A stretch of DNA of 58,481 nucleotides from a virus, in IMG/VR virus record IMGVR_UViG_3300034004_000010, positions 1 through 58,481 of that record. One strand, given 5' to 3'. A model generated the notes under the pieces. It was given only the letters and a program-made list of their open reading frames with translations. It did no database searches and was not told where the DNA came from. This document shows positions 1 to 58,481 of the stretch, piece after piece (the stretch's first letter is position 1; each line of letters begins with the position of its first letter). The position numbers were made by a program, and so were the translations under genes.

Positions 1-20
1 TTGGGGGGGGGGGGGGGGGG
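1..20. other. Poly-G run, probable sequencing or assembly artefact
   Basis: The window opens with two T bases and then an unbroken run of G. At the matching place near the right end the sequence reads a mixed GC string instead. Because the 102 bases that follow are identical at both ends, the poly-G stands where real sequence should continue. This is what two-colour Illumina reads do when signal is lost, so I read it as non-biological. Confidence 0.75.
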
Positions 21-120
21 GACGCGGCGGGGATCGGGTGGACTGGGGATGGGGATGACTGGGACCAGATCGCCCGTTCGGTCGACCAGGGTGGCTTGAC
101 ACCCTGTCATGACACCCTCT
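19..120. repeat. Left copy of 102-bp terminal direct repeat
   Basis: Bases 19-120 are identical to 58380-58481. The repeat spans the leading strand of a promoter region and contains no complete gene. The simplest reading is an assembler overlap showing that the molecule is circular or circularly permuted (about 58.36 kb). A physical terminal repeat is possible but less likely, since the sequence differs immediately outside it only because of the poly-G run. The gene order is continuous across the join. Confidence 0.85.
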
Positions 121-125
121 AGTGT
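96..125 (+). promoter_or_regulatory. Leaderless-type promoter with overlapping palindromes
   Basis: A perfect -35 TTGACA lies at 96-101 and a -10 TAGTGT at 120-125 (18-bp spacer), so transcription would begin at or next to the ATG at 133, implying a leaderless mRNA. The core promoter is packed with symmetry: TGACA-ccc-TGTCA at 97-109, the perfect 10-bp palindrome TGTCATGACA at 105-114, and GACAC/GTGTC arms at 111-126. The heptamer TGACACC occurs at 97-103 and 110-116. Such a layout predicts a repressor sitting on the promoter. Confidence 0.6.
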
Positions 126-132
126 CCTACCT

Positions 133-345
133 ATGACGAACAGCGAGAACCTCATCAAGGGCCAGCAGGTCATCCACGACATGACCGGCCTCGGCCACAA
201 CGTGCTCGGCGAGTACATGGGCCCCATCGCCCCCTCCGCCAAGTTCCCTGAGGGTGGCCACCGCATCAAGGTCCGGGGCAAGACCGTCTACCTCAGCCGC
301 TCCCCTCAGCCCTACAGCGGCAGCCTCGTCGCGGCCCCCCGCTGA
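133..345 (+). CDS. Small hypothetical protein (70 aa)
   Basis: I do not recognise this family. It is a short, soluble, mixed-charge protein with several Gly and Lys residues and a predicted beta-rich centre (segment HRIKVRGKTVYLS), which resembles small nucleic-acid-associated SH3-like barrels, but that is only an impression. The ATG at 133 was preferred to the in-frame ATG at 109 because a TTGACA/TAGTGT promoter would start transcription right at 133 and 109 lies inside the promoter spacer. It opens a three-gene cluster, all with overlapping or abutting starts, upstream of a terminator. Confidence 0.65.
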   Translation: MTNSENLIKGQQVIHDMTGLGHNVLGEYMGPIAPSAKFPEGGHRIKVRGKTVYLSRSPQPYSGSLVAAPR

Positions 346-346
346 G

Positions 347-526
347 ATGCCGAGCAAGGGCACCACGCGGCGCAGCGTCCGCATTCCCGACGAGGAGTGG
401 GTAGCCGCTCAGAACGCCGCCGCAGTCCTCAAGACGGACCTCTCCACCGAGGTCCGTGCCGCCCTGCGCGCTCTCGTGAAGCGCGCCGCCCGCCAGCCCA
501 AGCCCGACACCGAGGAGACCCCGTGA
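347..526 (+). CDS. Ribbon-helix-helix-like DNA-binding protein (59 aa)
   Basis: The segment RRSVRIPDEEWVAAQNAAA looks like the beta strand and first helix of a ribbon-helix-helix repressor, followed by a second helix (LSTEVRAALRALVKRA). Such proteins dimerise and bind operators through the strand. The start at 347 is the first ATG after the upstream stop at 345 and removes a low-complexity Ala/Ser extension. The stop overlaps the next gene's GTG by 4 bp. An antitoxin role is conceivable, but the partner downstream does not look like a known toxin. It is a candidate to act on the palindromes at 97-126. Confidence 0.6.
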   Translation: MPSKGTTRRSVRIPDEEWVAAQNAAAVLKTDLSTEVRAALRALVKRAARQPKPDTEETP

Positions 527-735
527 GCCGCTACATCGTCTACATCAACTACACCGCCAGCCAGGCCGTGGAGGTCGAGGCCGACACCCCCGAGGCCGCC
601 TCGGACGAGGCGTACAACCAGGCGTCTGGTTCGCTCTGCCACCAGTGCGCCCACCACTTCACCCTAGGCGACCCGTTCGGCGAGACCATCGTCGACGCCG
701 TGACGGGCGACGAGATCCCCACCCCCACCCGCTGA
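523..735 (+). CDS. Small hypothetical protein (70 aa)
   Basis: The GTG start overlaps the preceding stop (GTGA), which argues for translational coupling. The product begins with a beta-strand-like stretch (YIVYINYTASQAVEVEADT), then an acidic helix and a CxxC-x-H pattern (CHQCAHH, about residues 42-48) that could hold a metal. It is the last gene before a strong convergent terminator at 738-783. No family is recognised. Confidence 0.6.
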   Translation: MSRYIVYINYTASQAVEVEADTPEAASDEAYNQASGSLCHQCAHHFTLGDPFGETIVDAVTGDEIPTPTR

Positions 736-737
736 CT

Positions 738-783
738 CGACGAGGCCCTGCCCCCACTCGACCTGGGGGCAGGGCCGCTCGTC
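738..783. terminator. Bidirectional terminator between convergent genes
   Basis: A perfect 12-bp GC stem (GGCCCTGCCCCC at 744-755 with GGGGGCAGGGCC at 765-776, 9-nt loop) is extended by GACGAG/CTCGTC outer arms at 738-743 and 778-783. It separates the rightward gene ending at 735 from the leftward integrase ending at 782. No clear U tract follows, as is common in actinobacteria. Confidence 0.75.
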
Positions 784-2170
784 ATTCTCCCCGCACCCTC
801 GGCGTGATCCGCACCGTCGCCGGGTCGAACCCCCGCCGCCCCCGAGGCGATGGCAACACCTCTACCCGCATCAACGCCGCCACCACCCCGCGCCGGATCA
901 TCAACGACGCCCCGTCGAAGTACCCCACCGGGTCCGCCGCCGACACCAGACCCGCCGCCCCCCTCCCCGCAGCGGTCCGCGCCTGCGCCTGCTCTACCCG
1001 CCGCAACTCACTGAGGAGCTTGTCGCGCTTCGTGGCGTAACGGCGGGCGTCGATCAAGTCCTCGTCGTAGTCGGCCTCCACCCGCTCCAGCCGACGCCGC
1101 AGCCTCGTCAACTCCTCCGCGAGCCTCTTCGCCGCCGGGTCATCCCGCGCCGGCAACAGGTCCGCCAGGTCCGGGCGGGCCAGCAGCGCCCGCGTCAACG
1201 TCACCACGTACTCATCGACCGGGCCCTGCGTCCGCGACATACCGCACGCCCGGCACCAGTACCGCGCCTGGGAGAACGACGTCAGCTCCGGCCGGTCAGG
1301 GCACGCCCCACACAGGTACAGCCCCGACCCCAGGTACTTGCGGTCAGTCCCCACCTGCGTCCTGCGCCGGGGGTCCGCCAGACGCGCCTGGATGACGTCG
1401 AACGTGGCCTCATCGACCAGCGGCTCCCACCCGCCGAGGGTGCCCGTCGTCTGCCCCTGATACTTCTGCCGGCCGCAGTACCGCGGGTTCGTCAGGATGC
1501 CGCGGACGCTCGACGGCTTCCACCGCTCCGCATGCCGGGGCCGCAGGCTCGTGCCGTCCAGCCACGTCGTCAACCCGGCAAGGGACTCGCCAGCGGCGAA
1601 GAGGGCGAACACCTCCCGGATCACGTCTGCCTCCGCGGGGACGAGTTCACCCGCCGACGTGTACCCGGTGAGGCGCACCCCCAGGGGTGGCTTGCCGAGA
1701 TCGGCGCGCTGCCGGTTCGACCGCTTCCTGCGTGCACTGTTGCGCAGCACCTCACCGGCCGCGAACGCCAACTTCACCCGCGCCTGCGTGATCCCGTTGT
1801 CCGTCGTCAGGTCCGCGTCCCCGGACGACGTGACCAGCAGCAGTCCCCGGTCGGCTGCGGCGTCGATCCAGTCCTCGAGCTGGCGTGGCTGGCGGGTGAG
1901 CCGGTCCAGGTCGTAGCAGACGAGGGCGTCGAACCTGCCGGCGGCGTAGTCCTCGACGAGCGCGTTGTACCCGGGCCGATCCTTGCGCTTGTCAGATGCG
2001 GAGATGGAGTTGTCGACGTACTCGCGGACGATCGCCCACCCCCGGGACGCGGCGATGCGTCGGCAGTCCTCGCGCTGACGGGTCACGGCTAGGAGTTCGC
2101 CGGTGGCGTCGAGGGAGACGCGCAGGTAGAGGGCGCAGCGGGCACCGGCAGTAGCGTGAGCGTCAGGCAC
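782..2170 (-). CDS. int: Large serine recombinase (phage integrase)
   Basis: Site-specific recombinase that would integrate the circular genome at attB through serine-linked double-strand breaks. The 462-aa protein has an N-terminal resolvase domain with the motif YLRVSLD (nucleophile Ser19) and the helix-E region near DLDRLTR (residues 87-93). It continues with a recombinase domain (about 160-270), a zinc ribbon with Cys287, Cys290, Cys306 and Cys309, and a coiled coil (about 345-400). All regions of a functional large serine integrase are present, although it is shorter than many. It starts with GTG at 2170, which overlaps the stop of a 21-codon reading frame. A 48-bp dyad just upstream (2191-2238) is the likely attP. 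A separate directionality factor is not identified. Confidence 0.93.
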   Translation of the reverse strand: MPDAHATAGARCALYLRVSLDATGELLAVTRQREDCRRIAASRGWAIVREYVDNSISASDKRKDRPGYNALVEDYAAGRFDALVCYDLDRLTRQPRQLEDWIDAAADRGLLLVTSSGDADLTTDNGITQARVKLAFAAGEVLRNSARRKRSNRQRADLGKPPLGVRLTGYTSAGELVPAEADVIREVFALFAAGESLAGLTTWLDGTSLRPRHAERWKPSSVRGILTNPRYCGRQKYQGQTTGTLGGWEPLVDEATFDVIQARLADPRRRTQVGTDRKYLGSGLYLCGACPDRPELTSFSQARYWCRACGMSRTQGPVDEYVVTLTRALLARPDLADLLPARDDPAAKRLAEELTRLRRRLERVEADYDEDLIDARRYATKRDKLLSELRRVEQAQARTAAGRGAAGLVSAADPVGYFDGASLMIRRGVVAALMRVEVLPSPRGRRGFDPATVRITPRVRGE

Positions 2171-2228
2171 CCGGCCAAACCTGCCACACGGTGTTGCTGC
2201 GCGCCGTAACGTCGTCGAGTTCCGTCAT
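2163..2228 (-). CDS. Possible 21-aa leader peptide coupled to integrase
   Basis: An ATG at 2228 opens a 21-codon frame whose stop lies 8 bp inside the integrase gene, so ribosomes ending here could restart on the integrase GTG. It lacks a convincing Shine-Dalgarno. The same DNA is the imperfect dyad proposed as attP, so the open frame may be accidental. Confidence 0.25.
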   Translation of the reverse strand: MTELDDVTARSNTVWQVWPGA

Positions 2229-2238
2229 GCACCAACAC
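2191..2238. other. attP: Candidate attP of the serine integrase
   Basis: A 48-bp imperfect inverted repeat begins GTGTTG and ends CAACAC. Comparing the left half with the reverse complement of the right half, 15 of the outer 20 positions match, and the centre falls between 2214 and 2215. Known serine-integrase attP sites are about 50 bp, imperfectly palindromic, asymmetric at the central dinucleotide, and usually directly upstream of the integrase gene. All of these hold here (inference from family knowledge). Confidence 0.6.
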
Positions 2239-2260
2239 GTTGAGTGCGGGGGCAAAGTGA

Positions 2261-2295
2261 AGCCCCTCAACCCGGGGTCCGGGGGTTGAGGGGCT
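2261..2295 (-). terminator. Rho-independent-type hairpin after the 2311-2529 gene
   Basis: AGCCCCTCAACCC at 2261-2273 pairs perfectly with GGGTTGAGGGGCT at 2283-2295 (13-bp stem, 9-nt loop). It is placed 16 bp beyond the stop of the leftward gene at 2311 and would insulate the integrase from upstream transcription. Confidence 0.8.
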
Positions 2296-2310
2296 CGCTG
2301 TCGTGCCTGG

Positions 2311-2529
2311 CTAGGACGCCATAGGCCTTCGGAGCCCGGCGTCCATCTGCTGATCCAGCCAGGTGATCGTGTCAACGGCGGCGATGGTCACCCGCACGTC
2401 GCCGGGGCGATCCGGGAACCACGCGCCGAACGCCAACCCCCCGAGGCTGGGACGGAACACGATGTCGTAGTCGGAGTGGGACACCGGCCGGTCCGTGGCC
2501 AGAGTCTTCGAGTCGGTTGGGTTGCTCAC
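2311..2529 (-). CDS. Hypothetical protein (72 aa)
   Basis: A leftward gene with a GTG start at 2529 and its own terminator downstream. The product is acidic, with aromatic-rich segments (DYDIVFRPSLGGLAFGAWF) suggesting a small beta-structured protein. No family is recognised. It sits between the repressor and the integrase, a common location for lysogeny-expressed morons. Confidence 0.55.
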   Translation of the reverse strand: MSNPTDSKTLATDRPVSHSDYDIVFRPSLGGLAFGAWFPDRPGDVRVTIAAVDTITWLDQQMDAGLRRPMAS

Positions 2530-2699
2530 TGCGGCGGTACCCCCACCATCACATTGCCTTGCCTGAAGGGGACGGGCACCGGGGTCGGCGCCTCGTCACC
2601 GTCGGCCCCCGGCCGGCGACTCCCTCACCCTATGCACCCCCACCGTCACAGCCGAGCGATGAACGGGGTGGGCATCCCCCGAACATGGGGGGTGTCGCG
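2530..2699. other. Non-coding spacer with a small hairpin
   Basis: No gene seen. A CCCCC-gaacat-GGGGG hairpin near 2676-2692 lies just beyond the stop of the repressor and may terminate it. The spacer probably also holds the promoter of the 2311-2529 gene, but no good -35/-10 pair is visible. Confidence 0.4.
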
Positions 2700-3215
2700 C
2701 TAGCTTCCGTCGCCCCGATGCGCGTCATCCGACCCACGCGCCACCCGTGACTGGTCGAACTCCCGGATCGCCTCCAGCGCAGCCGCCCGAGCCCGCGCCA
2801 ACGCCAACTCCCGCTCCACCGGCGTCAACTGCTCCAGCACCCCACGGGGGAAGCTCAGCACCACCCGGCCCTCGTCACCGCTCGTTGTCACTACATCGAC
2901 TCCGTCCAATGCCGCCACGACATCCCCGGGGCTCGCCCGGTACCTCCCGCCCCCGAGAGGCGTCAGGTGCAGGCCCAGTACCCGCTCGAGGGCCTCATGC
3001 ACTGCCTTCGACCGCACAGCGGCCGGCCGCTCAGCGTTCTCCCATGCGCTGACAGCGCGGAGGGAGACGCCCACGTCCCGCGCGAACTGCGCCTGAGAGA
3101 CGTGGTTCTGCTCCCGGTAGCGCTTCACGAGCTCGCCGATCGTCGCGGACACGGCGACATCGTTGACCCATCCATCACCCACAGCAACACCCGCTGCCTC
3201 CCGAAGTGCGTGCAC
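2700..3215 (-). CDS. Xre-family immunity repressor candidate
   Basis: A 171-aa regulator with an N-terminal helix-turn-helix (about residues 25-62: ELVKRYREQNHVSQAQFARD, then VGVSLRAVSAWENAER), followed by an Ala/Arg-rich C-terminal region with no obvious peptidase motif. It is therefore not a LexA/CI-type self-cleaving repressor. It is divergent from a Cro-like gene across a 173-bp region with a good promoter and symmetric sites, the standard lysogeny-switch layout. A GTG at 3215 was used; internal GTG codons before the HTH (for example codon 22) are possible. Confidence 0.75.
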   Translation of the reverse strand: MHALREAAGVAVGDGWVNDVAVSATIGELVKRYREQNHVSQAQFARDVGVSLRAVSAWENAERPAAVRSKAVHEALERVLGLHLTPLGGGRYRASPGDVVAALDGVDVVTTSGDEGRVVLSFPRGVLEQLTPVERELALARARAAALEAIREFDQSRVARGSDDAHRGDGS

Positions 3216-3273
3216 TGTTGCGGGTCACAGTGGCAGGGTTGTGCGCAAGGTCGCTAGTGGCGCGCAGTAGGGG

Positions 3274-3291
3274 GCGCCCCATGCGGGGCGC
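3274..3291. repeat. GC palindrome in the repressor/Cro intergenic region
   Basis: GCGCCCC (3274-3280) and GGGGCGC (3285-3291) form a perfect 7-bp dyad around a 4-nt centre. It lies between the divergent genes and could be an operator or a leader hairpin. Its position upstream of the cro-side -35 favours an operator. Confidence 0.4.
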
Positions 3292-3352
3292 ATCGGGACA
3301 TCGGCCCTGCTCCACCGTTCGCATGAACTGCACAACAGACACGCGTTACTGC

Positions 3353-3381
3353 TTGTCAACTGCGCATGAGATGCGTACTGT
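3353..3381 (+). promoter_or_regulatory. Early/cro promoter with operator in the spacer
   Basis: TTGTCA at 3353-3358 and TACTGT at 3376-3381 are separated by the ideal 17 bp. The spacer is occupied by the perfect dyad CGCAT-gag-ATGCG (3363-3375). The half-site CGCATGA is repeated at 3320-3326. The expected transcript start coincides with the ATG at 3389, predicting a leaderless mRNA. A repressor bound to this dyad would block polymerase directly. Confidence 0.65.
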
Positions 3382-3388
3382 CGCACTC

Positions 3389-3622
3389 ATGACAAGAACC
3401 GCTCGGATCGTAGACACGGTCCGCTTGCGGACCCTGCGGGAGGACCGCATCGGGTCCCAGACCGCCCTCGCCCTCGAAGTCGGCGCCAGTTGGCGATCCG
3501 TCGCCCGCTGGGAAGCCGGCAGCACCCAGCCCTCTCCCACCACGCTCGTGAAGCTGGCGGAAGTCCTGGGAGCCCCCCTCGATGACTTCGCGCCCCGCGT
3601 GCCCATCGAGGCCGCCGCGTGA
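3389..3622 (+). CDS. Cro-like helix-turn-helix regulator (77 aa)
   Basis: A small DNA-binding protein whose core (RTLREDRIGSQTALALEVGA then SWRSVARWEAGSTQPSPTTL) is a typical Xre/Cro HTH with the W-E-x-G-x-x-x-P signature. Single-domain HTH proteins divergent from a larger repressor usually act as Cro. The ATG at 3389 sits exactly at the predicted transcription start, which is why it was chosen over upstream in-frame codons. Its stop overlaps the next small gene. Confidence 0.75.
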   Translation: MTRTARIVDTVRLRTLREDRIGSQTALALEVGASWRSVARWEAGSTQPSPTTLVKLAEVLGAPLDDFAPRVPIEAAA

Positions 3623-3750
3623 AGACCATCGCCGAGGCCGCCGCCGAACTCCTCGCGGACTGGCCCGCACCCACCCCGCAGCAGCGCGACGAACTCCGCG
3701 CCCTGCTCACCGCCGTCAAGCCAGCGGAGCGGCCCAGCGAAGCCGCCTAG
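3619..3750 (+). CDS. Small hypothetical protein (43 aa)
   Basis: A GTG start overlaps the Cro-like gene's stop by 4 bp (GTGA). The product is a short helical, Ala/Pro-rich protein (VKTIAEAAAELLADWPAPTP at its start) ending at a TAG at 3750. Coupled translation with the Cro-like gene suggests an accessory early function. No family is recognised. Confidence 0.5.
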   Translation: MKTIAEAAAELLADWPAPTPQQRDELRALLTAVKPAERPSEAA

Positions 3751-3825
3751 ACCCCCGTCTCGCCCGGCGTGGGGAAGCGCTTGGCGGGACGGGACACCAC
3801 TCAGCACCACCAGCAACAAGCAGCA

Positions 3826-3887
3826 GGCCCCCGCAGCGGAGTTCGGATCTCACCGCTGCGAACGGCGAGAACTCCACGGCGGGGGCC
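3826..3887. repeat. Long interrupted hairpin before the early operon
   Basis: GGCCCCCGC (3826-3834) pairs with GCGGGGGCC (3879-3887), and after a matching 3-nt internal bulge GGAGTTC (3838-3844) pairs with a GAACTCC at 3869-3875. This gives 16 paired bases around a 24-nt loop. It lies in the 193-bp gap after the Cro cluster and before the early operon, where it could act as a terminator, an antiterminator target or a leader structure. Confidence 0.6.
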
Positions 3888-3943
3888 GGCTGATCAGTGA
3901 CCGCAAGGGCGGCTTTCGCCGTCCCCTACGAGACGAGTGTGAC

Positions 3944-4288
3944 ATGACCGCTTCGCCCGTTCCACCCCCCGCGTACGTCGCCAACGTCATCACCATGGAC
4001 CGGCACACCGCCGCCCTCCTCGGCACCGCCGACCTGAACCCCCTCGACAGCGGCGCGGACCAGTTCGAGGTCCCCATCACCCTGTCGGGCACCAGCGAGC
4101 ACAGCCCCATCGCGCAGGCCGAGATCGCCATCCAGGACGCCATGCGGCCCGTGTACGGCCGGGAGACGTGCGCAGTCCTGTGGCGCGACCGGGACTGCGG
4201 CACGTTGTTCGTGATGCACAAGGGGCACCTTGAGCCCGTTGCCGCCCTGGAGCTCATCCCGGCGCAGCGGACGGGGCGTGCGGCATGA
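3944..4288 (+). CDS. Hypothetical protein (114 aa), first gene of early operon
   Basis: An ATG start at 3944 follows a hairpin-bearing leader. The product is acidic, mixed alpha/beta, with two Cys (CAVLW and CGTLFV segments) and no recognisable family. Genes from here to 8590 overlap or nearly touch one another, so it probably leads one long transcript from the cro-side promoter or a local one. Confidence 0.55.
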   Translation: MTASPVPPPAYVANVITMDRHTAALLGTADLNPLDSGADQFEVPITLSGTSEHSPIAQAEIAIQDAMRPVYGRETCAVLWRDRDCGTLFVMHKGHLEPVAALELIPAQRTGRAA

Positions 4289-4563
4289 AGACCGCCGAGA
4301 TCGAGTCCGACATCGTCGTCCTGCACCGCCTGGCCCGCATGTGGCTCGACGGGACCACCCGCATCGTCATCGACCAGCGCGGCATCACCATCACCGTTCC
4401 CACTGACGCCGCAGCACGCCGGATCACCGAGTCTCACGGTCTGCGCCGCGCCACCACCCTCGTCCAGACCTGGGTCGGGATGGTGGGAGAGGTAGTCGTC
4501 ACGGTCACCGTCGAGCAGGGGACCGCCCCGATCGCCCCTCGGCAGCGGGCAGGCACCTCGTGA
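4285..4563 (+). CDS. Hypothetical protein (92 aa)
   Basis: Overlaps both neighbours by 4 bp (ATGA upstream, GTGA downstream). Predicted N-terminal helix followed by beta strands (RIVIDQRGITITVP). The arrangement 'helix, DG, strand, strand, T-D, A-R' is loosely like the next gene (4560-4847), which may be a diverged paralogue. No function assigned. Confidence 0.55.
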   Translation: MKTAEIESDIVVLHRLARMWLDGTTRIVIDQRGITITVPTDAAARRITESHGLRRATTLVQTWVGMVGEVVVTVTVEQGTAPIAPRQRAGTS

Positions 4564-4847
4564 CCACCCTGAGCCTCGTCGATGTCGCCGGCGTCATCGC
4601 CCGCCTCGACGGACGCATCCCCGACGGCGTCACCGTCCACCAGATGTTCGACGGGCAGCGCACCGTCACCCTCTCCACCACCAGCGACCAGACCGCGCGG
4701 CTCCTCGCCGCCTACCTGGACCTGCACCCCTGCCGCCCCTCGGACGCCCGCATCACCCGCTGGCGCGGCGCCACCCCCATCAACGACAAGCACGCCGTCC
4801 TGTGCGTCGAGCACGTCGACCGCATGTTCGGAACGGAGGCAGCGTGA
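4560..4847 (+). CDS. Hypothetical protein (95 aa)
   Basis: GTG start coupled to the previous stop. The N-terminal half (helix, then DGVTVHQMFDGQRTVTLSTT) echoes the preceding protein. No catalytic motif is visible, and the short length and genomic slot fit the many host-interaction or accessory early proteins of actinophages. Confidence 0.55.
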   Translation: MTTLSLVDVAGVIARLDGRIPDGVTVHQMFDGQRTVTLSTTSDQTARLLAAYLDLHPCRPSDARITRWRGATPINDKHAVLCVEHVDRMFGTEAA

Positions 4848-5041
4848 TGGCAACCCCAGCCGAGGTTGAGGCGCTGCGCGAGTGGGCAGCGGCCAACCCC
4901 ATCCATGCCGTCACCGACCTGACCCACTTCGCGTGGTCCATCGTCACGGGCCACTGCGGCTACTGCGGCGACCCTGACTGCCACCCCGACCGTCTCTGCA
5001 CTGAGACTCGCGAATGCGAGCGGTGCGGGGGTGCGGCGTGA
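4847..5041 (+). CDS. Cys-rich small protein, probable zinc binder (64 aa)
   Basis: Its C-terminal half carries CGYCGDPDC, then a lone Cys and CERCGG: seven cysteines in about 25 residues, enough for one or two zinc knuckles. The ATG at 4847 overlaps the preceding TGA by one base. It sits directly before the recombination nuclease and may be part of that functional group, but nothing in the sequence proves it. Confidence 0.55.
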   Translation: MATPAEVEALREWAAANPIHAVTDLTHFAWSIVTGHCGYCGDPDCHPDRLCTETRECERCGGAA

Positions 5042-5823
5042 CCAACAACCAGCCGACAAGCCTCGGCCTGCGCCGCATCAACACCGGTCGCGGTCACCGC
5101 TACGAGCTCGACGGCCGCCAGGTCGACGGCGTCACCACCCTCCTCAAGGACGGGCTGCCCAAGCCGGCCCTCGTCGGGTGGGGCATCAAGTCCGTCGCCG
5201 AGTACGTCGCCGACAACCTCGACGCCGTCTACGGGATGCAGCCGATGGGCCGCAACGCCATCGTCCAGGCCCTCAAGCAGGCCCCGTACAGCCAGCGCGA
5301 CGAGGCCGCCAATCGCGGCACCCAGGTCCACGCCCTTGCCGAGAAGCTCATCAAGGATGAAGCGGTCGAGGTCCCGGAGCCGCTGCGCGGACATGTCGAG
5401 TCCTACGCCCGGTACCTCGACGAGTGGCAGCCCGAACCGGTCCTCGTCGAGGTGCCGGTGGCGCACCGCAAGGGCTGGTACGCCGGCACCCTCGACACCG
5501 TCGTCCGCCTCCCCGACGGGCGCGTCTGCCTGGACGACATCAAGACCACCAGGTCAGGCGTCTACGGCGAGACGGCCCTGCAGATCGCCGCGTACCGGTT
5601 CGCCGAGTTCTACGTCGGCGACGACGGCCTCGAGCACCCGATGGCCGACCTCAACATCACCGACACCCGCGTCGTGTGGGTCCGAGCGGATGGCTTCGAT
5701 GTCATCCCTGTCAAGGCCGACGACGACGCGTTCCTCACCTTCAAGTACGTCGCCACCGTGGCCCGAGCCGCACGCGGACTCAAGGAGCTGGTCGGCACAC
5801 CCATCTATCAGGAGGCATCGTGA
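5038..5823 (+). CDS. RecB/Cas4-like PD-(D/E)XK exonuclease
   Basis: Predicted 261-aa nuclease that would resect double-stranded DNA ends for recombination. Visible motifs in order are RGTQVH (His98), GTLD (Asp153), LDDIKTT (Asp167 and Lys169 of the PD-D/E-x-K core) and the QIAAY motif (Gln182, Tyr186). This is the full active-site set of RecB-like and Cas4-like nucleases. GTG start overlaps the previous stop, and its own stop overlaps the recT-like gene. Phage exonuclease and annealing protein adjacent and co-translated is the Red/RecET pattern. Confidence 0.85.
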   Translation: MTNNQPTSLGLRRINTGRGHRYELDGRQVDGVTTLLKDGLPKPALVGWGIKSVAEYVADNLDAVYGMQPMGRNAIVQALKQAPYSQRDEAANRGTQVHALAEKLIKDEAVEVPEPLRGHVESYARYLDEWQPEPVLVEVPVAHRKGWYAGTLDTVVRLPDGRVCLDDIKTTRSGVYGETALQIAAYRFAEFYVGDDGLEHPMADLNITDTRVVWVRADGFDVIPVKADDDAFLTFKYVATVARAARGLKELVGTPIYQEAS

Positions 5824-6563
5824 CCGAGCTCGACGTCCGCCAGAACGGGACAGTCGCCTACCCGACCCACCCGGCCCTCTCCGTCGAGTCACACGTGGGC
5901 CGTTGGGCCGCCGACGTCGTTGAGGTCCACCGGGTCGCCATCTCCCTGGCCAAGACCAGCTTCGTCCCGCAGTCCATGCGGGGGAAGCCCGAGGAGGTCA
6001 CCGCAGCCATCCTCGCGGGCCGGGAGATCGGCTTGGAGCCGATGACCGCTCTCCGCTCCATCGACATCATCCAGGGCGTCCCCGCCATGCGGGCCCTCAC
6101 CCTCCGCGGCCTCGTCCAGTCCGCCGGCCACGAGATGTGGGTCAAGGAATCGACCGACACCCGCGCCATCGTCGAGGGCCGCCGCAAGGGCAGCGAGCAC
6201 GTCGAGCGATCCGTCTGGTCCATCGACCGGGCCGCGAAGCTTGGCCTGACCAGCAAGGACAACTGGAAGAAGCAGCCCGGCGCGATGCTCATCGCCCGCG
6301 CCACTTCGGAGATCGCCCGCCTCATCGCCGCCGACGTCCTCATGGGCATGCCGTACAGCATCGAGGAACTCGACCACGGCACCGAGACCGCGGAGGCAGC
6401 GCCCGCCACCGTCCGCCGGCGCCGCGCCGAACCCGCGCCCGAGGTCGAGCGGCCAGCCCTCCCTGAGACCCCCGCGCCCGTGGACATGAACACGGGCGAG
6501 GTCACGGTCGAGGACCCGCCCACCGACGCCCTCCTCGCGGAAGAGCCGGAGGGGTGGCGATGA
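5820..6563 (+). CDS. recT: RecT-family single-strand annealing protein
   Basis: A 247-aa protein with the conserved RecT core: AAILAGREIGLEPMTALRSI at about 60-80, the GLT-like SAGHEMWVKES segment, the WSIDRAAKLGL and NWKKQPGAML region, and a variable Ala/Pro-rich acidic tail. RecT proteins anneal complementary strands after exonuclease resection. Coupled by GTGA to the RecB-like nuclease. The pair would support phage recombination, concatemer formation or recombination-dependent replication. Confidence 0.88.
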   Translation: MTELDVRQNGTVAYPTHPALSVESHVGRWAADVVEVHRVAISLAKTSFVPQSMRGKPEEVTAAILAGREIGLEPMTALRSIDIIQGVPAMRALTLRGLVQSAGHEMWVKESTDTRAIVEGRRKGSEHVERSVWSIDRAAKLGLTSKDNWKKQPGAMLIARATSEIARLIAADVLMGMPYSIEELDHGTETAEAAPATVRRRRAEPAPEVERPALPETPAPVDMNTGEVTVEDPPTDALLAEEPEGWR

Positions 6564-6925
6564 CCGCCCAGCACGACAACGTCATCCCGCTGCCCCTGGA
6601 CTGGGAGCCCCAGCTCGAGGCACTGGCCGAGGCTCGCCGCTACCCGCAGGACCACCTCGACAGCCTCCTGCTCGAGGCAGCCCAGGGCGACGCCGCCATC
6701 GGCACCCTCGTCACCGCCGGCCGCGCCATCCGCGTCCCCACCGCCGACGACCCCCGCACCGAGCAGGCCATCCGCCACGCCGTCCGCATGGAACAGCGCC
6801 TCGCCGAGATCGAGGAGCTGGCGCACCGCTGGGCCGCGATGAAGTCCGGCCAGATGCGCGGCGTCGGCAACACCCTCCTCGACGTCATCAACGGGACGCC
6901 CGGCGACCCCGACAACGCCGCTTAG
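6560..6925 (+). CDS. Hypothetical helical protein (121 aa)
   Basis: ATG overlaps the recT stop (ATGA). Mostly alpha-helical with heptad-like charge patterns (RMEQRLAEIEELAHRWAAMK), so a coiled-coil or oligomeric protein is likely. Its position immediately after recT suggests an accessory recombination or replication role (inference only). Confidence 0.55.
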   Translation: MTAQHDNVIPLPLDWEPQLEALAEARRYPQDHLDSLLLEAAQGDAAIGTLVTAGRAIRVPTADDPRTEQAIRHAVRMEQRLAEIEELAHRWAAMKSGQMRGVGNTLLDVINGTPGDPDNAA

Positions 6926-6956
6926 TCCCGCCCCAACCTTCCCCAGGAGTTCTGTC

Positions 6957-7214
6957 ATGCCCACGTTCGACGACTACGGCCTGGAGGAGTACCGCCTCCA
7001 GGCGGACCCCCAGCGCATCGGCCCCCGCCACCGCCGCGAGGGACGCCCCAGCACCGGCCTGCGCGTCACCGCCGCCACTACGGCGGCCAGCCTCGCGCAG
7101 GGCGCCCGTCAGGGCCTGCGGGACGGCGCCCGCGCCGCCCTCGCCCTCGACGTCCCCACCTCCACCCCAACCGGCACCGCCCGGTTCCAGCGCGTCTGGA
7201 GGACGTTCCAGTGA
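6957..7214 (+). CDS. Hypothetical protein (85 aa)
   Basis: Starts after a short 31-bp gap with an AGGAGT Shine-Dalgarno. Basic protein, with a charged N-terminus (FDDYGLEEYRLQADPQRIGP) and an Ala-rich central helix. Its stop overlaps the next GTG. No family recognised. Confidence 0.55.
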   Translation: MPTFDDYGLEEYRLQADPQRIGPRHRREGRPSTGLRVTAATTAASLAQGARQGLRDGARAALALDVPTSTPTGTARFQRVWRTFQ

Positions 7215-7450
7215 GCCGCATCATCCGCCGGCGGCAGCGCCCCACCGCGCGGCCCCATGACCTGGGTGAGCACCGCAACGTCGTAGGCAACTTCGGCATC
7301 CGCCTCGGCGCCGTCGTGAACGTCGGCGCCGCCTGGGTGGCCGTGTGCGGCGACTGCCGAATCCCGCTCGACCCCTGCGAGACCGACGAACTCGCCGTCG
7401 GCACCCTCAGCGACCACTGGGCCGCACGACACCCGGGCGTCGCCGCGTGA
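7211..7450 (+). CDS. Small Cys/His-containing protein (79 aa)
   Basis: GTG start coupled to the previous gene. Contains CGDCRIPLDPC and a later HWAARHP motif, a C-x2-C-x6-C ... H-x4-H arrangement reminiscent of a single zinc finger of the mycobacteriophage C2H2 type. No specific function assigned. Confidence 0.5.
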   Translation: MSRIIRRRQRPTARPHDLGEHRNVVGNFGIRLGAVVNVGAAWVAVCGDCRIPLDPCETDELAVGTLSDHWAARHPGVAA

Positions 7451-7659
7451 CCGCCCCGGCGCCCTGCGCGACCTGCCGGCACGAGGTGCTGCACATCGCC
7501 GAGGTCGACCGCGTCCTCAACCGGTTCACCAGGCGCGCCGCCCACCAGCCCCGCATCCGCCGCCAGCTCGAGACCTACCGCGAAGCGCGCCGTGCCGCGA
7601 AAGCCCGCCACGACGCCCATCTCGCGCGCGACCACGGACGACAGGAGGCCGCAGCGTGA
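7447..7659 (+). CDS. Small basic protein with CxxC motif (70 aa)
   Basis: GTG start overlaps the previous stop. N-terminal CATCRHEVLH could be half of a metal site, followed by a highly basic helix (RRQLETYREARRAAKARHDA) suited to nucleic acid binding. Its stop overlaps the resolvase gene, so it is translated together with it. Confidence 0.5.
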   Translation: MTAPAPCATCRHEVLHIAEVDRVLNRFTRRAAHQPRIRRQLETYREARRAAKARHDAHLARDHGRQEAAA

Positions 7660-8042
7660 CCACCACCCAGGCACTCGACGTCCAGATCGCCGTCGGCCCC
7701 GGCTTCGTCTCCCAGCTCCTCAACGCCAACGACCGGGGCCACTGGGCCACCAAGGAAGCCCGCCGCCGCTACTGGCTCGACACCACCATGTACCGCCTCC
7801 GCGGCCACGCTGGCTTCGGCGACCAGCACGTCCACATCGTCGTCACCATCGCCTGGCCCGACCGCCGGCGCCGCGATATCGGGAACCTCGCTCCGACGGC
7901 AAAAGTGCTGGTCGATGCGGCAGTCCGCGCCGGGATCTTGGTGGACGACTCAGACCGCTACGTCACCGGCCCCGACCTCCGCCGCGCCTACGGCCCCCAC
8001 CAGATCCGCATGACCATCACCCCGACAGGAGCGGCAGCGTGA
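7656..8042 (+). CDS. RusA-like Holliday junction resolvase
   Basis: A 128-aa protein matching the RusA pattern: an early N-x3-HW segment (NANDRGHW), then RRRDIGNLAPTAKVLVDA and RAGILVDDSD. RusA enzymes resolve Holliday junctions as dimers using Asp residues. Here Asp74 and Asp97/Asp98 are present, as is Lys83, but the position usually occupied by the second Asp of the D-x-D pair is Gly76. Many actinophage homologues carry this D-I-G-N form, so activity is plausible but the change is notable. Fits with the RecB/RecT genes upstream. Confidence 0.75.
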   Translation: MTTTQALDVQIAVGPGFVSQLLNANDRGHWATKEARRRYWLDTTMYRLRGHAGFGDQHVHIVVTIAWPDRRRRDIGNLAPTAKVLVDAAVRAGILVDDSDRYVTGPDLRRAYGPHQIRMTITPTGAAA

Positions 8043-8590
8043 ACGGCCCCACGCCCGGCGCAGTCGCCGGCACCACCAGCACCCGCCAGCCCGACAACTG
8101 GCGCACCCACGCCGCCTGCAGCGGCGCCCCCCTCGGCCTCTGGTTCGCACCCGACCAGGAACGCGCCACCGCCCGCCGAGAGCGCGAAGACAAGGCCAAG
8201 GCCATCTGCGCCACCTGCCCCGTCAAGACCCAGTGCCTCGACGAAGCCGTCACCGACCGCCTCGCCGGCGTCTGGGGCGGCCTCACCGACGAAGAACGCC
8301 ACATCCGCGCCACCACAGCCCGCCCCGGCGGCGCCCTCGACGACAAGTGCGGCACCCCCGGCGGACGAGGCCGCCACAAGCGCGCCGGAACACCCCCATG
8401 CCGCGCCTGCCTCGACTACGAGAACTGGCGCCGCGACCAGTCCTTCCTCCGCGCCTGGGACGCCGCACAGCCCCTCATCGCCCGCGGCTACACCCGCGAA
8501 CAAGCCGCCGCCGAACTCGGCGTCACCGTCGAGTCCGTGGAGCGCGCCGAACGCACCGCGCGCCACCACCGCCAACAGAACGCCGCATAG
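8039..8590 (+). CDS. WhiB-family transcription factor with C-terminal extension
   Basis: A 183-aa protein with the four WhiB cysteines (Cys27, Cys57, Cys60, Cys66) that hold a 4Fe-4S cluster and the GVWGG turn (77-81) that contacts the primary sigma factor. Beyond about residue 100 it has an unusual extension with a CGTP...C..C pattern (CRACLDYENW) and a second HTH-like helix pair (GYTREQAAAELGVTVESVER). Phage WhiB proteins can redirect host transcription. GTG start at 8039 overlaps the preceding stop; upstream open frame is not coding. Confidence 0.8.
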   Translation: MNGPTPGAVAGTTSTRQPDNWRTHAACSGAPLGLWFAPDQERATARREREDKAKAICATCPVKTQCLDEAVTDRLAGVWGGLTDEERHIRATTARPGGALDDKCGTPGGRGRHKRAGTPPCRACLDYENWRRDQSFLRAWDAAQPLIARGYTREQAAAELGVTVESVERAERTARHHRQQNAA

Positions 8591-8601
8591 ACCAGCACGC
8601 C

Positions 8602-8648
8602 GGCCGGGGGGCCGAACGCCTCGACCGACCTGAGACACAGGAGCCCCC
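8602..8648 (+). promoter_or_regulatory. Structured leader with GGCCGGGGGGCC box
   Basis: The 12-mer GGCCGGGGGGCC (8602-8613) precedes AGGAGCCCCC and the GTG at 8649. Its G run can pair with the C run between the Shine-Dalgarno and the start codon. The same box and the same AGGAGCCCC-GTGAG end occur before the gene at 13626, suggesting a shared translation-control leader. Confidence 0.4.
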
Positions 8649-9263
8649 GTGAGCACCCCCACCAGCGTCTACCGCTACTACGACAGCGACGGCACGCTCA
8701 TCTATGTCGGCATCACCGGCCGTGGCGTCCAACGGCAGCGCGAGCACAACGAGCGGGCCGAATGGTGGCCCTTCGTTAGGCGGCAGGATGTCGAGCACTT
8801 CGACAACCGGCCTGAGGCTGCAGCCCGCGAAAGGGACCTCATCGGTCGGCACTGCCCGCCGTTCAATCGGCAGCACAACCCGCTGTACACGCAGAAGCGG
8901 GAGGACTACCTAGCCCTCCGTGCCAGCCAGAGCCGCGGGTGCAAGTGCGGGCCCAACTGCGAGTACGCCTCGGACGAGCACCACCGCGGCTGGGGGCTCG
9001 GCTGGGAGTACGCCATGCAGGCTTACCCGTCGATGTACCGGCACCACCTGGCGCGCCTGATCGCCAGCGCCGAGGATGACCCAGAACTTGCCGACCTCGC
9101 ACGCCACTTCATGCTTGCCGGCTCCCTGCTCGCACTTCGCCTGCAAGATCGCGAAGCCGTCACCGCCACCGAAGGACCGTCGGCGCTGACTCAAGAGATC
9201 CTTCCGCAGCAGGCAGAGATCGATGAGTACAGCCGTGAACTCGCGGCCACGGGTGCTGCCTGA
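8649..9263 (+). CDS. GIY-YIG family nuclease-domain protein
   Basis: A 204-aa protein whose first 80 residues match the GIY-YIG fold: SVYRYYDSDGTLIYVGITG (variant YRYY ... YVG), a downstream Arg/His-rich helix, and a catalytic-type Glu in EAAARERDLI followed by PPFN. The C-terminal part is a separate domain with CKCGPNC. Such proteins are structure-specific or homing-type endonucleases. Standalone placement between WhiB and replication genes suggests a free-standing nuclease or a DNA repair factor. Confidence 0.7.
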   Translation: MSTPTSVYRYYDSDGTLIYVGITGRGVQRQREHNERAEWWPFVRRQDVEHFDNRPEAAARERDLIGRHCPPFNRQHNPLYTQKREDYLALRASQSRGCKCGPNCEYASDEHHRGWGLGWEYAMQAYPSMYRHHLARLIASAEDDPELADLARHFMLAGSLLALRLQDREAVTATEGPSALTQEILPQQAEIDEYSRELAATGAA

Positions 9264-9264
9264 C

Positions 9265-10245
9265 ATGGCCCGCATGCGCTACCTCAAACCCGAGTTCTGG
9301 ACCGACAGTGCGGTCGTTGGGATGAGCCCTTGGGGTCGGCTGCTGTTCATCGGATCCTGGAACTTCGCGATCTGCGAGGCCGGCCACCTCGACGACGACG
9401 CCCTAGCCCTCAAGCTCAAGGTGCTCCCTGCTGACCCGATCAACGCCATTGAGGTGCTCGAAGAGGTCATCGCCAGCGGGCGGATCGTCCGCGAGCAGAC
9501 GCCCGATGGCCGCTCCTACCTGCGCATTCGCAACCTGGGCAAGCACCAGAAGGTCGACGCCAGGTGGGCAACCCGTTGCCCCTACTGTGCCACCTCAACC
9601 CTCGCCAACCCTCAGGAGAGTTTCGGTGAGGGTGGACGTGGCTCTACTACTCACGCCAACTCTCACCTTGACTCTGCCCAGGAGGGGATAGGAGGGGAGA
9701 GGAGAGAGAAGAACCCTTCCCCACCTGACGGCGGGGATGAGGTCGGCCAGGAGGGACTCCTCCTCGTCGCCAGCGAAGGCCGCCCCACCCGCAAGCCCGG
9801 GTTCGATGACTTCTGGGCCATCTACCCCCGCCGCGTCGGGAAGATCGCAGCCAAGGCCGCCTGGGACAAGGCCACCAAGACCCGCAAGGTTGACTCCGCA
9901 GTCATCCTCGCCGCCGCCCAGCGCTACCGCGACGACCCCAACCTCCCCGAGGAGACCCTGCGGCCCTACCCGCAGAAGTGGCTCAATGAGGGCCGCTGGG
10001 AAGACGACCCCCTCGCCGCCCCTCTGGACCTCGGTCGCCGCACAGAGCCGTCCGCGGTCCGACCCGACGGCTCCATCGATGCGGATGCCGTACTCGGCGC
10101 CGAGAAGTGGTCCCTGCCCTCACCCCCGCCCGGGATCGAGCCCGGCACCAGCGGCTACTCCGCATGGGCTCGACAGGCATGGAACGAACACCGAGCCGAA
10201 CGCGAGGCCAAGGCCCGCGAAGTCCTCGCAAGGAGGTCCGCATGA
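9265..10245 (+). CDS. Phage replication initiator/helicase-loader-like protein
   Basis: A 326-aa protein with an N-terminal winged-helix-like region of the phage replisome-organiser type (MRYLKPEFWTDS, then SWNFAICEAGHLDDD and a GRIVREQ segment), a charged low-complexity linker (about 115-170), and a C-terminal helical DnaD/DnaT-like segment (FDDFWAIYPRRVGKIAAKAAW, short of 20 conserved in this class as 'FW..YP.+.gK..A...W'). It directly precedes the DnaB-like helicase with an ATGA overlap, as helicase loaders do. ATG at 9265 was preferred to 9223, which would overlap the previous gene by 41 bp. Confidence 0.72.
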   Translation: MARMRYLKPEFWTDSAVVGMSPWGRLLFIGSWNFAICEAGHLDDDALALKLKVLPADPINAIEVLEEVIASGRIVREQTPDGRSYLRIRNLGKHQKVDARWATRCPYCATSTLANPQESFGEGGRGSTTHANSHLDSAQEGIGGERREKNPSPPDGGDEVGQEGLLLVASEGRPTRKPGFDDFWAIYPRRVGKIAAKAAWDKATKTRKVDSAVILAAAQRYRDDPNLPEETLRPYPQKWLNEGRWEDDPLAAPLDLGRRTEPSAVRPDGSIDADAVLGAEKWSLPSPPPGIEPGTSGYSAWARQAWNEHRAEREAKAREVLARRSA

Positions 10246-11540
10246 TCGAGCTTCGTCACGACATCGACACCGAGCGGTACGTCCTCGGCGCAGTCCTGTT
10301 GTCCGCCGGCCGCGCGTTCGACCTGCTGGGCGACATCACCGGGACGGACTTCCACCGCCCCCAGCACGAGGCGCTGTGGGACCTGCTGTCCCGCATGCAC
10401 ACCAAGCGCGAGCCGGTGGAGCTGAAGCCCGTGGCGCAGCGCGCCGAGGACGAGAAGCTGCCGGGGATCGACGCCGGGTTCCTGTTCGACATCCAGTCCG
10501 GGTGCACCACGTGGCGGAACGTCGAGTGGTACGCCCGGAAGTTGCGGGACCTGGCGCGGCTGCGCCGCCTGCAGCAGGCAGGCCTGGAGGCCACACACCT
10601 TGCCTCGGAGGCGCCGCTGGAGTCCGCGGACGACGCGGTAGAGGCGATCCGCGCCAAGGTGGACGCAGCCGCCTCAGCGAGTCCGTTCGGCGCCGCCGAT
10701 GCGGACCCGTCGTTCGGGGACCTGCTGCTCGAGGCGATGGAACGGTGGGAGTCCCCGGCGGAGGCGACGCTGCCCACGGGGCTGTACGACCTGGACCAGA
10801 AGCTGAACGGCGGCCTGCGGGCCGGGCACCTGTTCATCGTCGGGGCTCGGCCTGCGGTCGGGAAATCCGTCGTGGCGTCCGTCATCGCCCACGCCGCCGT
10901 CCGGCACGGTGTCGGCACCCTGTTCGCGTCGCTTGAGATGTCCCGCGACGAGCTCATGGATCGGGTGTGCGCCGACGCCGCCAGCGTCGACCTCACGCGC
11001 CTCACGCAGCGCAGCCTCACTGAGGAGGACTGGCGCAAGGTCCGCAAGCTTCTGGGGGAGGCGTCCGACTGGCCGCTGACCATCGACGACCGGGCGCACC
11101 TGAACGTCACGATGATCCGCGCGAAGGCACGCGACGTGACCCGCAAGCCCACCGGCCTTGGCCTGGTCGTCGTGGACTACCTGCAGCTTGTGAAGCCGAC
11201 CACCGACAAGGTGAGCCGCCAGGAGCAGGTGGCGTCGGTGTCGCGCAACCTCAAGCTCCTGGCCCGCGAGTTGGGCGTGCCCGTGGTGGCGCTGGCGCAG
11301 GTGAACCGCGGCCCCGAGGGGCGCGCTGACCGCCGGCCGAGCATGTCCGACCTCCGTGAGTCGGGCGCCATTGAGGCCGACGCCGACGAGATCATCTTGC
11401 TCCACCGCGACGACAAGGAGTCGCCGGGGGAGATCGAGTTCATCATTGAGAAGAACCGCCACGGTCGCACAGGGACTGTTGCGATGGCGTGGGCGCCGCA
11501 CTACTCGCGGGTGGCGTCGATGGCGAGGGACTTCGCATGA
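10242..11540 (+). CDS. dnaB: DnaB-like replicative helicase
   Basis: A 432-aa hexameric helicase that would unwind the fork. Short N-terminal DnaB domain (RYVLGAVLLS, then DFHRPQHEALW), linker, then the RecA-like C-terminal domain with Walker A GARPAVGKS (201-209), the SLEMSRDEL motif, Walker B-like LVVVDYLQLV and the QV(N)RGPE-type segment with SDLRESGAIE ADAD. Strong AAGGAGG ribosome site before ATG 10242. With the upstream initiator-like protein it forms the phage replication core. Confidence 0.93.
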   Translation: MIELRHDIDTERYVLGAVLLSAGRAFDLLGDITGTDFHRPQHEALWDLLSRMHTKREPVELKPVAQRAEDEKLPGIDAGFLFDIQSGCTTWRNVEWYARKLRDLARLRRLQQAGLEATHLASEAPLESADDAVEAIRAKVDAAASASPFGAADADPSFGDLLLEAMERWESPAEATLPTGLYDLDQKLNGGLRAGHLFIVGARPAVGKSVVASVIAHAAVRHGVGTLFASLEMSRDELMDRVCADAASVDLTRLTQRSLTEEDWRKVRKLLGEASDWPLTIDDRAHLNVTMIRAKARDVTRKPTGLGLVVVDYLQLVKPTTDKVSRQEQVASVSRNLKLLARELGVPVVALAQVNRGPEGRADRRPSMSDLRESGAIEADADEIILLHRDDKESPGEIEFIIEKNRHGRTGTVAMAWAPHYSRVASMARDFA

Positions 11541-11917
11541 GCGAGCACCGCACCCGCGCCGAGGTCGCTGGCCGCAGCCAGGGCCTCTGTGAACTCGGCG
11601 TCGGCCGCGCCGAGGAGATGTCCCACCGCCTCGCCGAAGGCCGCGGCGGTGACTGGTCCGTCGCGAACATCACGCACCTGTCGTCGTTCGCGCACCGCTG
11701 GCTGACCCTGAACCCCGCCAAGGCGTACGCCGGCGGCTGGTTCGTCGAGACCGGTGTCGACCCGGCGCAGGTCCCGATGTGGCTGGCGCGTCCCTACCTG
11801 GGGTGGTGGCTGGTGGTCGAGCCCGGCGACGGCGGCCCGCACATCCTGTGCCCCGTCGACCACGTCGAGGCCGGCCTCCCCGCCGTCCCCGACCTGCCCA
11901 CCAGGAGGGCCGCGTGA
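11537..11917 (+). CDS. Hypothetical protein (126 aa)
   Basis: ATG overlaps the helicase stop (ATGA). Trp/Gly-rich centre (RPYLGWWLVVEPGDGG) and a lone Cys-Pro-Val motif. Follows DnaB in an overlapping series of three unknowns, so it may be a replication accessory factor. No family recognised. Confidence 0.55.
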   Translation: MSEHRTRAEVAGRSQGLCELGVGRAEEMSHRLAEGRGGDWSVANITHLSSFAHRWLTLNPAKAYAGGWFVETGVDPAQVPMWLARPYLGWWLVVEPGDGGPHILCPVDHVEAGLPAVPDLPTRRAA

Positions 11918-12144
11918 CCGAGCTCATCCCCGCGGAGTGGATTGGCCGCCGAGTCGTCCTGACCCGTGTCGTCAACGGCGTTCCCGGACGCATCGCTGGA
12001 ACCTTGCTAGCCATCCACGGCCCGGACAAATGGGGGCAGGCGGTCGTGTTGGGCGACCTGCCGGATCACTCCACAGGTCACGCCGTCGTCAACTACGCCC
12101 CGTGGAACATCTACGGGGCTGTCACCCTCGAGGCCGCCGCGTGA
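11914..12144 (+). CDS. Hypothetical protein (76 aa)
   Basis: GTG start coupled to the previous stop. The pattern WIGRRVVLTRVVNGVPGRIA followed by further strands resembles a small SH3-like or Sm-like beta barrel. No motif diagnostic of function. Confidence 0.5.
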   Translation: MTELIPAEWIGRRVVLTRVVNGVPGRIAGTLLAIHGPDKWGQAVVLGDLPDHSTGHAVVNYAPWNIYGAVTLEAAA

Positions 12145-12458
12145 GCGCCGTGCAGTGGTGGGCGGACCACGCCCGCGCCGCCGCAGCCGACCGCCTCCGC
12201 TCCGGCCGTCCCATCGACCGCGAGTTCGTCGCCGGCCTCGACGCCGACTGCGCCGCGATCGTCGCCCAGGTCGGCGGGGACCTCGAGACGGCCCTGTTCG
12301 CCCTCCACGCGGGGCTCTACAGCGCACACGCCACCGACAGGGCCACCAGCAACCCCCGCCCAGAGGCCACCAGCGCCACGCAGGGCGGCTCAAGCCCCCG
12401 GGGACGCCTCTTCGGTAGCCCCGCCCCGTCACGAGGCCGCTGGAGGGCCGCGTCGTGA
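12141..12458 (+). CDS. Hypothetical protein (105 aa)
   Basis: GTG start overlaps the previous stop. N-terminal two-thirds are helical (WWADHARAAAADRLRSGRPI), C-terminal third is low-complexity Ser/Arg/Pro. No family recognised. Confidence 0.5.
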   Translation: MSAVQWWADHARAAAADRLRSGRPIDREFVAGLDADCAAIVAQVGGDLETALFALHAGLYSAHATDRATSNPRPEATSATQGGSSPRGRLFGSPAPSRGRWRAAS

Positions 12459-12571
12459 CCTCGGCAGTGAGGGCGAGAGGCCCGCCCGCCACGGAGCAGG
12501 ACCGCGCGGGGGCGCGGAAGCAATACCGCCCCCACTACCCGGTGGGCGGCGGAGCCTCCGGAAGGATCACT

Positions 12572-13159
12572 GTGCTAGCCAGCAAGCTCGCGGCCATCGC
12601 GATCCCGGCCGCCTTCGTCCTCCCCGCGACCCTCGCGAGCCCGGCCGAAGCCGCCCAGGCCCCGACGGTCACCATCGCCGCACCCGCAGCGAAGAAGCTC
12701 ACCCCCAAGGAACGCGCCCGACTCCACAAGCTCCACATGAGGCACCTGCACCTGCTCCACCTGCAGCACCTGAAAGCCCTCGCGCAGCGCAGAGCGGCCA
12801 AGGCGCGCATGAGCGCCCGCGCCAGGGTTCTCCGTGAAGCCCGCAAGTGGCTCGGGACGCCCTACGGCTACGGCGGCACCAGCCGCCGACATGTGGACTG
12901 CTCAGGCTTCACCCAGGCCGTGATGCGGGCCGTCGGGGTGCGCATCCCACGCACCGCCGCGCAGCAGCTCGCCGCCGGCCGCCGTGTCCGGACACCGCGC
13001 CCCGGCGATCTCTACTTCTACAACGCCCACCACGTGGTGCTGATCGTCAAGGTCCGTCGCGGTCGCGTCATCCTCACCGAAGCCGCCAGGCGCGCGGGAA
13101 CTGTCGTCGGGTTCCAGAGGCCGTACGCGCCGGGCATCGTCCGCAGCTTCCTCGCCTGA
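12572..13159 (+). CDS. Secreted NlpC/P60 peptidoglycan endopeptidase
   Basis: A 195-aa predicted exported cell-wall hydrolase. From the GTG at 12572 (GGAAGGA ribosome site) it begins with a typical signal peptide (about residues 1-30, hydrophobic ASKLAAIAIPAAFVLPATLA then SPAEA). A basic His/Leu-rich helix follows, then the NlpC/P60 domain with GTPYGYGG, the catalytic VDCSGF cysteine and the HHVVLI histidine. The open frame extends upstream to GTG 12455, which overlaps the preceding stop but would bury the signal peptide. Unusual inside an early replication operon and distant from the amidase lysin; it could remodel the host wall or serve the lysogen or a transfer process. Confidence 0.8.
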   Translation: MLASKLAAIAIPAAFVLPATLASPAEAAQAPTVTIAAPAAKKLTPKERARLHKLHMRHLHLLHLQHLKALAQRRAAKARMSARARVLREARKWLGTPYGYGGTSRRHVDCSGFTQAVMRAVGVRIPRTAAQQLAAGRRVRTPRPGDLYFYNAHHVVLIVKVRRGRVILTEAARRAGTVVGFQRPYAPGIVRSFLA

Positions 13160-13227
13160 CCCACCCCCATGAACTGGCCGGGCGCGTCCAGCAGAGGGCG
13201 CGCCCGGCCCCACCGGAAGGAACCCCC

Positions 13228-13437
13228 ATGGCCAGCCCCGAGATCGAAAAGTTCGCCGACGACATGATGCGAGAGATCACCATGAACGGCTGCGACCTCG
13301 CCAACATCGTCATGGCGACCGAAGGCTTCACTCCCACCGACGAACACTCCGCCGCTGTGGAACTGGGCGTGCAGGCAGGCGCCAACGCGGCGCTTCAGTG
13401 GCTCAAGGACCACAAGATGATCGCGGGCATGTCATGA
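13228..13437 (+). CDS. Hypothetical protein (69 aa), paralogue of 13626-13835
   Basis: Good GGAAGG ribosome site before the ATG. The C-terminal half (TDEHSAAVELGVQAGANAA then LQWLKDH) closely parallels the protein encoded at 13626-13835 (TEDELTVLEVGVAAGVNRTL then RWLHTH). The two are probably a local duplication. Function unknown. Confidence 0.6.
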   Translation: MASPEIEKFADDMMREITMNGCDLANIVMATEGFTPTDEHSAAVELGVQAGANAALQWLKDHKMIAGMS

Positions 13438-13547
13438 ACATCCGCCGAGGTCCCAACTGGGGCCTCATCATCGGGCTCGTCTTCTGCCTCGCGGTCTGGA
13501 CCACCCTCGCATGGGTGTTCCTCGGCGCAGCCCTCAAGGCCCGCTGA
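13434..13547 (+). CDS. Single-span membrane microprotein (37 aa)
   Basis: ATG overlaps the previous stop (ATGA). The product is a basic N-terminus, one hydrophobic helix (WGLIIGLVFCLAVWTTLAWV) and a short basic tail. Too small for most gene callers but well coupled. It may be a membrane-acting early protein. Confidence 0.55.
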   Translation: MNIRRGPNWGLIIGLVFCLAVWTTLAWVFLGAALKAR

Positions 13548-13590
13548 CAATCCGCCGCACCGCCACCATCGCCTGACACAATCAACCAAC

Positions 13591-13625
13591 GGCCGGGGGG
13601 CCACGCACAGCGACCAAGGAGCCCC
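13591..13625 (+). promoter_or_regulatory. Second structured leader with GGCCGGGGGGCC box
   Basis: GGCCGGGGGGCC at 13591-13602, then 14 nt, then AGGAGCCCC and GTGAG at the start of the next gene. Identical 12-mer and start context to the leader at 8602-8648, with potential G-run/C-run pairing across the ribosome site. Confidence 0.4.
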
Positions 13626-13835
13626 GTGAGCCCCGAGATCGTCCCCCCCGCGGCGATGACCGCCCGCATCACCGAACAAGCCCTCATCGACGCCCGCGCC
13701 GCCCTCATCCTCCAAGACACCCACCTCACCGAAGACGAACTCACCGTCCTCGAGGTCGGCGTCGCCGCAGGCGTCAACCGCACCCTCCGCTGGCTCCACA
13801 CCCACGGCCACCTCAGCGGAAGGGGCAACGCGTGA
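13626..13835 (+). CDS. Hypothetical protein (69 aa), paralogue of 13228-13437
   Basis: GTG start with AGGAG 8 bp upstream. Helical protein sharing the pattern T-E/D-E-x5-E-V/L-G-V-x-A-G-x-N with the neighbour encoded at 13228-13437. Stop overlaps the next GTG. Confidence 0.6.
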   Translation: MSPEIVPPAAMTARITEQALIDARAALILQDTHLTEDELTVLEVGVAAGVNRTLRWLHTHGHLSGRGNA

Positions 13836-14986
13836 GCCTCGCCTGCGTCTCCGGCTGCACCCAGCACCGCCAGCACCTCACCGGCTGCCCCTGCGCCGAC
13901 CCCCAGCACCAACACGGGTTCAACCCTGTCGACTGGGAAGCCGAGAACCGCCTCTTCGACGGCGACATCCCGGTCCATGAAGCCCCCGGCTGCGAAGAAT
14001 GCCCCCGCTGCGACGGCTGCCTCCCACGCCTCGCCGCCAGCCACCTCGACGTCTGCGACTCCTGCGAACGCGCCACCACCACCGCCCTCAACGAACTCCC
14101 CGACCTCTGGGTAGACCTCGCCGAACGCCCCCGCCTCGCAGGCGTCTCAAAAGCCCCCACCACCGAAGGCGACCCCGCGTCACCCGCCAACGACGACCAA
14201 ATCGCCGAACGCTCCGTCATCAAGTCCATCCTCGTCACCTGGTGCAAGGTGCTCGAGGAAGACCACAGCATCACCGTCCCCCACGAGACCGTCGTCGCCG
14301 CCACCAGCCGCACACTCGCCGCCTGGCACTCCGACCAAGCCCGCCACGCCCGCGAAGCCGCCAACCTCCTCGACATGCCCACCACCGGCCCCCTCCACCG
14401 AGACGCCGACGGCGCGGTCGCCATGCGCAAACAAGCCGCCCAAGCAGCCGACAACGCCAGAGCCGTCCGCGACGACCGCGAAACCGGCCGCGACATCCTC
14501 CGCGCCCTCTGCGAACACCTCCACCGCCACAACACCACCCTCCTCACCAGCCCCCACGCCAAGAAGTACGTCTCCGACCTCCGAGACGCCCGCCACGACG
14601 CCCGCGGCAAGGCCTACCCCACAAGCCCCGAACGCCTCACCGTCCCCTGCCCCCAATGCGGAGGCCGCAACAAAGCCCGCCTCGACACCGACGGCGACAT
14701 CACCTGCCGCCAATGCGGAGCCCGAGGAGACGCCCGCTGGTGGGGAGCGAACGCCGAACACGAACCCATGACCCTCACCGACCTCCGCGCCTACCTCGCC
14801 ACCGAAGGCCTCTACCCCACACCCAGACAGCTCCGCTCATGGGCCGACAAGGGCAAACTCGAAACCACCCGCCCAGGACGCGGCCCAGACGGCAAGATGC
14901 AAGACCGCACCTTCGACCCCCTCAAAAGCCTCCACGTCGTCGCCGAACTCCTCGCCCACAAGCGACACGAACGCAGAGTCGCTTGA
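13832..14986 (+). CDS. Multi-zinc-ribbon protein with MerR-like C-terminus
   Basis: A 384-aa protein. The N-terminal 80 residues contain many Cys (CGCTQH-type start, CEECPRCDGC, CDSC); the middle is helical and Ala-rich. A clear zinc ribbon (CPQCGGRNKA ... CRQCGARGDA) lies at about residues 270-300, and the last 70 residues resemble a MerR/excisionase-like helix-turn-helix (TDLRAYLATEGLYPTPRQL then RSWADKGKL). Similar zinc-ribbon plus HTH proteins close the early operon in other actinophages, so I infer a DNA-binding regulator, perhaps of late transcription, but this is unproven. Confidence 0.6.
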   Translation: MSLACVSGCTQHRQHLTGCPCADPQHQHGFNPVDWEAENRLFDGDIPVHEAPGCEECPRCDGCLPRLAASHLDVCDSCERATTTALNELPDLWVDLAERPRLAGVSKAPTTEGDPASPANDDQIAERSVIKSILVTWCKVLEEDHSITVPHETVVAATSRTLAAWHSDQARHAREAANLLDMPTTGPLHRDADGAVAMRKQAAQAADNARAVRDDRETGRDILRALCEHLHRHNTTLLTSPHAKKYVSDLRDARHDARGKAYPTSPERLTVPCPQCGGRNKARLDTDGDITCRQCGARGDARWWGANAEHEPMTLTDLRAYLATEGLYPTPRQLRSWADKGKLETTRPGRGPDGKMQDRTFDPLKSLHVVAELLAHKRHERRVA

Positions 14987-15343
14987 CGCCAACCCGCGTT
15001 CATGTGACCATGCCATTCAGTGGGGCACAGTTGTCCCCTGAGGCAGGTCGAGCGTCACGCTCCCGCTCCCACATGCGCCCCCGCTGGTCCCGTCGGGGCA
15101 GGGACAAACCGCCGGCATAGTCACCACGCCATCAGCGGCAGACGGACTGAGAGAGCCCTGAGCTAACGGGACACACCCACGAACACCCGCAGCGGCGTCC
15201 ACCTCGCGCTAGCCAACCACCGCGCCCTCTCGGGGAGCGCAACACCACTGGGCGAGCGATGCGACGCACTGCGGGGTAGCACCCAGGGGGTACCGCAACA
15301 GCCAGTCCCCCACAGATAGCCCCCTGTTCTGGGAGGTACCCCC
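14987..15343. other. Largest non-coding gap; candidate cos/late-control region
   Basis: No convincing gene in 357 bp. It contains a TTGACG -35-like element at 14983-14988, a GAGCG-tca-CGCTC hairpin near 15049-15061, nested dyads around 15078-15106 (GCCCC/GGGGC and GTCCC/GGGAC) and a long hairpin at 15286-15343. It lies between the early operon and the HNH-terminase genes. In HK97-like phages that use an HNH protein with the terminase, cos lies near here, so this is the best packaging-site candidate. Confidence 0.45.
15286..15343 (+). promoter_or_regulatory. Hairpin overlapping the ribosome site of the first late gene
   Basis: GGGGGTACC (15286-15294) pairs perfectly with GGTACCCCC (15335-15343), whose last base abuts the ATG at 15344. 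Inner arms AACAG (15297-15301) and CTGTT (15324-15328) add 5 bp. The Shine-Dalgarno GGGAGG (15331-15336) overlaps the base of the right arm, so folding would hinder initiation. Confidence 0.5.
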
Positions 15344-15571
15344 ATGGCAGACACCAAGCCAGGGGATGGCAACGCCCAGAACCTCAAGGCCTACTGGACC
15401 AAGGGCCAGGGCCTAGCCAAGTGGGCCACCCACGCACACCCCTGGACAGCCCTGTACAACCACCTGCGCCAGCACATGCCAGACGAGATGGCCAAGCGTG
15501 TCGCCAGTGAGTGGTACCACCTCGTGCTAGGCCACTGGCCAGGCGAACGCAACGGCAAGGGCAAGGGCTGA
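15344..15571 (+). CDS. Small conserved-type actinophage protein (75 aa)
   Basis: Begins the late region. The pattern LKAYWTKGQGLAKWATHAHP ... YNHL(R) ... YHLVLGHWPGERN resembles a small protein that many actinophages carry close to their structural genes and that has no assigned role. Basic C-terminus. Placed one base before the HNH gene and translated from the hairpin-controlled start. Confidence 0.6.
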   Translation: MADTKPGDGNAQNLKAYWTKGQGLAKWATHAHPWTALYNHLRQHMPDEMAKRVASEWYHLVLGHWPGERNGKGKG

Positions 15572-15572
15572 C

Positions 15573-15875
15573 ATGCCTGCCTGGCAGGGCAGCACCAGAC
15601 GCTCTCGTCTCCCCACTGACTGGCCCACGCGTATCCAGCCCGCCGTGCTGAGGCGTGACCGCTACACGTGCCAGCTCCAGTACGACGACTGCTGCATCGG
15701 CAAGGCGACACAGGCTGACCACATCAAGGCCGGCGACGACCACTCGATGAGCAACCTGCAAGCGGTGTGTGTCCCGTGTCATGCACGCAAGAGCGCACTC
15801 GAGGGCGCTGCAGCCAGGGCAGCCAAGCGCGCCGACCTCAAGCGCACACCCGAAGCGCACCCAGGCATCAGGTAG
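15573..15875 (+). CDS. HNH endonuclease (packaging-associated type)
   Basis: A 100-aa protein with the HNH signature: paired Cys (CQLQYDDCC), the catalytic ADHI, an Asn in SNLQAV and CVPCHARKS. HNH proteins next to terminase genes are needed for cos cleavage in HK97-like phages. Its position fits that role better than a homing function. Confidence 0.8.
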   Translation: MPAWQGSTRRSRLPTDWPTRIQPAVLRRDRYTCQLQYDDCCIGKATQADHIKAGDDHSMSNLQAVCVPCHARKSALEGAAARAAKRADLKRTPEAHPGIR

Positions 15876-15962
15876 GGCCACCATCCCCTCCCGCCCCTCC
15901 TCGCCCAGCACCGGCTCGTTCTGGCCCTGAGGCTGGCTGCAGTCCTGGGGGTTTCGTGTCGG

Positions 15963-15992
15963 AGACGCATCGCGGTGAGCGTCTAGTAATAT
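15963..15992 (+). promoter_or_regulatory. Possible promoter/operator of the second HNH gene
   Basis: The most AT-rich patch in the area, TAATAT at 15987-15992, is 7 bp before the GTG at 16000, fitting a -10 for a leaderless transcript. An inverted repeat AGACGC/GCGTCT (15963-15968 and 15979-15984) lies at the -35 side. No good -35 hexamer, so confidence is limited. Confidence 0.35.
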
Positions 15993-15999
15993 TCCGCCT

Positions 16000-16737
16000 G
16001 TGACCTGCGCCGTTTGCTCTGAGCCCCTCCCGCCTTACTTGGGCAGGGGGCGCCCGCGGACCGTCTGCTCGCGTCGATGCCACAACTGGCGACAGACCCA
16101 CGGCGATCGGCGCCCGTCGTGGCTAGATGCCCGGACGTGCGAGTACTGCGGCAGCGCCATCAGCGATCCCGACATCAGGGTTCGGTTCTGCTCGCTCCGA
16201 TGTCGCACCCGCAATGGGATCGGCAGCTCAGTCGGCAAGACCAAGACGTGCCGGTACTGCGATGCGGAGTTCACCGTCGAGCGGCACAGTCGCCAGATCT
16301 ACTGTTCTGTGAGCTGCCGAGCTAAGTACAACGGGCAGTTCGGCTCCGCTTCCGGCCTCAGGCGCCACGCCGAACGCCGGGGTGCTTCGCGGGGCGAGAG
16401 GTTCACCATGCTCGACCTCGCCAAGAGGGACGGCTGGGTGTGCGCCCTCTGTATCGGCCCGATCGACTGGCGGATCAGAGGCGACCGATACCTCGAGCCC
16501 ACCGTCGACCACGTCGTCCCCCTGTCGAAGGGTGGCGAGCACAGCTTGGCCAACGCACAGTTGGCCCACTGGACGTGCAACGCGGCGAAGCGCAACTCCA
16601 CGGACGTCATCACGATGTCCGTTCCCGCCAAGGGAGTCTCGAAGAGGGAGATACGCAGATGGCCGGGAAGGGTCCAGCCCCCAAGCCGAGCAGCCGGCGA
16701 GTCCGCACCAACGGTGACACGATCCCCTCGCGGGTGA
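16000..16737 (+). CDS. HNH endonuclease with tandem zinc fingers
   Basis: A 245-aa protein with three N-terminal CxxC ... C-x3-C modules (CAVC...CSRRC, CEYCG...CSLRC, CRYCD...CSVSC) and a C-terminal HNH nuclease core (CALC, VDHVVPLSKGG, an Asn in ANAQL, HWTCNAAKR). It has its own upstream gap and possible promoter, its 3' end overlaps the small terminase gene by 79 bp, and its codon use looks less extreme than its neighbours. These traits suggest an inserted homing-type or moron nuclease. Confidence 0.75.
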   Translation: MTCAVCSEPLPPYLGRGRPRTVCSRRCHNWRQTHGDRRPSWLDARTCEYCGSAISDPDIRVRFCSLRCRTRNGIGSSVGKTKTCRYCDAEFTVERHSRQIYCSVSCRAKYNGQFGSASGLRRHAERRGASRGERFTMLDLAKRDGWVCALCIGPIDWRIRGDRYLEPTVDHVVPLSKGGEHSLANAQLAHWTCNAAKRNSTDVITMSVPAKGVSKREIRRWPGRVQPPSRAAGESAPTVTRSPRG

Positions 16738-17123
16738 TCGAGAACTGGCAGGCCGACCGCAAGGAACTGCCCAACGACCTCCTCCCTGACGGTGAGGTGT
16801 GGCACCCGGCCACCGTCCGCTGGTGGCAGCGCTGGCTCATGTCGCCTCTGAGCGAGAAGTGGACCGAGGTCGACTGGTCCGAGCTCGAGGCGTGCGCGGT
16901 GCTCCATCAGGAGTTCATGAAGAAGCGCACCTTCACGCTGGCGTCGGAGATCCGGCTGCGCGTGGCCAAATTCGGCGCAACCCCTGAGGACCGGGCAAGA
17001 CTTCGCATCGTCTTCGCTGACGCTGACGAGAAGGACGCCAAGCGCCCTGCTGCTGGATCGGCTAGCCGTGAGCGCTTCGGCGACCTCCGCATCCTTCCTG
17101 GGGCTGGCGCGGCGGGCTCCTGA
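16659..17123 (+). CDS. terS: Terminase small subunit
   Basis: 154-aa DNA-recognition subunit of the packaging motor, assigned from its position directly before the large subunit (TGATG overlap) and a composition typical of P27-like/actinophage small terminases: Gly/Pro/Lys start (MAGKGPAPKPSSRR), helical body with PATVRWWQRWLMSPLS, acidic C-terminal segment. The ATG at 16659 has AGAGGGAG upstream. The overlap with the HNH gene in another frame is 79 bp. Confidence 0.75.
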   Translation: MAGKGPAPKPSSRRVRTNGDTIPSRVIENWQADRKELPNDLLPDGEVWHPATVRWWQRWLMSPLSEKWTEVDWSELEACAVLHQEFMKKRTFTLASEIRLRVAKFGATPEDRARLRIVFADADEKDAKRPAAGSASRERFGDLRILPGAGAAGS

Positions 17124-18724
17124 TGCCCTGGAAGCCCTCGCGTCCCGGTGAGATCCCGACGCTCGGCTGGGGCGTGCTGGACTGGATGAGCGAGGTTCTC
17201 GCCGCTCCTGACCGCTCGGACTACGAGCCGTTCGTCCCGACGCGCGACCAAGCCGGCTTCGTCTTGCGGCTGTACCAGCTCGATCCGCGGACTGGTCGTC
17301 GGGTTCACCGACGCGCCGTGTACTCGCGCCCGAAGGGTTCCGGAAAGAGCCCGTTCTTGGCGGCGATCGTCCTGGCCGAGTGCTTGGCCGAGGTGGTCCC
17401 GGATGGCTGGGATGCGTACGGGCAGCCCGTAGCGCGCCCGTGGAGCGATCTGCGGACGCCGTGGGGCCAGGTGATGGCCGTGTCCGAAGACCAGACGCGT
17501 AACGCTTGGGCGCCACTGCTCGAGATGCTCCGCAACGGTCCGGCGTGTGACATCTACCCGAATCTCGATCCGATGGACACCTTCGTGGCGCTCCCGGCGG
17601 GTCGCATCGAGGCAGTGACGGCGTCGGCGACCTCGCGAGAGGGCAACCGGCCGATCATCTGCCTACTGGACCAGACCGAGTCATGGTCCCCCTCGAACGG
17701 CGGCGTGCGACTGGCTGCCGTGGCTCGACGGAACCTCGGCAAGACCAACGGGGTCAGCGTCGAGGCCCCGAACGCCTATGTCCCCGGCTCGGGGTCGGTG
17801 GCGCAGTCCTCCGCGGAGTACGCGGCGCTCATCACGGCGGGCAAGGCCAAGGACGAAGGCCTGTTGTACGACCACCGTGAGGCGCCAGCCGGAACCCGCC
17901 TCGACGACCGCGACAGTCTCCTGGCGGGGCTGCAGGTCGCCTACGGAGATTCGGCGGCGGTCAACGGCGGATGGGTCGACCTTGACCGCATCGTGGCGGA
18001 GATCTGGGACCCGGCGACGGACCCGCAAGACGCGCGCCAGTATTACTTGAACCAGATCACGCACGCGTCGGACTCTTGGCTGTCTCAGCCGGAGTGGGCA
18101 GCATGCGCGGACGCAACGCGGCACCTGGCCGACCGGGAGCTCGTGACCCTCGGCTTCGACGGTTCGGTGCGTGATGACGCTTCGGCGTTGGTCGCGTGCC
18201 GTGTCGCTGACGGGCATCTCGAGGTGCTCGGCGTGTGGGAGCCGCGGGGCGCCAAGGACGACGCGCAGGTGGACCGCGAGGCGGTCGACGCGGCGGTTGA
18301 GGCTGCATTCGGGCGGTTCGACGTGGCCGGCATGTACTGCGACCCGGCGCTGTGGCAGGACTACGTGGACCGGTGGACGCAGAAGTATGGCGCCAAAGTC
18401 CGACAGAAGGCGTCGGCGAACCGACCGCTGGAGTGGTGGACGAACCGGCCGACGGCGATGGCTGCGGCTCTGGAGCGGTTCCACACGGCGGTCCTGGGTG
18501 GCCAGTTGTCGCATGACGGCGACTCGCTGCTGACGTCGCACGTGCTGAACGCGCGCCGGCGGGAGTCCCGGTCGGGTCTGCTGATCGGGAAAGAACACCC
18601 AAAATCGGCGCGAAAGATCGACGCGGCGATGGCTGCCGTCCTGGCGTATGAATGCCGTAGCGATGCCGTGGCCTCGGGCGTGACAGCCGCCCGCCGTAAG
18701 ACGGCCCCGAAGCGAATCATGTGA
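17123..18724 (+). CDS. terL: Terminase large subunit
   Basis: 533-aa packaging ATPase/nuclease. The N-terminal ATPase carries Walker A SRPKGSGKS (about residues 68-76) and a Walker B region IICLLDQTESW (about 177-187, with Asp-Gln-Thr-Glu instead of Asp-Glu). The C-terminal RNase-H-like nuclease has FDGSVRDDAS (first acidic pair) and a YCDPALW motif, with a third acidic residue likely in KIDAAMA. This is the actinophage HK97-like terminase type. Its ATG overlaps the terS stop. Confidence 0.93.
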   Translation: MPWKPSRPGEIPTLGWGVLDWMSEVLAAPDRSDYEPFVPTRDQAGFVLRLYQLDPRTGRRVHRRAVYSRPKGSGKSPFLAAIVLAECLAEVVPDGWDAYGQPVARPWSDLRTPWGQVMAVSEDQTRNAWAPLLEMLRNGPACDIYPNLDPMDTFVALPAGRIEAVTASATSREGNRPIICLLDQTESWSPSNGGVRLAAVARRNLGKTNGVSVEAPNAYVPGSGSVAQSSAEYAALITAGKAKDEGLLYDHREAPAGTRLDDRDSLLAGLQVAYGDSAAVNGGWVDLDRIVAEIWDPATDPQDARQYYLNQITHASDSWLSQPEWAACADATRHLADRELVTLGFDGSVRDDASALVACRVADGHLEVLGVWEPRGAKDDAQVDREAVDAAVEAAFGRFDVAGMYCDPALWQDYVDRWTQKYGAKVRQKASANRPLEWWTNRPTAMAAALERFHTAVLGGQLSHDGDSLLTSHVLNARRRESRSGLLIGKEHPKSARKIDAAMAAVLAYECRSDAVASGVTAARRKTAPKRIM

Positions 18725-18745
18725 CCCCGGAGGGGTGGTGGCGTC

Positions 18746-20299
18746 GTGCCGATCGACACGGAGACGCCACGGTCCCCGGGGTGGTGGCTGGTGCAGCTCG
18801 AGAAGCGGCTGTCGGCTCGCCGGATGGGCGAGGCGGTGCCGGGGGTGTCGTCGCCGGCGGGGCGTCTGGCGGCGCCGGATCCGCAGTCTGCGGCTCGGGC
18901 GTGGCAGTCGACGCGGTACCGAGGCGTGCGGCCGGGCCTGGACCTGTTGAACGACTACCTACGCGGCGAGCCGCCGCTGCCGTACGCGTCGGATTCGTGG
19001 CGCGAGGCGATGTTGCCGTTCATCCGGCAGGCGCGGACGAACCTTGCCGACCTGAGTGTGTCGTCGGTGCTGGATCGTGCGATCCCGTTGGGGTGGGCCA
19101 CTGCGGCGCAGGACGACCGCGACGGCGACGAGGCCGCGGCGCGGGTGGCGCTGGTCAACGATTTCGCGAACGTGGTCCCGGAGACGCTGGAGTACGCCCT
19201 GTCGATGGGCGACGGCTACATGCTGGTGGGGCCGCTGGAGGGCCGTGAGGTCCCGCTGGTGACGGCGGAGGACCCGCGCGAGGTCATCACGGCGCATGAC
19301 TCGGCAACGGGCCGCGTGATCGCGGCGCTGAAGCTGTACCAGGACGAGTGGACCGAGAAGCGCCGGGCGCACGTGTACCTGCCGGGCGGCTTGGTGTTCG
19401 TGTTCGCTCAGACGGGCACGTCGCCGGCGAAGTGGGAGCTCGACAACGAGGCGTCGGGGCGCATCGAGGGGCTGGCGGGTACGGATCTGGTGCCGGTGGT
19501 GCGGTTCAAGAACCGCCGCGGTGTCGGGGAGTACGAGCCGCACCTGGATCTGCTGGACCGGATCGACGACACGGTGTTCCAGCGGATCGCGATCGCCAAG
19601 TATCAGGCGTTCCGTCAGCGGGCCGGGATCGGCCTGCCGGACGAGGACGAGGACGGCAACGAGATCGACTACAGCACGATCTTCACGGCGGACCCGGGGG
19701 CGTGGTTCAAGCTCCCTGAGGGTTCGTCGATGTGGGAGTCGGGCGTGGTCGACCTCACGGGCGTCCGCATGGCCATCAAGGACGACATCATCGCGTTCGC
19801 CGCGGTGACGAAGACTCCATTGCACTACCTGACCCCGGATGCTGCCGCTGGCAGCGCTGAGGGCGCGTCGATGATGCGTGAGGGTCTGGTGTACCGCGTG
19901 GAGGACCGGCGTCGCCGGTTCGAGGGGCCCCTGGCGCAGGTGATGGGCATGTGCTTCCGGTTGATGGGTGACGAGTCGCGGGCGGATGCGCTGGCGATCC
20001 GGACTCTCTGGCAGCCGGCGGAGCGATTCTCGCTGTCGGAGAAGGCGTCGGCTGCGGCGCAGGCGTTGACGACGCTGCCGCAGGAGCAGATCTGGACGGA
20101 CGTGTGGCAGTACACGCCGTCGGATCTGCCTCGGTTGCGGGCGGCGAAGGCCGAGGACCTGCTGTACGCGCCACTGGAGGCCACCCCGACCGGTCCAGCG
20201 GCTGCTGGGCGGGCTCCCGTGGCGTCTGCGAGCGGTCAGCCGAACGTCCCGGCGTCTTCGGGCGCGGGCCAGGGTGCGACGCCTCAGACGGGCGCGTAG
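18746..20299 (+). CDS. Portal protein
   Basis: 517-aa SPP1 gp6-like portal that forms the dodecameric DNA channel at one capsid vertex. Supporting features: GTRYRG-type N-terminal clip region, the long central region with DPREVITAHDS and the HVYLPGG segment, the stem/crown helices (VTKTPLHYLTP, GASMMREGLVYRVEDRRRRF) and a disordered Ala/Gly/Gln-rich tail. Sits between terminase and MuF-like protein in canonical order. Confidence 0.9.
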   Translation: MPIDTETPRSPGWWLVQLEKRLSARRMGEAVPGVSSPAGRLAAPDPQSAARAWQSTRYRGVRPGLDLLNDYLRGEPPLPYASDSWREAMLPFIRQARTNLADLSVSSVLDRAIPLGWATAAQDDRDGDEAAARVALVNDFANVVPETLEYALSMGDGYMLVGPLEGREVPLVTAEDPREVITAHDSATGRVIAALKLYQDEWTEKRRAHVYLPGGLVFVFAQTGTSPAKWELDNEASGRIEGLAGTDLVPVVRFKNRRGVGEYEPHLDLLDRIDDTVFQRIAIAKYQAFRQRAGIGLPDEDEDGNEIDYSTIFTADPGAWFKLPEGSSMWESGVVDLTGVRMAIKDDIIAFAAVTKTPLHYLTPDAAAGSAEGASMMREGLVYRVEDRRRRFEGPLAQVMGMCFRLMGDESRADALAIRTLWQPAERFSLSEKASAAAQALTTLPQEQIWTDVWQYTPSDLPRLRAAKAEDLLYAPLEATPTGPAAAGRAPVASASGQPNVPASSGAGQGATPQTGA

Positions 20300-20302
20300 C
20301 GC

Positions 20303-21133
20303 GTGGCCGACCAGCGGCGCGTCCTGGCCCTCGTCGACCGGCAGGCAGCGACCCGGGAACGCCTCTCGACCAACCTCGTCGGCCTCTTGGCGCGGCTGTG
20401 GGCGTCGCTGACGCCTCAGCAGCGGTACGACGACGCTCAGGTGGCGGCGTTCGCGGCGCGGGCCGCGGCGCTGTCCAAGGGCGCCAGGACCGCCGCCAGC
20501 GGCGCCCAGGAGGCGTACCTGCGGCAGATCCTCGCCCTCCTCGGCACCCAACCGGGGCGGGGGCTGAAGGTCGCCATCGCGGACGCCCCGCGTGGTGTTG
20601 ACCCCGTGGCGCAGTACACGCGGCCCGTCGAAGAGTTCCGGCGGCTGCGGGTCGCGGGGCTGGACGAGTTCGAGGCGAACGAGCGGGCGCAGCGCCGGCT
20701 GCAACTCATCGGCGACACGGACGTGTCGCTGGCGATCCGGGACACGTCCGCGCAGGTGCTCGCCTCAGCGGACAAAGTGACGGGTTGGCGCCGCGTGGTG
20801 CACCCGGAGCTCGCCAAGGGCGGCACCTGTGGGCTGTGCATAGTCGCCAGCGACCGCGTGTACAAGCGCGGCGACCTGATGCCGCTGCACGCCCGCTGCA
20901 ACTGCGCCGTCGTCCCGATCGTGAAGGGCCAGACCGACCCCGGCGCGGCCCTGAACAGGGACAGCCTCAAGACGCTCTACGAAGCCGCCGGGTCCACGAA
21001 GGCCGCCGACCTCGCCAAGACCCGCTACGTGGTCAGGACGCATGGCGAACTCGGGCCGGTCCTGGCCGTCGAGGGCGACCACCACCGTGGCCCCGTTGAG
21101 GTCGAGCGCGACACCGAACGCGCCGCCTCCTAG
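20303..21133 (+). CDS. MuF-like head morphogenesis/minor capsid protein
   Basis: 276-aa protein with the typical C-terminal pattern GTCGLCIVASDRVYKRGDLM ... PLHARCNC (about 170-205), found in MuF/minor capsid proteins of HK97-like actinophages that follow the portal. N-terminal half helical. A GTG at 20303 follows the portal by three bases. Possibly an internal head protein ejected with DNA. Confidence 0.8.
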   Translation: MADQRRVLALVDRQAATRERLSTNLVGLLARLWASLTPQQRYDDAQVAAFAARAAALSKGARTAASGAQEAYLRQILALLGTQPGRGLKVAIADAPRGVDPVAQYTRPVEEFRRLRVAGLDEFEANERAQRRLQLIGDTDVSLAIRDTSAQVLASADKVTGWRRVVHPELAKGGTCGLCIVASDRVYKRGDLMPLHARCNCAVVPIVKGQTDPGAALNRDSLKTLYEAAGSTKAADLAKTRYVVRTHGELGPVLAVEGDHHRGPVEVERDTERAAS

Positions 21134-21138
21134 AACCC

Positions 21139-21162
21139 CCGGAGCCCCGTTACGGGGCCCGG
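21139..21162 (+). terminator. Hairpin between MuF-like and scaffold genes
   Basis: GCCCCG-tta-CGGGGC (21144-21158) with flanking CCGG arms gives about 10 bp of stem. Located 6 bp after the stop at 21133, it may reduce read-through or stabilise mRNA ends. Confidence 0.5.
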
Positions 21163-21200
21163 AAGCACCCACGCCCACACCCGCCAAGGGAGCCCTACGC

Positions 21201-21791
21201 ATGCCCGAGAACACCCCCGACGTCCCCACCGAGGAGCCGCAGGTCGAGGGCGCCACGCCCGACACCGACGACGGCCCTAAGGACTGGGAAGCCGAGGCAT
21301 CCCGCTGGAAGTCTCTCGCCCGCAAGCACGAGGAACGCGCCAAGGCCAACAGGGTCGCCGCCGACCGGCTCGAGCAACTCGAGAAGGAGCGGATGACCGC
21401 CGAGGAGCGGACCCGCGTCGAAGCATTCGAGGGTGGCCGCGCCGCCGAGCGCACTGCTCTCACCGAGCGACTGGTCGCCGCCGAGTTCAAGGCCGCCGCT
21501 GCCATCGCCGGCAAGGACGTCAGCACCGTCACGGGCCTCCTCGAGGACCTCAACGTGGCCAAGTTCCTCACCGCAGAAGGCGACGTCGACACGGAGCGCA
21601 TCACGGCCCGCGTCTCGGCGCTGCCGGTGGCGGCCCCCGCCTCAACCGAGCCTGCCGCGCCCCGGATCCCGGACCTCGGTCAGGGTCGCCGCGCCCCGGC
21701 GCCGGTGAACGCGGCCGAGGAGATGGCGCGGGCACAGCTCGAGCGGTTCAAGCCCCCGCAGGGCGTCTCGTGGGGCCAGCAGCAGCAGTAA
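21201..21791 (+). CDS. Capsid scaffolding protein
   Basis: 196-aa acidic, heptad-rich protein: disordered acidic N-terminus (TPDTDDGPKDWEAEASRW), long coiled coil (about 28-80), Ala/Pro linker and a Gln-rich end. This composition and the position before decoration and capsid genes identify a scaffold (DUF4355-like). Starts at ATG 21201 with AAGGGAG upstream. Confidence 0.8.
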   Translation: MPENTPDVPTEEPQVEGATPDTDDGPKDWEAEASRWKSLARKHEERAKANRVAADRLEQLEKERMTAEERTRVEAFEGGRAAERTALTERLVAAEFKAAAAIAGKDVSTVTGLLEDLNVAKFLTAEGDVDTERITARVSALPVAAPASTEPAAPRIPDLGQGRRAPAPVNAAEEMARAQLERFKPPQGVSWGQQQQ

Positions 21792-21841
21792 CCAGACCGC
21801 ATCGCGGTCAGCGGTAGTCAACCCAGGAAGGAATGACCTCC

Positions 21842-22261
21842 ATGACCGAGATTGCGGTCACCAGCACCAGCTACACCACGGGCGACCGCTCGTGGCTCCT
21901 GTTCGAGGCCGACGGCCAGCCCGGCCCCGTGTCCCGCCGAACCGCCGAGATCGACTTCTCGCTGTTCACGAGCGGCACCCACTACCCGAACGGCCACCTG
22001 CGCTCGGGTCAGCTCGTCGGGAAGGTCACGGCGACGGGTCGCCTGGGCCCGTACACGTCGGGCGCCTCCAACGGCACCCAGACGGCGGTCGGGCTGCTCT
22101 ACAACGACGTCCCGGTCCCCACGGGCGCCCCGGCCGCGTCGAAGGTCAACACGGTGTACGTGGCGTCGTTCGCTGCAGTGTCCGAGTCCCGCCTGCCGGC
22201 GAACAGCGGTGTCGACTCGACCGCCAAGACCGCCCTCAAGCTCATCGACTTCCAGGCCTGA
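21842..22261 (+). CDS. Head decoration protein
   Basis: 139-aa beta-rich protein of the lambda gpD-like size class, placed between scaffold and capsid as in other lambda-gpE-type phages. Segments such as DRSWLLFEADGQPGPVSRRT and a G-x-LVGKVTATGRLGPY strand pattern fit head decoration (HDPD/gpD-like) trimers. ATG 21842 was chosen because the GGAAGG site is 10 bp away but only about 1 bp from the alternative ATG at 21833. Confidence 0.75.
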   Translation: MTEIAVTSTSYTTGDRSWLLFEADGQPGPVSRRTAEIDFSLFTSGTHYPNGHLRSGQLVGKVTATGRLGPYTSGASNGTQTAVGLLYNDVPVPTGAPAASKVNTVYVASFAAVSESRLPANSGVDSTAKTALKLIDFQA

Positions 22262-22286
22262 GGGCCGGACAGGAGACTGATCACAC

Positions 22287-23318
22287 GTGGCCATCGTCTG
22301 GGACTCTTACGTCCCTCCCGCCGCACTCACCACCTTCATCCGCGACCTGCCGGTCCGTCAGGACTACGTGCTGTCGCAGGTGTTCCCCAACCGGACGATC
22401 CCGGACACGCAGGTCGCGTTCGACGACGTCACCATCACCACCCGGGCCGCGAAGTACCGCGCCTGGGACGCCCCTCCGCTGCCCATCAAGCGCGACTCGT
22501 TCGTCACCAAGACGGTGAAGCTGCCGCCCGTGTCGAGCATGCTCGGCCTCGGTGAGCGGGAGCGCCTGGAGATCGAGCGCCTCCGTTCGGGCGGCCAGAA
22601 CCGCCAGGGCGCGATCAACGCCATCTTCGACGACGCCGCAGCGGCTACCCGGTCGGTGCAGGCGCGTGTCGAGCTCGCCCGGGGTGACCTGCTGCAGGAC
22701 GGCAAGGTCACCATCGCCGAGGCGGGTCTGGTCATGGAGGCCGACTTCGGCGTCCCTGGCGGGAACATCGCCACGGCGGGCACGCTGTGGACGAACCCGG
22801 CTGCGGACATCCTGGGCGATCTGCGCACGTGGTCGCAGGCGTACCGGACGACGAACGGGTTCCTGCCCGGCGGCATGATCATGTCCGAGACGGTCATGTA
22901 CAACATGCTCGCCAACACCGCGGTCAAGAACCTCTACTCCAGCACGGTCGGCGCCCCGTCGATCCTGTCGATCGACCAGCTCGACAACACGCTGCGGTCC
23001 TACGGCCTGCCCGTTCGGGCGTTCACGTACGACGCGCAGGCCGACGTCGATGGCGTCACCACGTCGATCCTGCCGACGAACAAGGTGTTCTTCATCCCGC
23101 CGGCGGGCACGGAGCTCGGCTACACCGCGTTCGGTCTCACCGTGACGGGCATGGAGCTGGCCAACGCCGGCGTCATGTCGTTCGACGCGGCGGCCGGCAT
23201 GGTCGGCGTGATCGACAAGGACGTGCGGCCTCCCTACCGGCAGACCACGTACGTGGACGCCACGGCGCTGCCGGTTCTGACCAACCCGAAGGCCCTCGCC
23301 ATCTACACGGTGGGCTGA
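22287..23318 (+). CDS. Major capsid protein (gpE-like)
   Basis: 343-aa HK97-fold shell protein of the lambda gpE family. Typical features are the N-terminal LPVRQDYVLSQVFPNR region, the arm followed by the spine helix with ERERLEIERLR, P-domain segments (GTLWTNPAADILGDLRTW, then PGGMIMSETVMYNML), and C-terminal PYRQTTYVDATALPVLTNP, characteristic of this family. Likely the most abundant virion protein. GTG start. Confidence 0.93.
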   Translation: MAIVWDSYVPPAALTTFIRDLPVRQDYVLSQVFPNRTIPDTQVAFDDVTITTRAAKYRAWDAPPLPIKRDSFVTKTVKLPPVSSMLGLGERERLEIERLRSGGQNRQGAINAIFDDAAAATRSVQARVELARGDLLQDGKVTIAEAGLVMEADFGVPGGNIATAGTLWTNPAADILGDLRTWSQAYRTTNGFLPGGMIMSETVMYNMLANTAVKNLYSSTVGAPSILSIDQLDNTLRSYGLPVRAFTYDAQADVDGVTTSILPTNKVFFIPPAGTELGYTAFGLTVTGMELANAGVMSFDAAAGMVGVIDKDVRPPYRQTTYVDATALPVLTNPKALAIYTVG

Positions 23319-23321
23319 CCG

Positions 23322-23708
23322 ATGGCCACCAAGAAGGCGGCGGTCAACTTCAGCTACAAGGGCGAGTGGTACGGCCCGTCGCACGGTGACGGCACCGTTC
23401 CTGCCGAGGTCGCCAAGGAGGTCGGACCCCACGTCTTTGGCGAGGACGGCGACCTCGCCGAAGCGCCTCTCGAGCAGGTCAAGGCCGCCCCGCCGAGTGA
23501 GGAGCGCGACGTGCGCCTCTCGCAGGCGGCGACCAGCGGTGGCAGCCCGTCGGGCGTCGTCGGTTCGGCTCCGCCCCGCGCGGGTGCCGGCTCAAGCGTC
23601 GAGGCGTGGCGGACGTACGCCGCGGACAACGGCGTGAAGGTCAAGGACGACGCGTCTCGCGCGGCTGTCATCGAGGCCGTCGAGAAGGCCGGCCTTCCGG
23701 TCGAGTGA
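23322..23708 (+). CDS. Small head protein with SAP-like C-terminus (128 aa)
   Basis: Follows the capsid gene by three bases. N-terminal part has YKGEWYGPSHGDGTVP, middle is disordered, and the last 35 residues (VEAWRTYAADNGVKVKDDAS then RAAVIEAVEKAG) form a helix-extended-helix like SAP/Rho-N domains. Similar small proteins sit between capsid and head-tail connectors in many actinophages. Role uncertain. Confidence 0.6.
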   Translation: MATKKAAVNFSYKGEWYGPSHGDGTVPAEVAKEVGPHVFGEDGDLAEAPLEQVKAAPPSEERDVRLSQAATSGGSPSGVVGSAPPRAGAGSSVEAWRTYAADNGVKVKDDASRAAVIEAVEKAGLPVE

Positions 23709-23714
23709 CGTATC

Positions 23715-23747
23715 GGCCACCCCGCCCCCTCGCGGGGCGGGGTGGCC
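23715..23747 (+). terminator. Strong terminator after capsid operon
   Basis: GGCCACCCCGCCCC (23715-23728) pairs perfectly with GGGGCGGGGTGGCC (23734-23747), a 14-bp GC stem with a 5-nt loop, 7 bp after the stop at 23708. It would let capsid genes be expressed above the downstream tail genes. Confidence 0.8.
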
Positions 23748-23766
23748 GCCACCGGAAGGGGCTGCG

Positions 23767-24207
23767 ATGCAGTACGCCACGTTCGCTGACGTTCAGCTGA
23801 AGTACGACCAGTCCCTGACGGTCGAGACTCAGTCGCGCGTCGAAGAGATCCTGAACGACCTGTCGGATCAGCTCGACGACCTCGTTCCGACTCTCGCGGG
23901 CCGGATCGCAAGCGGCGACGATGCACTGGCTAGGCGGGCCCGGCGAGTCGTTCGGGCTGCGGCGATCCGCGAGCTCGACAACCCTCGCGGCTACCAGGGT
24001 GAGCACGCCGGCGAGGTCGGCTACTACTACGCCCTGGGCAGCGGCAAGGACCGGACGGGGCCGGGGAAGCCGTTCACGGAAGCGGAGTTGCGTTCACTGC
24101 GACCGGCTGGCCGGGTCAGGGTGGGCACGATCCGCGCCCGCATCCCCGGCGATAACACGGCCGGGGCGAACCGCATCAGTGACGCGCCGGGTGTCGTGGT
24201 CCTGTGA
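23767..24207 (+). CDS. Head-tail connector/adaptor protein
   Basis: 146-aa protein matching the gp6/gp15-like adaptor class: YATFADVQLKYDQSLTVETQ start, a helix bundle of SRVEEILNDLSDQLDDL, and a conserved RRVVRAAAIRELDNPRGYQG segment. Binds the portal to extend the connector. Downstream of the capsid terminator with AAGGGG ribosome site. Confidence 0.8.
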   Translation: MQYATFADVQLKYDQSLTVETQSRVEEILNDLSDQLDDLVPTLAGRIASGDDALARRARRVVRAAAIRELDNPRGYQGEHAGEVGYYYALGSGKDRTGPGKPFTEAELRSLRPAGRVRVGTIRARIPGDNTAGANRISDAPGVVVL

Positions 24208-24539
24208 GCTTGATCGACGGCCCGGACTTCGTCACCGTCTACCCCGAGGTGTTGGGGACGGACTCGGACGGCAACCGAGTCCGCAAGCCTGGCGCTACCC
24301 CAGCAGTGGTCAGGGGCCGCATGCAGCCGCTGACGGCGGCTGAGGCGCAGGCCGAGGGGCAGGGCATCACCACCACCTACAAGTTCCTCTGCCGGGAGTT
24401 CCCTGGCGGGGCGTGGTCGCGGGTTGAGTGGGGCGGCCGGGACTGGGATGTGCAGGGCGAGCCGCAGTGGATTGCGCTGTCTCCAGCCACGGCGCACTTC
24501 CGGGTGGTCCTGCGCGCTCGAGCCCCGAAGGGGCTGTGA
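24204..24539 (+). CDS. Head-tail connector/stopper protein
   Basis: 111-aa protein overlapping the adaptor stop by 4 bp. Beta-rich with VRGRMQPLTAAEAQAEGQGI and a WGGRDWDVQGEP strand pair, features of head-closure (stopper) proteins such as HK97 gp7/SPP1 gp16-like. Assigned mainly by order. Confidence 0.7.
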   Translation: MSLIDGPDFVTVYPEVLGTDSDGNRVRKPGATPAVVRGRMQPLTAAEAQAEGQGITTTYKFLCREFPGGAWSRVEWGGRDWDVQGEPQWIALSPATAHFRVVLRARAPKGL

Positions 24540-24838
24540 TGGGCGAGGTCTACCCGGCTACGGACGCGAAGATGGCGCACCTGCCGGGCGTGAAGGCCGC
24601 CGTCCACGCGAAGGGCCGCGAGATCCAGTCGACCGCGCAGTCCCTGCTCGCGTCGCACCGCCACACCGGGGCCGCCCGCATCGACGGCGAGACACAGGAC
24701 ACCGACTACGTCATCTACCTGGTCGACCCTGCCGCCCTGTCGATCGAGTTCGGCCGTAGCGGCTACACCACCAAGCGTGGCGGTCACGTCGGCCCGATGG
24801 AGGGCCTGCACGTCTTGCGCCGCGCCGCCGGCATCTAG
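24539..24838 (+). CDS. Tail-completion/neck protein (DUF5403-like)
   Basis: 99-aa protein with the pattern DYVIYLVDPAALSIEFGRSG then GYTTKRGGHVGPMEGLHVL seen in DUF5403/HK97-gp10-like neck proteins of actinophages. Located between stopper and tail terminator. ATG overlaps the previous stop by one base. Confidence 0.75.
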   Translation: MGEVYPATDAKMAHLPGVKAAVHAKGREIQSTAQSLLASHRHTGAARIDGETQDTDYVIYLVDPAALSIEFGRSGYTTKRGGHVGPMEGLHVLRRAAGI

Positions 24839-24855
24839 CTAGGGAGGCGCCGCGC

Positions 24856-25239
24856 ATGTACGTGGACGGCGTCATCCTCGCCGCATTGAGGCACTACCTG
24901 CCCGGCACGAACATCTACTCACGGCAGCCTGCGGACGTCCTGGACGTCCTGCCCTGCATCGTCGCCAGGAGCTACGGCGGCGGTGACCTGCACCTCAACT
25001 TGGCCGCCCGCCCCTCCATTCAGGTCGACTCCTACGCCGACGACCGCCGGCCCGCGGGGGTCCTCGCCGACCAGGCTGCGGCTGCCCTCATCGCCGCGTG
25101 GCGCAACAGCTACCGCACCCCTGACGGGGTCATCTGCGGCGTCACCACCACCGCCAGGCCGGCGGAGTTCCCCGACGACCAGGCCCCCTCGGGTCTGGTG
25201 CGGTTCACCGCGACATACCAACTCACGATTCGACCCTAA
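24856..25239 (+). CDS. Tail terminator protein
   Basis: 127-aa protein assigned as the hexameric ring that ends tail-tube growth, on order (directly before the major tail protein), size and an alpha/beta pattern typical of the lambda gpU-like class (ALRHYLPGTNIYSRQPADVL, then PSIQVDSYADDRR and a terminal RFTATYQLTIRP strand). Confidence 0.75.
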   Translation: MYVDGVILAALRHYLPGTNIYSRQPADVLDVLPCIVARSYGGGDLHLNLAARPSIQVDSYADDRRPAGVLADQAAAALIAAWRNSYRTPDGVICGVTTTARPAEFPDDQAPSGLVRFTATYQLTIRP

Positions 25240-25253
25240 GGAAGGGCCCTCCC

Positions 25254-25823
25254 GTGGCTTTGACAGACGCTGCCGTGCTCGTACCAGGGGTTGGGTCCAT
25301 CTGGACCGGCGTCGTTGGTACCGCAACCAAGCCCACCATCACCCAGCTCAACACGTTCGCCACCGCCGGCACCATCCCCAGCGGCTGGACGAACCTGGGG
25401 CACACCAGCCTCGACGACATCCTCGCGCCCGGCCAGGACGGCGGCGACACCGAGGTCAAGGGGTCGTGGCAAAACCCCTCCCTGCGGACCGTCATCACTG
25501 AGTCGTCGGTCGACTACTTCGTCATCAAGGCGCTGCAGGTCGACAACACCACCCTCGGCCTCTACTACGGCGGCGGCGACGCGACCGTGGCGAACGAGTT
25601 CGGGGTGCCGGATTCGCCGGCCGCGACCGAGCTCGCCACGACCATCGTGATGCTCGACGGGACGACCCCGACGGCGATCTACATGCCGAAGGCGTCGTGG
25701 CTGCGTGAGGACGAGATGGAGTTCGACTCCGCCGAGTTCACGACCATCCCGCTGCGGGTGACTGCGCTGAAGTACAACACCCTCAAGCGCATCTACTGGA
25801 TCAACGACTCCCTCGGCATCTGA
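25254..25823 (+). CDS. Major tail (tube) protein
   Basis: 189-aa protein forming the tail tube: typical features include PGVGSIWTGVVGTATKP, PSGWTNLGHTSLDDILAPGQ, KGSWQNPSLRT and LPLRVTAL-like strands (here IPLRVTALKYNTLKRIYWIN). Strong ribosome site (AAGGAAGGG) before GTG 25254. Followed by a stable terminator-like structure, as expected for a highly expressed gene. Confidence 0.9.
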   Translation: MALTDAAVLVPGVGSIWTGVVGTATKPTITQLNTFATAGTIPSGWTNLGHTSLDDILAPGQDGGDTEVKGSWQNPSLRTVITESSVDYFVIKALQVDNTTLGLYYGGGDATVANEFGVPDSPAATELATTIVMLDGTTPTAIYMPKASWLREDEMEFDSAEFTTIPLRVTALKYNTLKRIYWINDSLGI

Positions 25824-25843
25824 TCCGCCGCGCTTCTCTGACC

Positions 25844-25906
25844 CCCCGGCCCGCGTCCTCTGGCGTGGGTGCCGCGGGCCGGGGTCACCCACGCCTACCC
25901 ACGCCA
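25844..25906 (+). terminator. Terminator with overlapping (pseudoknot-type) stems
   Basis: Stem A: CCCCGGCCCGCG (25844-25855) with CGCGGGCCGGGG (25873-25884), 12 bp. Stem B: GGCGTGGGTG (25862-25871) with CACCCACGCC (25886-25895), 10 bp; TGGCGTGGG (25861-25869) can alternatively pair with CCCACGCCA (25898-25906). Order A-B-A'-B' means the stems are either mutually exclusive or form a pseudoknot. It separates the tail tube gene from the tail chaperones. Confidence 0.65.
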
Positions 25907-25922
25907 GAACCGGAGTACAGCC

Positions 25923-26261
25923 ATGCCCACGATCACGCTCGACTCCCTCAAGAAGACCATCCAGGACAAGTACGGCCCGTTCGAGGTCGAGTTCGGCGAC
26001 GGCGACAAGCTGGTGCTGACGCCGTACCTGCGGCTGTCCGAGGACCGCCGCAAGCAGGTGGCCGCCGCGCAGAAGCGCCTGAGTGAGGCCGACGCCGAAT
26101 CGGACGACCTCGGTGAGCTCCTGGTGGACATCTTGCGGGCGGCAGCGACCGAGCCCGGCGCTGTGGATCGTCTGTTCGAAGCGATGGGCGACGATCGCCT
26201 CGTCGGCGCCAAGGAGATCATGGACGCCTACGGGAAGGCTTCGCAGGTGGGGGAAGCGTAG
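25923..26261 (+). CDS. Tail assembly chaperone, short form (gpG-like)
   Basis: 112-aa acidic helical protein that would coat the tape measure during tail assembly. Position between major tail protein and tape measure and its size are diagnostic. The last codons run through a G-rich slippery stretch at 26249-26255, and the TAG at 26259 follows almost at once. Start ATG 25923. Confidence 0.85.
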   Translation: MPTITLDSLKKTIQDKYGPFEVEFGDGDKLVLTPYLRLSEDRRKQVAAAQKRLSEADAESDDLGELLVDILRAAATEPGAVDRLFEAMGDDRLVGAKEIMDAYGKASQVGEA

Positions 26262-26662
26262 CGCTGGCCCAGCTCTTCGATGAGCACGGGCCGGCGCTTG
26301 TGCACGACTTCCGGCACCACTACGGCGTCGACCTCCCCGTCGTCGTCAGGGACTTGTGCTCGGCCACGCCGACGCGGGATCCCGTCGAGGTGCTGACGCT
26401 CATCACCGAACTGCCCGACGACTCGGCCTTCGTCGCGTCTCTTCAGGGCGGTCGGGAGTACCGAGGGTGGGGCGCGGGTCGCCACCTTGAGGCATCGCGC
26501 CTCGATGCCCTCCATGCGCTCATCTACGTCCTGCGGGCCGTGAACGGCGACAAGAAGACCAAGCCCCCGGAGCCGTTCCCTCGGCCCGGAGCCAAGAAGC
26601 GCAAGCCCATGGGCGTGCGGTCGCTGGCGCAGATGGCGAAGACGCGACCGAAGGGCGGGTGA
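25923..26662 (+). CDS. Tail assembly chaperone, frameshifted long form (gpGT-like)
   Basis: Product of a -1 frameshift near 26252 joining the 112-aa chaperone to the downstream frame that ends at 26662. The added domain (about 136 residues) contains LFDEHGPALVHDFRHHYGVD, matching the T domain that contacts tail tube subunits. The downstream frame lacks a well-placed start of its own; the first ATG/GTG candidates fall inside the domain. Ends 4 bp before the tape measure gene. Confidence 0.8.
26249..26255 (+). promoter_or_regulatory. Probable -1 ribosomal frameshift site (GGGGGAA)
   Basis: In the zero frame the sequence reads GTG GGG GAA GCG TAG. Slipping back one base on the G run gives GGG GGA AGC GTA GCG CTG and opens the downstream frame encoding AQLFDEHGPALVHDFRHHYG, a typical C-terminal chaperone domain. 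Only a -1 shift joins the two frames. Confidence 0.75.
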
Positions 26663-26666
26663 GAGC

Positions 26667-29600
26667 GTGGCCGGTCCTGGTGGTGTTGAGGTGGGTCGCG
26701 CGGCCGTCCGCGTTTTGCCTGACACGTCACAGTTCGGCAAGTCGCTGGGCGCTTACATCCAGCGGATCGAGCGTTCCCTCAAGGTCGAGATCCCCACGAC
26801 GATCGACACCACCGGCCTCCGCGCGGATCTCGCGCGGGTGCAGGCCGAGGTCAAGGCCGCCAAGCCCACCATCAAAGTGGACGTTGACGTTGACCGCCCG
26901 GCGCTGGTGGGGCTCGCGTCGGTGTCGCGGTCGTTCCGCAGCGCCTCGAGCGAGGGGTCGACCCTCACGACGGTCATGGGGCAGATCCGCACCTCGGCGG
27001 CGAGTGTGGGCGCGACCCTGCTGACGTGGGGCCCGCCGATCGTGGGGGCGGCTGCGGGTGTGGTGGCTCTGGCGCCGGCGGTGCTCGCGCTGGTTCCTGC
27101 GGCGACCGCTGCTGGTGGCGCGATCGGCGCCTTGGCGTTGGGCGTCAAGGGGCTGGGTGACGCGTTCAAGTACGCGGGTGACCCGAAGAAGGTCGAGGAG
27201 TTCAACGCGGCGATGAAGGCGCTGGCGCCGTCGGCGCGGGCGTCTGTCCGTGAGGTGCTGGCGCTGAAGCCGGCGTTCCAGAACGTGCAGCAGGCGACAC
27301 AGCAAGCCCTGTTCCGTGGGGTCGCTCCGCTGATCGAGAAGATGAAGCCGCTGCTGGGCGTCCTCAAGACGGCCATGGTCGGGTTCGCGAACGTGGCGAA
27401 CACGGCGTTGCGGTCCTTCCTGAAGTTCGTCGCGTCGGCGCCTGGGATGCAGTTGATCGCGCAGGCGTTCAAGGCGTCGCAGCAGGCCACGGCTCCGTTC
27501 GTGCAGTCGCTGCTGCCGCTGGTGCAGATCATGCTGCGGTTGACGGTGGCCGCGGCGCCGGCGCTGAAGCTGATGGCGGACGGGTTCCTGTCCGTCGTCC
27601 AGCGGATCAACGGGTTCATCGCGGCCGGTGTGAAGTCGGGCAGCCTGACCCGCACGATCACGGGTGCGATGCAGGCGCTGGGCCGGGTGTTCGGGGCCGT
27701 GGGCGGGGCGCTGGCTCCGCTGATCTCGATCCTGGCGAAGCTGGGGCCGCTGGTCATTGGTGGCCTCGTGGCTGCGTTCCAGGGCCTCGGCGCGGCGCTG
27801 ACGTACATCAACGGCAAGTCCGGGCAGATCGCGACCATCTTCCAGGGCATCGCGGCGGCGTTGGCGCCGCTGGCGGCCATGTTCCAGCGGCTCCTGGCTG
27901 CGGCGGTCCCGGTCATCACGCAGGTGTTCGCGTGGCTCGCCGCTAACGTTCCGGGCCTGGTGGGGGTCGTCCGGGGCGTGGGGACGGCGCTGCAGCCGTT
28001 GGTTGACGGGTTCCGGGGCCTCGTGTCGGCGATCGGCCCGCAGTTGGCACCGACGTTCGCCGCGCTGCGGACGTTCGTGGCGGCGGTGCTGCCGTCGCTG
28101 CAGGAGTTCGGGGCGAAGCTGATCGGGCTCGTGGGGCCGGCGATCTCGCAGATCGGTCGGCTCATCGCCACGGACTTGCTGCCGGCGTTCCAGCGGTTCC
28201 TGCCGGTCATCACGCCGGTAGTGCAGTTCCTGATCCGCACCTTCGGCGGAGTGGTCATCGGGGCCGTGAACGGCGCGATCAACGTCATCAAGGGCGTCAT
28301 CATCGTGCTGTCGGGGCTGATGGACTTCATCACGGGCGTGTTCACCGGCAACTGGTCGCGGGCGTGGCAGGGCATCAAGACGATCGTCGTGGGCATCCTC
28401 AACGCGCTCCTGGGTGTCATCCAGATCGTGTGGAACGCCGGGGTGGTCGGCTCGTTCGCGAAGGGCTTCGCCGCGATCAAGGGGCTGTTCTCGAGCGGTG
28501 TGGCCGCGATCCGTGGACTGTTCTCCAGTGGGGTGGCGGTCCTGAAGGGGATCGCGTCGGGCGCGATGAACCTCGCCACGAGCGCGTTCAAGTCGGGCCT
28601 GTCGGGTGCGTTGAGCCTGTTCAAGGCGCTGCCGGGGCAGATCCTGTCGGCCCTGGGCCGACTGGACCGACTGCTGTTCGATGCCGGCGTCAAGCTCATC
28701 GGCGGCCTGGTCAATGGGATCAAGTCGATGTTCGGCGCGGTCACGGGCGCCGTCGGCAGCCTCGCGGGCAAGATCAAGGACTTCTTTCCCGGGTCGCCGG
28801 TGAAGACGGGCCCGCTGACGGCCTGGAACAACGGCGGCCCCGGCAAGAAGCTCGTCGAGATGCTCATCAAGGGGCTGACGGGGTCGCAGTCGCAGGTGGC
28901 GTCCGCGGCGGCCAGTGTGGGCGACACGATCCAGAAGGCCGTGGCCGCGTACCTGAACGAGAAGTCGTCCCTCGCCAAGAAGATCGCGGCCGACGCTGAG
29001 CGGGTCAACGCGGCGCGGAAGCGGTACGCCGACGTGGTGAAGCTGCACGGCCTGACGGCGGCGAACGCGATCAACTCGGCGCGGGACGCCGTGGCCAAGG
29101 CCGGCGCGAAGTTCGCGGCGGACAAGTCGCGGGGCGCGTCCGCGGCGGTGCTGCGCAAGGACACGGCGGCGCTGACGCAGGCACAGGGGCGGCTGCAGCA
29201 GGTCATCAAGACGCAGGGGACGCGGACGGCGATCGCGGTCTCGAACGCGCGGGCGGCGCTGCAGAAGGCTGTCGCGAAGCTCGCCGGCGACAAGATCGAC
29301 CTGACGTCGCTGAACAAGCAGTTTGGTGCCCTGGGTGACCCGAAGAAGGTCGCCCTGGTCCTGAAGGTCACGAAGAACTACGAGGGTGCCCTGGCCCGGA
29401 TCGCCGTCGCCCGTGAGGCGTTGGCGGAGCGGTTGAAGGATGCGCAGTCGAAGCTGGCCGACGCGATGAAGATCCGCGACGACTACGCGGCGTCGGTGCG
29501 GCAGGCGGTGGTCGACTTCGGGAACCTGACGCGGGCGCAGGCTGAGGATGGCAAGGCCCTCACCTCGGACAACGTCTTGGCGAACCTGCGGCAGAAGCTC

Positions 29601-30137
29601 GCCGCGATCCAACTGTTCCGGCAGAACATCCGCGCCTTGCAGTCGCAGGGTCTGTCGAACGACGCGTTGAAGCAGCTTGTGGATGCGGGTGTCGAGGCGG
29701 GCAGTGCGACGGCGACGGCGCTGGTGCAGGGCGGTCAGGCGGCGGTGCAGGAGGTCAACAACCTCACGGCGTCGATCGGGGCGGCGGCGAACGACCTGGG
29801 GGTGTCGACGTCGCAGCAGTTCTTCCAGGCGGGCGTGAATCAGGCGCAGGCGCTGGTGGCGGGGTTGCAGGCGCAGTCGGCTCAGTTGGAGTCGCAGGCC
29901 ACGGCCATCGCGCTGGCGATGGTCAACGCGATCAAGCGGGTGTTCGCTGGCGCGTCGTACGACTACGGCTTCAAGGGCACGGTCCCGACGACCGTTGGCG
30001 GGAAGAAGGCGGGCGTTCAGGCGCCGCCGGTGGTCGTGAACATCACGAACCCGGTGCCGGAGAAGGCCAGCACGTCTGTGACGCGGATCCAGCGGAACAT
30101 GGCGCTGCTCGGTCCGGCCGTCGCCCGTCCTGCCTGA
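26667..30137 (+). CDS. Tail tape measure protein
   Basis: 1156 aa, the largest gene and so the length ruler of the tail; at about 1.5 angstrom per residue it predicts a tail near 170 nm. N-terminal region RAAVRVLPDTSQFGKSLG is typical of actinophage tape measures. A central Ala/Gly/Leu-rich part has several hydrophobic segments (for example GAAAGVVALAPAVLALVPAA). Long helical coiled-coil regions occur near 760-1000 (KIAADAERVNAARKRYADVV). GTG start with GAGAG upstream. Confidence 0.93.
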   Translation: MAGPGGVEVGRAAVRVLPDTSQFGKSLGAYIQRIERSLKVEIPTTIDTTGLRADLARVQAEVKAAKPTIKVDVDVDRPALVGLASVSRSFRSASSEGSTLTTVMGQIRTSAASVGATLLTWGPPIVGAAAGVVALAPAVLALVPAATAAGGAIGALALGVKGLGDAFKYAGDPKKVEEFNAAMKALAPSARASVREVLALKPAFQNVQQATQQALFRGVAPLIEKMKPLLGVLKTAMVGFANVANTALRSFLKFVASAPGMQLIAQAFKASQQATAPFVQSLLPLVQIMLRLTVAAAPALKLMADGFLSVVQRINGFIAAGVKSGSLTRTITGAMQALGRVFGAVGGALAPLISILAKLGPLVIGGLVAAFQGLGAALTYINGKSGQIATIFQGIAAALAPLAAMFQRLLAAAVPVITQVFAWLAANVPGLVGVVRGVGTALQPLVDGFRGLVSAIGPQLAPTFAALRTFVAAVLPSLQEFGAKLIGLVGPAISQIGRLIATDLLPAFQRFLPVITPVVQFLIRTFGGVVIGAVNGAINVIKGVIIVLSGLMDFITGVFTGNWSRAWQGIKTIVVGILNALLGVIQIVWNAGVVGSFAKGFAAIKGLFSSGVAAIRGLFSSGVAVLKGIASGAMNLATSAFKSGLSGALSLFKALPGQILSALGRLDRLLFDAGVKLIGGLVNGIKSMFGAVTGAVGSLAGKIKDFFPGSPVKTGPLTAWNNGGPGKKLVEMLIKGLTGSQSQVASAAASVGDTIQKAVAAYLNEKSSLAKKIAADAERVNAARKRYADVVKLHGLTAANAINSARDAVAKAGAKFAADKSRGASAAVLRKDTAALTQAQGRLQQVIKTQGTRTAIAVSNARAALQKAVAKLAGDKIDLTSLNKQFGALGDPKKVALVLKVTKNYEGALARIAVAREALAERLKDAQSKLADAMKIRDDYAASVRQAVVDFGNLTRAQAEDGKALTSDNVLANLRQKLAAIQLFRQNIRALQSQGLSNDALKQLVDAGVEAGSATATALVQGGQAAVQEVNNLTASIGAAANDLGVSTSQQFFQAGVNQAQALVAGLQAQSAQLESQATAIALAMVNAIKRVFAGASYDYGFKGTVPTTVGGKKAGVQAPPVVVNITNPVPEKASTSVTRIQRNMALLGPAVARPA

Positions 30138-30162
30138 CCCGCCCGACCGAGAGGGGTAGCGC

Positions 30163-31014
30163 GTGGCTGTCCTCGCGGAAGGTTGGTACATCGACGGGGA
30201 GCCGCTGGAGAACCACGCCGTCTACATCGAGTCCCGGGATGGTTGGGATGACACCCCGGAGGTTCGTGGTGACGACGTGGAGCTCCTGGGGCGGCATGGC
30301 CGCAGGTTCCGCCGCAAGAAGTACGGGCCGGGCCGGAAGACTCTCGCTGTCGCGGTCCACGGCGTGGACGAGGCTGGGCTGGTCCCGGAGGCGGGGTCGG
30401 CGCAGCGGGCGCGGTATGAGCGGAACCTGGACGCCCTGATCCGGGTGTTCTCGGTGCGGCACCGGCCGTTGCTGGTGCAGCGGGTCCACGCGGACGGGTC
30501 GCGCCGGCAGGCCGAGTGCGAGGTCACCAGCGCGCTGACCCCGGCGGTGACGGGCAACACGTACGGGCTGATGTCGGTGGAGTTCAGTGTCCCGGGCTCG
30601 TTCTGGGAGGACGTGGACCCGCAGACGTACACGTTGCCGTACGACGTGGCGGCGGGCGGGGCGCAGTCGCTCGAGGTGTTCTCGCTGCAGGGGCAGACGG
30701 GGTACTGCGGGGACGCTGTGGTGACCATCACGGGGCCGTGCACGACGGTCGCGGTGCGGGACCACGAGACGGGCCGTGGGTTCGCCTACGGCGCGTTGAC
30801 GCTCGGCCAGTCGCTGGTGGTGGACGCGGGCGCGTTCACCGCAACGGTGGCCGCCGCGAACGTCCTGACGGACCTGATTCCGGATGACGCGCAACTGCTC
30901 GAGGTGGGTCCGGCGCCGCAGACGTACCGGGGTCCGCTGGTGGACGTGACGACCACGGGTGCTGCGGCTGGGTTCTCGGTGACGTTCCAGACGCAGCGGA
31001 AGTGGCTGCGTTGA
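30163..31014 (+). CDS. Distal tail protein (Dit-like)
   Basis: 283-aa protein directly after the tape measure. The N-terminal region with a Trp-Asp-rich start and FRRKKYGPGRKTLAVAV, and a C-terminal galectin-like beta region (QTGYCGDAVVTITGPCTTVA), fit the Dit hub protein that links tube and tip. Ribosome site GAGAGGGG upstream of GTG. Confidence 0.8.
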   Translation: MAVLAEGWYIDGEPLENHAVYIESRDGWDDTPEVRGDDVELLGRHGRRFRRKKYGPGRKTLAVAVHGVDEAGLVPEAGSAQRARYERNLDALIRVFSVRHRPLLVQRVHADGSRRQAECEVTSALTPAVTGNTYGLMSVEFSVPGSFWEDVDPQTYTLPYDVAAGGAQSLEVFSLQGQTGYCGDAVVTITGPCTTVAVRDHETGRGFAYGALTLGQSLVVDAGAFTATVAAANVLTDLIPDDAQLLEVGPAPQTYRGPLVDVTTTGAAAGFSVTFQTQRKWLR

Positions 31015-32108
31015 TCCCGGCGCCGTTGGTGCAGGTGTGGGACGCGACCGGCTCGACCGCCCTGGGGGTCCTGGCCGGGTACGCGTCGATCACGGTGTCC
31101 GATGTCCTCAACGACCTGGGGTCGCTCACGCTGGTGTTCCCGCGGGACGTTGACGGCGGGACGCTGCTGGACACCGACGAGGACCGGCAGTTGAAGCTGC
31201 TGCTGCCGGGTGCGCCGGCGATGTGGTTCCTAAACGACGACGACGCCTCGACGTATGTGTCGGACGCACCGGAGTCGGAGCCCATCAGTTACACGTGCCG
31301 GTCGCTGGCGGGGGTGCTCGACGAGGCTGTGGTGTACCCGGAGGCGACGTTCACGACGGCGACGCCGGGCGCGATTGTCGCGTCTCTGTTCGCTGCGGCG
31401 CAGTCGCGGGGGCTGCTGCAGGGCCTCACGTTGACCGGTGGCGCCACTCTGGACGCTTCGGGGGTGGCGTGGCCGACGAACGCCCCGACCGTTACGTACC
31501 GGGTCGGCACGAGCCTCCTGACGGTATTGAAGGGCCTCGCGGACGCGGGGCTGTTGGAGTGGCGGATGAACGCCCGCGCCTTGGAGGTCCACCGCGTCAG
31601 TGGCGGTCTGGATCGGACGCTGGACGTGGTCTTGCGGCCTAGGCGTGACGTGCTCGCTGCGCCTCTCACGCGGTCCCGTAGGGCGGTCGCTACGGCGGTC
31701 GTCGTCGAGGGTGACGCGGGCGCCACGGTGCGCCGCACGCAGGCCCTGACGGGCCGCAGGGCCCGCGAGGAGTACCTGTCGCAGACCTCCGCCCCTAGTG
31801 GCGCTCTCAACGACGTGGGGGACCTGTACCTCGCGGCCCACGCCGCTGCGGACGTGCAGTTCACGCATGACTTGACCGACGCGGACGAGTCGCCGGTTCC
31901 GTGGGTGGCGTACCGCCCTGGGGATCGCATCCAGACGGTTGCGGCCGGCGCGGGTGTCACGTCCCGGCGGGTGGCGCAGGTCGCGCTGTCGATGACCCCT
32001 GAGGACACGAAGGTGACGCTTGAGTTGGGGTCGCTGTTGAAGACGGCGGAGGAGCAGTTCGACGCGAAGCTGCGCCGGATCCTGCCGGGCGCCTCGTCCC
32101 TGACCTGA
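31002..32108 (+). CDS. Tail tip/baseplate protein (Tal or gp37-like)
   Basis: 368-aa protein with the order and features of Siphovirus ReqiPepy6 gp37-like/Tal tip proteins: N-terminal beta domain (SITVSDVLNDLGSLTLVFPR), a central TVTYRVGTSLLTVLKGLADA segment with EWRMN, and a terminal beta strand series. GTG 31002 overlaps the previous gene by 13 bp; a TTG at 31011 is an alternative. Confidence 0.78.
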   Translation: MAALIPAPLVQVWDATGSTALGVLAGYASITVSDVLNDLGSLTLVFPRDVDGGTLLDTDEDRQLKLLLPGAPAMWFLNDDDASTYVSDAPESEPISYTCRSLAGVLDEAVVYPEATFTTATPGAIVASLFAAAQSRGLLQGLTLTGGATLDASGVAWPTNAPTVTYRVGTSLLTVLKGLADAGLLEWRMNARALEVHRVSGGLDRTLDVVLRPRRDVLAAPLTRSRRAVATAVVVEGDAGATVRRTQALTGRRAREEYLSQTSAPSGALNDVGDLYLAAHAAADVQFTHDLTDADESPVPWVAYRPGDRIQTVAAGAGVTSRRVAQVALSMTPEDTKVTLELGSLLKTAEEQFDAKLRRILPGASSLT

Positions 32109-32127
32109 CCGATTCTGGAGGCTGCTG

Positions 32128-32604
32128 GTGCCCACACCGCCGATTCCCTACAAGACGGTGACGGGCCGCTACGACGGCCCTGATGGCACCGACGTCGCCG
32201 GCGTGACGCTGCGGTTCATCCCGTCGACCACTGTGGTTGATGCCGGCGGGAACGTCGTGGTCCCGGCGCTGCCGATCACTGTGATCACGGACGGCACGGG
32301 CGCGTTCTCAGTGAACCTGATGGTCACCGATGACCCGGACACGAACCCGACCGGCTGGTCGTGGCGCCTGTCGGAACTGTTCCCCGGCGGGCGCGAGGTC
32401 GACTTCTTCGTCCCGTCCACGTCGCCGGCGTCGGTGGCCTTTGCTGACCTAACGCCTGCGACGGACATCGACGAGCGGTACGCGTACACGACGACCGCGA
32501 CGACTGCAGCCCTCGACGCACGGATGACGTCGCTGGAAGCCACGGCGGCGATCGTCAACGCTGGGGCCGTCCTCATTCACCCCTACATCTGGGCGGGCAT
32601 CTGA
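32128..32604 (+). CDS. Minor tail protein (158 aa)
   Basis: GTG start. An Ig-like/fibronectin-like beta domain (KTVTGRYDGPDGTDVAGVTL ... FVPSTS) followed by a short helical end (LDARMTSLEATAAIV). The N-terminal KTVTGRY pattern is common in actinophage minor tail proteins. It probably attaches to the tip complex. Confidence 0.65.
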   Translation: MPTPPIPYKTVTGRYDGPDGTDVAGVTLRFIPSTTVVDAGGNVVVPALPITVITDGTGAFSVNLMVTDDPDTNPTGWSWRLSELFPGGREVDFFVPSTSPASVAFADLTPATDIDERYAYTTTATTAALDARMTSLEATAAIVNAGAVLIHPYIWAGI

Positions 32605-32942
32605 TGGCAACCGCGCGCTACCTCGTTCTTGGCCAGAGCGCTCCGACCAGCACGACCGAGGCGGCCCTCTACACCGTTCCTGGCGGACGCGAAGCGATCG
32701 GCGCCACAGTCAGCGCCTGCTGCCTCGCGACGGCAGGTCAGGTGAAGGTGCGCCTGGCAGTCTGCCCCGGTGGGGCAGCAACGGTGAACAAGCACTACCT
32801 CTGGTACGACATGGTGCTCTACCCGGGGCAGACGGAGACGCTGACCATCGGCATGGGCCTCGCCGCCACGGATGTCGTCCGCGTCAAGACCGACACGGCC
32901 AATGGAGTGGCGTTCACCGCGTTCGGCACGGAGATCTACTGA
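32604..32942 (+). CDS. Minor tail protein (112 aa)
   Basis: ATG overlaps the previous TGA by one base. All-beta protein with a jelly-roll-like pattern (ALYTVPGGREAIGATVSACC ... YLWYDMVLYPGQTETL), typical of small tail accessory proteins that decorate baseplates or fibres. Specific function unknown. Confidence 0.6.
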   Translation: MATARYLVLGQSAPTSTTEAALYTVPGGREAIGATVSACCLATAGQVKVRLAVCPGGAATVNKHYLWYDMVLYPGQTETLTIGMGLAATDVVRVKTDTANGVAFTAFGTEIY

Positions 32943-33418
32943 TGAGCGGGTACAGGTCGGGCGCCACGCCACCCCACTTCGTCACCAAGCCGAACCTGCC
33001 CGGGCGCATTCTTATCGGCGGGCCGGTCCAGATCGGTTTCCCGGGGAATGGCTACAGCGCTTGGAACGAACTCGTCGCGTCCCTTGGGACGGAGCACTAC
33101 CTGACCAGCGTCGGATGTTTCGGCGACCACGCAAGCTCAACCTTCTCGGGGCCGACCCTGGTGGATGTCGGAGTCGGTGGCAGCGGTGCCGAAGTCGTAA
33201 CGTCCACGTCGATGATCGTGGGGGCCTCCCCTGCCTACCAGGGATCATCGATCACGATCTGGGCGCCGGGCGGAGACGGCCCACTGATGCCCGCGACCCG
33301 TATCGCGGCGGGGACGCGGATCGCGGTGCGCGGGAAGATGGGTTCCGGCGGGTCGGCGGGGGCTAACTTTTACGTCTACCTGTTCGGGGTTTCCGTCACG
33401 TCCGTGGACAACTTCTGA
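32942..33418 (+). CDS. Minor tail protein (158 aa)
   Basis: Start overlaps the previous stop by one base. Gly/Ser-rich beta protein beginning with a flexible segment, then alternating strands (GSSITIWAPGGDGPLMPATR). It lies among fibre genes. No homologous family recognised with confidence. Confidence 0.55.
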   Translation: MSGYRSGATPPHFVTKPNLPGRILIGGPVQIGFPGNGYSAWNELVASLGTEHYLTSVGCFGDHASSTFSGPTLVDVGVGGSGAEVVTSTSMIVGASPAYQGSSITIWAPGGDGPLMPATRIAAGTRIAVRGKMGSGGSAGANFYVYLFGVSVTSVDNF

Positions 33419-33747
33419 TGGCCGCGCCGAAGACTCCGCAGTCGGAGCAGTGCTGGGCGGTCGTTGACGCCACCGGCGCGCTGATCTCGGTGGGGACGGT
33501 CGTGGCGAACCCGCTGCGCAGCGGCCTGTCGAAGGTGAAGGTCGACGGCCCGTCGAACGGTCGCCCCTGGGATCCGCAGGCGAAGGCGTGGGGCGAGATT
33601 CCTGCACCTGCCGAGCCGGAACCAACCGTCACGGAGACGGTCCTGCCGATCCTCGCTGGCATCGCCGCCGACGAATCGAAGACCCGCGACGAGCGGGTCG
33701 ACGCGATCCTCGCGGCCCTCGCCGCTGTAGCGCCCGACAGCCCCTGA
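33418..33747 (+). CDS. Minor tail protein (109 aa)
   Basis: Begins one base into the previous stop. N-terminal beta segment (CWAVVDATGALISVGTVVAN) resembling short adaptor domains in fibre clusters, followed by a Pro-rich linker and a C-terminal helix (TRDERVDAILAALAAVAP) that could act as a fibre assembly or chaperone tail. Confidence 0.55.
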   Translation: MAAPKTPQSEQCWAVVDATGALISVGTVVANPLRSGLSKVKVDGPSNGRPWDPQAKAWGEIPAPAEPEPTVTETVLPILAGIAADESKTRDERVDAILAALAAVAPDSP

Positions 33748-33775
33748 CCCGCCCGTACTCGACGAAGGGGCTTCC

Positions 33776-36451
33776 GTGAGCCTGCCCACCGGTCTGTCCA
33801 CCGTCACCGTGACCTGCGGCCCGTACGTGGACGCGAAGGGCGCCCCCTACACGGGGACCGTCACGTTCACCCCATCCACGAAGGTCCGCTGGGCCGCGAC
33901 CGGCGCCGTCGTCCTCGACGGCACCGTGAACGTCCCCATCGACACCACCGGCGTCGGGCAGGTCACCCTCCCCGCGACCGACGCCGCCGGCCTGAACGTC
34001 ACCGGGTTCACCTACAGCGTGGCGTACTCCCTGCGCGGCGCAGGCGGCGCCGTCACGGGTGTCCGCGCCGCGTACTCGATCCAGATCCCGGCCGCCGCGC
34101 CGACAGTGACGCTCGAGCTCCTGCAGCCGTTCGCCTCGACCGGCGGCATCGATGTGTCCGTGCCCGCGGTGACATCAGTGGCGGGCTTGACGGGGGCAGT
34201 GTCGGCCAGCGACCTCACCACGGCTCTCGGTGGCGTCCCTGGTGGCGGCGGGGGTGGGGGTGGAGGGGTTGTCAGCGAGCCCGTCGCAGACGCCACCGCT
34301 GTCACCAAGGGCATCCTGCAACTCACCGGCGACCTCGCCGGGACCGCCTCGTCACCCATCATCGCCACAGGCGCCGTCACCAGCGCCAAGCTCGCGGCCG
34401 GCGCCGTGGGCGCTGCGGCCCTCGGCGCAGGCGCGGTGACCAGCGCGAAACTCGCGCCCGACCTCAAGTCGACCCTGCCGCTGCTCACCCCCGCCGTGTC
34501 CACCACCACCATCGGCACCCTCGTCGCCGGAGCGGTCAACCGGATCACCCCGACCGCTGCGGCAACGCGCGGCCTGCCGGACGCCGTCAACGCAGGCGCG
34601 GGCGCCATCATCGTGGTCAAGGCCGCGGCGAACCCCGTCACCATCACCTCGCAGGGGTCCATCCCCAGCCTCGTCGGGACGTCGGGCGGCACCAGCAACG
34701 GCCTCACCCTGCCCGGCGGGATCCAGGCCGGCGACGTCATCCTCCTCGTCTGCGCCTCCTACACCCTCGGCCTCGCCGTCCCCGCCGGGTTCACGCTGCT
34801 CGCGACTGCGGCGAACGCCACCAGCGGCTCCGGCCAGGCCACGATCTTCTACAAGGTCGCGGCAGGCACGGAGTCCAGCTCGAGCATCCCCGGGATCACG
34901 AACAACACCGGCATGGCCGCCGTCGTGGTGCGCGGCGCCAACGGCACCGCCCCATTCGACCCGTCGAAGCCGACGGCGACGTTCGGGTACCAGCTCACCC
35001 ACACCCCGCCGTCGATCACCACCTCAAGCGCCTGCTACCTGCTGTTCATCGACTCCACCACGCAGGACACCACCGGCGGCTCCGTCACCGGCCCCCCGAT
35101 CCTGAACGGAAAGACGGCCACTTTCGGGATCACCATCTGGGGCGCCACGCAGAGCGGCGCGGGCACCACCGCATGCCCGGGCACCGTCACGTTCGGGAGT
35201 GCTGTCGCCGGGTCCGGCATCACCATCGGCCTCACGTCCGGTGTGACCGTCAGTTCCATCAACGGCACCGTCGGCGCCAGCCGCGTCGTCGCGGCCGGCG
35301 AGACGGTCATTCTTCGCTCCGACGGCGTCTCCGACTGGGCCGACATCACCGGCGGCTCGCCCGTATCGGTCCTGGACGCCCGCTACGACGCGGCCGGGGC
35401 GGCGACAGCCGTGGACGCCAGGGTTACGGCCCTCGCGTCGTCCATGTCGAACACCCTTGACCGGTCCCCGGTGCTGTGGCCGTTCTCGGTCGACTCGATC
35501 TGGAACCTGCCGGTCGCCACCACTGCGCGGTTCGAGAAGTCCACAGACACGATGACCGCCGCGCTGCTCGGGGCCTCGGGCACGCCGTGGATGAACTCGG
35601 AGCAGTACAGCCACCCGGTGACGCAGGCTTCGGACAGTGACCCGTTGGCGACTGTCACCGACTTCTACGAACCCACTCGGTCGGGCATCTTCCGAGTGCC
35701 AGCCAACGCCACGATCGCTGGCGGCGGCGACCAGCACATGCACATCGTGGACCCGCTACAGGTGTGGGTGCACGAGTGCTTCGGCACGACCAGGAACTCG
35801 CCGACGTCGTACACGGTCGGCCGGCACGAGGCATCAAACCTCTACGGCCCGGGCGCGGGGCCAATCGGCGGTACGCGTGCCTATGGCGGGTCCGCGATCG
35901 GGGGGCTGATCCGCAAATGGGAAGTGGACCCCACGCACCCGGCCTACACGGGTGAGATCCGGCACGCCCTAGCCATCGCACTCGGAAACAACCAGCTGTA
36001 CTACAACTCCGTCGGCTCCGCTGTCGGGCAAGACCAGTACGGGTGGGGTGCCAGCCGCGGCTACGTGTGGCCCGCGACCGAGCAGGACTACGACTCGCCG
36101 TACACGTACTTCGGCGTCATCCCGATGGGGTCGTTCTGCGCGATCCCATCGTGGGTGAACGTGGAGGCGTTGCCGTTGTCGGCGGCCGGGAAGATGGTCG
36201 CGCGGGCGATGCAGCGTTACGGCGTCTACGTCACTGACCGGTCGGCGGCGTTCACGATGTACGTCGAACCGGGAACCCCCACGTCCTGGCTGTATCCGGC
36301 CAGAGACAACATCGCCGTTCTGAGGGCGCAGCTGCGAATCGTCACCAACAGTGGAAAGGGCACCCCAGGCGGCGGTGTCTGGCTGGGTGACGACTCGAAC
36401 CGCGTCGCACCGCTGGCGCCCCCCCTTCCCCCCCTCCCGAAGGGAGCGTGA
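33776..36451 (+). CDS. Large tail fibre with C-terminal enzyme-like domain (891 aa)
   Basis: N-terminal beta domain (about 1-130) is followed by a Gly9 linker and a collagen/fibre-shaft-like stretch with repeated GAVTSAKLA units (about 195-230), then beta domains. The C-terminal 330 residues start with a SIWNLPV motif and include GGGDQHMHIVD, HECFG, HEASNLYGPGAGPIGG and RHALAIALG. These resemble secreted actinobacterial carbohydrate-active proteins of the 'S-x-W-N-x-P' type (inference; exact family not certain). Probable adsorption fibre that binds or degrades a surface polysaccharide. Confidence 0.7.
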   Translation: MSLPTGLSTVTVTCGPYVDAKGAPYTGTVTFTPSTKVRWAATGAVVLDGTVNVPIDTTGVGQVTLPATDAAGLNVTGFTYSVAYSLRGAGGAVTGVRAAYSIQIPAAAPTVTLELLQPFASTGGIDVSVPAVTSVAGLTGAVSASDLTTALGGVPGGGGGGGGGVVSEPVADATAVTKGILQLTGDLAGTASSPIIATGAVTSAKLAAGAVGAAALGAGAVTSAKLAPDLKSTLPLLTPAVSTTTIGTLVAGAVNRITPTAAATRGLPDAVNAGAGAIIVVKAAANPVTITSQGSIPSLVGTSGGTSNGLTLPGGIQAGDVILLVCASYTLGLAVPAGFTLLATAANATSGSGQATIFYKVAAGTESSSSIPGITNNTGMAAVVVRGANGTAPFDPSKPTATFGYQLTHTPPSITTSSACYLLFIDSTTQDTTGGSVTGPPILNGKTATFGITIWGATQSGAGTTACPGTVTFGSAVAGSGITIGLTSGVTVSSINGTVGASRVVAAGETVILRSDGVSDWADITGGSPVSVLDARYDAAGAATAVDARVTALASSMSNTLDRSPVLWPFSVDSIWNLPVATTARFEKSTDTMTAALLGASGTPWMNSEQYSHPVTQASDSDPLATVTDFYEPTRSGIFRVPANATIAGGGDQHMHIVDPLQVWVHECFGTTRNSPTSYTVGRHEASNLYGPGAGPIGGTRAYGGSAIGGLIRKWEVDPTHPAYTGEIRHALAIALGNNQLYYNSVGSAVGQDQYGWGASRGYVWPATEQDYDSPYTYFGVIPMGSFCAIPSWVNVEALPLSAAGKMVARAMQRYGVYVTDRSAAFTMYVEPGTPTSWLYPARDNIAVLRAQLRIVTNSGKGTPGGGVWLGDDSNRVAPLAPPLPPLPKGA

Positions 36452-37572
36452 CCGCGATGCGGGTCCTGTATGACGTCGACCTCAAGGCGTACGCCGACAG
36501 CGCGTCGCTGCCGCAACCCGACTTCAGGGTTGTGACCAACGGCGGCGCCACCTTCGCCGTCAGCGGCGGCGCGGGCGTCTTCACCGCGACGTCAGCGACG
36601 AACTACTCGTCGTACGCGTACGCGAAGCTACGCACGCAGGTCGAGGACAACTACGAGATCCTCGTCCAGTACAAGCTGGTGAACATCGGGGCCGGTGCAT
36701 TCGCCAGCCTGTACTTCCGGTCCTCCGACTTCAATGCAGTGAACTCCAGCCCCGACTGGTGCTACAACGCGGGCTTCCCGGTCGCCACCTCCTCGTACGG
36801 GTACTCGAAGCGGGCGAACGCGTCCACCGTAACGTTGGCGCCCAAGCAAGACGGCGCGCTATCGCGGACGCCGGTGAACGGCGACATCATCAGCTACCGG
36901 CTCCGGGTCGAGGGCGACCTGTTCCGCAGTAAGGCGTGGTTCGAGGGCACCACCGAGCCGTCCACCTGGGGCGCGTACGCGATGGACCCGGGGCAGGTGG
37001 GCCGCGGCGGGATGTACCTCTCCTTCAGCGGGGGCACCTTCGGCGCGGCAGTGATCGAGCTCCGCCGCGTCGTCGTCGCCGACCTGACGACCGACCGCGA
37101 AGGTGCGATCACCGAGTCGCAAAGCCTCGTGCACATCGGCCGAACCGAGACGATCCACGGCGTCAAGACGTTCAGCCAGCCTCCAACCATGCCCACTCCG
37201 ACGGCGACCGGGCATGCTGCGACGAAGGCGTACGTCGACGGCCTCGCCCTCACCAGGACTGTCAACGTCGTCGCCGCATCCGGCGCCGCGCAGACCATCC
37301 CGGCGCCAACGACGGCACTCATGCACAAGTACACCCTGACCGCGAACTGCACCTTCACGCTCCCGACTGCGGTGGCAGGGCAGTCGTTCCTCGTGTCGCT
37401 CGTGCAGGACGGCACAGGCTCCCGGACCGCCACCTTCACCGGTGCGAAGTGGCCGGGTGGCACGGCCCCCACTCTCTCCACCGGCGCGGGGAAGATCGAC
37501 GACCTGGCGTTCGTGTGCACCGACGCGACGACGGGCTGGAAGGGCCAAGTTGTGGGCTTGGACATGCGATAG
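36448..37572 (+). CDS. Tail fibre protein with lectin-like and shared C-terminal domain (374 aa)
   Basis: GTG overlaps the previous stop. The N-terminal 200 residues form a LamG/concanavalin-like beta sandwich (YEILVQYKLVNIGAGAFASL, then YRLRVEGDLFRSKAWFEGT). The final 103 residues (37261-37572) are about 86% identical to the end of the protein encoded at 39176-40141. A THGVKTFSQPP-like hinge precedes the duplicated module. Likely a receptor-binding or fibre-tip protein. Confidence 0.7.
   Translation: MTAMRVLYDVDLKAYADSASLPQPDFRVVTNGGATFAVSGGAGVFTATSATNYSSYAYAKLRTQVEDNYEILVQYKLVNIGAGAFASLYFRSSDFNAVNSSPDWCYNAGFPVATSSYGYSKRANASTVTLAPKQDGALSRTPVNGDIISYRLRVEGDLFRSKAWFEGTTEPSTWGAYAMDPGQVGRGGMYLSFSGGTFGAAVIELRRVVVADLTTDREGAITESQSLVHIGRTETIHGVKTFSQPPTMPTPTATGHAATKAYVDGLALTRTVNVVAASGAAQTIPAPTTALMHKYTLTANCTFTLPTAVAGQSFLVSLVQDGTGSRTATFTGAKWPGGTAPTLSTGAGKIDDLAFVCTDATTGWKGQVVGLDMR
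37261..37572 (+). repeat. Duplicated fibre C-terminal module, copy 1
   Basis: Encodes the 103-residue module that begins VNVVAASG and ends VGLDMR. Copy 2 is at 39830-40141, with about 14 amino-acid differences. Includes the shared core MHKYTLTANCTFT and RTATFTGAKW. Confidence 0.8.
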
Positions 37573-37629
37573 CAGCCGCGCCTGTCTGACCAGCATCACT
37601 ACACACCTCACGATCCGGAAGGCGCCTTG

Positions 37630-39108
37630 ATGGCCACGTACGTGTTCATCCCCACCCCGGTCACGGGCGGCGCGACGGTGCGGTTCGACACCGCCTCCGG
37701 GTCGACCAGCCCAGCAACGATCTATCCGATGGACTACTCGGAGCCCATCCCTGGCGCGCTGGTGCGGGCGCACACGTTCAGCGGGAACCTCCCGAAGATC
37801 GAGTCCGACAGCGCCACGCTGTACCAGAAGACCCTGGACTACCGGGGGACCACCGTCACCGCGACGACGACGCTGACGGGCGTAGCGCAGGCCACGGGCG
37901 CGCCTGTCTCGGGCGTTGACCTGTCTGCTCTCAATGCCACCTTCGCTCAAGACAAGCAGGGCTACTACGTCCCCCCGGGTTGGGGCGCGTCGTGGCGTGC
38001 GGCCCGGGCGACCGCTGCGGCTGGCACAGGCCTAGCTCGCGTCGCCTTCGTGGGCGACTCCATCACGCAGGGGTTCGACGCCTCGAACCTCTACACCACG
38101 TCCTACCCGCACTTGATCCGCTCCACGTTGCAGACCACCTTTGGCGACGGCGGTTCCGGCTTCCTGGGCATGGCGCACACCAGCAACTACTCCGTGTTCG
38201 AGGCCAGCGGCTACAGCGGCCAGCTCCGTGTTGCACTGTCGGGCACGTGGACCACCAACACCCCCGAGTCGGGCAGCGTCGGCGGCGAAGGCACGGGGGG
38301 TGTCGGGTACTCCTCCTCCACGTCGGGGAACACCGCAACGTTCTCCCAGGTCCGGGGCACCAGCATCACCATCTGGTACAGCACCTTCCCCTCGAACGGC
38401 ACCTTCACGGTCACTGTCGACGGCTCAGTGGTGGGCACCATCAACGCCGGCATAGCGCAGAGCATGGCGTCCACGACGTACGCCGTGTCGGCGGGCACCC
38501 ACACTGTCATCCTCACCCTCACCGCCGCTGCCGGCGTGACCATCTTCGGGGTGACCGGCTCCAACGCGACCGGCGTCCGCGTCGACAACTACGGCCGATC
38601 GAGTGCGGACTCCCGGCACTTCAACCTCAGCACCAACGGCGCAGCCAACGCCACCGTGACCGGCGGCACCGCCGCCACCTACTCCGGCGGCTCGGCCAAT
38701 CCGTGCGACCTGCTCATCTACGCGATGTTCGTCAACGACTCCGGCAACGGCGTGACGGGCACGCAGTACATGTCGAACATCAAGCAGCACATGGATCAGG
38801 TGCGCAACCGCGTGGCCAACCCAGCCACCGACATCATCTTCTTCCACCCCCACATCGGGAGGTGGGACGGCACGAACTACCGCAGCCTGGAGTACGCGGC
38901 GCAGATGCACTCCGCCGCCGCCATCTTCGGCGCCGCATACGTCAACGCGGGGGCGATCAACAAAAACTCCTGGGACTACTTCAACAGCCTGGGCGGCTGG
39001 GGTTCCGGCCACAACACCACTGGCGCGTCGGGCACCGACTCCGTCCATCCTGGCGATGCTGGCCACCAGCTGTACGCGAACTATCTGCTGACTCTCATCA
39101 ACAGCTAG
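37630..39108 (+). CDS. Tail-associated SGNH/GDSL hydrolase (492 aa)
   Basis: N-terminal module (about 1-90) is shared with the protein at 39176-40141 (GSTSPATI, then ATLYQKTL). After a linker the SGNH hydrolase begins with RVAFVGDSITQGFD (nucleophile Ser144) and ends with GTDSVHPGDAGHQ (catalytic Asp470 and His473). A beta-sandwich insert lies between (about 200-330). SGNH enzymes remove acetyl or acyl esters, so this is a candidate deacetylase acting on host envelope glycans. The GGAAGG site favours ATG 37630 over the TTG just upstream. Confidence 0.85.
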   Translation: MATYVFIPTPVTGGATVRFDTASGSTSPATIYPMDYSEPIPGALVRAHTFSGNLPKIESDSATLYQKTLDYRGTTVTATTTLTGVAQATGAPVSGVDLSALNATFAQDKQGYYVPPGWGASWRAARATAAAGTGLARVAFVGDSITQGFDASNLYTTSYPHLIRSTLQTTFGDGGSGFLGMAHTSNYSVFEASGYSGQLRVALSGTWTTNTPESGSVGGEGTGGVGYSSSTSGNTATFSQVRGTSITIWYSTFPSNGTFTVTVDGSVVGTINAGIAQSMASTTYAVSAGTHTVILTLTAAAGVTIFGVTGSNATGVRVDNYGRSSADSRHFNLSTNGAANATVTGGTAATYSGGSANPCDLLIYAMFVNDSGNGVTGTQYMSNIKQHMDQVRNRVANPATDIIFFHPHIGRWDGTNYRSLEYAAQMHSAAAIFGAAYVNAGAINKNSWDYFNSLGGWGSGHNTTGASGTDSVHPGDAGHQLYANYLLTLINS

Positions 39109-39175
39109 CCCGCATGGTCGTCACCTGACCTGCAGGCCCCGCCGCTCGAACAGCCACCCCGGAGGAGACCCCCTG

Positions 39176-40141
39176 ATGGCGCGGTACTACTTCCAACTCT
39201 CCACCGTCACCCCCGGGACGTACGTCCGGCTCGACTCCGCCTCCGGCTCAACATCCCCCACGGCGATCAGCCCCCGGGATTCCGCGGTGGTCATCCCCGG
39301 CTCGATCCTGAGATCAGATGCCACGACCGGGGGACTGCCGGGGGTGGCTGCCGGGGTGGCGACGCTGTACCAGAAGACCCTCAGTGCCACTGGCGCGGTG
39401 ACCGCCACTGCGACTCTGACGGGCACGCTCGTCGACGGCTCCGATCCGGGCGCGCTGCCTCCGTTGACCTTCCCGCAGCAGGTCAACACGTCGAGCGACC
39501 CGCCGAAGCTCGCGGGGCCTAACGCGTGGACCGGAACGCAGGACTTCACCGGCGCCACAGTGACCGGCATCAGTGGTGGCGGTAGTGCCACGGTTGGCAC
39601 TACCGCCGGCACAGTCGCGGCCGGGGACGACTCGCGGATCACTGGTGCGGCGCAGAAGTCGGCGAACCTGTCCGACCTGGCCTCCGCCTCCACCGCGCGA
39701 ACAAACCTCGGCCTCGGCACGGCCTCAACCCAAGCCACCGGAACCTTCCTGCAGGCCGTGAACAACCTGTCCGACGTCACTGCGGCGACAGCTCGCGCCA
39801 ACCTCGGCGCGGTGGGCATCACGGAGGCCGTGAACGTCGTCGCGACGTCAGGCTCCGCCCAGACGATCCCCGCGCCGACCACGGCGACGATGCACAAGTA
39901 CACCCTCACGGCGAACTGCACGTTCACTATGCCCACGGCCACAGCCGGGCAGTCGTTCTCCGTGTCACTCGTGCAAGACGCCACCGGCAGCCGCACAGCC
40001 ACCTTCACCGGTGCGAAGTGGGCCGGCGGCACCGCCCCGACCCTGTCGACAGGCGCCAGCAAGATTGACGACCTGGTGTTCCAGTGCACCGACGCCACCG
40101 TGGGCTGGAAGGGCTACGTCGCCGGACTGGACATGCGGTGA
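39176..40141 (+). CDS. Tail fibre protein built from shared modules (321 aa)
   Basis: Chimeric fibre. Its first 85 residues match the N-terminus of the SGNH hydrolase gene (SASGSTSPTAISPRD, ATLYQKTLSATG), its last 103 residues match the end of the 36448-37572 protein, and the middle has fibre repeats of the type KSANLSDLASASTARTNLGL and NNLSDVTAATARANLGAVG. Such SDLxSxxTARxNLGL repeats are typical of trimeric phage tail fibres. Confidence 0.8.
   Translation: MARYYFQLSTVTPGTYVRLDSASGSTSPTAISPRDSAVVIPGSILRSDATTGGLPGVAAGVATLYQKTLSATGAVTATATLTGTLVDGSDPGALPPLTFPQQVNTSSDPPKLAGPNAWTGTQDFTGATVTGISGGGSATVGTTAGTVAAGDDSRITGAAQKSANLSDLASASTARTNLGLGTASTQATGTFLQAVNNLSDVTAATARANLGAVGITEAVNVVATSGSAQTIPAPTTATMHKYTLTANCTFTMPTATAGQSFSVSLVQDATGSRTATFTGAKWAGGTAPTLSTGASKIDDLVFQCTDATVGWKGYVAGLDMR
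39830..40141 (+). repeat. Duplicated fibre C-terminal module, copy 2
   Basis: Partner of 37261-37572; starts VNVVATSGSAQT and ends VAGLDMR. High identity over the whole module indicates recent duplication or gene conversion within the fibre cluster. Confidence 0.8.
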
Positions 40142-41019
40142 GCGGGCGCGCCGCGTTCCGACTGCTCGAGGCGAACAAGGCGGCGGCGCCGTCGACACCC
40201 CTGCTGCTCGACTCGGCCACGCCGTTCGCGGCGTTCTCCGTGCGGAAGCTGCGCACGGCCTACGGGGGTTCGGCGCTGCGCGTCCAGCGCGCCTCCGACA
40301 GCACCGAACAGGACATCGGCTTCACCTCGGGTGGCGATCTGGACACGACAGCGCTGGGGACGTTCTGCTCAGGCACCACCGGCTACGTCTCGAAGTGGTA
40401 CGACCAGTCCGGGAATGGCCGCGACCTGGCGCAGACCACGCAGGCCCGCATGTGGCGCATCTACGCCAGCGGCGCCGTCGACACGAAGAACAGCAAGCCG
40501 TCACTGCTTGCCACGGATGACACGCGCGGCATGCTCACCGCCGCGTTCACCGCGAGCACATCGAACATCGCCAATGCCGCCGCTGTCGCGAGCCATCCGA
40601 GCCTGTCCGCGACCACCTCGCCGCGTCTCGTGAGCGCTGTCGGCGCGTCGAACATCGACAGCACCGTAGCGGACGGAATCGCGTTGATCATGCGCAACGG
40701 GAACACGTCACCCACCCAGCAGTGGCGCCTGCTCAGGCAGAGCTCGAACCTTCTACAAACAGCGGTGTATGACCAGCTTCAGCAGGTCTACTCGTTCACG
40801 TCGAACGGGTCGGCTGTTCTCGCGGTCGACGGAGCGCAGGTGAGTGGAACGGTACCTGGCGGCACGATCACCGCCACGAACCTCCTGCTCAGCATGTTGG
40901 GGACCGCGGGTTATGCCAGCGTGAACGGGCTGCGCGTGTCGGAGGTGCTGTTCTCCTTCGCCGCGCTGGACCAGGCGACGATCCGCTCAAGCCAGAAGGC
41001 CTACTTCGCCACGGCCTAA
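40138..41019 (+). CDS. Arabinofuranosidase B-like/LamG fibre protein (293 aa)
   Basis: GTG overlaps the previous stop. The pattern AFSVRKLRTAYGGSALRVQR, SDSTEQDIGF, GGDLDTTAL, SKWYDQSGNGRDL is that of the N-terminal beta-sandwich found in alpha-L-arabinofuranosidase B proteins and many phage fibre lectins. The remainder completes a concanavalin-like fold. It is most likely a carbohydrate-binding tail protein; arabinan as ligand is inference, attractive because actinobacterial walls can carry arabinogalactan. Confidence 0.72.
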   Translation: MSGRAAFRLLEANKAAAPSTPLLLDSATPFAAFSVRKLRTAYGGSALRVQRASDSTEQDIGFTSGGDLDTTALGTFCSGTTGYVSKWYDQSGNGRDLAQTTQARMWRIYASGAVDTKNSKPSLLATDDTRGMLTAAFTASTSNIANAAAVASHPSLSATTSPRLVSAVGASNIDSTVADGIALIMRNGNTSPTQQWRLLRQSSNLLQTAVYDQLQQVYSFTSNGSAVLAVDGAQVSGTVPGGTITATNLLLSMLGTAGYASVNGLRVSEVLFSFAALDQATIRSSQKAYFATA

Positions 41020-41045
41020 CCAGTCGGGCGACGAGAGGGGTGGGG

Positions 41046-41276
41046 ATGCGGATCCCGGTGGACCGGCTGCTCCTGAAGCCCGCGGTGACCGTCGGGATGT
41101 CGCCCTGGGTGCTGCACTCTCTGGCGCACCGGTACCGCACCACCACCGAGGACGCCGACCCCATCACCGTCACCGCCCTCGACGGCGGCCTGTACCGCAT
41201 CGAGGACGGCCGACACAGGTACTTCGCGTCCGTCATCGCGGGGCGCCCTGACGTTCTCGCCGTGCTCGCCGACTAG
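41046..41276 (+). CDS. Small ParB-like (sulfiredoxin-fold) protein (76 aa)
   Basis: Contains the compact ITVTALDGGLYRIEDGRHRY then FASVIAGRPDV pattern, like the N-terminal GxxRxxA-type ParB nuclease/CTPase fold core (DGRHR). Too short to be a partition ParB. Similar proteins occur between tail genes and lysin in actinophages with unknown role. ATG 41046 preceded by GAGAGGGG. Confidence 0.55.
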   Translation: MRIPVDRLLLKPAVTVGMSPWVLHSLAHRYRTTTEDADPITVTALDGGLYRIEDGRHRYFASVIAGRPDVLAVLAD

Positions 41277-41288
41277 GGAGGGGACGCC

Positions 41289-42137
41289 ATGCCACTGGAC
41301 TGGCTACCAGCCGCCGTCCGCGACCCCCACGGCCGAGCCCTCGCATGGGCCGAGACGACCGACCCCAAGGGCGTGCTCCACACCACGGAGAGCTCAAGCT
41401 GGCCGGGATACCGCAACTGGGCCGACGCCCCCCACGCCACGATCATGCCCACTCCGGGCAAGGGCGTGACCATCCGCCAGCACATTCCGTTCAGCCGCGC
41501 CAGCTTCGCCCTCGTCCACGCCGCTGGACAGCAAGCCACCAACACCGACTTCGCGTTCCAGTTCGAACTCATCGGCACCTCCGAGAAGGGCGGGCCGGGC
41601 TACTACTGGCCAGGCGCCGACGACGACGTGCTACTCGACCTGTACCACAAGCTCATCAAGCCCCTGTCGGACGCCTACGGCATCCCGCTGCGCGCCCCGA
41701 CGTGGCTGCCCTACCCGGCGTCCTACGGCGCTACCAGGGTCCGCTTGAGCAGCGCTCAATGGGACACCTACAGCGGTTGGCTAGGGCACCAGCATGCCCC
41801 CCAAAACTTGCACGGGGATCCTGGCGCGTTCCCGTGGGACCGGATGATGCGCCTCGCCGCCGGCCCCCAGGAGGACGACATGCCCCTCACCGAAGACGAC
41901 GTGGCCCGCATCGCCCGCGCCGTCCACAACCAGATCCTCGGCGGCTCCACCATCACCGTCGGCGCCGCCCTCGACGTCCTGTACCGCCGCACCGGGCCGA
42001 CACCGGAGCAGATCGCGCAAGCCGTCCGCGCGGCCCTCCCCACGGGCGGCACCGTCGCGGGCGGGCTCAGCGACGCGGACGTCGCCCGGCTCCGCAAGGA
42101 GATCGTGGACGAGATCAGTTCGCGGCTCGTCAGGTAG
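41289..42137 (+). CDS. Endolysin, N-acetylmuramoyl-L-alanine amidase
   Basis: 282-aa lysin. The N-terminal amidase_2 domain shows the zinc ligands and context typical of actinophage amidases: VLHTTESSSW (His31-type ligand), a central QFELIGTS segment, and HQHAPQNLHGDPG (later ligand and catalytic region). The C-terminal part is a helical region with weak similarity to cell-wall-binding/oligomerisation tails. No signal peptide, so it depends on the holin genes that follow. Confidence 0.88.
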   Translation: MPLDWLPAAVRDPHGRALAWAETTDPKGVLHTTESSSWPGYRNWADAPHATIMPTPGKGVTIRQHIPFSRASFALVHAAGQQATNTDFAFQFELIGTSEKGGPGYYWPGADDDVLLDLYHKLIKPLSDAYGIPLRAPTWLPYPASYGATRVRLSSAQWDTYSGWLGHQHAPQNLHGDPGAFPWDRMMRLAAGPQEDDMPLTEDDVARIARAVHNQILGGSTITVGAALDVLYRRTGPTPEQIAQAVRAALPTGGTVAGGLSDADVARLRKEIVDEISSRLVR

Positions 42138-42187
42138 CACCACCCGCAAGCCGCTCGGGGGAGCCGCAGACACGGAAGGAACCAACC

Positions 42188-42235
42188 GTGCCCACGCGCC
42201 CCCCGCCCCACCGCCATACTGAACCAAAGGCATGA
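42188..42235 (+). CDS. Possible 15-aa leader peptide coupled to holin-like gene
   Basis: A GTG with an excellent GGAAGG site 9 bp upstream starts a 15-codon His/Pro/Arg-rich frame whose TGA overlaps the ATG at 42232 (ATGA). The holin-like gene itself lacks a good ribosome site, so translation may depend on this mini-frame. Confidence 0.4.
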   Translation: MPTRPPPHRHTEPKA

Positions 42236-42546
42236 CCGCAGTGGCCGACCCCCTCAGCAGCACCCAGGGAGTGTTCGTCCAATACGGCGCGATCGGAGCG
42301 ATCCTCCTCGTCCTCCTCTGGTTCGCTTACGGTGCGATCAAGCGGGAACGGGACGCCACCGACAGGGAGAGAGCCCGTGCAGAAAAGGCCGAGAGCGAGA
42401 AGGACGAGCTCAACCGCCTCATGCGCACGGAGGTCATCCCTGTGCTGACGAAAGCCACCGAGGCCACCACTCGAGTCACTGAAGTCGTCGGCCGCGTCAC
42501 CGATGTCCTCGCCGACGTGTCCGCCGTCCTACGAGACAGGCGGTGA
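42232..42546 (+). CDS. Holin-like membrane protein (104 aa)
   Basis: One N-terminal membrane helix (YGAIGAILLVLLWFAYGAI) followed by a charged coiled coil (RERDATDRERARAEKAESEK) and a Val/Thr-rich helix. Single-span proteins after the lysin in actinophages are holins or holin partners. Topology: short N-terminus out, long C-terminus in the cytoplasm (inferred from positive charges). Confidence 0.65.
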   Translation: MTAVADPLSSTQGVFVQYGAIGAILLVLLWFAYGAIKRERDATDRERARAEKAESEKDELNRLMRTEVIPVLTKATEATTRVTEVVGRVTDVLADVSAVLRDRR

Positions 42547-42752
42547 AGGCGGTGCCGGGGGGCGACCCTGACCGACTCCCACCCGACCTCGCCATCAAGG
42601 CCGACGTCGTCGCATGGGTCGGCAAGCTCGACGACGCCGTCGAGCAGTTGTACCGAGAGATTGACAGGCTACCGGGGCTGATCCGAAAGGCGGGTCGTGG
42701 AACGGATCCAGAACCTGGCCAACGCAGTGGGGGAACTACGCAAGGAGGGTGA
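42543..42752 (+). CDS. Small soluble protein in lysis cassette (69 aa)
   Basis: GTG start overlaps the previous stop. Helical centre (KADVVAWVGKLDDAVEQLYR) with a basic Gly-rich tail and no membrane span. Its 3' end overlaps the next gene by 56 bp in another frame. Could be an antiholin-like or assembly protein. Confidence 0.5.
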   Translation: MKAVPGGDPDRLPPDLAIKADVVAWVGKLDDAVEQLYREIDRLPGLIRKAGRGTDPEPGQRSGGTTQGG

Positions 42753-43026
42753 GGGCATCCGCCGGGAACTGCGGCGCCGCACCGCCCTCCTGGCGTGGCT
42801 GTTCGCCGCTGGCGCCGTCATCCTCGTCTGCTGCATCGCCGCCGCATACACGGTCTCCCTGAACAACCAGGCCGCGATCGAGAAGTCGAACCGGCAGTGG
42901 TGCCCGATGGTGAGCCTGCTGATCCCGACGCCGGGTGAGGCCCGCGCTTCCACGCCCCGCGGTAAGGACCTCGAGGCCAACGCCCGGCTGCTGTACACGA
43001 CGTTCGGCTGCGGCACCGCCCGCTAG
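42697..43026 (+). CDS. Single-span membrane protein of lysis cassette (109 aa)
   Basis: Charged N-terminal helix (LRKEGEGIRRELRRRT), membrane helix (LLAWLFAAGAVILVCCIAAA), then an extracytoplasmic tail with two Cys (WCPMV and FGCGTA) that could form a disulfide. N-in/C-out topology makes it a possible spanin-like or holin-partner protein. GTG start; strong overlap with preceding gene. Confidence 0.6.
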   Translation: MERIQNLANAVGELRKEGEGIRRELRRRTALLAWLFAAGAVILVCCIAAAYTVSLNNQAAIEKSNRQWCPMVSLLIPTPGEARASTPRGKDLEANARLLYTTFGCGTAR

Positions 43027-43094
43027 CCCTGCCCCCACCACTGACCCGACCGCCACCCGGCGGCCGGGCTACACGTACGCGCCCAGGAGGCACC

Positions 43095-43616
43095 GTGAGC
43101 ACCACCGTCCCCACGCCCGGCTCCCGCCCCCAGGACGTCGTCGAGCGGGTCGTCCGGCAGCTCGTCCAGACGTTCGGGCCCAGCCTGCTGCTGGTCCTCA
43201 CCGCGGCCGGCGCGTCCCACGACCTCAAGGCCACCCTCGTCATGCTGGCGATGGCCGTCGTCACCACCCTCGTGAAGATCGGGCTGAAGCTCCGCAGCGA
43301 GCCGGGCGACCCCATCTGGAAGGTCATCCTCGACCGCGCCGGTTCGGCGTTCGCCGGTGTCCTCGCCGGCGCCGGGGTCAACGACCTCACCAGCCTGCTG
43401 TCCGTCGACTGGAACGAGGCGTTCGCCGTCGCCGGCCTCGCCGCCGCCACGGCCCTGGTCATGTTCTACCTCAGCCCGCCGTCGAACCCGCCGTCGCCCG
43501 CGCCCGCCGCTGAGACGACCAGCGACGCCCCGGCCGACCCCGACTCGCAGCTGTTCCAGTCCCGCAACCGCGACAGCGACTTCCCGTACAGCCCCGGCGC
43601 CACCGACCGGCTGTGA
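43095..43616 (+). CDS. Holin (multi-span membrane protein, 173 aa)
   Basis: Four likely membrane segments (PSLLLVLTAAG; LVMLAMAVVTTLVKIGL; GSAFAGVLAGAGVNDL; FAVAGLAAATALVMFYL) in about 130 residues, then a disordered hydrophilic C-terminus. Size and topology fit the actinophage holin class; placed at the end of the lysis cassette with AGGAGG site. Confidence 0.7.
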   Translation: MSTTVPTPGSRPQDVVERVVRQLVQTFGPSLLLVLTAAGASHDLKATLVMLAMAVVTTLVKIGLKLRSEPGDPIWKVILDRAGSAFAGVLAGAGVNDLTSLLSVDWNEAFAVAGLAAATALVMFYLSPPSNPPSPAPAAETTSDAPADPDSQLFQSRNRDSDFPYSPGATDRL

Positions 43617-44008
43617 CGGCCGCCTGGACCTATCGCTACCGCGCGACGCCCGTCAAGGTCGTGGATGGCGACACTTTCCGCCTCGCGGTCGACGCCGGTC
43701 TGCGGATGACCGCCACCATCCCTGTCCGTCTCCGTGGCTGCAACGCCCCTGAGCGGGGGACGCCGGAAGGTGCGGCGGCGACGGAGTTCGTCGTCCGCTG
43801 GCTCATCCGGCACGGCGACGCACAGGGCTGGGTCGCCGTCACCACCCACAAGGACCCCGAAGACCCGTACGGGCGGTGGATGGGGGACATCGAGTCCCTT
43901 GACGGCACGGCGAACCTCACCGCTGACCTCATCGCCGCTGGCCTCGCTGCAGCGTGGGATGGACGAGGTGGCAAGCCGGTGCCCGGTGGCGCGGCATCGG
44001 GCACGTAG
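43613..44008 (+). CDS. Staphylococcal-nuclease-like (thermonuclease) protein
   Basis: 131-aa SNase-fold protein: VKVVDGDTFRLAVD (first strands with catalytic Asp), IPVRLRGCNAPERGT (catalytic Arg and Glu), KDPEDPYGRWMGDI (second Arg) and LTADLIAAGLAAAW. No signal peptide is visible. Overlaps the holin stop (GTGA). Could degrade host DNA at lysis, reducing viscosity, or be exported through the holin lesion. Confidence 0.82.
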   Translation: MTAAWTYRYRATPVKVVDGDTFRLAVDAGLRMTATIPVRLRGCNAPERGTPEGAAATEFVVRWLIRHGDAQGWVAVTTHKDPEDPYGRWMGDIESLDGTANLTADLIAAGLAAAWDGRGGKPVPGGAASGT

Positions 44009-44111
44009 GTCGCCGCTGGCGGTCCTGCGGCGCCTTGACCCCGGCCTGGTCCTCATCGTCGGCCTGTACTGCGTCATCGCCACACTGGCCGTCCTAACCA
44101 GCCACTGGTAG
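43959..44111 (+). CDS. Membrane microprotein (50 aa)
   Basis: Basic N-terminus (RRSPLAVLRR) followed by one hydrophobic helix (PGLVLIVGLYCVIATLAVL) ending close to the C-terminus. Overlaps the nuclease gene by 50 bp. A GTG at 43968 is an alternative start with a slightly better ribosome site. Last gene of the rightward region. Confidence 0.45.
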   Translation: MDEVASRCPVARHRARRSPLAVLRRLDPGLVLIVGLYCVIATLAVLTSHW

Positions 44112-44174
44112 GCCGTACGGGCGAACTACCGTCGTGTAACACGACGACGCTCCGTGTCGTTGACTACCGTAAGT

Positions 44175-44215
44175 GTGAGCGGGGCGGTGCGGCCCCCGAC
44201 GCCCGCCCCGCTCAC
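44175..44215 (+). terminator. Terminator of the late operon
   Basis: GTGAGCGGGGCGG (44175-44187) pairs perfectly with CCGCCCCGCTCAC (44203-44215), a 13-bp stem with a 15-nt loop. First of two tandem hairpins between convergent transcripts. Confidence 0.85.
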
Positions 44216-44226
44216 TTGCACAGCAT

Positions 44227-44260
44227 GATGCCCCCCACCTCGCCTGAGGTGGGGGGCATC
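44227..44260. terminator. Second, bidirectional terminator
   Basis: GATGCCCCCCACCTC (44227-44241) and GAGGTGGGGGGCATC (44246-44260) form a perfect 15-bp stem with a 4-nt loop, followed by GCTGCGTTTG. It would stop both the rightward late transcript and the leftward transcript ending at 44275. Confidence 0.88.
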
Positions 44261-44274
44261 GCTGCGTTTGCCGC

Positions 44275-45078
44275 CTAGTCGATGTCCATCGGCTCTGTCG
44301 TCACCACCACCCGCCGCGTCGTCCCCACCGTCCGCAGCGTCCACAGCGACCCCGGGTGCACGACCCGCACCGTGTGGAGCCCGCCGCCGAGACGCACCAT
44401 CCCCGACGCGTACCCGCTCGAGCGGGTCACGAGGGTCCGCGCCACGACCCAGCGGCCCTTGCGCAGCACCTGCACCTGCACGGGCGACCAGGGGGAGGGG
44501 ACCCACCCGCAGGACGGCACGAACTCGTTCAAGGGAGCTGCGACGAACAGGACGCCGCCGCCCTGGTTGAACCAGGCGCCCTTGGCGAACGCTGTCCGGT
44601 GCTTCACCGGCGGGTGCGGCACAGGGTCAGGCTCGGGGCTCTCGATCGCAGGGACGGCGGACGCCGACGACCACGTCTTCCCTGCTGTGGCGGCCGACGC
44701 CGCGGGGGAGAACCCCACCGACAGCGCCCCCAGCCCCACAACCAGCGCCAGGGCCATAGCGCCGGCCGCAAGGACCCGCATCCGCTGCGCCCAGAACCCG
44801 GCCAGCGACGACGCCATCTCCGCGACGCCCCGGCTGGCGCCGTCGGCCATCACGTCGGCGAGGAGCCGCAGCGAACCGAACGCCTCCGCGGCCTCGTCGA
44901 GGTCGGCGACGTCGATGACGTTGACCGACGGGAGGCCGGGCAGGTCGATGGTCCCGACGGCGCGGTAACCGCGGGGACGGAAGTCCTTCTCGCGGTGCTT
45001 CGGCAGGGTCGGCAGTTCAGTGGAGCGGCGCGCGTCGTCGTTGCCGCTGGACGCGGGCGTGGCAAGGTGCTTCGACAT
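44275..45078 (-). CDS. Membrane-anchored exported protein (267 aa)
   Basis: Cytoplasmic N-terminal 100 residues (with NVIDVADLDEAAEAFGSLRL), a membrane helix at about 103-124 (LAAGAMALALVVGLGALSVG), then an extracellular domain with a lone Cys (SCGWVPSPWSPVQVQVLRKG) and an RYxS-like beta end. AGGAGG ribosome site before the ATG. Isolated by terminators on both sides, so it has its own promoter in 45079-45270. No family recognised; a surface or superinfection-exclusion role is an inference from topology and position. Confidence 0.65.
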   Translation of the reverse strand: MSKHLATPASSGNDDARRSTELPTLPKHREKDFRPRGYRAVGTIDLPGLPSVNVIDVADLDEAAEAFGSLRLLADVMADGASRGVAEMASSLAGFWAQRMRVLAAGAMALALVVGLGALSVGFSPAASAATAGKTWSSASAVPAIESPEPDPVPHPPVKHRTAFAKGAWFNQGGGVLFVAAPLNEFVPSCGWVPSPWSPVQVQVLRKGRWVVARTLVTRSSGYASGMVRLGGGLHTVRVVHPGSLWTLRTVGTTRRVVVTTEPMDID

Positions 45079-45320
45079 CAGGGCCTCCTAGTGGCTCTGA
45101 TCGGGGGCCTGTCCGTTGAGTGTTGATCCGCTTGGTGTTACCAGCACCTTGCGGGGAGCTCCGGACGGGCCCTTGAGGTTGTGTACCTACCTCATCGGCG
45201 CCTGAGGCCAGGACTTGAGCGGTCCCTGGCACGTATCGTCGTTGCTGCCCCCGTCCCCCCGTCGGGGAGCCGGTGGCGCGGCGCTCGAGGAAGCAGTCCT
45301 CGCGCCGCGCCACCACAACC
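45079..45320. other. Intergenic region: promoter space plus terminator
   Basis: Leader of the leftward 44275-45078 gene. A dyad GAGGT...ACCTC occurs at 45174-45192 around a GTGTAC centre and may be an operator. No clear -35/-10 pair seen. The right part is a strong hairpin listed separately. Confidence 0.4.
45272..45314 (-). terminator. Terminator of the integrase operon
   Basis: GGTGGCGCGGCGC (45272-45284) pairs perfectly with GCGCCGCGCCACC (45302-45314), and inner GAGGA/TCCTC arms extend the stem. It lies 7 bp after the stop of the last leftward gene at 45321. Confidence 0.8.
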
Positions 45321-45602
45321 TCAGCCGTCCCAGCTCAGTCGATAGTCGGGATGGTCGCGGTAGGGCTGGGCGAGCGCGCGGATCGCGACCAGGATGCCGG
45401 TGGCGTGGTAGCCGATGACTTCACCGCCGGGCAGGGCGCCCTGCTCGCGACGCAGATGGTAGGCGTCCAGGACGGCCCGCTTCGCCTCGACCTCGGCCAA
45501 GAGCCGCGCGGGCCAGCCGTAAGCGAGACCCAGCCCTGCATCGGCGCGGATGGCCCGCTCGTCCTCATCCAGCCGGCCGCGCAGGAACTCGGTCAGGTCC
45601 AC
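45321..45602 (-). CDS. DUF6221-like small protein (93 aa)
   Basis: The pattern LTEFLRGRLDEDERAIRA, a middle ARLLAEVEAKRAVLDAYHLR and an end ALAQPYRDHPDYRLSW matches the actinobacterial DUF6221 family (function unknown), often found on actinobacterial chromosomes, plasmids and phages. GTG at 45602 has GGAGG 7 bp upstream and overlaps the preceding stop; upstream in-frame sequence is not coding. Confidence 0.72.
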   Translation of the reverse strand: MDLTEFLRGRLDEDERAIRADAGLGLAYGWPARLLAEVEAKRAVLDAYHLRREQGALPGGEVIGYHATGILVAIRALAQPYRDHPDYRLSWDG

Positions 45603-45865
45603 GTCACTGCCTCCACCATCTCGGGGGCATCCCACGTCGTCCCCAGCTTCGCCGCGAGCCACACCAGCCCCGGCATGTCCAACTCCGGCCCCGCCAACCC
45701 CTCACACTCCACACACGGCGTCGGATGCCCCCACTCCGCCACCAGCACCTGGCACGGCAGCCCACGACGCGGCAGGCTTTCCGCCGGCGGGTTGCACAGG
45801 ACGCCGCTGTTACGGCGCCCGCAGTGCGGGCAGGCGGGCGGCGCGGGGGAGGGGGCGTCAGTCAT
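45593..45865 (-). CDS. Zinc-ribbon small protein (90 aa)
   Basis: Cys pairs CPHC and CVEC with additional Cys (VLCNPP and LPCQVL) predict a zinc-stabilised fold in the N-terminal 55 residues. The C-terminal part is helical with WLAAKLG. ATG at 45865 overlaps the preceding gene's end. Similar to small actinobacterial proteins beginning 'CPxCGR'; function unknown. Confidence 0.6.
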   Translation of the reverse strand: MTDAPSPAPPACPHCGRRNSGVLCNPPAESLPRRGLPCQVLVAEWGHPTPCVECEGLAGPELDMPGLVWLAAKLGTTWDAPEMVEAVTWT

Positions 45866-46064
45866 GGCGTATCGCCGATCGCAGCACTCGGACTCCTCGC
45901 GCCCGAGCCCGAGCCGTTGGGTACAACTCCACGTAGTGCAGTAGCTCGTCGGCAGCTTCGCGCAGAGTCGCCCCGACGTAGTGCCCTCGCCGTCCGACCC
46001 ATCGGCCGGCAACGACGACGACGGCGTCGCCGCGTTCGATGGGGTGAGAGGCAAGGTCAGCCAC
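45858..46064 (-). CDS. Small beta-rich protein (68 aa)
   Basis: Strand pattern ERGDAVVVVAGRWVGRRGHY (SH3-like) with a basic C-terminal helix. GTG 46064 follows a GAGG site and overlaps the stop of the zinc-finger gene upstream. No family recognised. Confidence 0.5.
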   Translation of the reverse strand: MADLASHPIERGDAVVVVAGRWVGRRGHYVGATLREAADELLHYVELYPTARARARGVRVLRSAIRHD

Positions 46065-46212
46065 CGGAGCGCACCTCGCTGGATGGGCACGCGAGCATAC
46101 CGTCGTCGTGCCACCACATCGAGCGGTCGTCTTTGCGGCGGAGGCGACCCCCGCAACATGCGCAGGACGCCTCGTGCTCGCTGATGCGTTCACCGGGGAT
46201 GGCGACGCCCAT
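46057..46212 (-). CDS. Small CxxC/C zinc-binding protein (51 aa)
   Basis: A short frame with a GGGAGG site, encoding ISEHEASCACCGGRLRRKDD and, further on, HDDGMLACPSS, which supplies Cys and His ligands for one zinc site. Overlaps the next gene's GTG at its end, so the cluster is co-translated. Confidence 0.5.
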   Translation of the reverse strand: MGVAIPGERISEHEASCACCGGRLRRKDDRSMWWHDDGMLACPSSEVRSGG

Positions 46213-46249
46213 CACGCCAGCCTCCCGCGCGGCACCGACACATGCGCCG

Positions 46250-46582
46250 TCACGGCCCGATCCTCAGGTTGGCCAACGCCTGGTCGTCTAGCCACACACG
46301 TACGGGGGCCCGCTCCATGTCGTGCAGCACGGCCTGCATCCGCGCCGCATCCTCCGCCGCCGCCCGCTCCGCCCCCTCCAGCGTCCGGCCGACAACGCCC
46401 CGCAGGCGGTCCTCGACCATCCGCTCCGGCATCTGCAACGCCCGCAACTCGGCACGCACCTCCTCGAGCAGCGGCGCCCACGAATCCACGTACGCCTTGA
46501 ACGCCGCGCTCGACACGTAGTAGCGGAAGCTCGCTGGCCGCAGCCGCACGACATCCGCGACCAGATCCGCCACGTCGGTCAC
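46250..46582 (-). CDS. Hypothetical helical protein (110 aa)
   Basis: GTG overlaps the preceding stop. Long helices with heptad spacing (FKAYVDSWAPLLEEVRAELR, MQAVLHDMERAP). No family recognised; lies in the overlapping leftward cluster downstream of the tyrosine integrase. Confidence 0.5.
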   Translation of the reverse strand: MTDVADLVADVVRLRPASFRYYVSSAAFKAYVDSWAPLLEEVRAELRALQMPERMVEDRLRGVVGRTLEGAERAAAEDAARMQAVLHDMERAPVRVWLDDQALANLRIGP

Positions 46583-47001
46583 GACGCCACCTCAGCGGGC
46601 AGTGCGGGGACCTTCAGCAGGTCCAGTGCGACGCCCAACGCCCGGGCCAGCTTCTCCGCCTGCATCACGACGGCGAGGAAGCCCGGCGGGCAAGTGCCGC
46701 AGTCCTCGCCGTTGCGGATCTGCTCCAGCAGTCGCTCCTTCGTCCCGGCGCACTTGTCCAACGTCTCCGCGATCTCCCATCGGACCGTCTCGGCGGTGTC
46801 GCAGTCGACCGCGGCGGCAAGGGTGGTGAACTCCGCGTCCGCCGGGGCGGGAGGCATGACCGCGTCCAGCACGCGGATCGCGGCCTGGTAGGCGGTCAGG
46901 TTGACCTCGCCCGTGGACGGGTCGACGTACTTGGCAAGGGCCGCGCAGCCCACGTCATACATCTCGTCTGACACGGCCGGGGGGACAGTGTTGGTCCTCA
47001 T
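46579..47001 (-). CDS. Hypothetical protein (140 aa)
   Basis: ATG 47001 has GAGAGG upstream. Mostly helical with a C-x2-C-type motif (EDCGTCPPGF) and CDTAE, CAGTK cysteines. First gene downstream of the integrase gap. Function unknown. Confidence 0.5.
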   Translation of the reverse strand: MRTNTVPPAVSDEMYDVGCAALAKYVDPSTGEVNLTAYQAAIRVLDAVMPPAPADAEFTTLAAAVDCDTAETVRWEIAETLDKCAGTKERLLEQIRNGEDCGTCPPGFLAVVMQAEKLARALGVALDLLKVPALPAEVAS

Positions 47002-47052
47002 GTCGCTACCTCTCGTGAGTGGACGTGTACTGACGGTCAGGTCCCCCGAGTC

Positions 47053-47090
47053 GATCTCGCGCTGCAAGTGCATAAGATCCGTGCGAGATC
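47053..47090. repeat. Inverted repeat at the 3' end of the tyrosine integrase
   Basis: GATCTCGC (47053-47060) and GCGAGATC (47083-47090) form an 8-bp dyad whose right arm overlaps the integrase stop. It may be a terminator hairpin or an arm/core element of a tyrosine-integrase attP, which often lies beside int. No tRNA-like core is visible. Confidence 0.35.
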
Positions 47091-48171
47091 AGAGGCCGAG
47101 CTTCGTGGCCGCGTTGTGCTTCCACACGCCGGCCTCTTCGCGGTAGCCGCGCATCACGTTCGGCGACTTCCACCCGCCCTGCTGCATGATGTCCATCTCG
47201 GACACCTCCTGCGCGTACGCCTCGGTGGCGAACCCGCGGCGGCCGGAGTGCCCACCCCAGTCCCCGGCGAGGCCAGCGGCAGCGGCGCGGCGCTTCACGA
47301 CCTCCGCGACGTCGCGGCCATCCAGCCTGCGCGGCTGGCCCCCGAGGGCCTTGAGGTTGCCCCACTGGTCCATCGACGGGAACGCGGGCCCCTCCGTGAC
47401 GCCGTAGACCTTGAGCCACGCCAGCCACGACCTCACAGGGCACGTGGCCATGTGTGAGCCGTAGGGGAGACCCTTCGTCTTCCCCTCGCCGGTCTGGTCC
47501 GTTTTCGACCGGCCCAGGACCACCTCGAGCCCGTCCTCGACGACGGTGAAGTCGGTGATGTCGAGGGCGGCGACCTCGGAGCGGCGGAACGCTCCGGAGA
47601 ACAGGACCAGCAGCAGCGCCCGATCCCGAACGTCGAGCGGGTCGCTGGCGAACGTGGCGAGGATGCGGCGAAGGTCCTTGGTCCGCATGGCCTTCTTCTT
47701 GCGCTTGCGCCTACCAGCGTCGGCCTGCGCCTTGCGGATGCCGGTGAGGACGGACACCACCTGCTCGGCCCACACGATCTGCCTGTGGGCGGTGACGCCG
47801 GCGTGGGCGTAGCCGACGCTGATGCTGGACAGCTTCTTCGTCAGCGTGGACGCCGCCAGCCCGGGCCGGTCGCCGTTCGGCTCGGCGAGGGCGGTGAGGT
47901 AGAGGCGGATCGTCTCGGACACGTACTGCGCGGGGGTCGCGCCCTCGCTGGTGGCGTCGTCCGGGCTGGGGAACACGGTTCGGGCGTGCTTGCCGCACCA
48001 CTCGACGTACAGCTTCCAGTCCGTCTCGTACACCCGCCACGTTGACGCCTTGCGCGAGTTGTCGGCGTGCTCGTCGGCCTTCGCCTTGAGCTCGGCGAGG
48101 ATCAGGGCGGCGTCGGGGCGGACGGGGGAGAGGGTGACCGGGGACGCCGTGGCGAGGTCGGTGGAGGTCAT
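47089..48171 (-). CDS. Tyrosine recombinase/integrase
   Basis: 360-aa site-specific recombinase. N-terminal SAM-like core-binding domain (about 35-150), then a basic linker (RRKRKKK) and the catalytic domain with Arg197 (AFRRSEV), Lys223 (GRSKTDQ), His308-x2-Arg311 (GGHSGRRGFATE), Trp334 (GGWKSP) and nucleophile Tyr343 (VMRGY). All catalytic positions are intact. It is the second integrase in this genome and lies within the plasmid-like leftward arm. It could integrate that arm, act as a resolvase for multimers or provide an alternative attachment system. ATG overlaps the upstream stop. Confidence 0.93.
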   Translation of the reverse strand: MTSTDLATASPVTLSPVRPDAALILAELKAKADEHADNSRKASTWRVYETDWKLYVEWCGKHARTVFPSPDDATSEGATPAQYVSETIRLYLTALAEPNGDRPGLAASTLTKKLSSISVGYAHAGVTAHRQIVWAEQVVSVLTGIRKAQADAGRRKRKKKAMRTKDLRRILATFASDPLDVRDRALLLVLFSGAFRRSEVAALDITDFTVVEDGLEVVLGRSKTDQTGEGKTKGLPYGSHMATCPVRSWLAWLKVYGVTEGPAFPSMDQWGNLKALGGQPRRLDGRDVAEVVKRRAAAAGLAGDWGGHSGRRGFATEAYAQEVSEMDIMQQGGWKSPNVMRGYREEAGVWKHNAATKLGL

Positions 48172-48419
48172 GGCGCCAGCCTCGGCAGGCCGTCGGGTCC
48201 GAGGTCGAGCGGCCTGTCGGAGAACTCAACGTCTCGCTCACGGATCAGGCGCCACAGCCATAGCGCGTCATCGTGCGCGACATGCGCTCCGGCGGTCGGT
48301 TGGACGATCAGGCGCGTGGGCTGCCCGTCTCCATCGACAACGGCGTCGACCCTGACGCCCCAGGCCGTCCGAGCCGGACTCCCGTGATCGGGGTCGCAAT
48401 GAGGGCAGGTGCTGGTCAT
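48168..48419 (-). CDS. Small protein with N-terminal CPHC motif (83 aa)
   Basis: Starts TSTCPHCDPDHG, a likely metal-binding turn, followed by a beta region and a helix with WLWRLIRERDVEF. ATGA overlaps at both ends, directly before the tyrosine integrase; such a small partner could be a directionality factor, though no HTH is seen. Confidence 0.5.
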   Translation of the reverse strand: MTSTCPHCDPDHGSPARTAWGVRVDAVVDGDGQPTRLIVQPTAGAHVAHDDALWLWRLIRERDVEFSDRPLDLGPDGLPRLAP

Positions 48420-48649
48420 CGCGCGATGTGCTCGATGCGGCCGGGGTGGATCCACATGGGGGTGGCGGCGCCATCCCAGAGGACGTAAACGGAGGCGCAC
48501 CACAGAGGCGGGCTCTGAACAGTCCCAGTCGTGCAGTCACCGAAGAAGGCGGTCCAGACGCGCTGACCGGGTTGGAAGGCGTCGGTGGGCAGGCAGTCGG
48601 CGATGCCAGTGCTGCCGTCATCGTGCGTGACGAAGCGGAGGGCGGTCAT
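48416..48649 (-). CDS. Small beta-rich protein (77 aa)
   Basis: Predicted SH3-like beta barrel (RVWTAFFGDCTTGTVQSPPL, VYVLWDGAATPMWIHPGRIE). ATG at 48649 overlaps the previous gene's stop. Function unknown. Confidence 0.5.
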   Translation of the reverse strand: MTALRFVTHDDGSTGIADCLPTDAFQPGQRVWTAFFGDCTTGTVQSPPLWCASVYVLWDGAATPMWIHPGRIEHIAR

Positions 48650-48825
48650 GACTGCCGCCCCAGGCGGCAAGCCCGCTCAGCCCAGTCGACGACGCGAGCG
48701 GCTATGAAGAACGCGGGGCGCAGAGGTAGTTCCAGCCGGGTGCCTCGTGCAGCCATCTCGGAACGGTCGAGAGCGGAGTCGACGGCGTACTCGATCCGCT
48801 GGGCGACAGTGGGAGTCTCGCTCAC
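48646..48825 (-). CDS. Small helical protein (59 aa), first gene of integrase operon
   Basis: GTG 48825 has a GGAG site 7 bp upstream. The sequence VSETPTVAQRIEYAVDSALD then an amphipathic helix with RPAFFIAARVVDWAERACR. Its stop overlaps the next ATG. It is directly downstream of a promoter with a palindromic operator. Confidence 0.5.
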   Translation of the reverse strand: MSETPTVAQRIEYAVDSALDRSEMAARGTRLELPLRPAFFIAARVVDWAERACRLGRQS

Positions 48826-48879
48826 GGTGTGTCTCCTGTCGGTGGCGTTCAGTGACTGGCGTTCCTGCTGGTCCCCGCT

Positions 48880-48907
48880 ATCTTACCACTGAGAATGGAA
48901 TATTCTC
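48880..48907 (-). promoter_or_regulatory. Extended -10 promoter with 17-bp palindromic operator
   Basis: On the minus strand an extended -10 (TGG-TAAGAT, 48888-48880) is preceded by a perfect-arm palindrome GAGAAT-n5-ATTCTC (48891-48907) over the -35 position. This AT-rich island is unusual for the region. It should drive the integrase operon and be repressible. Confidence 0.5.
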
Positions 48908-48921
48908 GGGGGTTAGCAAGA

Positions 48922-49125
48922 TCAGCAGACGGACGTGACGACGCCCCGGATCGACGGCTCCACCACGACCGCACCCCAACGCCACTCCGCGCGGAACGCT
49001 CGCTCCCGCGCCGCGAGGTCGCGGTCCTGCTCACACAGGAGCGCCAGCACGGCGCGCACCTCCTCGGCTGCGACCTCGTCGCCAGCCTTGGCCTTGCGGA
49101 TCAGATCCAGCAGGATCGCGCTCAC
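48922..49125 (-). CDS. Small helical protein (67 aa)
   Basis: GTG with AAGGAG 7 bp upstream. Helical, heptad-like (LIRKAKAGDEVAAEEVRAVL, then a CEQDRDLAARER segment). A CGAAAC-gcta-GTTTCG hairpin (49144-49159) lies just upstream of its ribosome site. Last gene before the integrase operon promoter. Function unknown. Confidence 0.5.
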   Translation of the reverse strand: MSAILLDLIRKAKAGDEVAAEEVRAVLALLCEQDRDLAARERAFRAEWRWGAVVVEPSIRGVVTSVC

Positions 49126-49173
49126 GTCAGGTCTCCTTGATCACGAAACGCTAGTTTCGGGCGGTCGGTGGTG

Positions 49174-49434
49174 TCAGAACATGGCGAGAACGTCGGGCGC
49201 CTCGCCTGCACCGGCCCCCTGGCACTGCGCACGTAGCGCCCCGCGATGCAGGTACTCATGCGGCCCGTGATCCCCGCTCTCGCCGCACTCCTGCGGCCGG
49301 TAGTGCGTGGCGAGCATGTTCCCGGCCACGAGCATCCGGTACACGGCGTCGGCGCGGCGCTCAGTGCCCAACTCGGCACTGTCCTCCAGGGCCTTCTGGA
49401 TGACCGCCTTCACGTACTCCTCTGGCCGACTCAC
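49174..49434 (-). CDS. Hypothetical protein (86 aa)
   Basis: GTG overlaps the stop of the Cys-rich mini-gene upstream. Helical N-terminus (EEYVKAVIQKALEDSAELGT) with two Cys (ECGES, AQCQG) near the end. Function unknown. Confidence 0.5.
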   Translation of the reverse strand: MSRPEEYVKAVIQKALEDSAELGTERRADAVYRMLVAGNMLATHYRPQECGESGDHGPHEYLHRGALRAQCQGAGAGEAPDVLAMF

Positions 49435-49547
49435 GCGAGTCGCCCGGGGTCGAGGACTCCGCCGTCGCAGCGGCATCCGCCGTGCGTCCCGCAGTCGCCG
49501 CAGCATCGCGGGTCGGTGTGGCAGTCGTGGGTCTCGGTCTGGCTCAC
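49431..49547 (-). CDS. Cys-rich microprotein (38 aa)
   Basis: Starts at GTG 49547 with a perfect AGGAGG site. HDCHTDPRCCGDCGTHGGCR contains five Cys and three His in 20 residues, sufficient for a small zinc knuckle. Its start overlaps the upstream stop and its stop overlaps the downstream GTG, strongly supporting translation. Confidence 0.55.
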   Translation of the reverse strand: MSQTETHDCHTDPRCCGDCGTHGGCRCDGGVLDPGRLA

Positions 49548-49759
49548 GTCGTCCTCCTGTCGTCGGCCCGCTCGGCGGGCACTCTCTCCGTCGGTGTCTC
49601 GCACGGCGTGTCCGTGGACTTCCGCACCAAGTCCAGGGCGTGGCGTATCGCCTCCAGGTACCCCTGGAGGTACGGCCCGTCTACCGCAGCCTTGGCCTCG
49701 GCGGCGTGCTCGTTGAGGTGCTCAAGTTGGGCGATGATGCGGGCCTGGATGTCGCTCAC
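49544..49759 (-). CDS. Small helical protein (71 aa)
   Basis: GTG 49759 follows GGCGGAG. Coiled-coil-like helix (IQARIIAQLEHLNEHAAEAK) and a second helix (LQGYLEAIRHALDLVRK). Overlaps neighbours by 4 bp at both ends. Unknown function. Confidence 0.5.
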   Translation of the reverse strand: MSDIQARIIAQLEHLNEHAAEAKAAVDGPYLQGYLEAIRHALDLVRKSTDTPCETPTERVPAERADDRRTT

Positions 49760-49938
49760 GCGCTCTCCGCCCTCTCGTCGTCCCCTACTGACGCCAGCAG
49801 CCCCGCCTCGGCGAGCATGTCGGCCTGGTGCTCGGGGTGGTCGCACAGGCAGATGGCGCGGACCCCGGCCTGGTCGCCGGCGCGGACCCGGGCGAGGGCG
49901 TGGTCAGCGAGGACCAGGGCCGCCGGGCGGGCGGTCAC
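49756..49938 (-). CDS. Small protein with CLC-x-H motif (60 aa)
   Basis: Helical, with ICLCDHPEHQADMLAEAGLL. GTG 49938 is 4 bp after GGGGAGG and overlaps the preceding gene's stop. Function unknown. Confidence 0.45.
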   Translation of the reverse strand: MTARPAALVLADHALARVRAGDQAGVRAICLCDHPEHQADMLAEAGLLASVGDDERAESA

Positions 49939-50159
49939 ACATCCTCCCCAGCGTCGAGCTGCCGCTGCGTCCACCACGTCATCGCGTGGCCGTGACAGCA
50001 CGTCGGCCAGCCGATAGCCATGTAGCGGCCGAGAGGCTTCTCCTCCCGCCTGCACGTAGCGCAGCGCAGGACGCCGCCGAACCTGCTGACGACGTCGCCG
50101 CCGATGCGTTCAGGCAGAGTTGAGAGTTGCGCCGCTCGGACTGCCAGGTTCTCGCTCAT
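49935..50159 (-). CDS. Small zinc-binding protein (74 aa)
   Basis: ATG 50159 with GGGGAGGA upstream. CATC ... CCHGH pattern (LRCATCRREEKP, then PTCCHGHAMTWW) predicts a zinc knuckle in the C-terminal half. Part of the overlapped cluster downstream of the DUF2637-like gene. Confidence 0.5.
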   Translation of the reverse strand: MSENLAVRAAQLSTLPERIGGDVVSRFGGVLRCATCRREEKPLGRYMAIGWPTCCHGHAMTWWTQRQLDAGEDV

Positions 50160-50275
50160 TCGTCCTCCCCGATCTCGTCTCGTGCGCGGTCCAGGCACAG
50201 GCAGCCGTCGGGATGCGGCCGGGCGTAGTCGGCGCGGCGGGCCGCAGCCCACTCCTCACGCTCCCAGGTGGTCAT
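50156..50275 (-). CDS. Microprotein (39 aa)
   Basis: ATG 50275 with CCGAGGAG site; TTWEREEWAAARRADYARPH then GCLCLDRARDE. Two Cys separated by one residue. Stop overlaps the next ATG (ATGA), supporting it as a real coupled gene. Confidence 0.45.
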   Translation of the reverse strand: MTTWEREEWAAARRADYARPHPDGCLCLDRARDEIGEDE

Positions 50276-50290
50276 GTCTACTCCTCGGGA

Positions 50291-50401
50291 CTAGCGGCGC
50301 GATCGGTGTACGCACCGGTCGACGTGGATGTCGTAGGCCATGCGATTGCGGAACGACGAGGCGCAGTACTCGCAGCGCCACACGTAGATCCGTCGCCTCA
50401 T
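50291..50401 (-). CDS. Mini zinc finger, C-x2-C-x12-H-x3-C (36 aa)
   Basis: Almost the whole protein is one finger: C-E-Y-C, twelve residues, His, three residues, Cys. Spacing is identical to the finger encoded at 56554-56718. AGAGGAGG site before ATG 50401. Such single-finger proteins are commonly DNA- or protein-binding. Confidence 0.6.
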   Translation of the reverse strand: MRRRIYVWRCEYCASSFRNRMAYDIHVDRCVHRSRR

Positions 50402-50412
50402 GCCGTCCTCCT

Positions 50413-51252
50413 CTACTGTCCGCCTGCGACGACGCGCAGGGTCGGGTTCTTGGCGGCACGGATGGCGTCCTTGACGCGGCCGGTGTTGCCGACGGACCAC
50501 CCGGCGTCCTTGATGGCGGTCGTGACGGTGGTGTACCCAGCGTCGGGACTGTCGGCGAGGGCGGCGCGGATGATGCGGTCGAGCTCGGTGTCGGGCACCG
50601 TCACAGGCGGGGGCGGACTCTGCCGGCCCTTGAGTGCAGCGATGGCGTCCGCGACGGCCTTGGCGCGGAGCGCTTCCTGCTCAGCGAGAACAGCCGCGAC
50701 GGCGGCATCGACGGCGCGGTGCGTCTCATCCTCGGCCTGGCGCAGGCGCTCGACGGCTTCGTCGAGCGCCGCCTGCAGTTCCGCAGTCCCATCCGTTGTC
50801 GTCTCTGCCTGGGCCGTGTCTGTGGCACCCTCCCCGGCGAGGTGCCACAGCAGGGACGCCGCGCCGAGAACCAGCACCGGCAGGCAGGACACGGCCACCA
50901 CCACCCACGGCGGAGCGGACGCGATCCCCCCCGCCGCCATCAGGTGGTACGCGGCCTGCCCGAACATGCCAAGGGCCAGAGCCGCCCCGCTCGAGGCCCA
51001 TGCGAACCCACGGGCCCGATCAGTGAGGCGCTCCGAGCTGGTGGCGACATAGAGGGCGTAGATGGCGTACGCCTCCACGCCGATCGGCAGCGTGATCGCT
51101 GTGTTCAGGGCGACGTTGTCGGCGATGCCAGGGAACGGCTTCACGACACCGAACCCCGTGAGGGAGCCGAGGCCCACCCACCCCGACCACGTGGACGCAC
51201 CTGCCGCCGCGCCGATGACGATCAGCGGCCACCTCTTGCGCGCGGGACTCAT
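50413..51252 (-). CDS. DUF2637-like four-helix membrane protein
   Basis: 279 aa. The first 130 residues hold four membrane segments (WPLIVIGAAAGASTWSGWVG; LNTAITLPIGVEAYAIYALY; GFAWASSGAALALGMFG; WVVVAVSCLPVLVLGAASLL). This pattern is typical of the DUF2637 proteins found on Streptomyces plasmids and integrative elements next to tra genes. A cytoplasmic coiled coil (about 155-225) and a basic C-terminal winged-helix-like region (YTTVTTAIKDAGWSVGNTGR) follow. Its ATG overlaps the FtsK/TraB-like stop, so the two are co-translated and probably act together at the membrane. Confidence 0.75.
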   Translation of the reverse strand: MSPARKRWPLIVIGAAAGASTWSGWVGLGSLTGFGVVKPFPGIADNVALNTAITLPIGVEAYAIYALYVATSSERLTDRARGFAWASSGAALALGMFGQAAYHLMAAGGIASAPPWVVVAVSCLPVLVLGAASLLWHLAGEGATDTAQAETTTDGTAELQAALDEAVERLRQAEDETHRAVDAAVAAVLAEQEALRAKAVADAIAALKGRQSPPPPVTVPDTELDRIIRAALADSPDAGYTTVTTAIKDAGWSVGNTGRVKDAIRAAKNPTLRVVAGGQ

Positions 51253-53231
51253 GCCGCCGCCACCGTCCAGCCGGGCTCGCCCTTTGGGGTGGTCGCACGC
51301 TTCACGGCCTTGCCCTCCATCTCCTTGAGCAGCCCACTGACATAGGTGGGGTTCTGTCCGATCCTGTCGGCAATCTCCCCGCGAGTGAGTGCGTGACCCG
51401 CCGTGCGCAGCACATCGGGGATGAGTTCGCGGGCCGTGCGCCCCCCGCTCTGGGGGGGGACGAGGGCGAGGCGGCGGGGCTCCTCGACGTGAACGCCGGC
51501 AGCGACCTCGACGACCTCGCGGATCGGCTCCGCGGCTGGTGCGGCCTCGGGCTCGGCGTCCATGAACTCCGGCAGCCACCGCGCCACGATCGCCTCGTCG
51601 TCCGGGTGCAGCTTCGCCACCCGCGTCTCCGCCAGCCAGTCCTCCACCGTTCCGTGCGGCGCGGCGAAGTCCATGAACTCCAGCTCATCGCGGGTCGGCA
51701 GCATCCTCGCCCGCATCGGCACCAGCGGCACCGCATGCAGGGACGACTTGATGAACCACCAGCCAGCGGCAGCGGGCAGCCTCGTGGGGTCCACGTCGAA
51801 CCCCTGGGTGGCGTCCCTGGCGGCCTGGGCGTCGGCGTACCGGCCGATGTAGACGGTGCCGTTGCCGCGCAGGTCGTTACGGAACGCCGTGGAACCGAGG
51901 GACTCCCCGTCGCCCTTCTGGGTGTTCAGGATGAGGTTGCAGCCGAAGCTGGCGCCCTGGGAGGCGATGTCCTCGAGCTTGCCGATGACGGCCCGCCCCC
52001 AGACCTTGTTCATCTTCCGCATCTCGTCGATCATCGTGGCGAACAGGGGGTCCTGGTAGCCGTCGACCACTGCGTCCGGGTGGTAGAAGTTGCGCCCCGC
52101 CCGCCCGTACCTGCCGGCGCGGGCGGAGAACACCTCGTGGGACATCTCGACCACGCACCGCCACTGGTCGCGGGTCCACCCGTACACGTCAGCGCCGGCG
52201 CGCAGCTCGGGGACGCCGGCGCCGCCCTCGTGCTCGCCCTTGCAGTCAGCGATGGCGAGGAACGCCTGATCCCAGCGGGCCAGGGCCACGCCGAACTGGC
52301 GCATCACGATGCCCTTGCCGTGACGCGACGGCGCCAGGATGACGGCGTGCGCGGCGCCTGAGGGGCCACGGAGCGCGGCGAGAGCAGCACGCCCGTCGGC
52401 GGAGTCGGCGGACTCGAACGCGCCCCGCTCGGACACGTTCCCGTCGGACCAGTACCGCACCACGGACGCGTCGTGCCGGTCGGTGACGGCCACGAGGAAG
52501 TCGTTCGCGTCGCCCTCGGGGTCCGGGGAGATGGACACGGTCCCGCGGGGGCGGCACAGCAGCCGGCACGCCCGTTCCGATGCGCCTTCCACGCCGTCGT
52601 CGCCGTCGATGGGTGCGCGGAGGTGGAACCTGTCGGTGGCGGGGTCGTGGCGGAGCTCGGTGAGGGCGAGGGGCCCGGCCTTGGGGTGCTGGGCGACCTC
52701 CCACTCCCACTGCTCCACCAGCGGGTGGGCCTGGATGGGTTCGGGGCGGTCGTCGCGGAGCATCCACGCGCGGCCCTTCCAGAACGGCCACAGGGCGCCG
52801 ACGGTGACGGCGACCCAGAGGGCGGCCTGGACGCGCCAGTCGATGTCGGGGGTGGCGTCGAGCCACACCTGCCAGGCGGCGGCGGCAGCGCAGGCGCGGC
52901 GCAGGCGGGTCTGCTCGAGCGCGCTGATCCACCGCTTCGGTTCGCGCCACAGGTCGAACGCGAACCCCAGCGCCAGCCACACCCACGGCGTCCACCACGA
53001 CACGTAGCAGGCGGTGGCAGCGAAGTAGACGGGCCGCAGGTGGTAGCGGTAGCGGCCACGGGCGGTCTGGTTGCCCAGCCAGTACAGGGTCATCCCGGTG
53101 AGGGTGACGCCCTGGACGAGGGGCTTGAGGGTGGCGGTCCAGAACAGGAACCGCAGGACGGCGACGCCGGGGGCGCGGCCGGGCGGGGCGGGGGCGGGAG
53201 GCGCCGGGCGGGCGATCGTGACGAGCGGCAT
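51249..53231 (-). CDS. traB: FtsK/TraB-like DNA translocase
   Basis: 660 aa. N-terminal membrane segments (about 24-52, 68-92 and 133-152), then a RecA-like motor with the Walker A region APSRHGKG (300-307), Walker B ATMIDEM (398-404), an NTQKG sensor-like motif (436-440), and a C-terminal winged helix (about 595-660: ELIPDVLRTAGHALTRGEIA). This domain order equals that of actinobacterial conjugative translocases (TraB/TraSA), which move double-stranded DNA between mycelial cells and recognise clt repeats through the winged helix. The last Walker A residue is Gly rather than Ser/Thr. Virion packaging uses a separate terminase, so this is a plasmid-type function. Confidence 0.85.
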   Translation of the reverse strand: MPLVTIARPAPPAPAPPGRAPGVAVLRFLFWTATLKPLVQGVTLTGMTLYWLGNQTARGRYRYHLRPVYFAATACYVSWWTPWVWLALGFAFDLWREPKRWISALEQTRLRRACAAAAAWQVWLDATPDIDWRVQAALWVAVTVGALWPFWKGRAWMLRDDRPEPIQAHPLVEQWEWEVAQHPKAGPLALTELRHDPATDRFHLRAPIDGDDGVEGASERACRLLCRPRGTVSISPDPEGDANDFLVAVTDRHDASVVRYWSDGNVSERGAFESADSADGRAALAALRGPSGAAHAVILAPSRHGKGIVMRQFGVALARWDQAFLAIADCKGEHEGGAGVPELRAGADVYGWTRDQWRCVVEMSHEVFSARAGRYGRAGRNFYHPDAVVDGYQDPLFATMIDEMRKMNKVWGRAVIGKLEDIASQGASFGCNLILNTQKGDGESLGSTAFRNDLRGNGTVYIGRYADAQAARDATQGFDVDPTRLPAAAGWWFIKSSLHAVPLVPMRARMLPTRDELEFMDFAAPHGTVEDWLAETRVAKLHPDDEAIVARWLPEFMDAEPEAAPAAEPIREVVEVAAGVHVEEPRRLALVPPQSGGRTARELIPDVLRTAGHALTRGEIADRIGQNPTYVSGLLKEMEGKAVKRATTPKGEPGWTVAAA

Positions 53232-53241
53232 CGGTGCCTCC

Positions 53242-53276
53242 TTCAGGGGTTAGGTGAGGTTCAGGTGGGGTTCAGG
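53242..53276. repeat. TTCAGG direct repeats before the translocase gene
   Basis: TTCAGG at 53242-53247, 53260-53265 and 53271-53276, plus a degenerate TTAGG at 53250-53254, spaced about 8-11 bp in the same orientation (CCTGAA on the coding strand). The first copy overlaps the ribosome site of the translocase. Candidate operator or clt-type TraB recognition repeats. Confidence 0.45.
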
Positions 53277-53284
53277 GATGGGGT

Positions 53285-53318
53285 GGCCCGCCGAGCCGGG
53301 ACGGCGGCTCGGCGGGCC
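53285..53318 (-). terminator. Terminator upstream of the translocase gene
   Basis: GGCCCGCCGAGCC (53285-53297) and GGCTCGGCGGGCC (53306-53318) form a perfect 13-bp stem with an 8-nt loop, 17 bp after the stop at 53335. It separates the upstream membrane-protein cluster from the translocase. Confidence 0.8.
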
Positions 53319-53334
53319 CGATTGCCCGGCGAGG

Positions 53335-54192
53335 TCAGTCGCCGGACAGCTCTCGAGCGAGGTCAGCGACGTGCGTCGCGTGCTCGCGCAGCGCCTCCCC
53401 GTCCCGTGCGACCGCGGTGGCGGCCTCAACGAACGCGACAACCTCGCGATTCATGTCGCCGCCGAAGTCACGGACCACGTCCTGCAGCCCCGCGCACGCC
53501 TTGATGACCTGCACGAAGTCAGAGCCGTCGCCGAGGGCACTGATCTGCTCGGCGAACCTGCGCACGGACGCCAGGTCGCCGAACTCACCACCGCCCTGCG
53601 CGGGGCCGCCGACGTCGTGCCAACGGGAAGCGCTGGCCATCCCCGCCATCCGGCGCTCGTCCTCGCGGCTCTGCCAGACCTTGTCCGCGTCGTAACCCCT
53701 GCGCAGGAGGTCCTGGCGTTCTTCGGGCGTGAGGTTGGGGGTCTCGCCGCGCCCCCTCGAGCCACGCAGCGACGCGTTCGCCGCGCGCCAGTCTGCGGCT
53801 GCCCGCTCAGGGGTGTCGGGCCCGCTCATCCCGACGAGACGCGTGGTGCTGCCCGCAGGGATGGGCGGGGGTGGGGTGCTCGTGGTCATGTTGTCCTCAT
53901 CTCGTGTCGTTTCAAGGGTGCGGGTGGGCTGGGCTTCTCCGAGCGACTTGTGGTGTTCCGCGCACTCCACGCAGAGCCGGACCTGGGTCCAGTCCTTGTA
54001 GGTGATGTCGACGGTGGCCGGCTGCCAGCAGGACCCGCACCTGCAGAGCCCTGCCCGCGGCTCGTTGGGGTCGTAATTGGCCCGCAGATGGCGACGACAG
54101 ACCAGGCGGCCTTTGATCCAGAACTCGCCGAGGATGTCGGCGCCTGACGCGCAGTCCTGGCACCAGCCGAACTCCTCGGCATGCCTGTGCAT
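53335..54192 (-). CDS. Zinc-finger protein with helical C-terminal domain (285 aa)
   Basis: N-terminal 90 residues carry several Cys pairs (WCQDC, RLVCRRH, CRCGSC, LCVECAEHH), probably two zinc sites. A disordered Thr/Pro linker follows, then a helical domain whose end (VRRFAEQISALGDGSDF, then FVEAATAVARDGEALREHA) is homologous to the C-terminus of the adjacent 54198-55163 protein. An internal ATG at 53886 with GAGGA upstream could also produce the second part alone. Unknown function; possible transfer or spread accessory protein. Confidence 0.6.
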   Translation of the reverse strand: MHRHAEEFGWCQDCASGADILGEFWIKGRLVCRRHLRANYDPNEPRAGLCRCGSCWQPATVDITYKDWTQVRLCVECAEHHKSLGEAQPTRTLETTRDEDNMTTSTPPPPIPAGSTTRLVGMSGPDTPERAAADWRAANASLRGSRGRGETPNLTPEERQDLLRRGYDADKVWQSREDERRMAGMASASRWHDVGGPAQGGGEFGDLASVRRFAEQISALGDGSDFVQVIKACAGLQDVVRDFGGDMNREVVAFVEAATAVARDGEALREHATHVADLARELSGD

Positions 54193-54197
54193 GACCG

Positions 54198-55163
54198 CTA
54201 GCTGCCCTGGACGGACATGGACGTCTTCGCCAGCTTGCTCGCCTGCTCCCGCAGTGAGTCCACTGCGGACGCGAACTGGCGGGCGGTCGCCTCGAGCTCG
54301 TCGACCGCCGAGTCCATCTCGGCGCCGAACCCGCCGGCGCGGGACTGCTCGCCGATCACGTGGGCCTTCGCGGCGACGACGATGAAGTCGGACGCGATGG
54401 TCAGGGCGTCGATCTGCTGGGCGAAGTCCTGGACGGCGGTGTGGGTGCGCAGCTCGGTGGGGACAGGCATGGGTGCTCCGTTCGTCGGGGTAGGTGCAGT
54501 GCGGCCTGCCGGGCTGGTTCCGGCTGGCGGGTCCATGGGTGTGGGGAACGGCCAGTCCCCTGCGAAGCGGTTGCCGTCCTGGTCGATGGGGCCGGTGTAC
54601 CCGCCGTGCCGCAGGGTCCAGAAGCGGCGCTCCTTGTCCGTCAGGGGGGCGGGGTGCATGGCGTTCCACTCGGGCGTCCAGCGGTCCCGAATGGACGCCT
54701 CACTGTCGAGCTGCGGACTGTCCTCGACCGCCGGGGACACCTGTCCCGGGGGGGTGTCCTGGCCCTGTGCCTGCGGGGTGTCCTGCCTGTCCTCGCCGGG
54801 TGTCCCAGCGGCTGTCCTGGCCTTGTAGGCCTCCTTGGCCTGGCGCCACGCGGAGGCTGTCCCGGCGGCACCCACTGCACCTGCCAGGCCCACCGCCTTC
54901 GCGGTCTTCCCCGCAGCGAGGACAGCTCGCCCCGCCTTGCGCTGGGACAGCTTCTTGCTCACGGCGCCGGGCTGTACCGATCTGGCCCACCGCTGGCTGG
55001 CCCCAGCCTTGAACCCGCCCGGGACAGCCTTCGCGCCCGCACCGAGGCCACCCGCGACCCGGCCTGTCCTGGCCTTCGCGGGACCATCCGGGACAAGCTT
55101 CCAGGCGTACCGCCCAGCGACGATCAGGCAGAACAGGACCACGCAGGCCCGGACCAGTCCCAT
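54198..55163 (-). CDS. Membrane-anchored protein with shared C-terminal domain (321 aa)
   Basis: N-terminal membrane helix (VRACVVLFCLIVAGRYAW), a basic Ala/Gly-rich region, a Gln/Pro/Asp-rich disordered stretch, and a C-terminal helical domain (VQDFAQQIDALTIASDF) paralogous to that of the next gene. A WTLRHGGYTGPIDQDGNRFA segment sits between. Start ATG 55163 overlaps the upstream stop (TGATG). Resembles plasmid spread or conjugation accessory proteins in organisation, not by a recognised family. Confidence 0.6.
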   Translation of the reverse strand: MGLVRACVVLFCLIVAGRYAWKLVPDGPAKARTGRVAGGLGAGAKAVPGGFKAGASQRWARSVQPGAVSKKLSQRKAGRAVLAAGKTAKAVGLAGAVGAAGTASAWRQAKEAYKARTAAGTPGEDRQDTPQAQGQDTPPGQVSPAVEDSPQLDSEASIRDRWTPEWNAMHPAPLTDKERRFWTLRHGGYTGPIDQDGNRFAGDWPFPTPMDPPAGTSPAGRTAPTPTNGAPMPVPTELRTHTAVQDFAQQIDALTIASDFIVVAAKAHVIGEQSRAGGFGAEMDSAVDELEATARQFASAVDSLREQASKLAKTSMSVQGS

Positions 55164-55612
55164 CACCCGAACCACCCGCTCGTCTGCTGCCGGGCCGGCT
55201 CACTGATCTGGTTCACGACGTGGCTGACGTTGCGGCCGAACTTCCCCGGGATCGCGCCCTGGGCCAACGCCGAGGGCAGGACCAGCAGGACAAGGACCAC
55301 CGGGACCGCGACCGACGACCCAGGGGCCAGGTTCTGCGGCAGGACAGCCTCGACCGCGAGGAACAGTCCCACGACCAGTCCCACGGCGATCGCCAGCCGC
55401 AGCCATGGGTTCAACCCGATGACGTACCCGATGAACCGGTACAGCGCCGTGGCGGTCGCCCAGTATCCGGCGACCAACGCCAGGACAGCCGCGACCAGCC
55501 CGACGATCGACATGATGACGCCCTGCCTGTTGCCGAAGTTCAGCCGCCCCGCGAGGGTCAGCAGCCCGACGGCGACAGCGGTCAGGAGCGCCGCGTACGT
55601 GTATGCCCTCAC
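55163..55612 (-). CDS. Polytopic membrane protein (149 aa)
   Basis: Four predicted membrane segments (AALLTAVAVGLLTLAG; MSIVGLVAAVLALVAGYW; WLRLAIAVGLVVGLFLAVEA; SSVAVPVVLVLLVLPSALA), with a hydrophilic C-terminus. GTG 55612 with GGAAGG site. Similar multi-span small proteins (Spd-type) accompany tra genes on actinobacterial plasmids, but sequence identity was not recognised. Confidence 0.6.
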   Translation of the reverse strand: MRAYTYAALLTAVAVGLLTLAGRLNFGNRQGVIMSIVGLVAAVLALVAGYWATATALYRFIGYVIGLNPWLRLAIAVGLVVGLFLAVEAVLPQNLAPGSSVAVPVVLVLLVLPSALAQGAIPGKFGRNVSHVVNQISEPARQQTSGWFG

Positions 55613-55655
55613 GGGCTCGCCTTCCTTTCTGTGGTGGGTGCAGTGGGTCGGGATG

Positions 55656-55757
55656 GGTGTCAGGGGGGGGGTGTCAGGTCCTGACGGTGTTCGTGCTCCG
55701 CCTCGCGCGCCCACGCACGTAGGGAGCCACCCCCTGACACCTGACGGACCCCCTGAC
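55656..55757. repeat. Cluster of six CCTGAC repeats (origin/operator candidate)
   Basis: In the 152-bp non-coding gap, CCTGAC occurs at 55680-55685, 55733-55738, 55740-55745 and 55752-55757 on the plus strand and as its complement GTCAGG within 55656-55664 and 55670-55678. Three copies extend to CCTGACACC, producing a large inverted repeat GGTGTCAGGGGG/CCCCCTGACACC. No other gap in the window is so repetitive. Likely a protein-binding control, origin or clt-like site. Confidence 0.55.
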
Positions 55758-55764
55758 TGTGCGG

Positions 55765-55968
55765 CTACTGGGGGCGGTGCTCGATCCAGCCGGCGTAGGC
55801 GTCCCACGCGTCGATCCGGTACCGCGTCCAATCCCCCAGACCGCGTGCCTTCACCTCGTTGCGCAGGACCAGCAGGCAGGCGAGTCGGTCGCGGGGCTTC
55901 ACGTCGCGGCTGACCTCGCCGCGGACGAGTCCCATCGCGTCTTCCTCTACGAGCCGCAGCCTGGTCAT
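55765..55968 (-). CDS. Small basic protein (67 aa)
   Basis: ATG overlaps the preceding stop (ATGA). Two helices and a C-terminal YRIDAWDAYAGWIEHRP segment. Last gene before the CCTGAC repeat cluster. Function unknown. Confidence 0.5.
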   Translation of the reverse strand: MTRLRLVEEDAMGLVRGEVSRDVKPRDRLACLLVLRNEVKARGLGDWTRYRIDAWDAYAGWIEHRPQ

Positions 55969-56279
55969 GCAGCCTTCCGCTCCCCCGCCTCAATGGCGGC
56001 GACCTCGGCGCGGTCCCGCTCCCTGGCGACCCGGACTCGCTCGGGAGAGAACACGTCCACGTTCGGCGGGAGGTCGTACCGGTAGCTGCGCCGGATCGCG
56101 GGACCTACGGCGACGACGAGGATGAGCGCGAGGGCGACGGCCCCGCCGTAGACGGCACCGATGAACCCCCATGAGACGCCACCGAATCGGGCGACCGCGA
56201 AGGGGCCGAGGACGACAGGCGCGGCGAGGACGAGGTTCCAGCGGGTGGCCCAGGACAGGCTCGCCAGGTGCGCGATCAC
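55965..56279 (-). CDS. Two-span membrane protein (104 aa)
   Basis: Hydrophobic segments WNLVLAAPVVLGPFAVARFG and GFIGAVYGGAVALALILVVA, then a charged cytoplasmic helix (SPERVRVARERDRAEVAAIE). Fits a small membrane component of a transfer or surface apparatus. GTGA overlap with the WhiB gene upstream. Confidence 0.55.
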   Translation of the reverse strand: MIAHLASLSWATRWNLVLAAPVVLGPFAVARFGGVSWGFIGAVYGGAVALALILVVAVGPAIRRSYRYDLPPNVDVFSPERVRVARERDRAEVAAIEAGERKAA

Positions 56280-56557
56280 GCCGCCACCTGGCCTCGGTCG
56301 GCCCGGCGCCGCTGTCGGCGGATGGCCTGCCGCTCCTCATCGGAGGTCGCCCCCCAGATACCCCACTCGAACCGCTCGACGGCGTACTGCAGGCACTGCT
56401 CCATGACGGGGCAGCGACGGCAGACGGCCTTGGCGGCGAGGGTGTTGCCGCCCTTGTCGGGGAACCACTCGTCTCCGCCGACCTGCGCGCAGAGCCCGCG
56501 GGTCATCCACTCGGCGCCGTCGAGGTCGAGGTCGGCGAGGGAGTCGAGGCCGATCAC
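56276..56557 (-). CDS. WhiB-family transcription factor (93 aa)
   Basis: Full canonical Wbl protein: Cys23, Cys46, Cys49 and Cys55 ligand an iron-sulfur cluster, the GIWG turn is at 66-69 and a basic C-terminal tail (RRQRRR) binds DNA. It is the second WhiB in this genome and differs strongly from the longer early-operon one. Located in the plasmid-like operon; probably regulates that arm or host development genes. Confidence 0.9.
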   Translation of the reverse strand: MIGLDSLADLDLDGAEWMTRGLCAQVGGDEWFPDKGGNTLAAKAVCRRCPVMEQCLQYAVERFEWGIWGATSDEERQAIRRQRRRADRGQVAA

Positions 56558-56718
56558 GACGCTCTCCGCATGCAGGAGGAGCGGTGGCTACGGAGCTGGA
56601 AGTGTGACGGGAAGACTTGCGGGCAGAAGCCGCAGGGCCAGCCTGCCGAACCGCCACGCGGAGTGGGCTTGGCGGGCTTGGGAAGCTTGCTGCGACCCGG
56701 AACGCGACGGTCGATCAC
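56554..56718 (-). CDS. Mini zinc finger, C-x2-C-x12-H-x3-C (54 aa)
   Basis: Basic Pro/Lys-rich N-terminus (VPGRSKLPKPAKPTPRGG) followed by C-G-F-C, twelve residues, His, three residues, Cys. Spacing equals that of the 50291-50401 product. GTG start overlaps the upstream stop. Likely nucleic-acid binding. Confidence 0.6.
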   Translation of the reverse strand: MIDRRVPGRSKLPKPAKPTPRGGSAGWPCGFCPQVFPSHFQLRSHRSSCMRRAS

Positions 56719-56978
56719 GACACACCCGCCCTGTCTGCGGCCTCGTCGGCGCGAAGGTCGCTGCGGGCGCCGTCGAGGGGGCCCGTGACGGTCCAGGCGG
56801 CGGCGCAGAGCGTCAGCGACGCCACCAGGAAGCTGATGTCGCCGGTGGCGACCATCGCAGCGAAGGATGCGACTGCGGCGGCCAGGGCAAGGCCGTAGGC
56901 ACCCCACAGGAAGCGGACGATGCGCCGCATCTCGGCGGGAGTGGGGTCCGGCAGGTCGGCGCTGTAGACGCTGGTCAT
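56715..56978 (-). CDS. Two-span membrane protein (87 aa)
   Basis: Cytoplasmic N-terminal helix (TPAEMRRIVRFLW), two hydrophobic segments (GAYGLALAAAVASFAAMVAT and FLVASLTLCAAAWTV) and an acidic/basic tail. ATG overlaps the previous stop. Confidence 0.55.
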   Translation of the reverse strand: MTSVYSADLPDPTPAEMRRIVRFLWGAYGLALAAAVASFAAMVATGDISFLVASLTLCAAAWTVTGPLDGARSDLRADEAADRAGVS

Positions 56979-57142
56979 GAGGTGCCTCCCCGGGTGATGA
57001 CGAGTGCGGTGACGCCGACCCCGGCCAGGACCATCACGACCACGGCGGGGACGTACAGGACGCCCTTGCTGCTAGCGGTGGTGACGGCGATGAGCAGGGA
57101 CGCGGCGAACAGGACGCCGAGCTGGGCACGCAGGTGCTTCAT
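56975..57142 (-). CDS. Two-span membrane microprotein (55 aa)
   Basis: Short basic start (MKHLRAQLG) then two hydrophobic helices (VLFAASLLIAVTTAS and YVPAVVVMVLAGVGVTALVI). ATG overlaps the HTH gene's stop (TGATG). Probably co-inserted with the neighbouring membrane proteins. Confidence 0.55.
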   Translation of the reverse strand: MKHLRAQLGVLFAASLLIAVTTASSKGVLYVPAVVVMVLAGVGVTALVITRGGTS

Positions 57143-57348
57143 CACGCCACCTGCTCCTTCTGCTCGCCCTGGCGGACGTAGGCGTCGATGGCGGCCCAGC
57201 TGGTGCGGACGCCGGACTTGCCGAGGGGGATCCGCGGCAGGGTGCCGTCGGTCATGAACTTGCGGATCTGGTCTTCGCTGCAGGCGAGGGCGACGGCCGC
57301 CTCGCTGACGCGGGCCAGGCGTGGCGCCTGGATAACTGCCTCGGTCAC
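57142..57348 (-). CDS. Excisionase/MerR-like helix-turn-helix protein (68 aa)
   Basis: Winged-helix fold of the excisionase/AlpA type: RVSEAAVALACSEDQIRKFM recognition region followed by DGTLPRIPLGKSGVRTSWAA (the wing) and a terminal DAYVRQGEQ helix. GTG 57348 was chosen for its AGGAGG site; the frame remains open upstream into the operator. First gene of the leftward plasmid-like operon, divergent from the GntR-type gene. Candidate directionality factor or operon regulator. Confidence 0.7.
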   Translation of the reverse strand: MTEAVIQAPRLARVSEAAVALACSEDQIRKFMTDGTLPRIPLGKSGVRTSWAAIDAYVRQGEQKEQVA

Positions 57349-57367
57349 ATCGCCTCCTGTCATACGC

Positions 57368-57403
57368 TGTCGTGTGGTGCCGTATGCGTACGGTAGCACG
57401 ACA
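57368..57403. promoter_or_regulatory. 36-bp dyad operator between divergent regulators
   Basis: TGTCGTG (57368-57374) and CCGTA (57380-57384) are mirrored by TACGG (57389-57393) and CACGACA (57397-57403). Overlapping -10-like hexamers in both directions (TACGGT at 57389-57394 rightwards, TACCGT leftwards) sit at the centre, so one bound dimer would block both divergent promoters. Confidence 0.55.
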
Positions 57404-57477
57404 CGTTGGGCGGTGCGCAAGTCCTATCGCTGGCGGGTCGGGCACACTGAGCGCATGCGCACGAACGGTCACGCCGG

Positions 57478-57783
57478 GTGAGCCCGCCGGAGAAGTGGCG
57501 ACAGGTCTACGAAGACCTCGCCGCCGGGATCCGCAGCGGCCAGTACGCGCCCGGCGAGGCACTGCCCGGGGTCATCCGCATCCAGGCGCAGTGGACCGTG
57601 TCCAACTCCACTGCCGTCCGGGCGTTGCGTGAGCTGGTTGCGTCAGGGTTGGCCGTCTCGGTCGCCGGCCGCGGGACCTACGCGGCGCAGGACTTGCCGG
57701 GTGAGGACGCAGCGCCCTCCCTTGCTGACCGCGTGGCCGAGCTCGAGCGGCGCATGGACGCCCATGAGCAGGGGCACGCCTAG
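57478..57783 (+). CDS. GntR-family transcriptional regulator (short, 101 aa)
   Basis: N-terminal GntR winged helix: VYEDLAAGIRSGQYAPGEAL, then STAVRALRELVASGLAVSVA and GRGTY, followed by a short coiled coil (DRVAELERRMDAHEQ) instead of an effector domain. GntR regulators such as KorSA control transfer genes on actinobacterial elements. Divergent from the leftward operon across the 36-bp dyad, its likely binding site. The GTG overlaps the stop of an 8-codon frame starting at ATG 57455, so coupling is possible. Confidence 0.8.
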   Translation: MSPPEKWRQVYEDLAAGIRSGQYAPGEALPGVIRIQAQWTVSNSTAVRALRELVASGLAVSVAGRGTYAAQDLPGEDAAPSLADRVAELERRMDAHEQGHA

Positions 57784-57794
57784 CCTGAACACAG

Positions 57795-57835
57795 AACGGC
57801 GCGTAGCCCCAGACTGGAGGGGGCTGCGCGCCGTT
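57795..57835. terminator. Bidirectional terminator
   Basis: AACGGCGCGTAGCCCC (57795-57810) pairs with GGGGCTGCGCGCCGTT (57820-57835), 16 bp including one G-U pair, 9-nt loop. It lies between the convergent GntR-type gene and the leftward gene ending at 57851. Confidence 0.85.
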
Positions 57836-57850
57836 CGCGTGTCCGGGGAG

Positions 57851-58342
57851 CTACAGGCGGGTCCACGCTCCGCAGCCGCGGGTCTCGAACGCCTTGTCGG
57901 TGCGGGCAATGGTGACGACCTTCCGGCCGCCGCCGAGGCCGTTGGCGAGGACGGACGACAGGTCCCCGTCGGTGTCCTTGAGCCGCGCCCAGTAGCAGGC
58001 ATCGCCACCCGGGGCGCGGTAGGTGCCGGGTGCGATGTCGGGCCCGACGAGGTAGGTGCCGTCGTCGGGCATGGACGCGGCAGCGGCAGCGGGGACGGGC
58101 TTTGGCGCGGGCTTCGCTGCCGCGGTCGCGGTCTTCGTCGCGGTCTTCGTCTCGGTCGCGGTGACGGCGCTCCCGGTGGTGGCGGGGCCGGCGTCGGTGG
58201 CGGGCGTGCCCTTCCCTCCGGCGCCGATGGCGATCCCTGCAAGGAAGGCGACGGGGGCGAGGACGCGGGCGCGACGCCACCACGCCCGCTTCGGGGCAGG
58301 GGTCGGGGGTGGCGGCGCGGGGTAGGCATGGGGCTGGCTCAT
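57851..58342 (-). CDS. Membrane-anchored exported protein (163 aa)
   Basis: Pro-rich cytoplasmic start (QPHAYPAPPPPTPAPKRAWW), one membrane helix (VLAPVAFLAGIAIGAG), an Ala/Thr/Lys-rich extracellular stalk, then a compact C-terminal domain (about 93-163) with two Cys (DACYWARLKD and ETRGCGAW) likely forming a disulfide. The GTYLVGPDIAPGTYRAPG pattern is shared by many secreted actinobacterial proteins of unknown function. The ATG lacks a ribosome site and may be leaderless. Likely expressed from the prophage/plasmid. Confidence 0.7.
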   Translation of the reverse strand: MSQPHAYPAPPPPTPAPKRAWWRRARVLAPVAFLAGIAIGAGGKGTPATDAGPATTGSAVTATETKTATKTATAAAKPAPKPVPAAAAASMPDDGTYLVGPDIAPGTYRAPGGDACYWARLKDTDGDLSSVLANGLGGGRKVVTIARTDKAFETRGCGAWTRL

Positions 58343-58379
58343 GGTGGCGAACGTAGCCAGCGAGAGGGCGCGGGCGGGT

Positions 58380-58481
58380 GGGACGCGGCGGGGATCGGGT
58401 GGACTGGGGATGGGGATGACTGGGACCAGATCGCCCGTTCGGTCGACCAGGGTGGCTTGACACCCTGTCATGACACCCTCT
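58380..58481. repeat. Right copy of 102-bp terminal direct repeat
   Basis: Identical to 19-120. Together with continuous gene layout across the join it indicates a circular or circularly permuted molecule. It carries the -35 and operator palindromes of the promoter for the gene at 133, whose -10 lies just past the end of the repeat at the left end. Confidence 0.85.

Follow-up and report, generated by a model that had tools for sequence, protein, structure and literature searches.

The phage genome analysed here encodes two intact recombinases, a large serine recombinase (P0001) and a Cre-like tyrosine recombinase (P0002), and we consider it on balance probable that P0001 integrates and excises the phage at the host gene ychF while P0002 resolves multimers. 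This reading includes a predicted resolution role and a predicted lox-like site for P0002, and presumes that both enzymes are active. The window, that is, the whole stretch of DNA that was analysed, is a single virus record of 58,481 bases with a GC content of about 70%. Both recombinase genes are open reading frames at the coordinates given in the original prediction; both are on the minus strand, and GC by codon position is of the coding type in both.

782..2170, minus strand: large serine recombinase (integrase) P0001, 462 aa, Pfam PF00239 and PF07508, phrog_95
47089..48171, minus strand: Cre-like tyrosine recombinase P0002, 360 aa, Pfam PF00589

The first 18 bases of the record are a poly-G artefact, and its two ends have 102 exact bases in common.

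1..120, plus strand: terminal direct repeat, left copy, with the 102 exact bases at 19-120
58380..58481, plus strand: terminal direct repeat, right copy, matching 19-120

Because of this end overlap the record closes into a circle, and the plasmid-like arm therefore adjoins the serine integrase. Going round the circle, lysis genes are followed by the arm (44.3-57.8 kb, mostly leftward), then by the serine integrase, attP, the repressor, early genes, and head and tail genes. Thus, the earlier assignment of the two recombinases to separate modules, serine type beside the immunity region and tyrosine type in the arm, is partly an effect of the point at which the circle was cut; the two arms are neighbours on the circle. 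The best reading of the sequenced form is an unintegrated circular temperate siphophage of an actinobacterium. An assembly chimera was also considered, and is disfavoured by the end overlap and by the absence of repeats joining the arm to the phage. The phage part includes a terminase and a candidate immunity gene:

17123..18724, plus strand: terminase large subunit, Pfam TerL_nuclease, best relatives 72%
2700..3215, minus strand: HTH_3 repressor-like gene, immunity candidate, Pfam HTH_3 1.6e-8, PHROG transcriptional regulators

No phage closely related over its whole genome is known; the best terminase matches (72%) are on contigs under 5 kb, and a megablast of positions 1-25000 against phages returned zero matches.

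P0001 has the architecture of a large serine recombinase, with a Resolvase domain (Pfam, E 4e-23) followed by a Recombinase domain (2e-17) and a zinc ribbon/coiled coil, and it matches the PHROG integrase family at 7e-78. Residues R17, S19, R65, D89, R90 and R93 are invariant in an alignment with 8 relatives, in which two CxxC pairs are also present. The catalytic Ser and Arg residues are those of the family, and helix E is atypical: L142 stands where 8/8 relatives have E or D, I127 where 8/8 have R, and N144 is a further departure from the eight closest virus relatives. P0001 is likely to be enzymatically active, though the helix E residues make this less than assured. Its identity is 34-57% to 9 virus homologues and 50-56% to homologues in many actinobacterial genomes; the large serine integrases of Microbacterium phages Caron and Barnstormer are 45-48% identical to it over the N-terminal two thirds. 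P0001 is the predicted prophage integrase.

One genome scan with the alignment of P0001 relatives identified 72 loci in GTDB genomes, nearly all of them actinobacterial. The original prediction had proposed locating attachment sites in host genomes that carry relatives, and for relatives of P0001 they were found at the 3' end of ychF. This GTPase gene is within the fetched flank of 34 serine-integrase loci, in some immediately upstream of int and in others at the opposite end of a short element. At those loci the ychF frame is intact up to ...GTGGTCGAGTTCCG (VVEFR) and then continues into an element-specific tail and stop. Allowing at most 4 mismatches, a ychF-end motif is present about 25-110 bp 5' of int in 34/78 loci, compared with 6.5% of random windows. 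In many integrated copies the int-side site bears the native ychF end CGCTTCAACGTCTGA (FNV*) and the element tail is on the ychF side, the pattern that a reciprocal exchange would leave. Lentzea nigeriaca carries a 16,924 bp element integrated at ychF. The Lentzea ychF 3' end reads ...GACGTGGTCGAGTTCCGCTTCAACGTCTGA, and the rejoined end is uninterrupted in 23/23 other Lentzea genomes. In the occupied genome the two ychF flanks overlap by 13 bp, so the crossover falls inside this overlap.

A site of the same kind is present next to the phage integrase gene, together with a hairpin:

2208..2243, plus strand: predicted attP, ychF-3'-end-like AACGTCGTCGAGTTCCG that continues into a tail and stop supplied by the phage, NVVEFRHAPTR*
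2261..2295, strand not given: 13/14-bp hairpin next to the predicted attP, either a terminator or a component of the attachment region

The predicted attP (GTCGTCGAGTTCCG plus the new tail and stop, VVEFRHAPTR*) is 38 bp upstream of the int start, and its motif AACGTCGTCGAGTTCCG at 2208-2224 has 2 mismatches to GACGTGGTCGAGTTCCG. Since the left half and the tail are both of the element type, the site at 2208-2243 represents an unrecombined attP, and it has the attP form of the ychF-targeting integrase group as defined in this analysis. Based on this similarity, P0001 very probably integrates the phage at host ychF, with ychF-integrated copies seen in relatives only. P0001 would join attP to an attB within the last codons of host ychF; the crossover would lie in the shared GAGTTCCG core or close to it, and ychF would gain a replacement C-terminal tail and stop from the phage. 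A full-text search on ychF as a serine-integrase target, with partial coverage of the literature, returned one pneumococcal phage review and no paper that describes this use of the gene.

P0002 matches Pfam Phage_integrase (E 7e-14). An alignment with P1 Cre and eight relatives shows no variation at R196, E199, K223, H308, R311 or Y343, and the earlier claim that the catalytic residues are complete in both recombinases is borne out. The active site follows the Cre-like pattern R-K-H-R-W/H-Y, with the W in GGW. Among solved structures (PDB), P1 Cre is the best match (E 2.6e-11) and XerD is a weak one (2.3e-3). Homologues found by tblastn are in 909 plasmid records versus 3 phage records, and two of the latter are copies of the Streptomyces plasmid-prophage ZL12. 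At E 1e-15 a homologue is present in 8/397 actinobacterial genomes, and an exact-peptide query of virus and genome contigs gave no match. The nearest plasmid relative, in Alicyclobacillus, is encoded near ParA and a HicAB toxin-antitoxin pair. By sequence comparison, then, P0002 belongs to a Cre-like, mainly plasmid-borne family, and it is probably a resolvase that acts on phage DNA. In this role it would reduce circular dimers or multimers arising from replication or recombination to monomers by acting on a site within the phage's own DNA, perhaps 48882-48916, and would not be a second integrase. P0002 may have arrived with the arm, which is like a plasmid or transfer island.

Like P0002, P1 Cre is phage-borne and has the same catalytic set (R, E, K, H, R, W, Y), and the 13-8-13 lox-like repeat upstream of the gene in P0002 relatives recalls P1 loxP. 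The two enzymes are only 26% identical, however, and the lox site in this phage is uncertain. P1 is not known to integrate or to have a serine integrase. The ZL12 recombinase (pZL12.36c), from an actinobacterial plasmid-prophage, is homologous to P0002, but it is about 31% identical and falls in a different clade; unlike this phage, ZL12 has ParA/ParB and lacks a large serine recombinase. MrpA of the Streptomyces plasmid SCP2, which PMC3218068 names as a tyrosine recombinase that resolves multimers, is likened to P0002 by proposed function alone.

Just upstream of both the Lentzea and the ZL12 homologues of P0002 there is an inverted repeat, and the two repeats have the core CGATAAGCTNNCATATCG in common; the Lentzea repeat is a perfect 13-8-13, the geometry of loxP. 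Exact scans located this core next to the Cre-like gene of five more virus records. In 297 actinobacterial genomes it occurs once, at the Lentzea gene itself, and in none of the 296 others. No second exact copy, which could be a chromosomal partner of the lox-like site, was found in the Lentzea genome, and the single copy therefore suits multimer resolution rather than integration. Similar repeats accompany Cre-like genes on Roseomonas, Alicyclobacillus and Gordonia plasmids. Thus, ZL12-type virus records and some plasmids share a conserved lox-like site upstream of their Cre-like genes. The exact Lentzea/ZL12 core is absent from the phage record, and the candidate site is a different repeat:

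48882..48916, intergenic, about 0.7 kb upstream of the gene: candidate lox-like site for P0002 (CTTACCACTGAGAATGGAATATTCTCGGGGGTTAG)

This is the sole match in the record to the half-site pattern CGAKAA-N7-TTMTCG, with one mismatch and 0.05 matches expected, where the pattern is derived from the family but was defined with knowledge of this site. The inverted repeat by itself is within the range of shuffles, and the site could alternatively be an operator. P0002 also falls outside the clade with the clearest lox-like sites, which weighs against our main reading.

An alternative is that P0002 is a second integrase for another host site, acquired when an integrative element fused with the phage. 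Single elements can indeed carry two integrases from different subfamilies, as in the Frankia AICE Fcci3390, where both are tyrosine integrases and there are two att pairs (PMC3218068), and a possible excisionase-like HTH gene, a weak candidate, is present at 57142-57420. We nevertheless regard a second integrase as unlikely, given that the best structural match of P0002 is Cre, that its relatives are overwhelmingly on plasmids and that the site of the related Lentzea enzyme lacks a chromosomal partner. Moreover, no integration-type direct repeats that could be traces of tyrosine-mediated insertion flank the arm, the longest shared stretch being 14 nt.

Besides P0002, the arm encodes the following:

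50413..51252, minus strand: SpdB-like membrane protein, 279 aa, adjoining the FtsK/TraB-like gene
51249..53231, minus strand: putative FtsK/TraB-like membrane ATPase, 660 aa, N-terminal hydrophobic stretches, Walker A PSRHGKG, Walker B MIDE
56276..56557, minus strand: WhiB-like regulator, Pfam Whib 1.9e-17
57478..57783, plus strand: GntR-type repressor in a presumed KorSA-like position, Pfam GntR 7e-14

The SpdB-like protein matches a Pseudonocardia protein by tblastn (59% over 61 aa and 53% over 106 aa), and this match (L097) adjoins an FtsK/TraB gene in a serine-integrase element. The FtsK/TraB-like protein has no Pfam or NCBIfam match, and its profile match to the TraB proteins of such elements is weak and located in the Walker region (E 0.003, probability 10%). 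Searches for it in virus contigs, plasmids and 397 actinobacterial genomes gave no match, and its AlphaFold model (pLDDT 37) was discarded. The arm also holds many genes of no assigned function. In gene content it resembles an AICE or a conjugative plasmid module, with a putative transfer function. AICEs, including those of the serine-integrase kind (PMC3218068), likewise have SpdB-like genes, a GntR regulator and a serine integrase that inserts into a protein-coding gene, and the putative FtsK/TraB-like ATPase would be a further shared feature. In contrast to AICEs, the module here is fused to a full phage, no Rep was found and the TraB-like protein is without a significant family match.

Among the 103 ORFs of the record, Pfam identified no Rep, ParA or ParB and no AICE replication initiator (RepSA, RepAM or Prim-Pol), nor did it find the partition plus plasmid replication genes of phage-plasmids such as P1 and ZL12. 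Multimer resolution is mainly important for autonomous replicons, so these absences weigh against our main reading. They also bear on the idea of a mainly autonomous phage-plasmid like ZL12 or P1, in which P0002 keeps the replicon monomeric and P0001 is a backup or a recent acquisition. The circular record, the intact attP and a Cre-like enzyme related to that of ZL12 are consistent with such a lifestyle, which we hold to be quite unlikely: Pfam identified in this record neither ParA/ParB, which ZL12 has, nor a plasmid Rep, and a large serine recombinase is encoded in 0/12 records of a screen for the ZL12-type lox-like site, which covered ZL12, the five other records where a Cre-like gene is linked to the site, and six chance matches. 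It is very improbable that P0002 is a passenger (moron) or a decaying gene with no role for the phage, since its catalytic set is full, its coding bias strong and its frame undamaged, even though arm conservation is poor and a close homologue is found in no terminase-related virus record.

We return to the division between integration by P0001 and multimer resolution by P0002. Among 48 virus records related by terminase or serine integrase, many of them fragments, 24 encode a Resolvase domain and 6 a Phage_integrase domain, and no record encodes both; in the subset of 22 that are 40 kb or longer, the numbers are 13, 6 and 0. Related phages carry one recombinase type or the other, and this phage carries both. 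A similar pair is found in the Lentzea island, where the serine integrase is of the same type (56% identical) and the Cre-like enzyme is accompanied by a lox-like site. The island also has a TraB/FtsK-like gene and probably one for an SpdB-like membrane protein; no gene in it was recognised as phage-derived. Based on phylogenetic placement, P0002 and the Lentzea tyrosine enzyme belong to separate clades; the pairing of serine and Cre-like enzymes was therefore assembled at least twice, and its repeated appearance suggests that dividing the labour in this way is useful. When an integrative element excises and replicates, it gives rise to circular forms and multimers that a resolvase can reduce. 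A joint origin of both recombinases from a Lentzea-like island was dropped because of the different clades. The original prediction had offered either modules of separate origin or a division of labour. Separate origins are plausible but not proven, with a similar pair in Lentzea but tyrosine enzymes of different clades, while the division between integration and multimer resolution is the best supported and now includes a predicted attP and ychF target and a Cre-like plasmid family with lox-like sites.

The gene ychF emerges as a target that one group of actinobacterial serine integrases uses repeatedly for insertion, and the site serves transfer islands as well as small elements with phage-type genes. 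The parts described here are already known, and what is new is their occurrence together in a tailed phage that has a predicted ychF site. A bolder reading, which we consider doubtful, is that a temperate phage and a conjugative element that integrates at ychF have merged into a hybrid, which would move both by virion packaging and by TraB-type pump transfer between mycelia. If so, the serine integrase would serve the chromosome and the Cre-like resolvase the circular form. The presence of two integrases in one phage thus becomes a testable division of labour with named sites.

Virus records of the ZL12 type (after the Streptomyces plasmid-prophage) and one Lentzea island have a lox-like site with the core CGATAAGCTNNCATATCG 5' of their Cre-like genes. 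Together with similar repeats upstream of plasmid homologues of the Cre-like gene, these sites lie in the fetched loci as follows:

L188:17603-17636, lox-like site with this core
L091:7821-7852, lox-like site with this core
L211, L214, L217, L219 and L220, lox-like site with this core
L226:1669-1700, similar repeat, plasmid homologue
L222:1875-1907, similar repeat, plasmid homologue
L225:2285, similar repeat, plasmid homologue

In the plasmid-like arm, two unknown proteins (53335-54669 and 54198-55175, both minus strand) have C-terminal domains that are related to each other (32% over 93 aa), and this similarity suggests a duplication adjoining the TraB-like gene.

Within or close to the tail/receptor-binding genes, a 300-nt direct repeat (37232-37531 versus 39801-40100) is 77% identical, and two short repeats, at 37813 and 39359, form a pair related to it. 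Screening of the ORFs in 33776-41019 gave matches to arabinofuranosidase and GDSL lipase families, which possibly represent tail or cell-surface-degrading proteins. The poly-G at positions 1-18 is probably a sequencing artefact.

Virus record G010 (L018), whose terminase is 62% identical to that of the window, encodes two tyrosine integrases close to its two ends, which are possibly host or island genes at the flanks:

3103-3609, tyrosine integrase gene
54473-54961, tyrosine integrase gene

Among the loci of the serine integrase group (L093-L164), transfer islands and small elements have the 3' end of ychF as a common insertion site. The small ychF-inserted elements carry phage-type genes (DnaB, prohead protease), and each inserted element of the group contributes a new YchF C-terminal tail.

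Follow-up and report, generated by a model that had tools for sequence, protein, structure and literature searches.

Can one virus genome hold both a full set of particle-forming genes and the means to pass double-stranded DNA from cell to cell? The question is raised by IMGVR_UViG_3300034004_000010, a whole IMG/VR entry of 58,481 bases (the entire stretch analysed, here called the window), in which a siphovirus cassette shares the molecule with a leftward arm at 44275–57783. The original prediction was of a phage-plasmid, or of a phage that had captured a transfer module. The part of it that stands is the joining of a phage to a TraB-bearing plasmid-type arm; the proposed DUF2637 link falls away, and conjugative transfer is something that we infer. 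On gene content, we lean towards reading the molecule as a temperate siphophage of actinobacteria that bears a plasmid-type maintenance and transfer arm, which would make it a phage-plasmid like pZL12. The features are as follows (plus and minus denote the strand, and evidence is given in brackets).

782–2170, minus: phage-type serine integrase, 462 aa (PHROG_95, 7e-78)
17123–44008, plus: siphovirus packaging, head, tail and lysis cassette, from the large terminase to an SNase-like gene (PHROG matches)
44275–45078, minus: 267-aa protein whose single hydrophobic segment is central; the leftward arm starts here (gene call; no match in Pfam, PHROG or NCBIfam)
47089–48171, minus: plasmid-type tyrosine recombinase, 360 aa (PF00589, 6.9e-14)
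48168–48419, minus: 83-aa protein common to pZL12 gp087 (65% over 55 aa, E = 1.7e-17)
50413–51252, minus: membrane protein, co-translated with the translocase (hydropathy up to 2.55)
51249–53231, minus: TraB/FtsK-class DNA translocase, 660 aa, highly divergent (TraB profile, hhalign)
53335–54192, minus: Cys-rich protein, 285 aa (C-terminal part a paralogue of that in the gene just upstream)
54198–55175, minus: 325-aa protein with an N-terminal hydrophobic helix, an Ala/Gly-rich middle and the paralogous C-terminal part (hydropathy, paralogy)
55163–55612, minus: multi-helix membrane protein, 149 aa, first gene of the translocase operon (gene call, sequence)
55650–55760, no strand: non-coding array of repeats on the 5' side of the translocase operon (repeats, TGACACC pair count)
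55965–56279, minus: small membrane protein (sequence)
56276–56557, minus: WhiB regulator (PF02467, 1.9e-17)
56715–57145, minus: two small membrane proteins (sequence)
57142–57348, minus: excisionase-like HTH protein (HTH_17, E = 0.039, below cut-off)
57478–57783, plus: GntR DNA-binding domain protein, 101 aa, without an effector domain (PF00392, 7e-14)
58458–58478, plus: second TGACACCC pair (the same as 97–117; overlaps a promoter-like TTGACA-N17-TAGTGT ahead of the gene at 133)

The phage genes and the arm were predicted to share one circular molecule, and the ends of the record bear this out. The last 102 bases are identical to bases 19–120, which closes a circle of about 58,361 bp, so that each end of the arm is joined to the phage body. 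Ahead of this repeat stands an 18-base start (TT followed by poly-G) that looks like a sequencing or assembly artefact. Such an artefact, in a virus record taken from a public assembly, counts in favour of a phage and a plasmid having been wrongly assembled into one contig. However, the contig circularises, and the tetranucleotide composition of the arm is ordinary for the rest of the molecule. Moreover, close same-strand pairs of TGACACC, two of which occur in the molecule and none in 60 shuffles, are found both within the arm and at the promoter past its other end, and the same union of virion genes with TraB is held by sequenced isolates. A chimeric join, which the original prediction had itself named as fatal to a hybrid, is rejected on the closed circle, the composition and the shared pairs, and we consider it highly improbable.

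The virion cassette is the full siphovirus set that had been predicted. All of its packaging, head, tail and lysis families were matched by PHROG, including the large terminase (2e-74), portal (2e-84), protease (7e-64), major head protein (3e-55) and tape measure (5e-88), together with head closure and connector families, major tail, Dit/minor tail, endolysin and holin. The molecule hence has both the complete gene set and, by its 102-base end overlap, the circular form looked for in a phage-plasmid. The nearest named relatives of the phage body are the Streptomyces phages SF1, SF3 and VWB (terminase identity 50–53%), and its nearest relative among sequenced isolates is a Streptomyces hoynatensis prophage (62%). 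Genes in the left region encode an exonuclease, a replication initiator and a DnaB helicase (both phage-type), an HTH repressor-like protein, a second WhiB (8039–8590) and the serine integrase, which matches Microbacterium phage serine integrases at 46% over two thirds of its length.

The case for DNA transfer turns on the product of 51249–53231, for which a profile comparison with TraB had been proposed. A profile of 11 actinobacterial TraB proteins matches positions 51888–52403 of the 58,481-base record with E = 2.4e-13. This decisive profile left out, as a guard against circularity, both the translocase itself and L111 and L117, the two useful TraB relatives from a class-wide search whose matches were mostly noise. 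When the translocase was aligned to the TraB family with hhalign, a value of 93% was obtained over residues 216–448 (97% with a wider TraB set), as against 1.7% or less for 40 shuffles. With a narrower profile, built from six plasmid TraB proteins, the score was only 15 bits, where the best of 500 shuffles reached 12.5 bits; the homology claim therefore rests on the wider profile, and the relationship is distant. Indeed, the protein has no match in Pfam or NCBIfam, tblastn found nothing in 50,697 phages or 72,556 plasmids, scans of IMG/VR and GTDB returned no close relative, and profiles of chromosomal FtsK and of terminases do not match it. By profile comparison, then, it is a TraB/FtsK-class motor whose FtsK/HerA-class domain is homologous to TraB.

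The Walker A motif of the motor reads APSRHGKG, in which Gly replaces the Ser or Thr that usually follows the Lys in the canonical GxxxxGK[ST], and for this reason ATPase activity is not assured. Walker B (LFATMIDE) and the following Q motif (TQKGDGE) are present. Although the predicted class holds, the N-terminal membrane helices that were predicted with it are weak (top 19-residue hydropathy 1.24), and the C-terminal winged helix is suggested by the pattern of the sequence and by an HHH-beta-beta arrangement in a very low-confidence single-sequence AlphaFold model (mean pLDDT 36.7); we regard both features as plausible. The GKG ending and the weakness of the helices count against a phage-plasmid that transfers its DNA.

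The translocase gene overlaps the next gene downstream, 50413–51252, by 4 bp (ATGA, 51249–51252). The product of the latter is a membrane protein, in agreement with the predicted co-translated partner, but its proposed identity as a DUF2637 (SpdB) protein was rejected: there is no Pfam match, and hhalign gives 3%, the level of shuffles. The true DUF2637 genes in pPaSha2, S. hoynatensis and L170 sit upstream of TraB, not downstream. On the other side of the translocase gene, the C-terminal part of the Cys-rich protein aligns with that of its upstream neighbour at 30% over 92 aa (pairwise E = 4e-7). Scans of IMG/VR with the membrane partner, the Cys-rich protein or the tyrosine recombinase found no close relative.

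The recombinase is informative about the arm. Plasmid records with a match to it number 909, and in 277 of these the match covers at least 80% of the recombinase. Of 50,697 phage records only three match, and the two full-length matches are both pZL12 (31% over 367 aa to gp36). Counting the gp087 homologue and a second small gene just past the arm that also matches pZL12, three genes shared with pZL12 lie in or beside the arm. On the strength of these recombinase and small-gene matches the arm looks like a plasmid backbone and the virion cassette like that of SF1 and VWB, and the best reading is that cassette and arm derive from different lineages. Tyrosine recombinases of this sort can resolve plasmid multimers, as does MrpA of SCP2 (PMC3218068). 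The GntR, WhiB and recombinase genes predicted for the arm were all recovered by Pfam (7e-14, 2e-17 and 7e-14, respectively), whereas the excisionase-like HTH protein stays under the cut-off. The WhiB gene had been counted as plasmid-type content; it is there but is no plasmid marker, given the second WhiB in the left region and the homologues in VWB and the S. hoynatensis prophage.

The presence of two recombinase classes, serine and tyrosine, and the orientation of the arm genes opposite to that of the virion genes could also be explained by a separate AICE-type integrative element nested as a passenger in the phage genome. The definition of an AICE includes a RepSA, RepAM or Prim-Pol replication protein (PMC3218068), none of which was recognised among the genes searched. 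Nor does the recombinase lie beside a flanking att site: it is internal to the arm, with neighbouring genes abutting both of its own ends, and the ends of the arm have no direct repeat longer than 12 bp. Taken together, the ordinary composition and the lack of an att-like flanking repeat argue against recent insertion of an AICE, just as they argue against a chimera, and a nested element, rejected in view of the missing att repeats and Rep gene, seems improbable to us. ParA/ParB were likewise not recognised among the genes searched, alongside the plasmid-type recombinase that is present. That neither DUF2637 nor RepSA nor ParA/ParB was recognised counts against the phage-plasmid reading.

The array at 55650–55760 comprises a tandem 14-nt repeat ending GGTGTCAG, a ACCCCCTGAC motif that recurs, and an inverted repeat of 15 nt based on TGACACC. 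In the clt of pWTY27, TraA binds repeats of this same heptamer, the clt-like site of pSVH1 has a 14-bp direct repeat, and pSVH1 TraB binds repeats via its C-terminal winged helix (PMC3583192). The array is a candidate for either an operator or a cis-acting transfer site (clt). Since each TGACACC pair is found at a promoter or at the start of an operon, the array is at least as likely to be an operator served by a shared regulator as to be a clt.

FtsK-like translocases are carried by 89 Streptomyces phage records, those listed being of about 120–134 kb. The claim that genes of this type are not phage content was consequently too strong, and the translocase alone is no proof of conjugation; the motors of those large phages may serve another purpose, a point that tells against the phage-plasmid reading. 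It is conceivable, if doubtful, that the FtsK-like protein here is a phage gene which does not move DNA between cells but acts in segregating the prophage to spores or daughter cells, or in host takeover, the arm being an accessory region. The degenerate Walker A motif and the unconfirmed DUF2637 partner would be in keeping with such a role, as would the phage Tomas, where the gene is surrounded by tRNA genes and neither another transfer gene nor a plasmid-type arm was seen nearby. Yet the translocase is rare among related phages. In a 46-record search, the S. hoynatensis prophage was the only one of the IMG/VR related-terminase records in which TraB was found with confidence, and none was found in SF1, SF3 or VWB; the ubiquity in related phages that the original prediction had set against itself was thus not found. 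The neighbours are plasmid-like here (the plasmid-type recombinase, GntR and small membrane proteins), and a tree of 18 motors places the translocase beside pZL12 and a plasmid-like TraB and apart from the Tomas gene, a placement to be taken with caution because the branches are long. On the same tree, the labels phage and plasmid must switch at least twice.

If the molecule is indeed a phage-plasmid, DNA transfer is the likely function of its motor. The prophage element could stay extrachromosomal, its multimers being resolved by the tyrosine recombinase, and the GntR protein and other regulators would restrain the operon via the repeat array. Once expressed, the motor would assemble as a ring anchored in the membrane, and through cell contacts or septa it would drive the double-stranded DNA of the element into adjacent cells or adjacent compartments of the hypha. 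Packaging and lysis would follow if the prophage were induced instead. A working arm would allow a single element to leave both by particle and by contact transfer, and in mycelial hosts the prophage could spread through a colony without killing it. Recurrence of the arrangement in pZL12, two Pseudonocardia plasmids, Streptomyces and Longimycelium elements and the molecule here makes a testable case that TraB modules have been traded into phages more than once, and surveys of phage-plasmids should take in single-protein double-stranded DNA transfer systems. More tentatively, unrelated actinophage lineages may have repeatedly taken up TraB-type pumps and may use two routes, namely virions and the cell-contact or hyphal transfer of naked prophage plasmid, in which case the present molecule would be one more deeply divergent dual-mode line, having its own family of pumps and its own cis-acting repeats.

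Virion genes and TraB also occur together in pZL12 (NC_013420), two Pseudonocardia plasmids, the S. hoynatensis prophage (IMG/VR 2867325999_000002), IMG/VR 2865217878 and a Longimycelium contig. The 90-kb Streptomyces plasmid-phage pZL12 is, according to passages in papers citing Zhong et al., reported to transfer as a plasmid and to grow as a lytic phage, and a passage in PMC3583192 states that transfer of SCP2 and pZL12 requires a major tra gene together with two genes next to it. Like the molecule here, pZL12 is circular and has virion genes, an FtsK/SpoIIIE protein (gp71), a GntR (gp80) and a tyrosine recombinase; homologues of gp36, gp087 and gp69 are shared. It differs in having ParA/ParB, in lacking the serine integrase, and in its virion genes, which have no match here except for a distant major head protein, and the two translocases have diverged greatly. 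The S. hoynatensis prophage has a related terminase, tape measure and major tail protein and carries a DUF2637-TraB pair on the same element, but there the pair precedes the terminase gene, both being on one strand, its translocase sequence is unlike the one described here, and its tyrosine integrase is unrelated to the arm recombinase (BLAST). The Pseudonocardia plasmids, pPaSha2 (CP052773) and P. broussonetiae unnamed3 (NZ_CP053567), are likewise circular, with terminase, prohead protease, capsid, FtsK/TraB and recombinase genes; they differ in having a true DUF2637 gene, other virion lineages and a TraB of the plasmid clade. The TraB of pSVH1 has a homologous motor region (hhalign 93% with the family profile), although its identity to the translocase is about 16%, the Walker A motif is degenerate here, and the membrane and DNA-binding ends fall outside the alignment. 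SF1, SF3 and VWB have similar terminase, portal, protease and head genes but neither TraB nor a plasmid-type recombinase, whereas the 120–134 kb Streptomyces phages such as Tomas and Karimac carry an FtsK-class motor on a separate branch of the tree. With pZL12 and others as precedents, the hybrid is, in gene content, not a category of its own, and the molecule is best read as a new, deeply divergent member of a rare class that pZL12 already represents.

Two classes of site-specific recombinase are encoded on the one molecule, namely a phage-type serine integrase (782-2170) and a plasmid-type tyrosine recombinase (47089-48171). The contig starts with a poly-G run (bases 1-20), probably an artefact of sequencing or assembly, which masks the 102-base end overlap. 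Two further features are as follows:

8039-8590, second WhiB gene, in the left region
12524-13159, NlpC/P60 peptidoglycan hydrolase domain (match 2.7e-15)

Homologues of this WhiB gene are present in both the Streptomyces phage VWB and pSLE1. The NlpC/P60 domain gene is placed among the early genes, distant from the lysis cassette.

The adjacent genes before the translocase (53335-54192 and 54198-55175) have a paralogous C-terminal helical part, with 30% over 92 amino acids. At the end of the virion cassette, the product of 43613-44008 shows a weak, below cut-off likeness to staphylococcal nuclease and has a 46% relative (locus L153) in the phage-like element of G273. This actinomycete contig, G273:C14 (loci L150, L153 and L154), carries GntR, TraB, ParA-like and phage-like genes together with four small membrane-type proteins, and is a probable further phage-plasmid.

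Follow-up and report, generated by a model that had tools for sequence, protein, structure and literature searches.

The window analysed here, that is the whole 58,481 bases of IMG/VR virus record IMGVR_UViG_3300034004_000010, is the record of a temperate actinophage. Its final 102 bases are a copy of bases 19-120, and the genome therefore closes as a circle of ~58.4 kb. The window contains a siphophage head module (TerL, portal, protease and major head protein), replication genes at 9265-11540 (initiator 9265-10245, DnaB helicase 10242-11540) and a serine-recombinase-like integrase at 782-2170, which was named from its own sequence rather than from a profile search. A second recombinase type, a tyrosine recombinase (47089-48171, Pfam Phage_integrase), is also encoded. 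The nearest terminases by sequence are those of metagenomic phages (up to 72%) and Streptomyces prophages (61-64%). A long leftward gene array extends from 57348 to 44275 and includes two genes, 55765-55968 and 55163-55612, separated by the non-coding gap that is the subject of this report (Table 1). The leftward-arm proteins near the gap were orphans in every collection searched: no relatives of the TraB-like and gap-adjacent proteins were found in peptide-pattern scans of IMG/VR and GTDB genomes, in tblastn searches of phages and plasmids or in 396 actinobacterial genomes. Two weak matches to leftward-arm proteins were attributed to chance.

Several other features of the record were observed. 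A run of 19 G at 3-21, where the overlapping far end of the record reads GGGCGCGGGCGGGTGGGAC, is likely a sequencing or assembly artefact of the contig end. Two small minus-strand frames, at 56554-56718 and about 50290-50395, encode C2H2-like zinc-finger sequences (CGFCPQVFPSHFQLRSHRSSC; CEYCASSFRNRMAYDIHVDRC) and fall in gaps of the gene calls. On the minus strand, a promoter-like stretch at 48826-48921 holds the palindrome GAGAATATTCCATTCTC, a possible operator, flanked by TTGCTA and TAAGAT. Finally, the divergent region between the 101-aa GntR-like and excisionase-like genes (57349-57477) contains nested inverted repeats (CCGTACGCATACGG; GTGTCGTG / CACACGACA).

Table 1. Positions of the gap, its repeat units and the genes discussed, in window coordinates.
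Feature	Position	Strand	Details
RHH-like protein	347-526		
Putative DUF2637-like membrane protein	50413-51252	-	Best window match to DUF2637 profile, weak (prob 35.7%, E 3.8e-4)
Predicted divergent TraB/FtsK-type translocase	51249-53231	-	660 aa; hydrophobic N-terminal segments, Walker A region APSRHGKG, C-terminal winged helix
Predicted C-terminal winged-helix domain of the TraB-like protein	51252-51434	-	Last 60 residues; AF2 block means about 66-92
First gene downstream of gap	55163-55612	-	149-aa hydrophobic orphan; GTG start, SD AGAAAGGAAGG
Non-coding gap with clt-like cluster	55613-55764	.	152 bp; from ORF map
CCTGACACC unit, inverted copy 1	55656-55664	-	CCTGAC part 55659-55664
CCTGACACC unit, inverted copy 2	55670-55678	-	CCTGAC part 55673-55678
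CCTGAC unit, direct copy 1	55680-55685	+	
Spacer GCGTGGGCGCGCGAG	55702-55716	-	14/15 identical to spacer of clt-like region of phage L023
CCTGACACC unit, direct copy 2	55733-55741	+	CCTGAC part 55733-55738
CCTGAC unit, direct copy 3	55740-55745	+	7 bp past copy 2
CCTGAC unit, direct copy 4	55752-55757	+	
WhiB	56276-56557		
Excisionase-like HTH	57142-57348		
GntR	57478-57783		101-aa GntR-like protein

The original prediction, made from the sequence alone, had placed six copies of CCTGAC, two inverted and four direct, within 102 bp of this gap. We confirmed their positions at 55659-55757. As it had also described, three of the copies are extended to CCTGACACC within an interrupted palindrome, the inverted arms of which (55656-55670 and 55727-55741) are 15 nt long, 93% complementary and separated by 56 nt. 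The core of CCTGACACC is TGACACC, and the 102 bp thus hold three TGACACC plus three further CCTGAC; the second inverted and first direct units (55673-55678 on the minus and 55680-55685 on the plus strand) together form the odd palindrome GTCAGGTCCTGAC. CCTGAC by itself is common (65 in the record vs 49 expected), so that only its clustering and the 9-mer are unusual. A motif scan of the whole record with a background model found exactly three CCTGACACC, all inside the gap, to which GGTGTCAGG is confined as well. The cluster is the densest in the window among all non-repetitive hexamers: six copies in 102 bp were reached by 1 of 300 Markov genomes, and six copies by none of 5000 dinucleotide shuffles of the gap. 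Among the 31 called gaps of at least 60 bp, this is the only one with a 6-mer far above its null. The claim that it is the only repetitive gap of the leftward arm stands in that sense, but not literally, since the gap before the TraB-like gene (53232-53334) also has repeats, its C-rich leader containing CCTGAA three times and CCTAAC once. A long GC hairpin (GGCCCGCCGAGCC..GGCTCGGCGGGCC) was observed ahead of these units. One G-quadruplex motif, at 55636-55671, was dismissed as not distinctive, the window having 25 such canonical motifs (about 7 expected under a second-order Markov model).

Within the same array, 51249-53231 encodes what is, by profile comparison, a divergent TraB homologue. 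The protein had no Pfam or PHROG hit and no blast relative in the searched collections, and was missed by a 9-row TraB profile scan, the negatives of which are consequently weak for other records too. Against a 38-sequence TraB profile it was the sole match in the window proteome (hhalign 94.9%, E 4.8e-8), while the next protein reached 7.1% at most and the reversed sequence 0.1%. The Walker A region, a DPK-like strand and a LIVSLQR motif are in register with TraB, and the frame is intact at 660 aa. AF2 was usable for the C-terminal domain only (mean pLDDT of the whole motor without alignment, 37.7); the last 60 residues were modelled with good confidence as helix-helix-helix-strand-strand, resembling MarR/ArsR/Zalpha winged helices (best E 8.4e-3). 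The presumed recognition helix reads NPTYVSGLLKE, unlike the SRPWVSARLK-type helix (SR.WVS..L) of TGACACC-type TraB; WVS is found too in CGCACA-class proteins. The match of the neighboring frame 50413-51252 to DUF2637, the usual partner of traB in Streptomyces elements, is suggestive only.

We then compared the repeat with those of characterized transfer systems. The clt of the Streptomyces plasmid pWTY27 has four direct TGACACC repeats, all four are footprinted by its FtsK-like Tra protein, and the clt region is required in cis for transfer (PMC3583192). Because several systems had been looked up, a match with pWTY27 alone could be coincidence, and further tests were therefore carried out. 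We scanned 393 Streptomyces genomes with the pattern TGACACCN(0-30)TGACACCN(0-30)TGACACC and used the reversed pattern as control. The triple pattern was present in 161 genomes and the control in a small minority, many of the TGACACC matches being coding repeats. Twelve loci, mostly of the recurrent form TGACACCTGACACC..GTCACG, were chosen by repeat sequence alone. In 11 of the 12, an FtsK/TraB gene has its 3' end where the cluster starts or a few bases away, and the twelfth has none. These 11 clusters sit in integrative elements (DUF2637, spd-like genes, ftsK, cluster, prim-pol, xis, int), in which Pfam support was weak for FtsK (E 4e-5 to 4e-3) and strong for prim-pol, and one FtsK of which is 70.5% identical to the pWTY27 protein (NC_013667.2). 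On the basis of this identity and of the position at the FtsK 3' end, we assign the clusters by homology as clt-type sites. Their repeats and those of pWTY27 share both the unit and the 7-bp step with the gap. The word alone proves little, since unrelated viral contigs of lower GC that lack TraB have TGACACC/CCTGACACC arrays too: a clt-like pattern scan of viral contigs returned two of these, and a DNA-pattern scan of IMG/VR returned 14 stretches, many of them heptad-like arrays of the CCTGACACCTAACA type and none tied to the window phage. The argument is accordingly one of word, translocase and relatives combined.

A clt-unit matrix was built from 113 units of pWTY27-type sites, the window not being used in its construction. 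With this matrix the gap ranked first in the window at 50.2, ahead of a runner-up at 21.5, and none of 120 Markov genomes scored as high (best 45.7). True clt sites score 86-141 with the same matrix, which makes the gap a weak or diverged member. When 25 window gaps were aligned locally with four clt regions, this gap was the best match to three of them. Shuffles of it did as well in 0, 0, 4 and 34 of 1000 cases for the four regions; the pWTY27 alignment is the one barely above shuffles (34/1000). Sites of the pWTY27/TraB clt type are characterized by multiple TGACACC copies in a short non-coding region, inverted among direct repeats and a location directly at the 3' end of the gene for a TraB/FtsK translocase with a C-terminal winged helix. 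The gap has the TGACACC copies and the inverted repeats (the 15-nt arms), and the window encodes a homologue of such a translocase, but the cluster lies 2.4 kb upstream of the TraB-like gene. The clt of pIJ101 is located near korB, so the 3'-end position is no absolute rule. A further suggestion, that one protein binds both the gap and the promoter at 97-116, was not borne out: the promoter scored 21.5, less than the median best of shuffled genomes (25.3), and TGACACC is not enriched (11 copies in the record vs 9.95 expected), one promoter copy overlapping the -35 TTGACA.

Phages related to the window provide a parallel. The TerL of phage L023/L216 (IMGVR_UViG_3300049170_000045) is 63% identical to that of the window, and its traB gene is likewise paired with TGACACC units. 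The order of the cluster is the same in both (two inverted, one direct, a GC-rich spacer and three direct units; CTGAC/GTCAG units ordered - - + then + + +), and the spacer GCGTGsGCGCGCGAG is common to them. In L023, however, the units come immediately after traB, and the encoded TraB stands far closer to the plasmid family (E 3.2e-231 against a profile of which L023 TraB is itself a member). We examined 400 bp around the gene end in six distinct TerL-related records with a TraB-like frame. At least six copies of one hexamer were found at the traB 3' end in four of the six relatives vs 3 of 455 random 400-bp stretches, the hexamers being TGACAC, TTGTCC, CCGTCC and TAGCAG. A private repeat cluster beside the TraB-like gene is thus a habit of this phage group. 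The last three hexamers form the private clusters at the TraB-like 3' ends of L213, L215 and L019. Dense palindromic repeats were also seen inside coding sequence, at L023:2265-2354 (GGAACC), within a DUF2637-like gene, and at L063:1337-1437 (GGTACC); these are possible further binding arrays.

The main rival to a transfer site is an operator, on which a phage or host regulator (GntR, WhiB, excisionase-like HTH or RHH-like) would bind the inverted and direct units and control the operon from 55612. The gap does immediately precede a gene whose ribosome site is good, includes inverted units and the palindrome GTCAGGTCCTGAC, and belongs to a phage encoding several small DNA-binding proteins; moreover, GntR regulators often stand beside tra genes in Streptomyces plasmids. 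We nevertheless consider an operator unlikely, as the gap has no sigma-70-like promoter, its six irregularly spaced units exceed the usual operator, the divergent promoter region of GntR itself (57349-57477) lacks CCTGAC and known clt sites have this same motif. A replication or partition site, with an initiator or RHH ParB bound to iterons or to a parS-like array, is very improbable in our view. Short direct and inverted repeats with 7- and 14-bp steps do resemble heptad arrays such as pSM19035 parS, and an RHH-like protein is encoded at 347-526. But pSM19035 parS requires at least four contiguous heptads and the gap has at most two (55733-55745), while iteron origins adjoin the initiator gene and here about 12 kb of the circle separates initiator and DnaB from the gap. 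A GC-skew plot, which had been proposed as a route to an origin, has no switch at the gap.

The signal could also act at the RNA level, as a long stem or a C-rich, G-poor leader of the leftward transcript with a role in termination, processing or translation. The 15-bp arms would suit such an element, few 60-mers of the window have as strong an excess of C over G as the minus-strand leader 55631-55690, and a similar C-rich leader precedes the TraB-like gene. Folding energy of the gap was nonetheless unremarkable relative to shuffles (z -1.23 on the minus strand and -0.61 on the plus strand); RNA structure, with z above -2, was rejected. As the gap folds no better than shuffles and has no match to a sigma-70-like promoter, a terminator or Rfam, the signal more likely resides in double-stranded DNA, and we attach little probability to the RNA reading. 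The least credible alternative is that the cluster arose by chance from composition, or is the remnant of a clt that came in with a transfer module and has since decayed out of use. The unit score is about half that of true clt sites, the translocase helix differs and the location differs from that in relatives, all of which would fit a remnant; the shuffle and genome controls (0/5000 for six copies, 0/120 for the clt score) and the intact TraB-like frame oppose it. Of the functions offered by the original prediction (iterons, partition sites, operators or clt, with the translocase winged helix among the possible binders), clt is thus the one favored, given the repeat identity with pWTY27, the clusters found where traB genes end in Streptomyces elements and in the related phage, and the TraB homologue of the window; iterons became less likely with the replication genes located elsewhere.

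We therefore regard the gap as probably a clt-like TraB loading site, with appreciable room for doubt. In Streptomyces, conjugation relies on a single FtsK-like pump together with a short site at which it is loaded. By analogy, the C-terminal winged helix of the phage TraB/FtsK-type translocase would bind the CCTGACACC/CCTGAC units, and the motor would assemble at the gap on circular phage DNA, as a ring at a membrane. It would then pump double-stranded DNA through the septum or into a neighboring cell or compartment, as in Streptomyces plasmid conjugation. The benefit to the phage, at a guess, would be that an episomal or excised prophage could, without lysis, spread across the mycelium or into a mating partner. 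This interpretation is weakened by the distance of the cluster from the TraB-like 3' end, by a recognition helix different from the SRPWVSARLK type, by the low clt score, by the remoteness of the TraB homology and by the fact that no close relative of the gap was found.

On a broader scale, we tentatively envisage a lineage of temperate actinophages with working conjugation modules, TraB plus clt, the repeat being private to each phage; we hold this possible rather than probable. No more firmly, we suggest that such genomes move from cell to cell as naked double-stranded DNA besides particles, the window phage doing so with a diverged translocase and a displaced clt. The phage may then have a plasmid-like mode of spread besides infection. 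If pump and site do occur together in a phage that has its own capsid, terminase and integrase, as well as in several TerL relatives whose repeats are individual to each, conjugation-like spread may be recurrent in actinophage life, beyond rare plasmid-phages. The translocase and site pairs would also be a natural series for learning how the winged helix reads its repeat.

Among known systems, the stoperators of the cluster A mycobacteriophage L5, asymmetric 13-mers that are scattered genome-wide and point the same way with respect to transcription, are likewise short repeated sites in intergenic actinophage gaps. The window, in contrast, has a single cluster in both orientations with no genome-wide excess, and a stoperator reading was rejected, the units not being dispersed (GGTGTCA 11 vs 9.95 expected). 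The pWTY27 clt (NC_013667.2; PMC3583192) resembles the gap in having TGACACC repeats within about 150 bp of non-coding DNA, inverted units, a TraB/FtsK translocase in the element and the strings CCCCCTGAC and CTGACGGAC. It differs in that it starts inside the tra-gene 3' end, whereas the window gap has two inverted units first, no CCCTAGG core and a phage as its element. AICE-type Streptomyces elements have in common with the window the CCTGACACC unit, the 7-bp direct step, mixed orientation and GC-rich spacers, and differ in gene order, replication module and cluster location. Genomes combining phage or phage-like character with plasmid properties, as proposed for the window, also have precedents. 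The Streptomyces plasmid-phage pZL12 is reported to have both transfer and a lytic cycle, and PhiNon1 of Nonomuraea is described as a phage genome with plasmid properties. pCQ4 carries traA/traB, with CTGACA repeats at traB. This Streptomyces element, too, is a plasmid-phage. No sequence relation of pZL12, pCQ4 or PhiNon1 to the leftward arm of the window was found. Plasmid-phages as such are already known; what the window would add is a version that is diverged and displaced.
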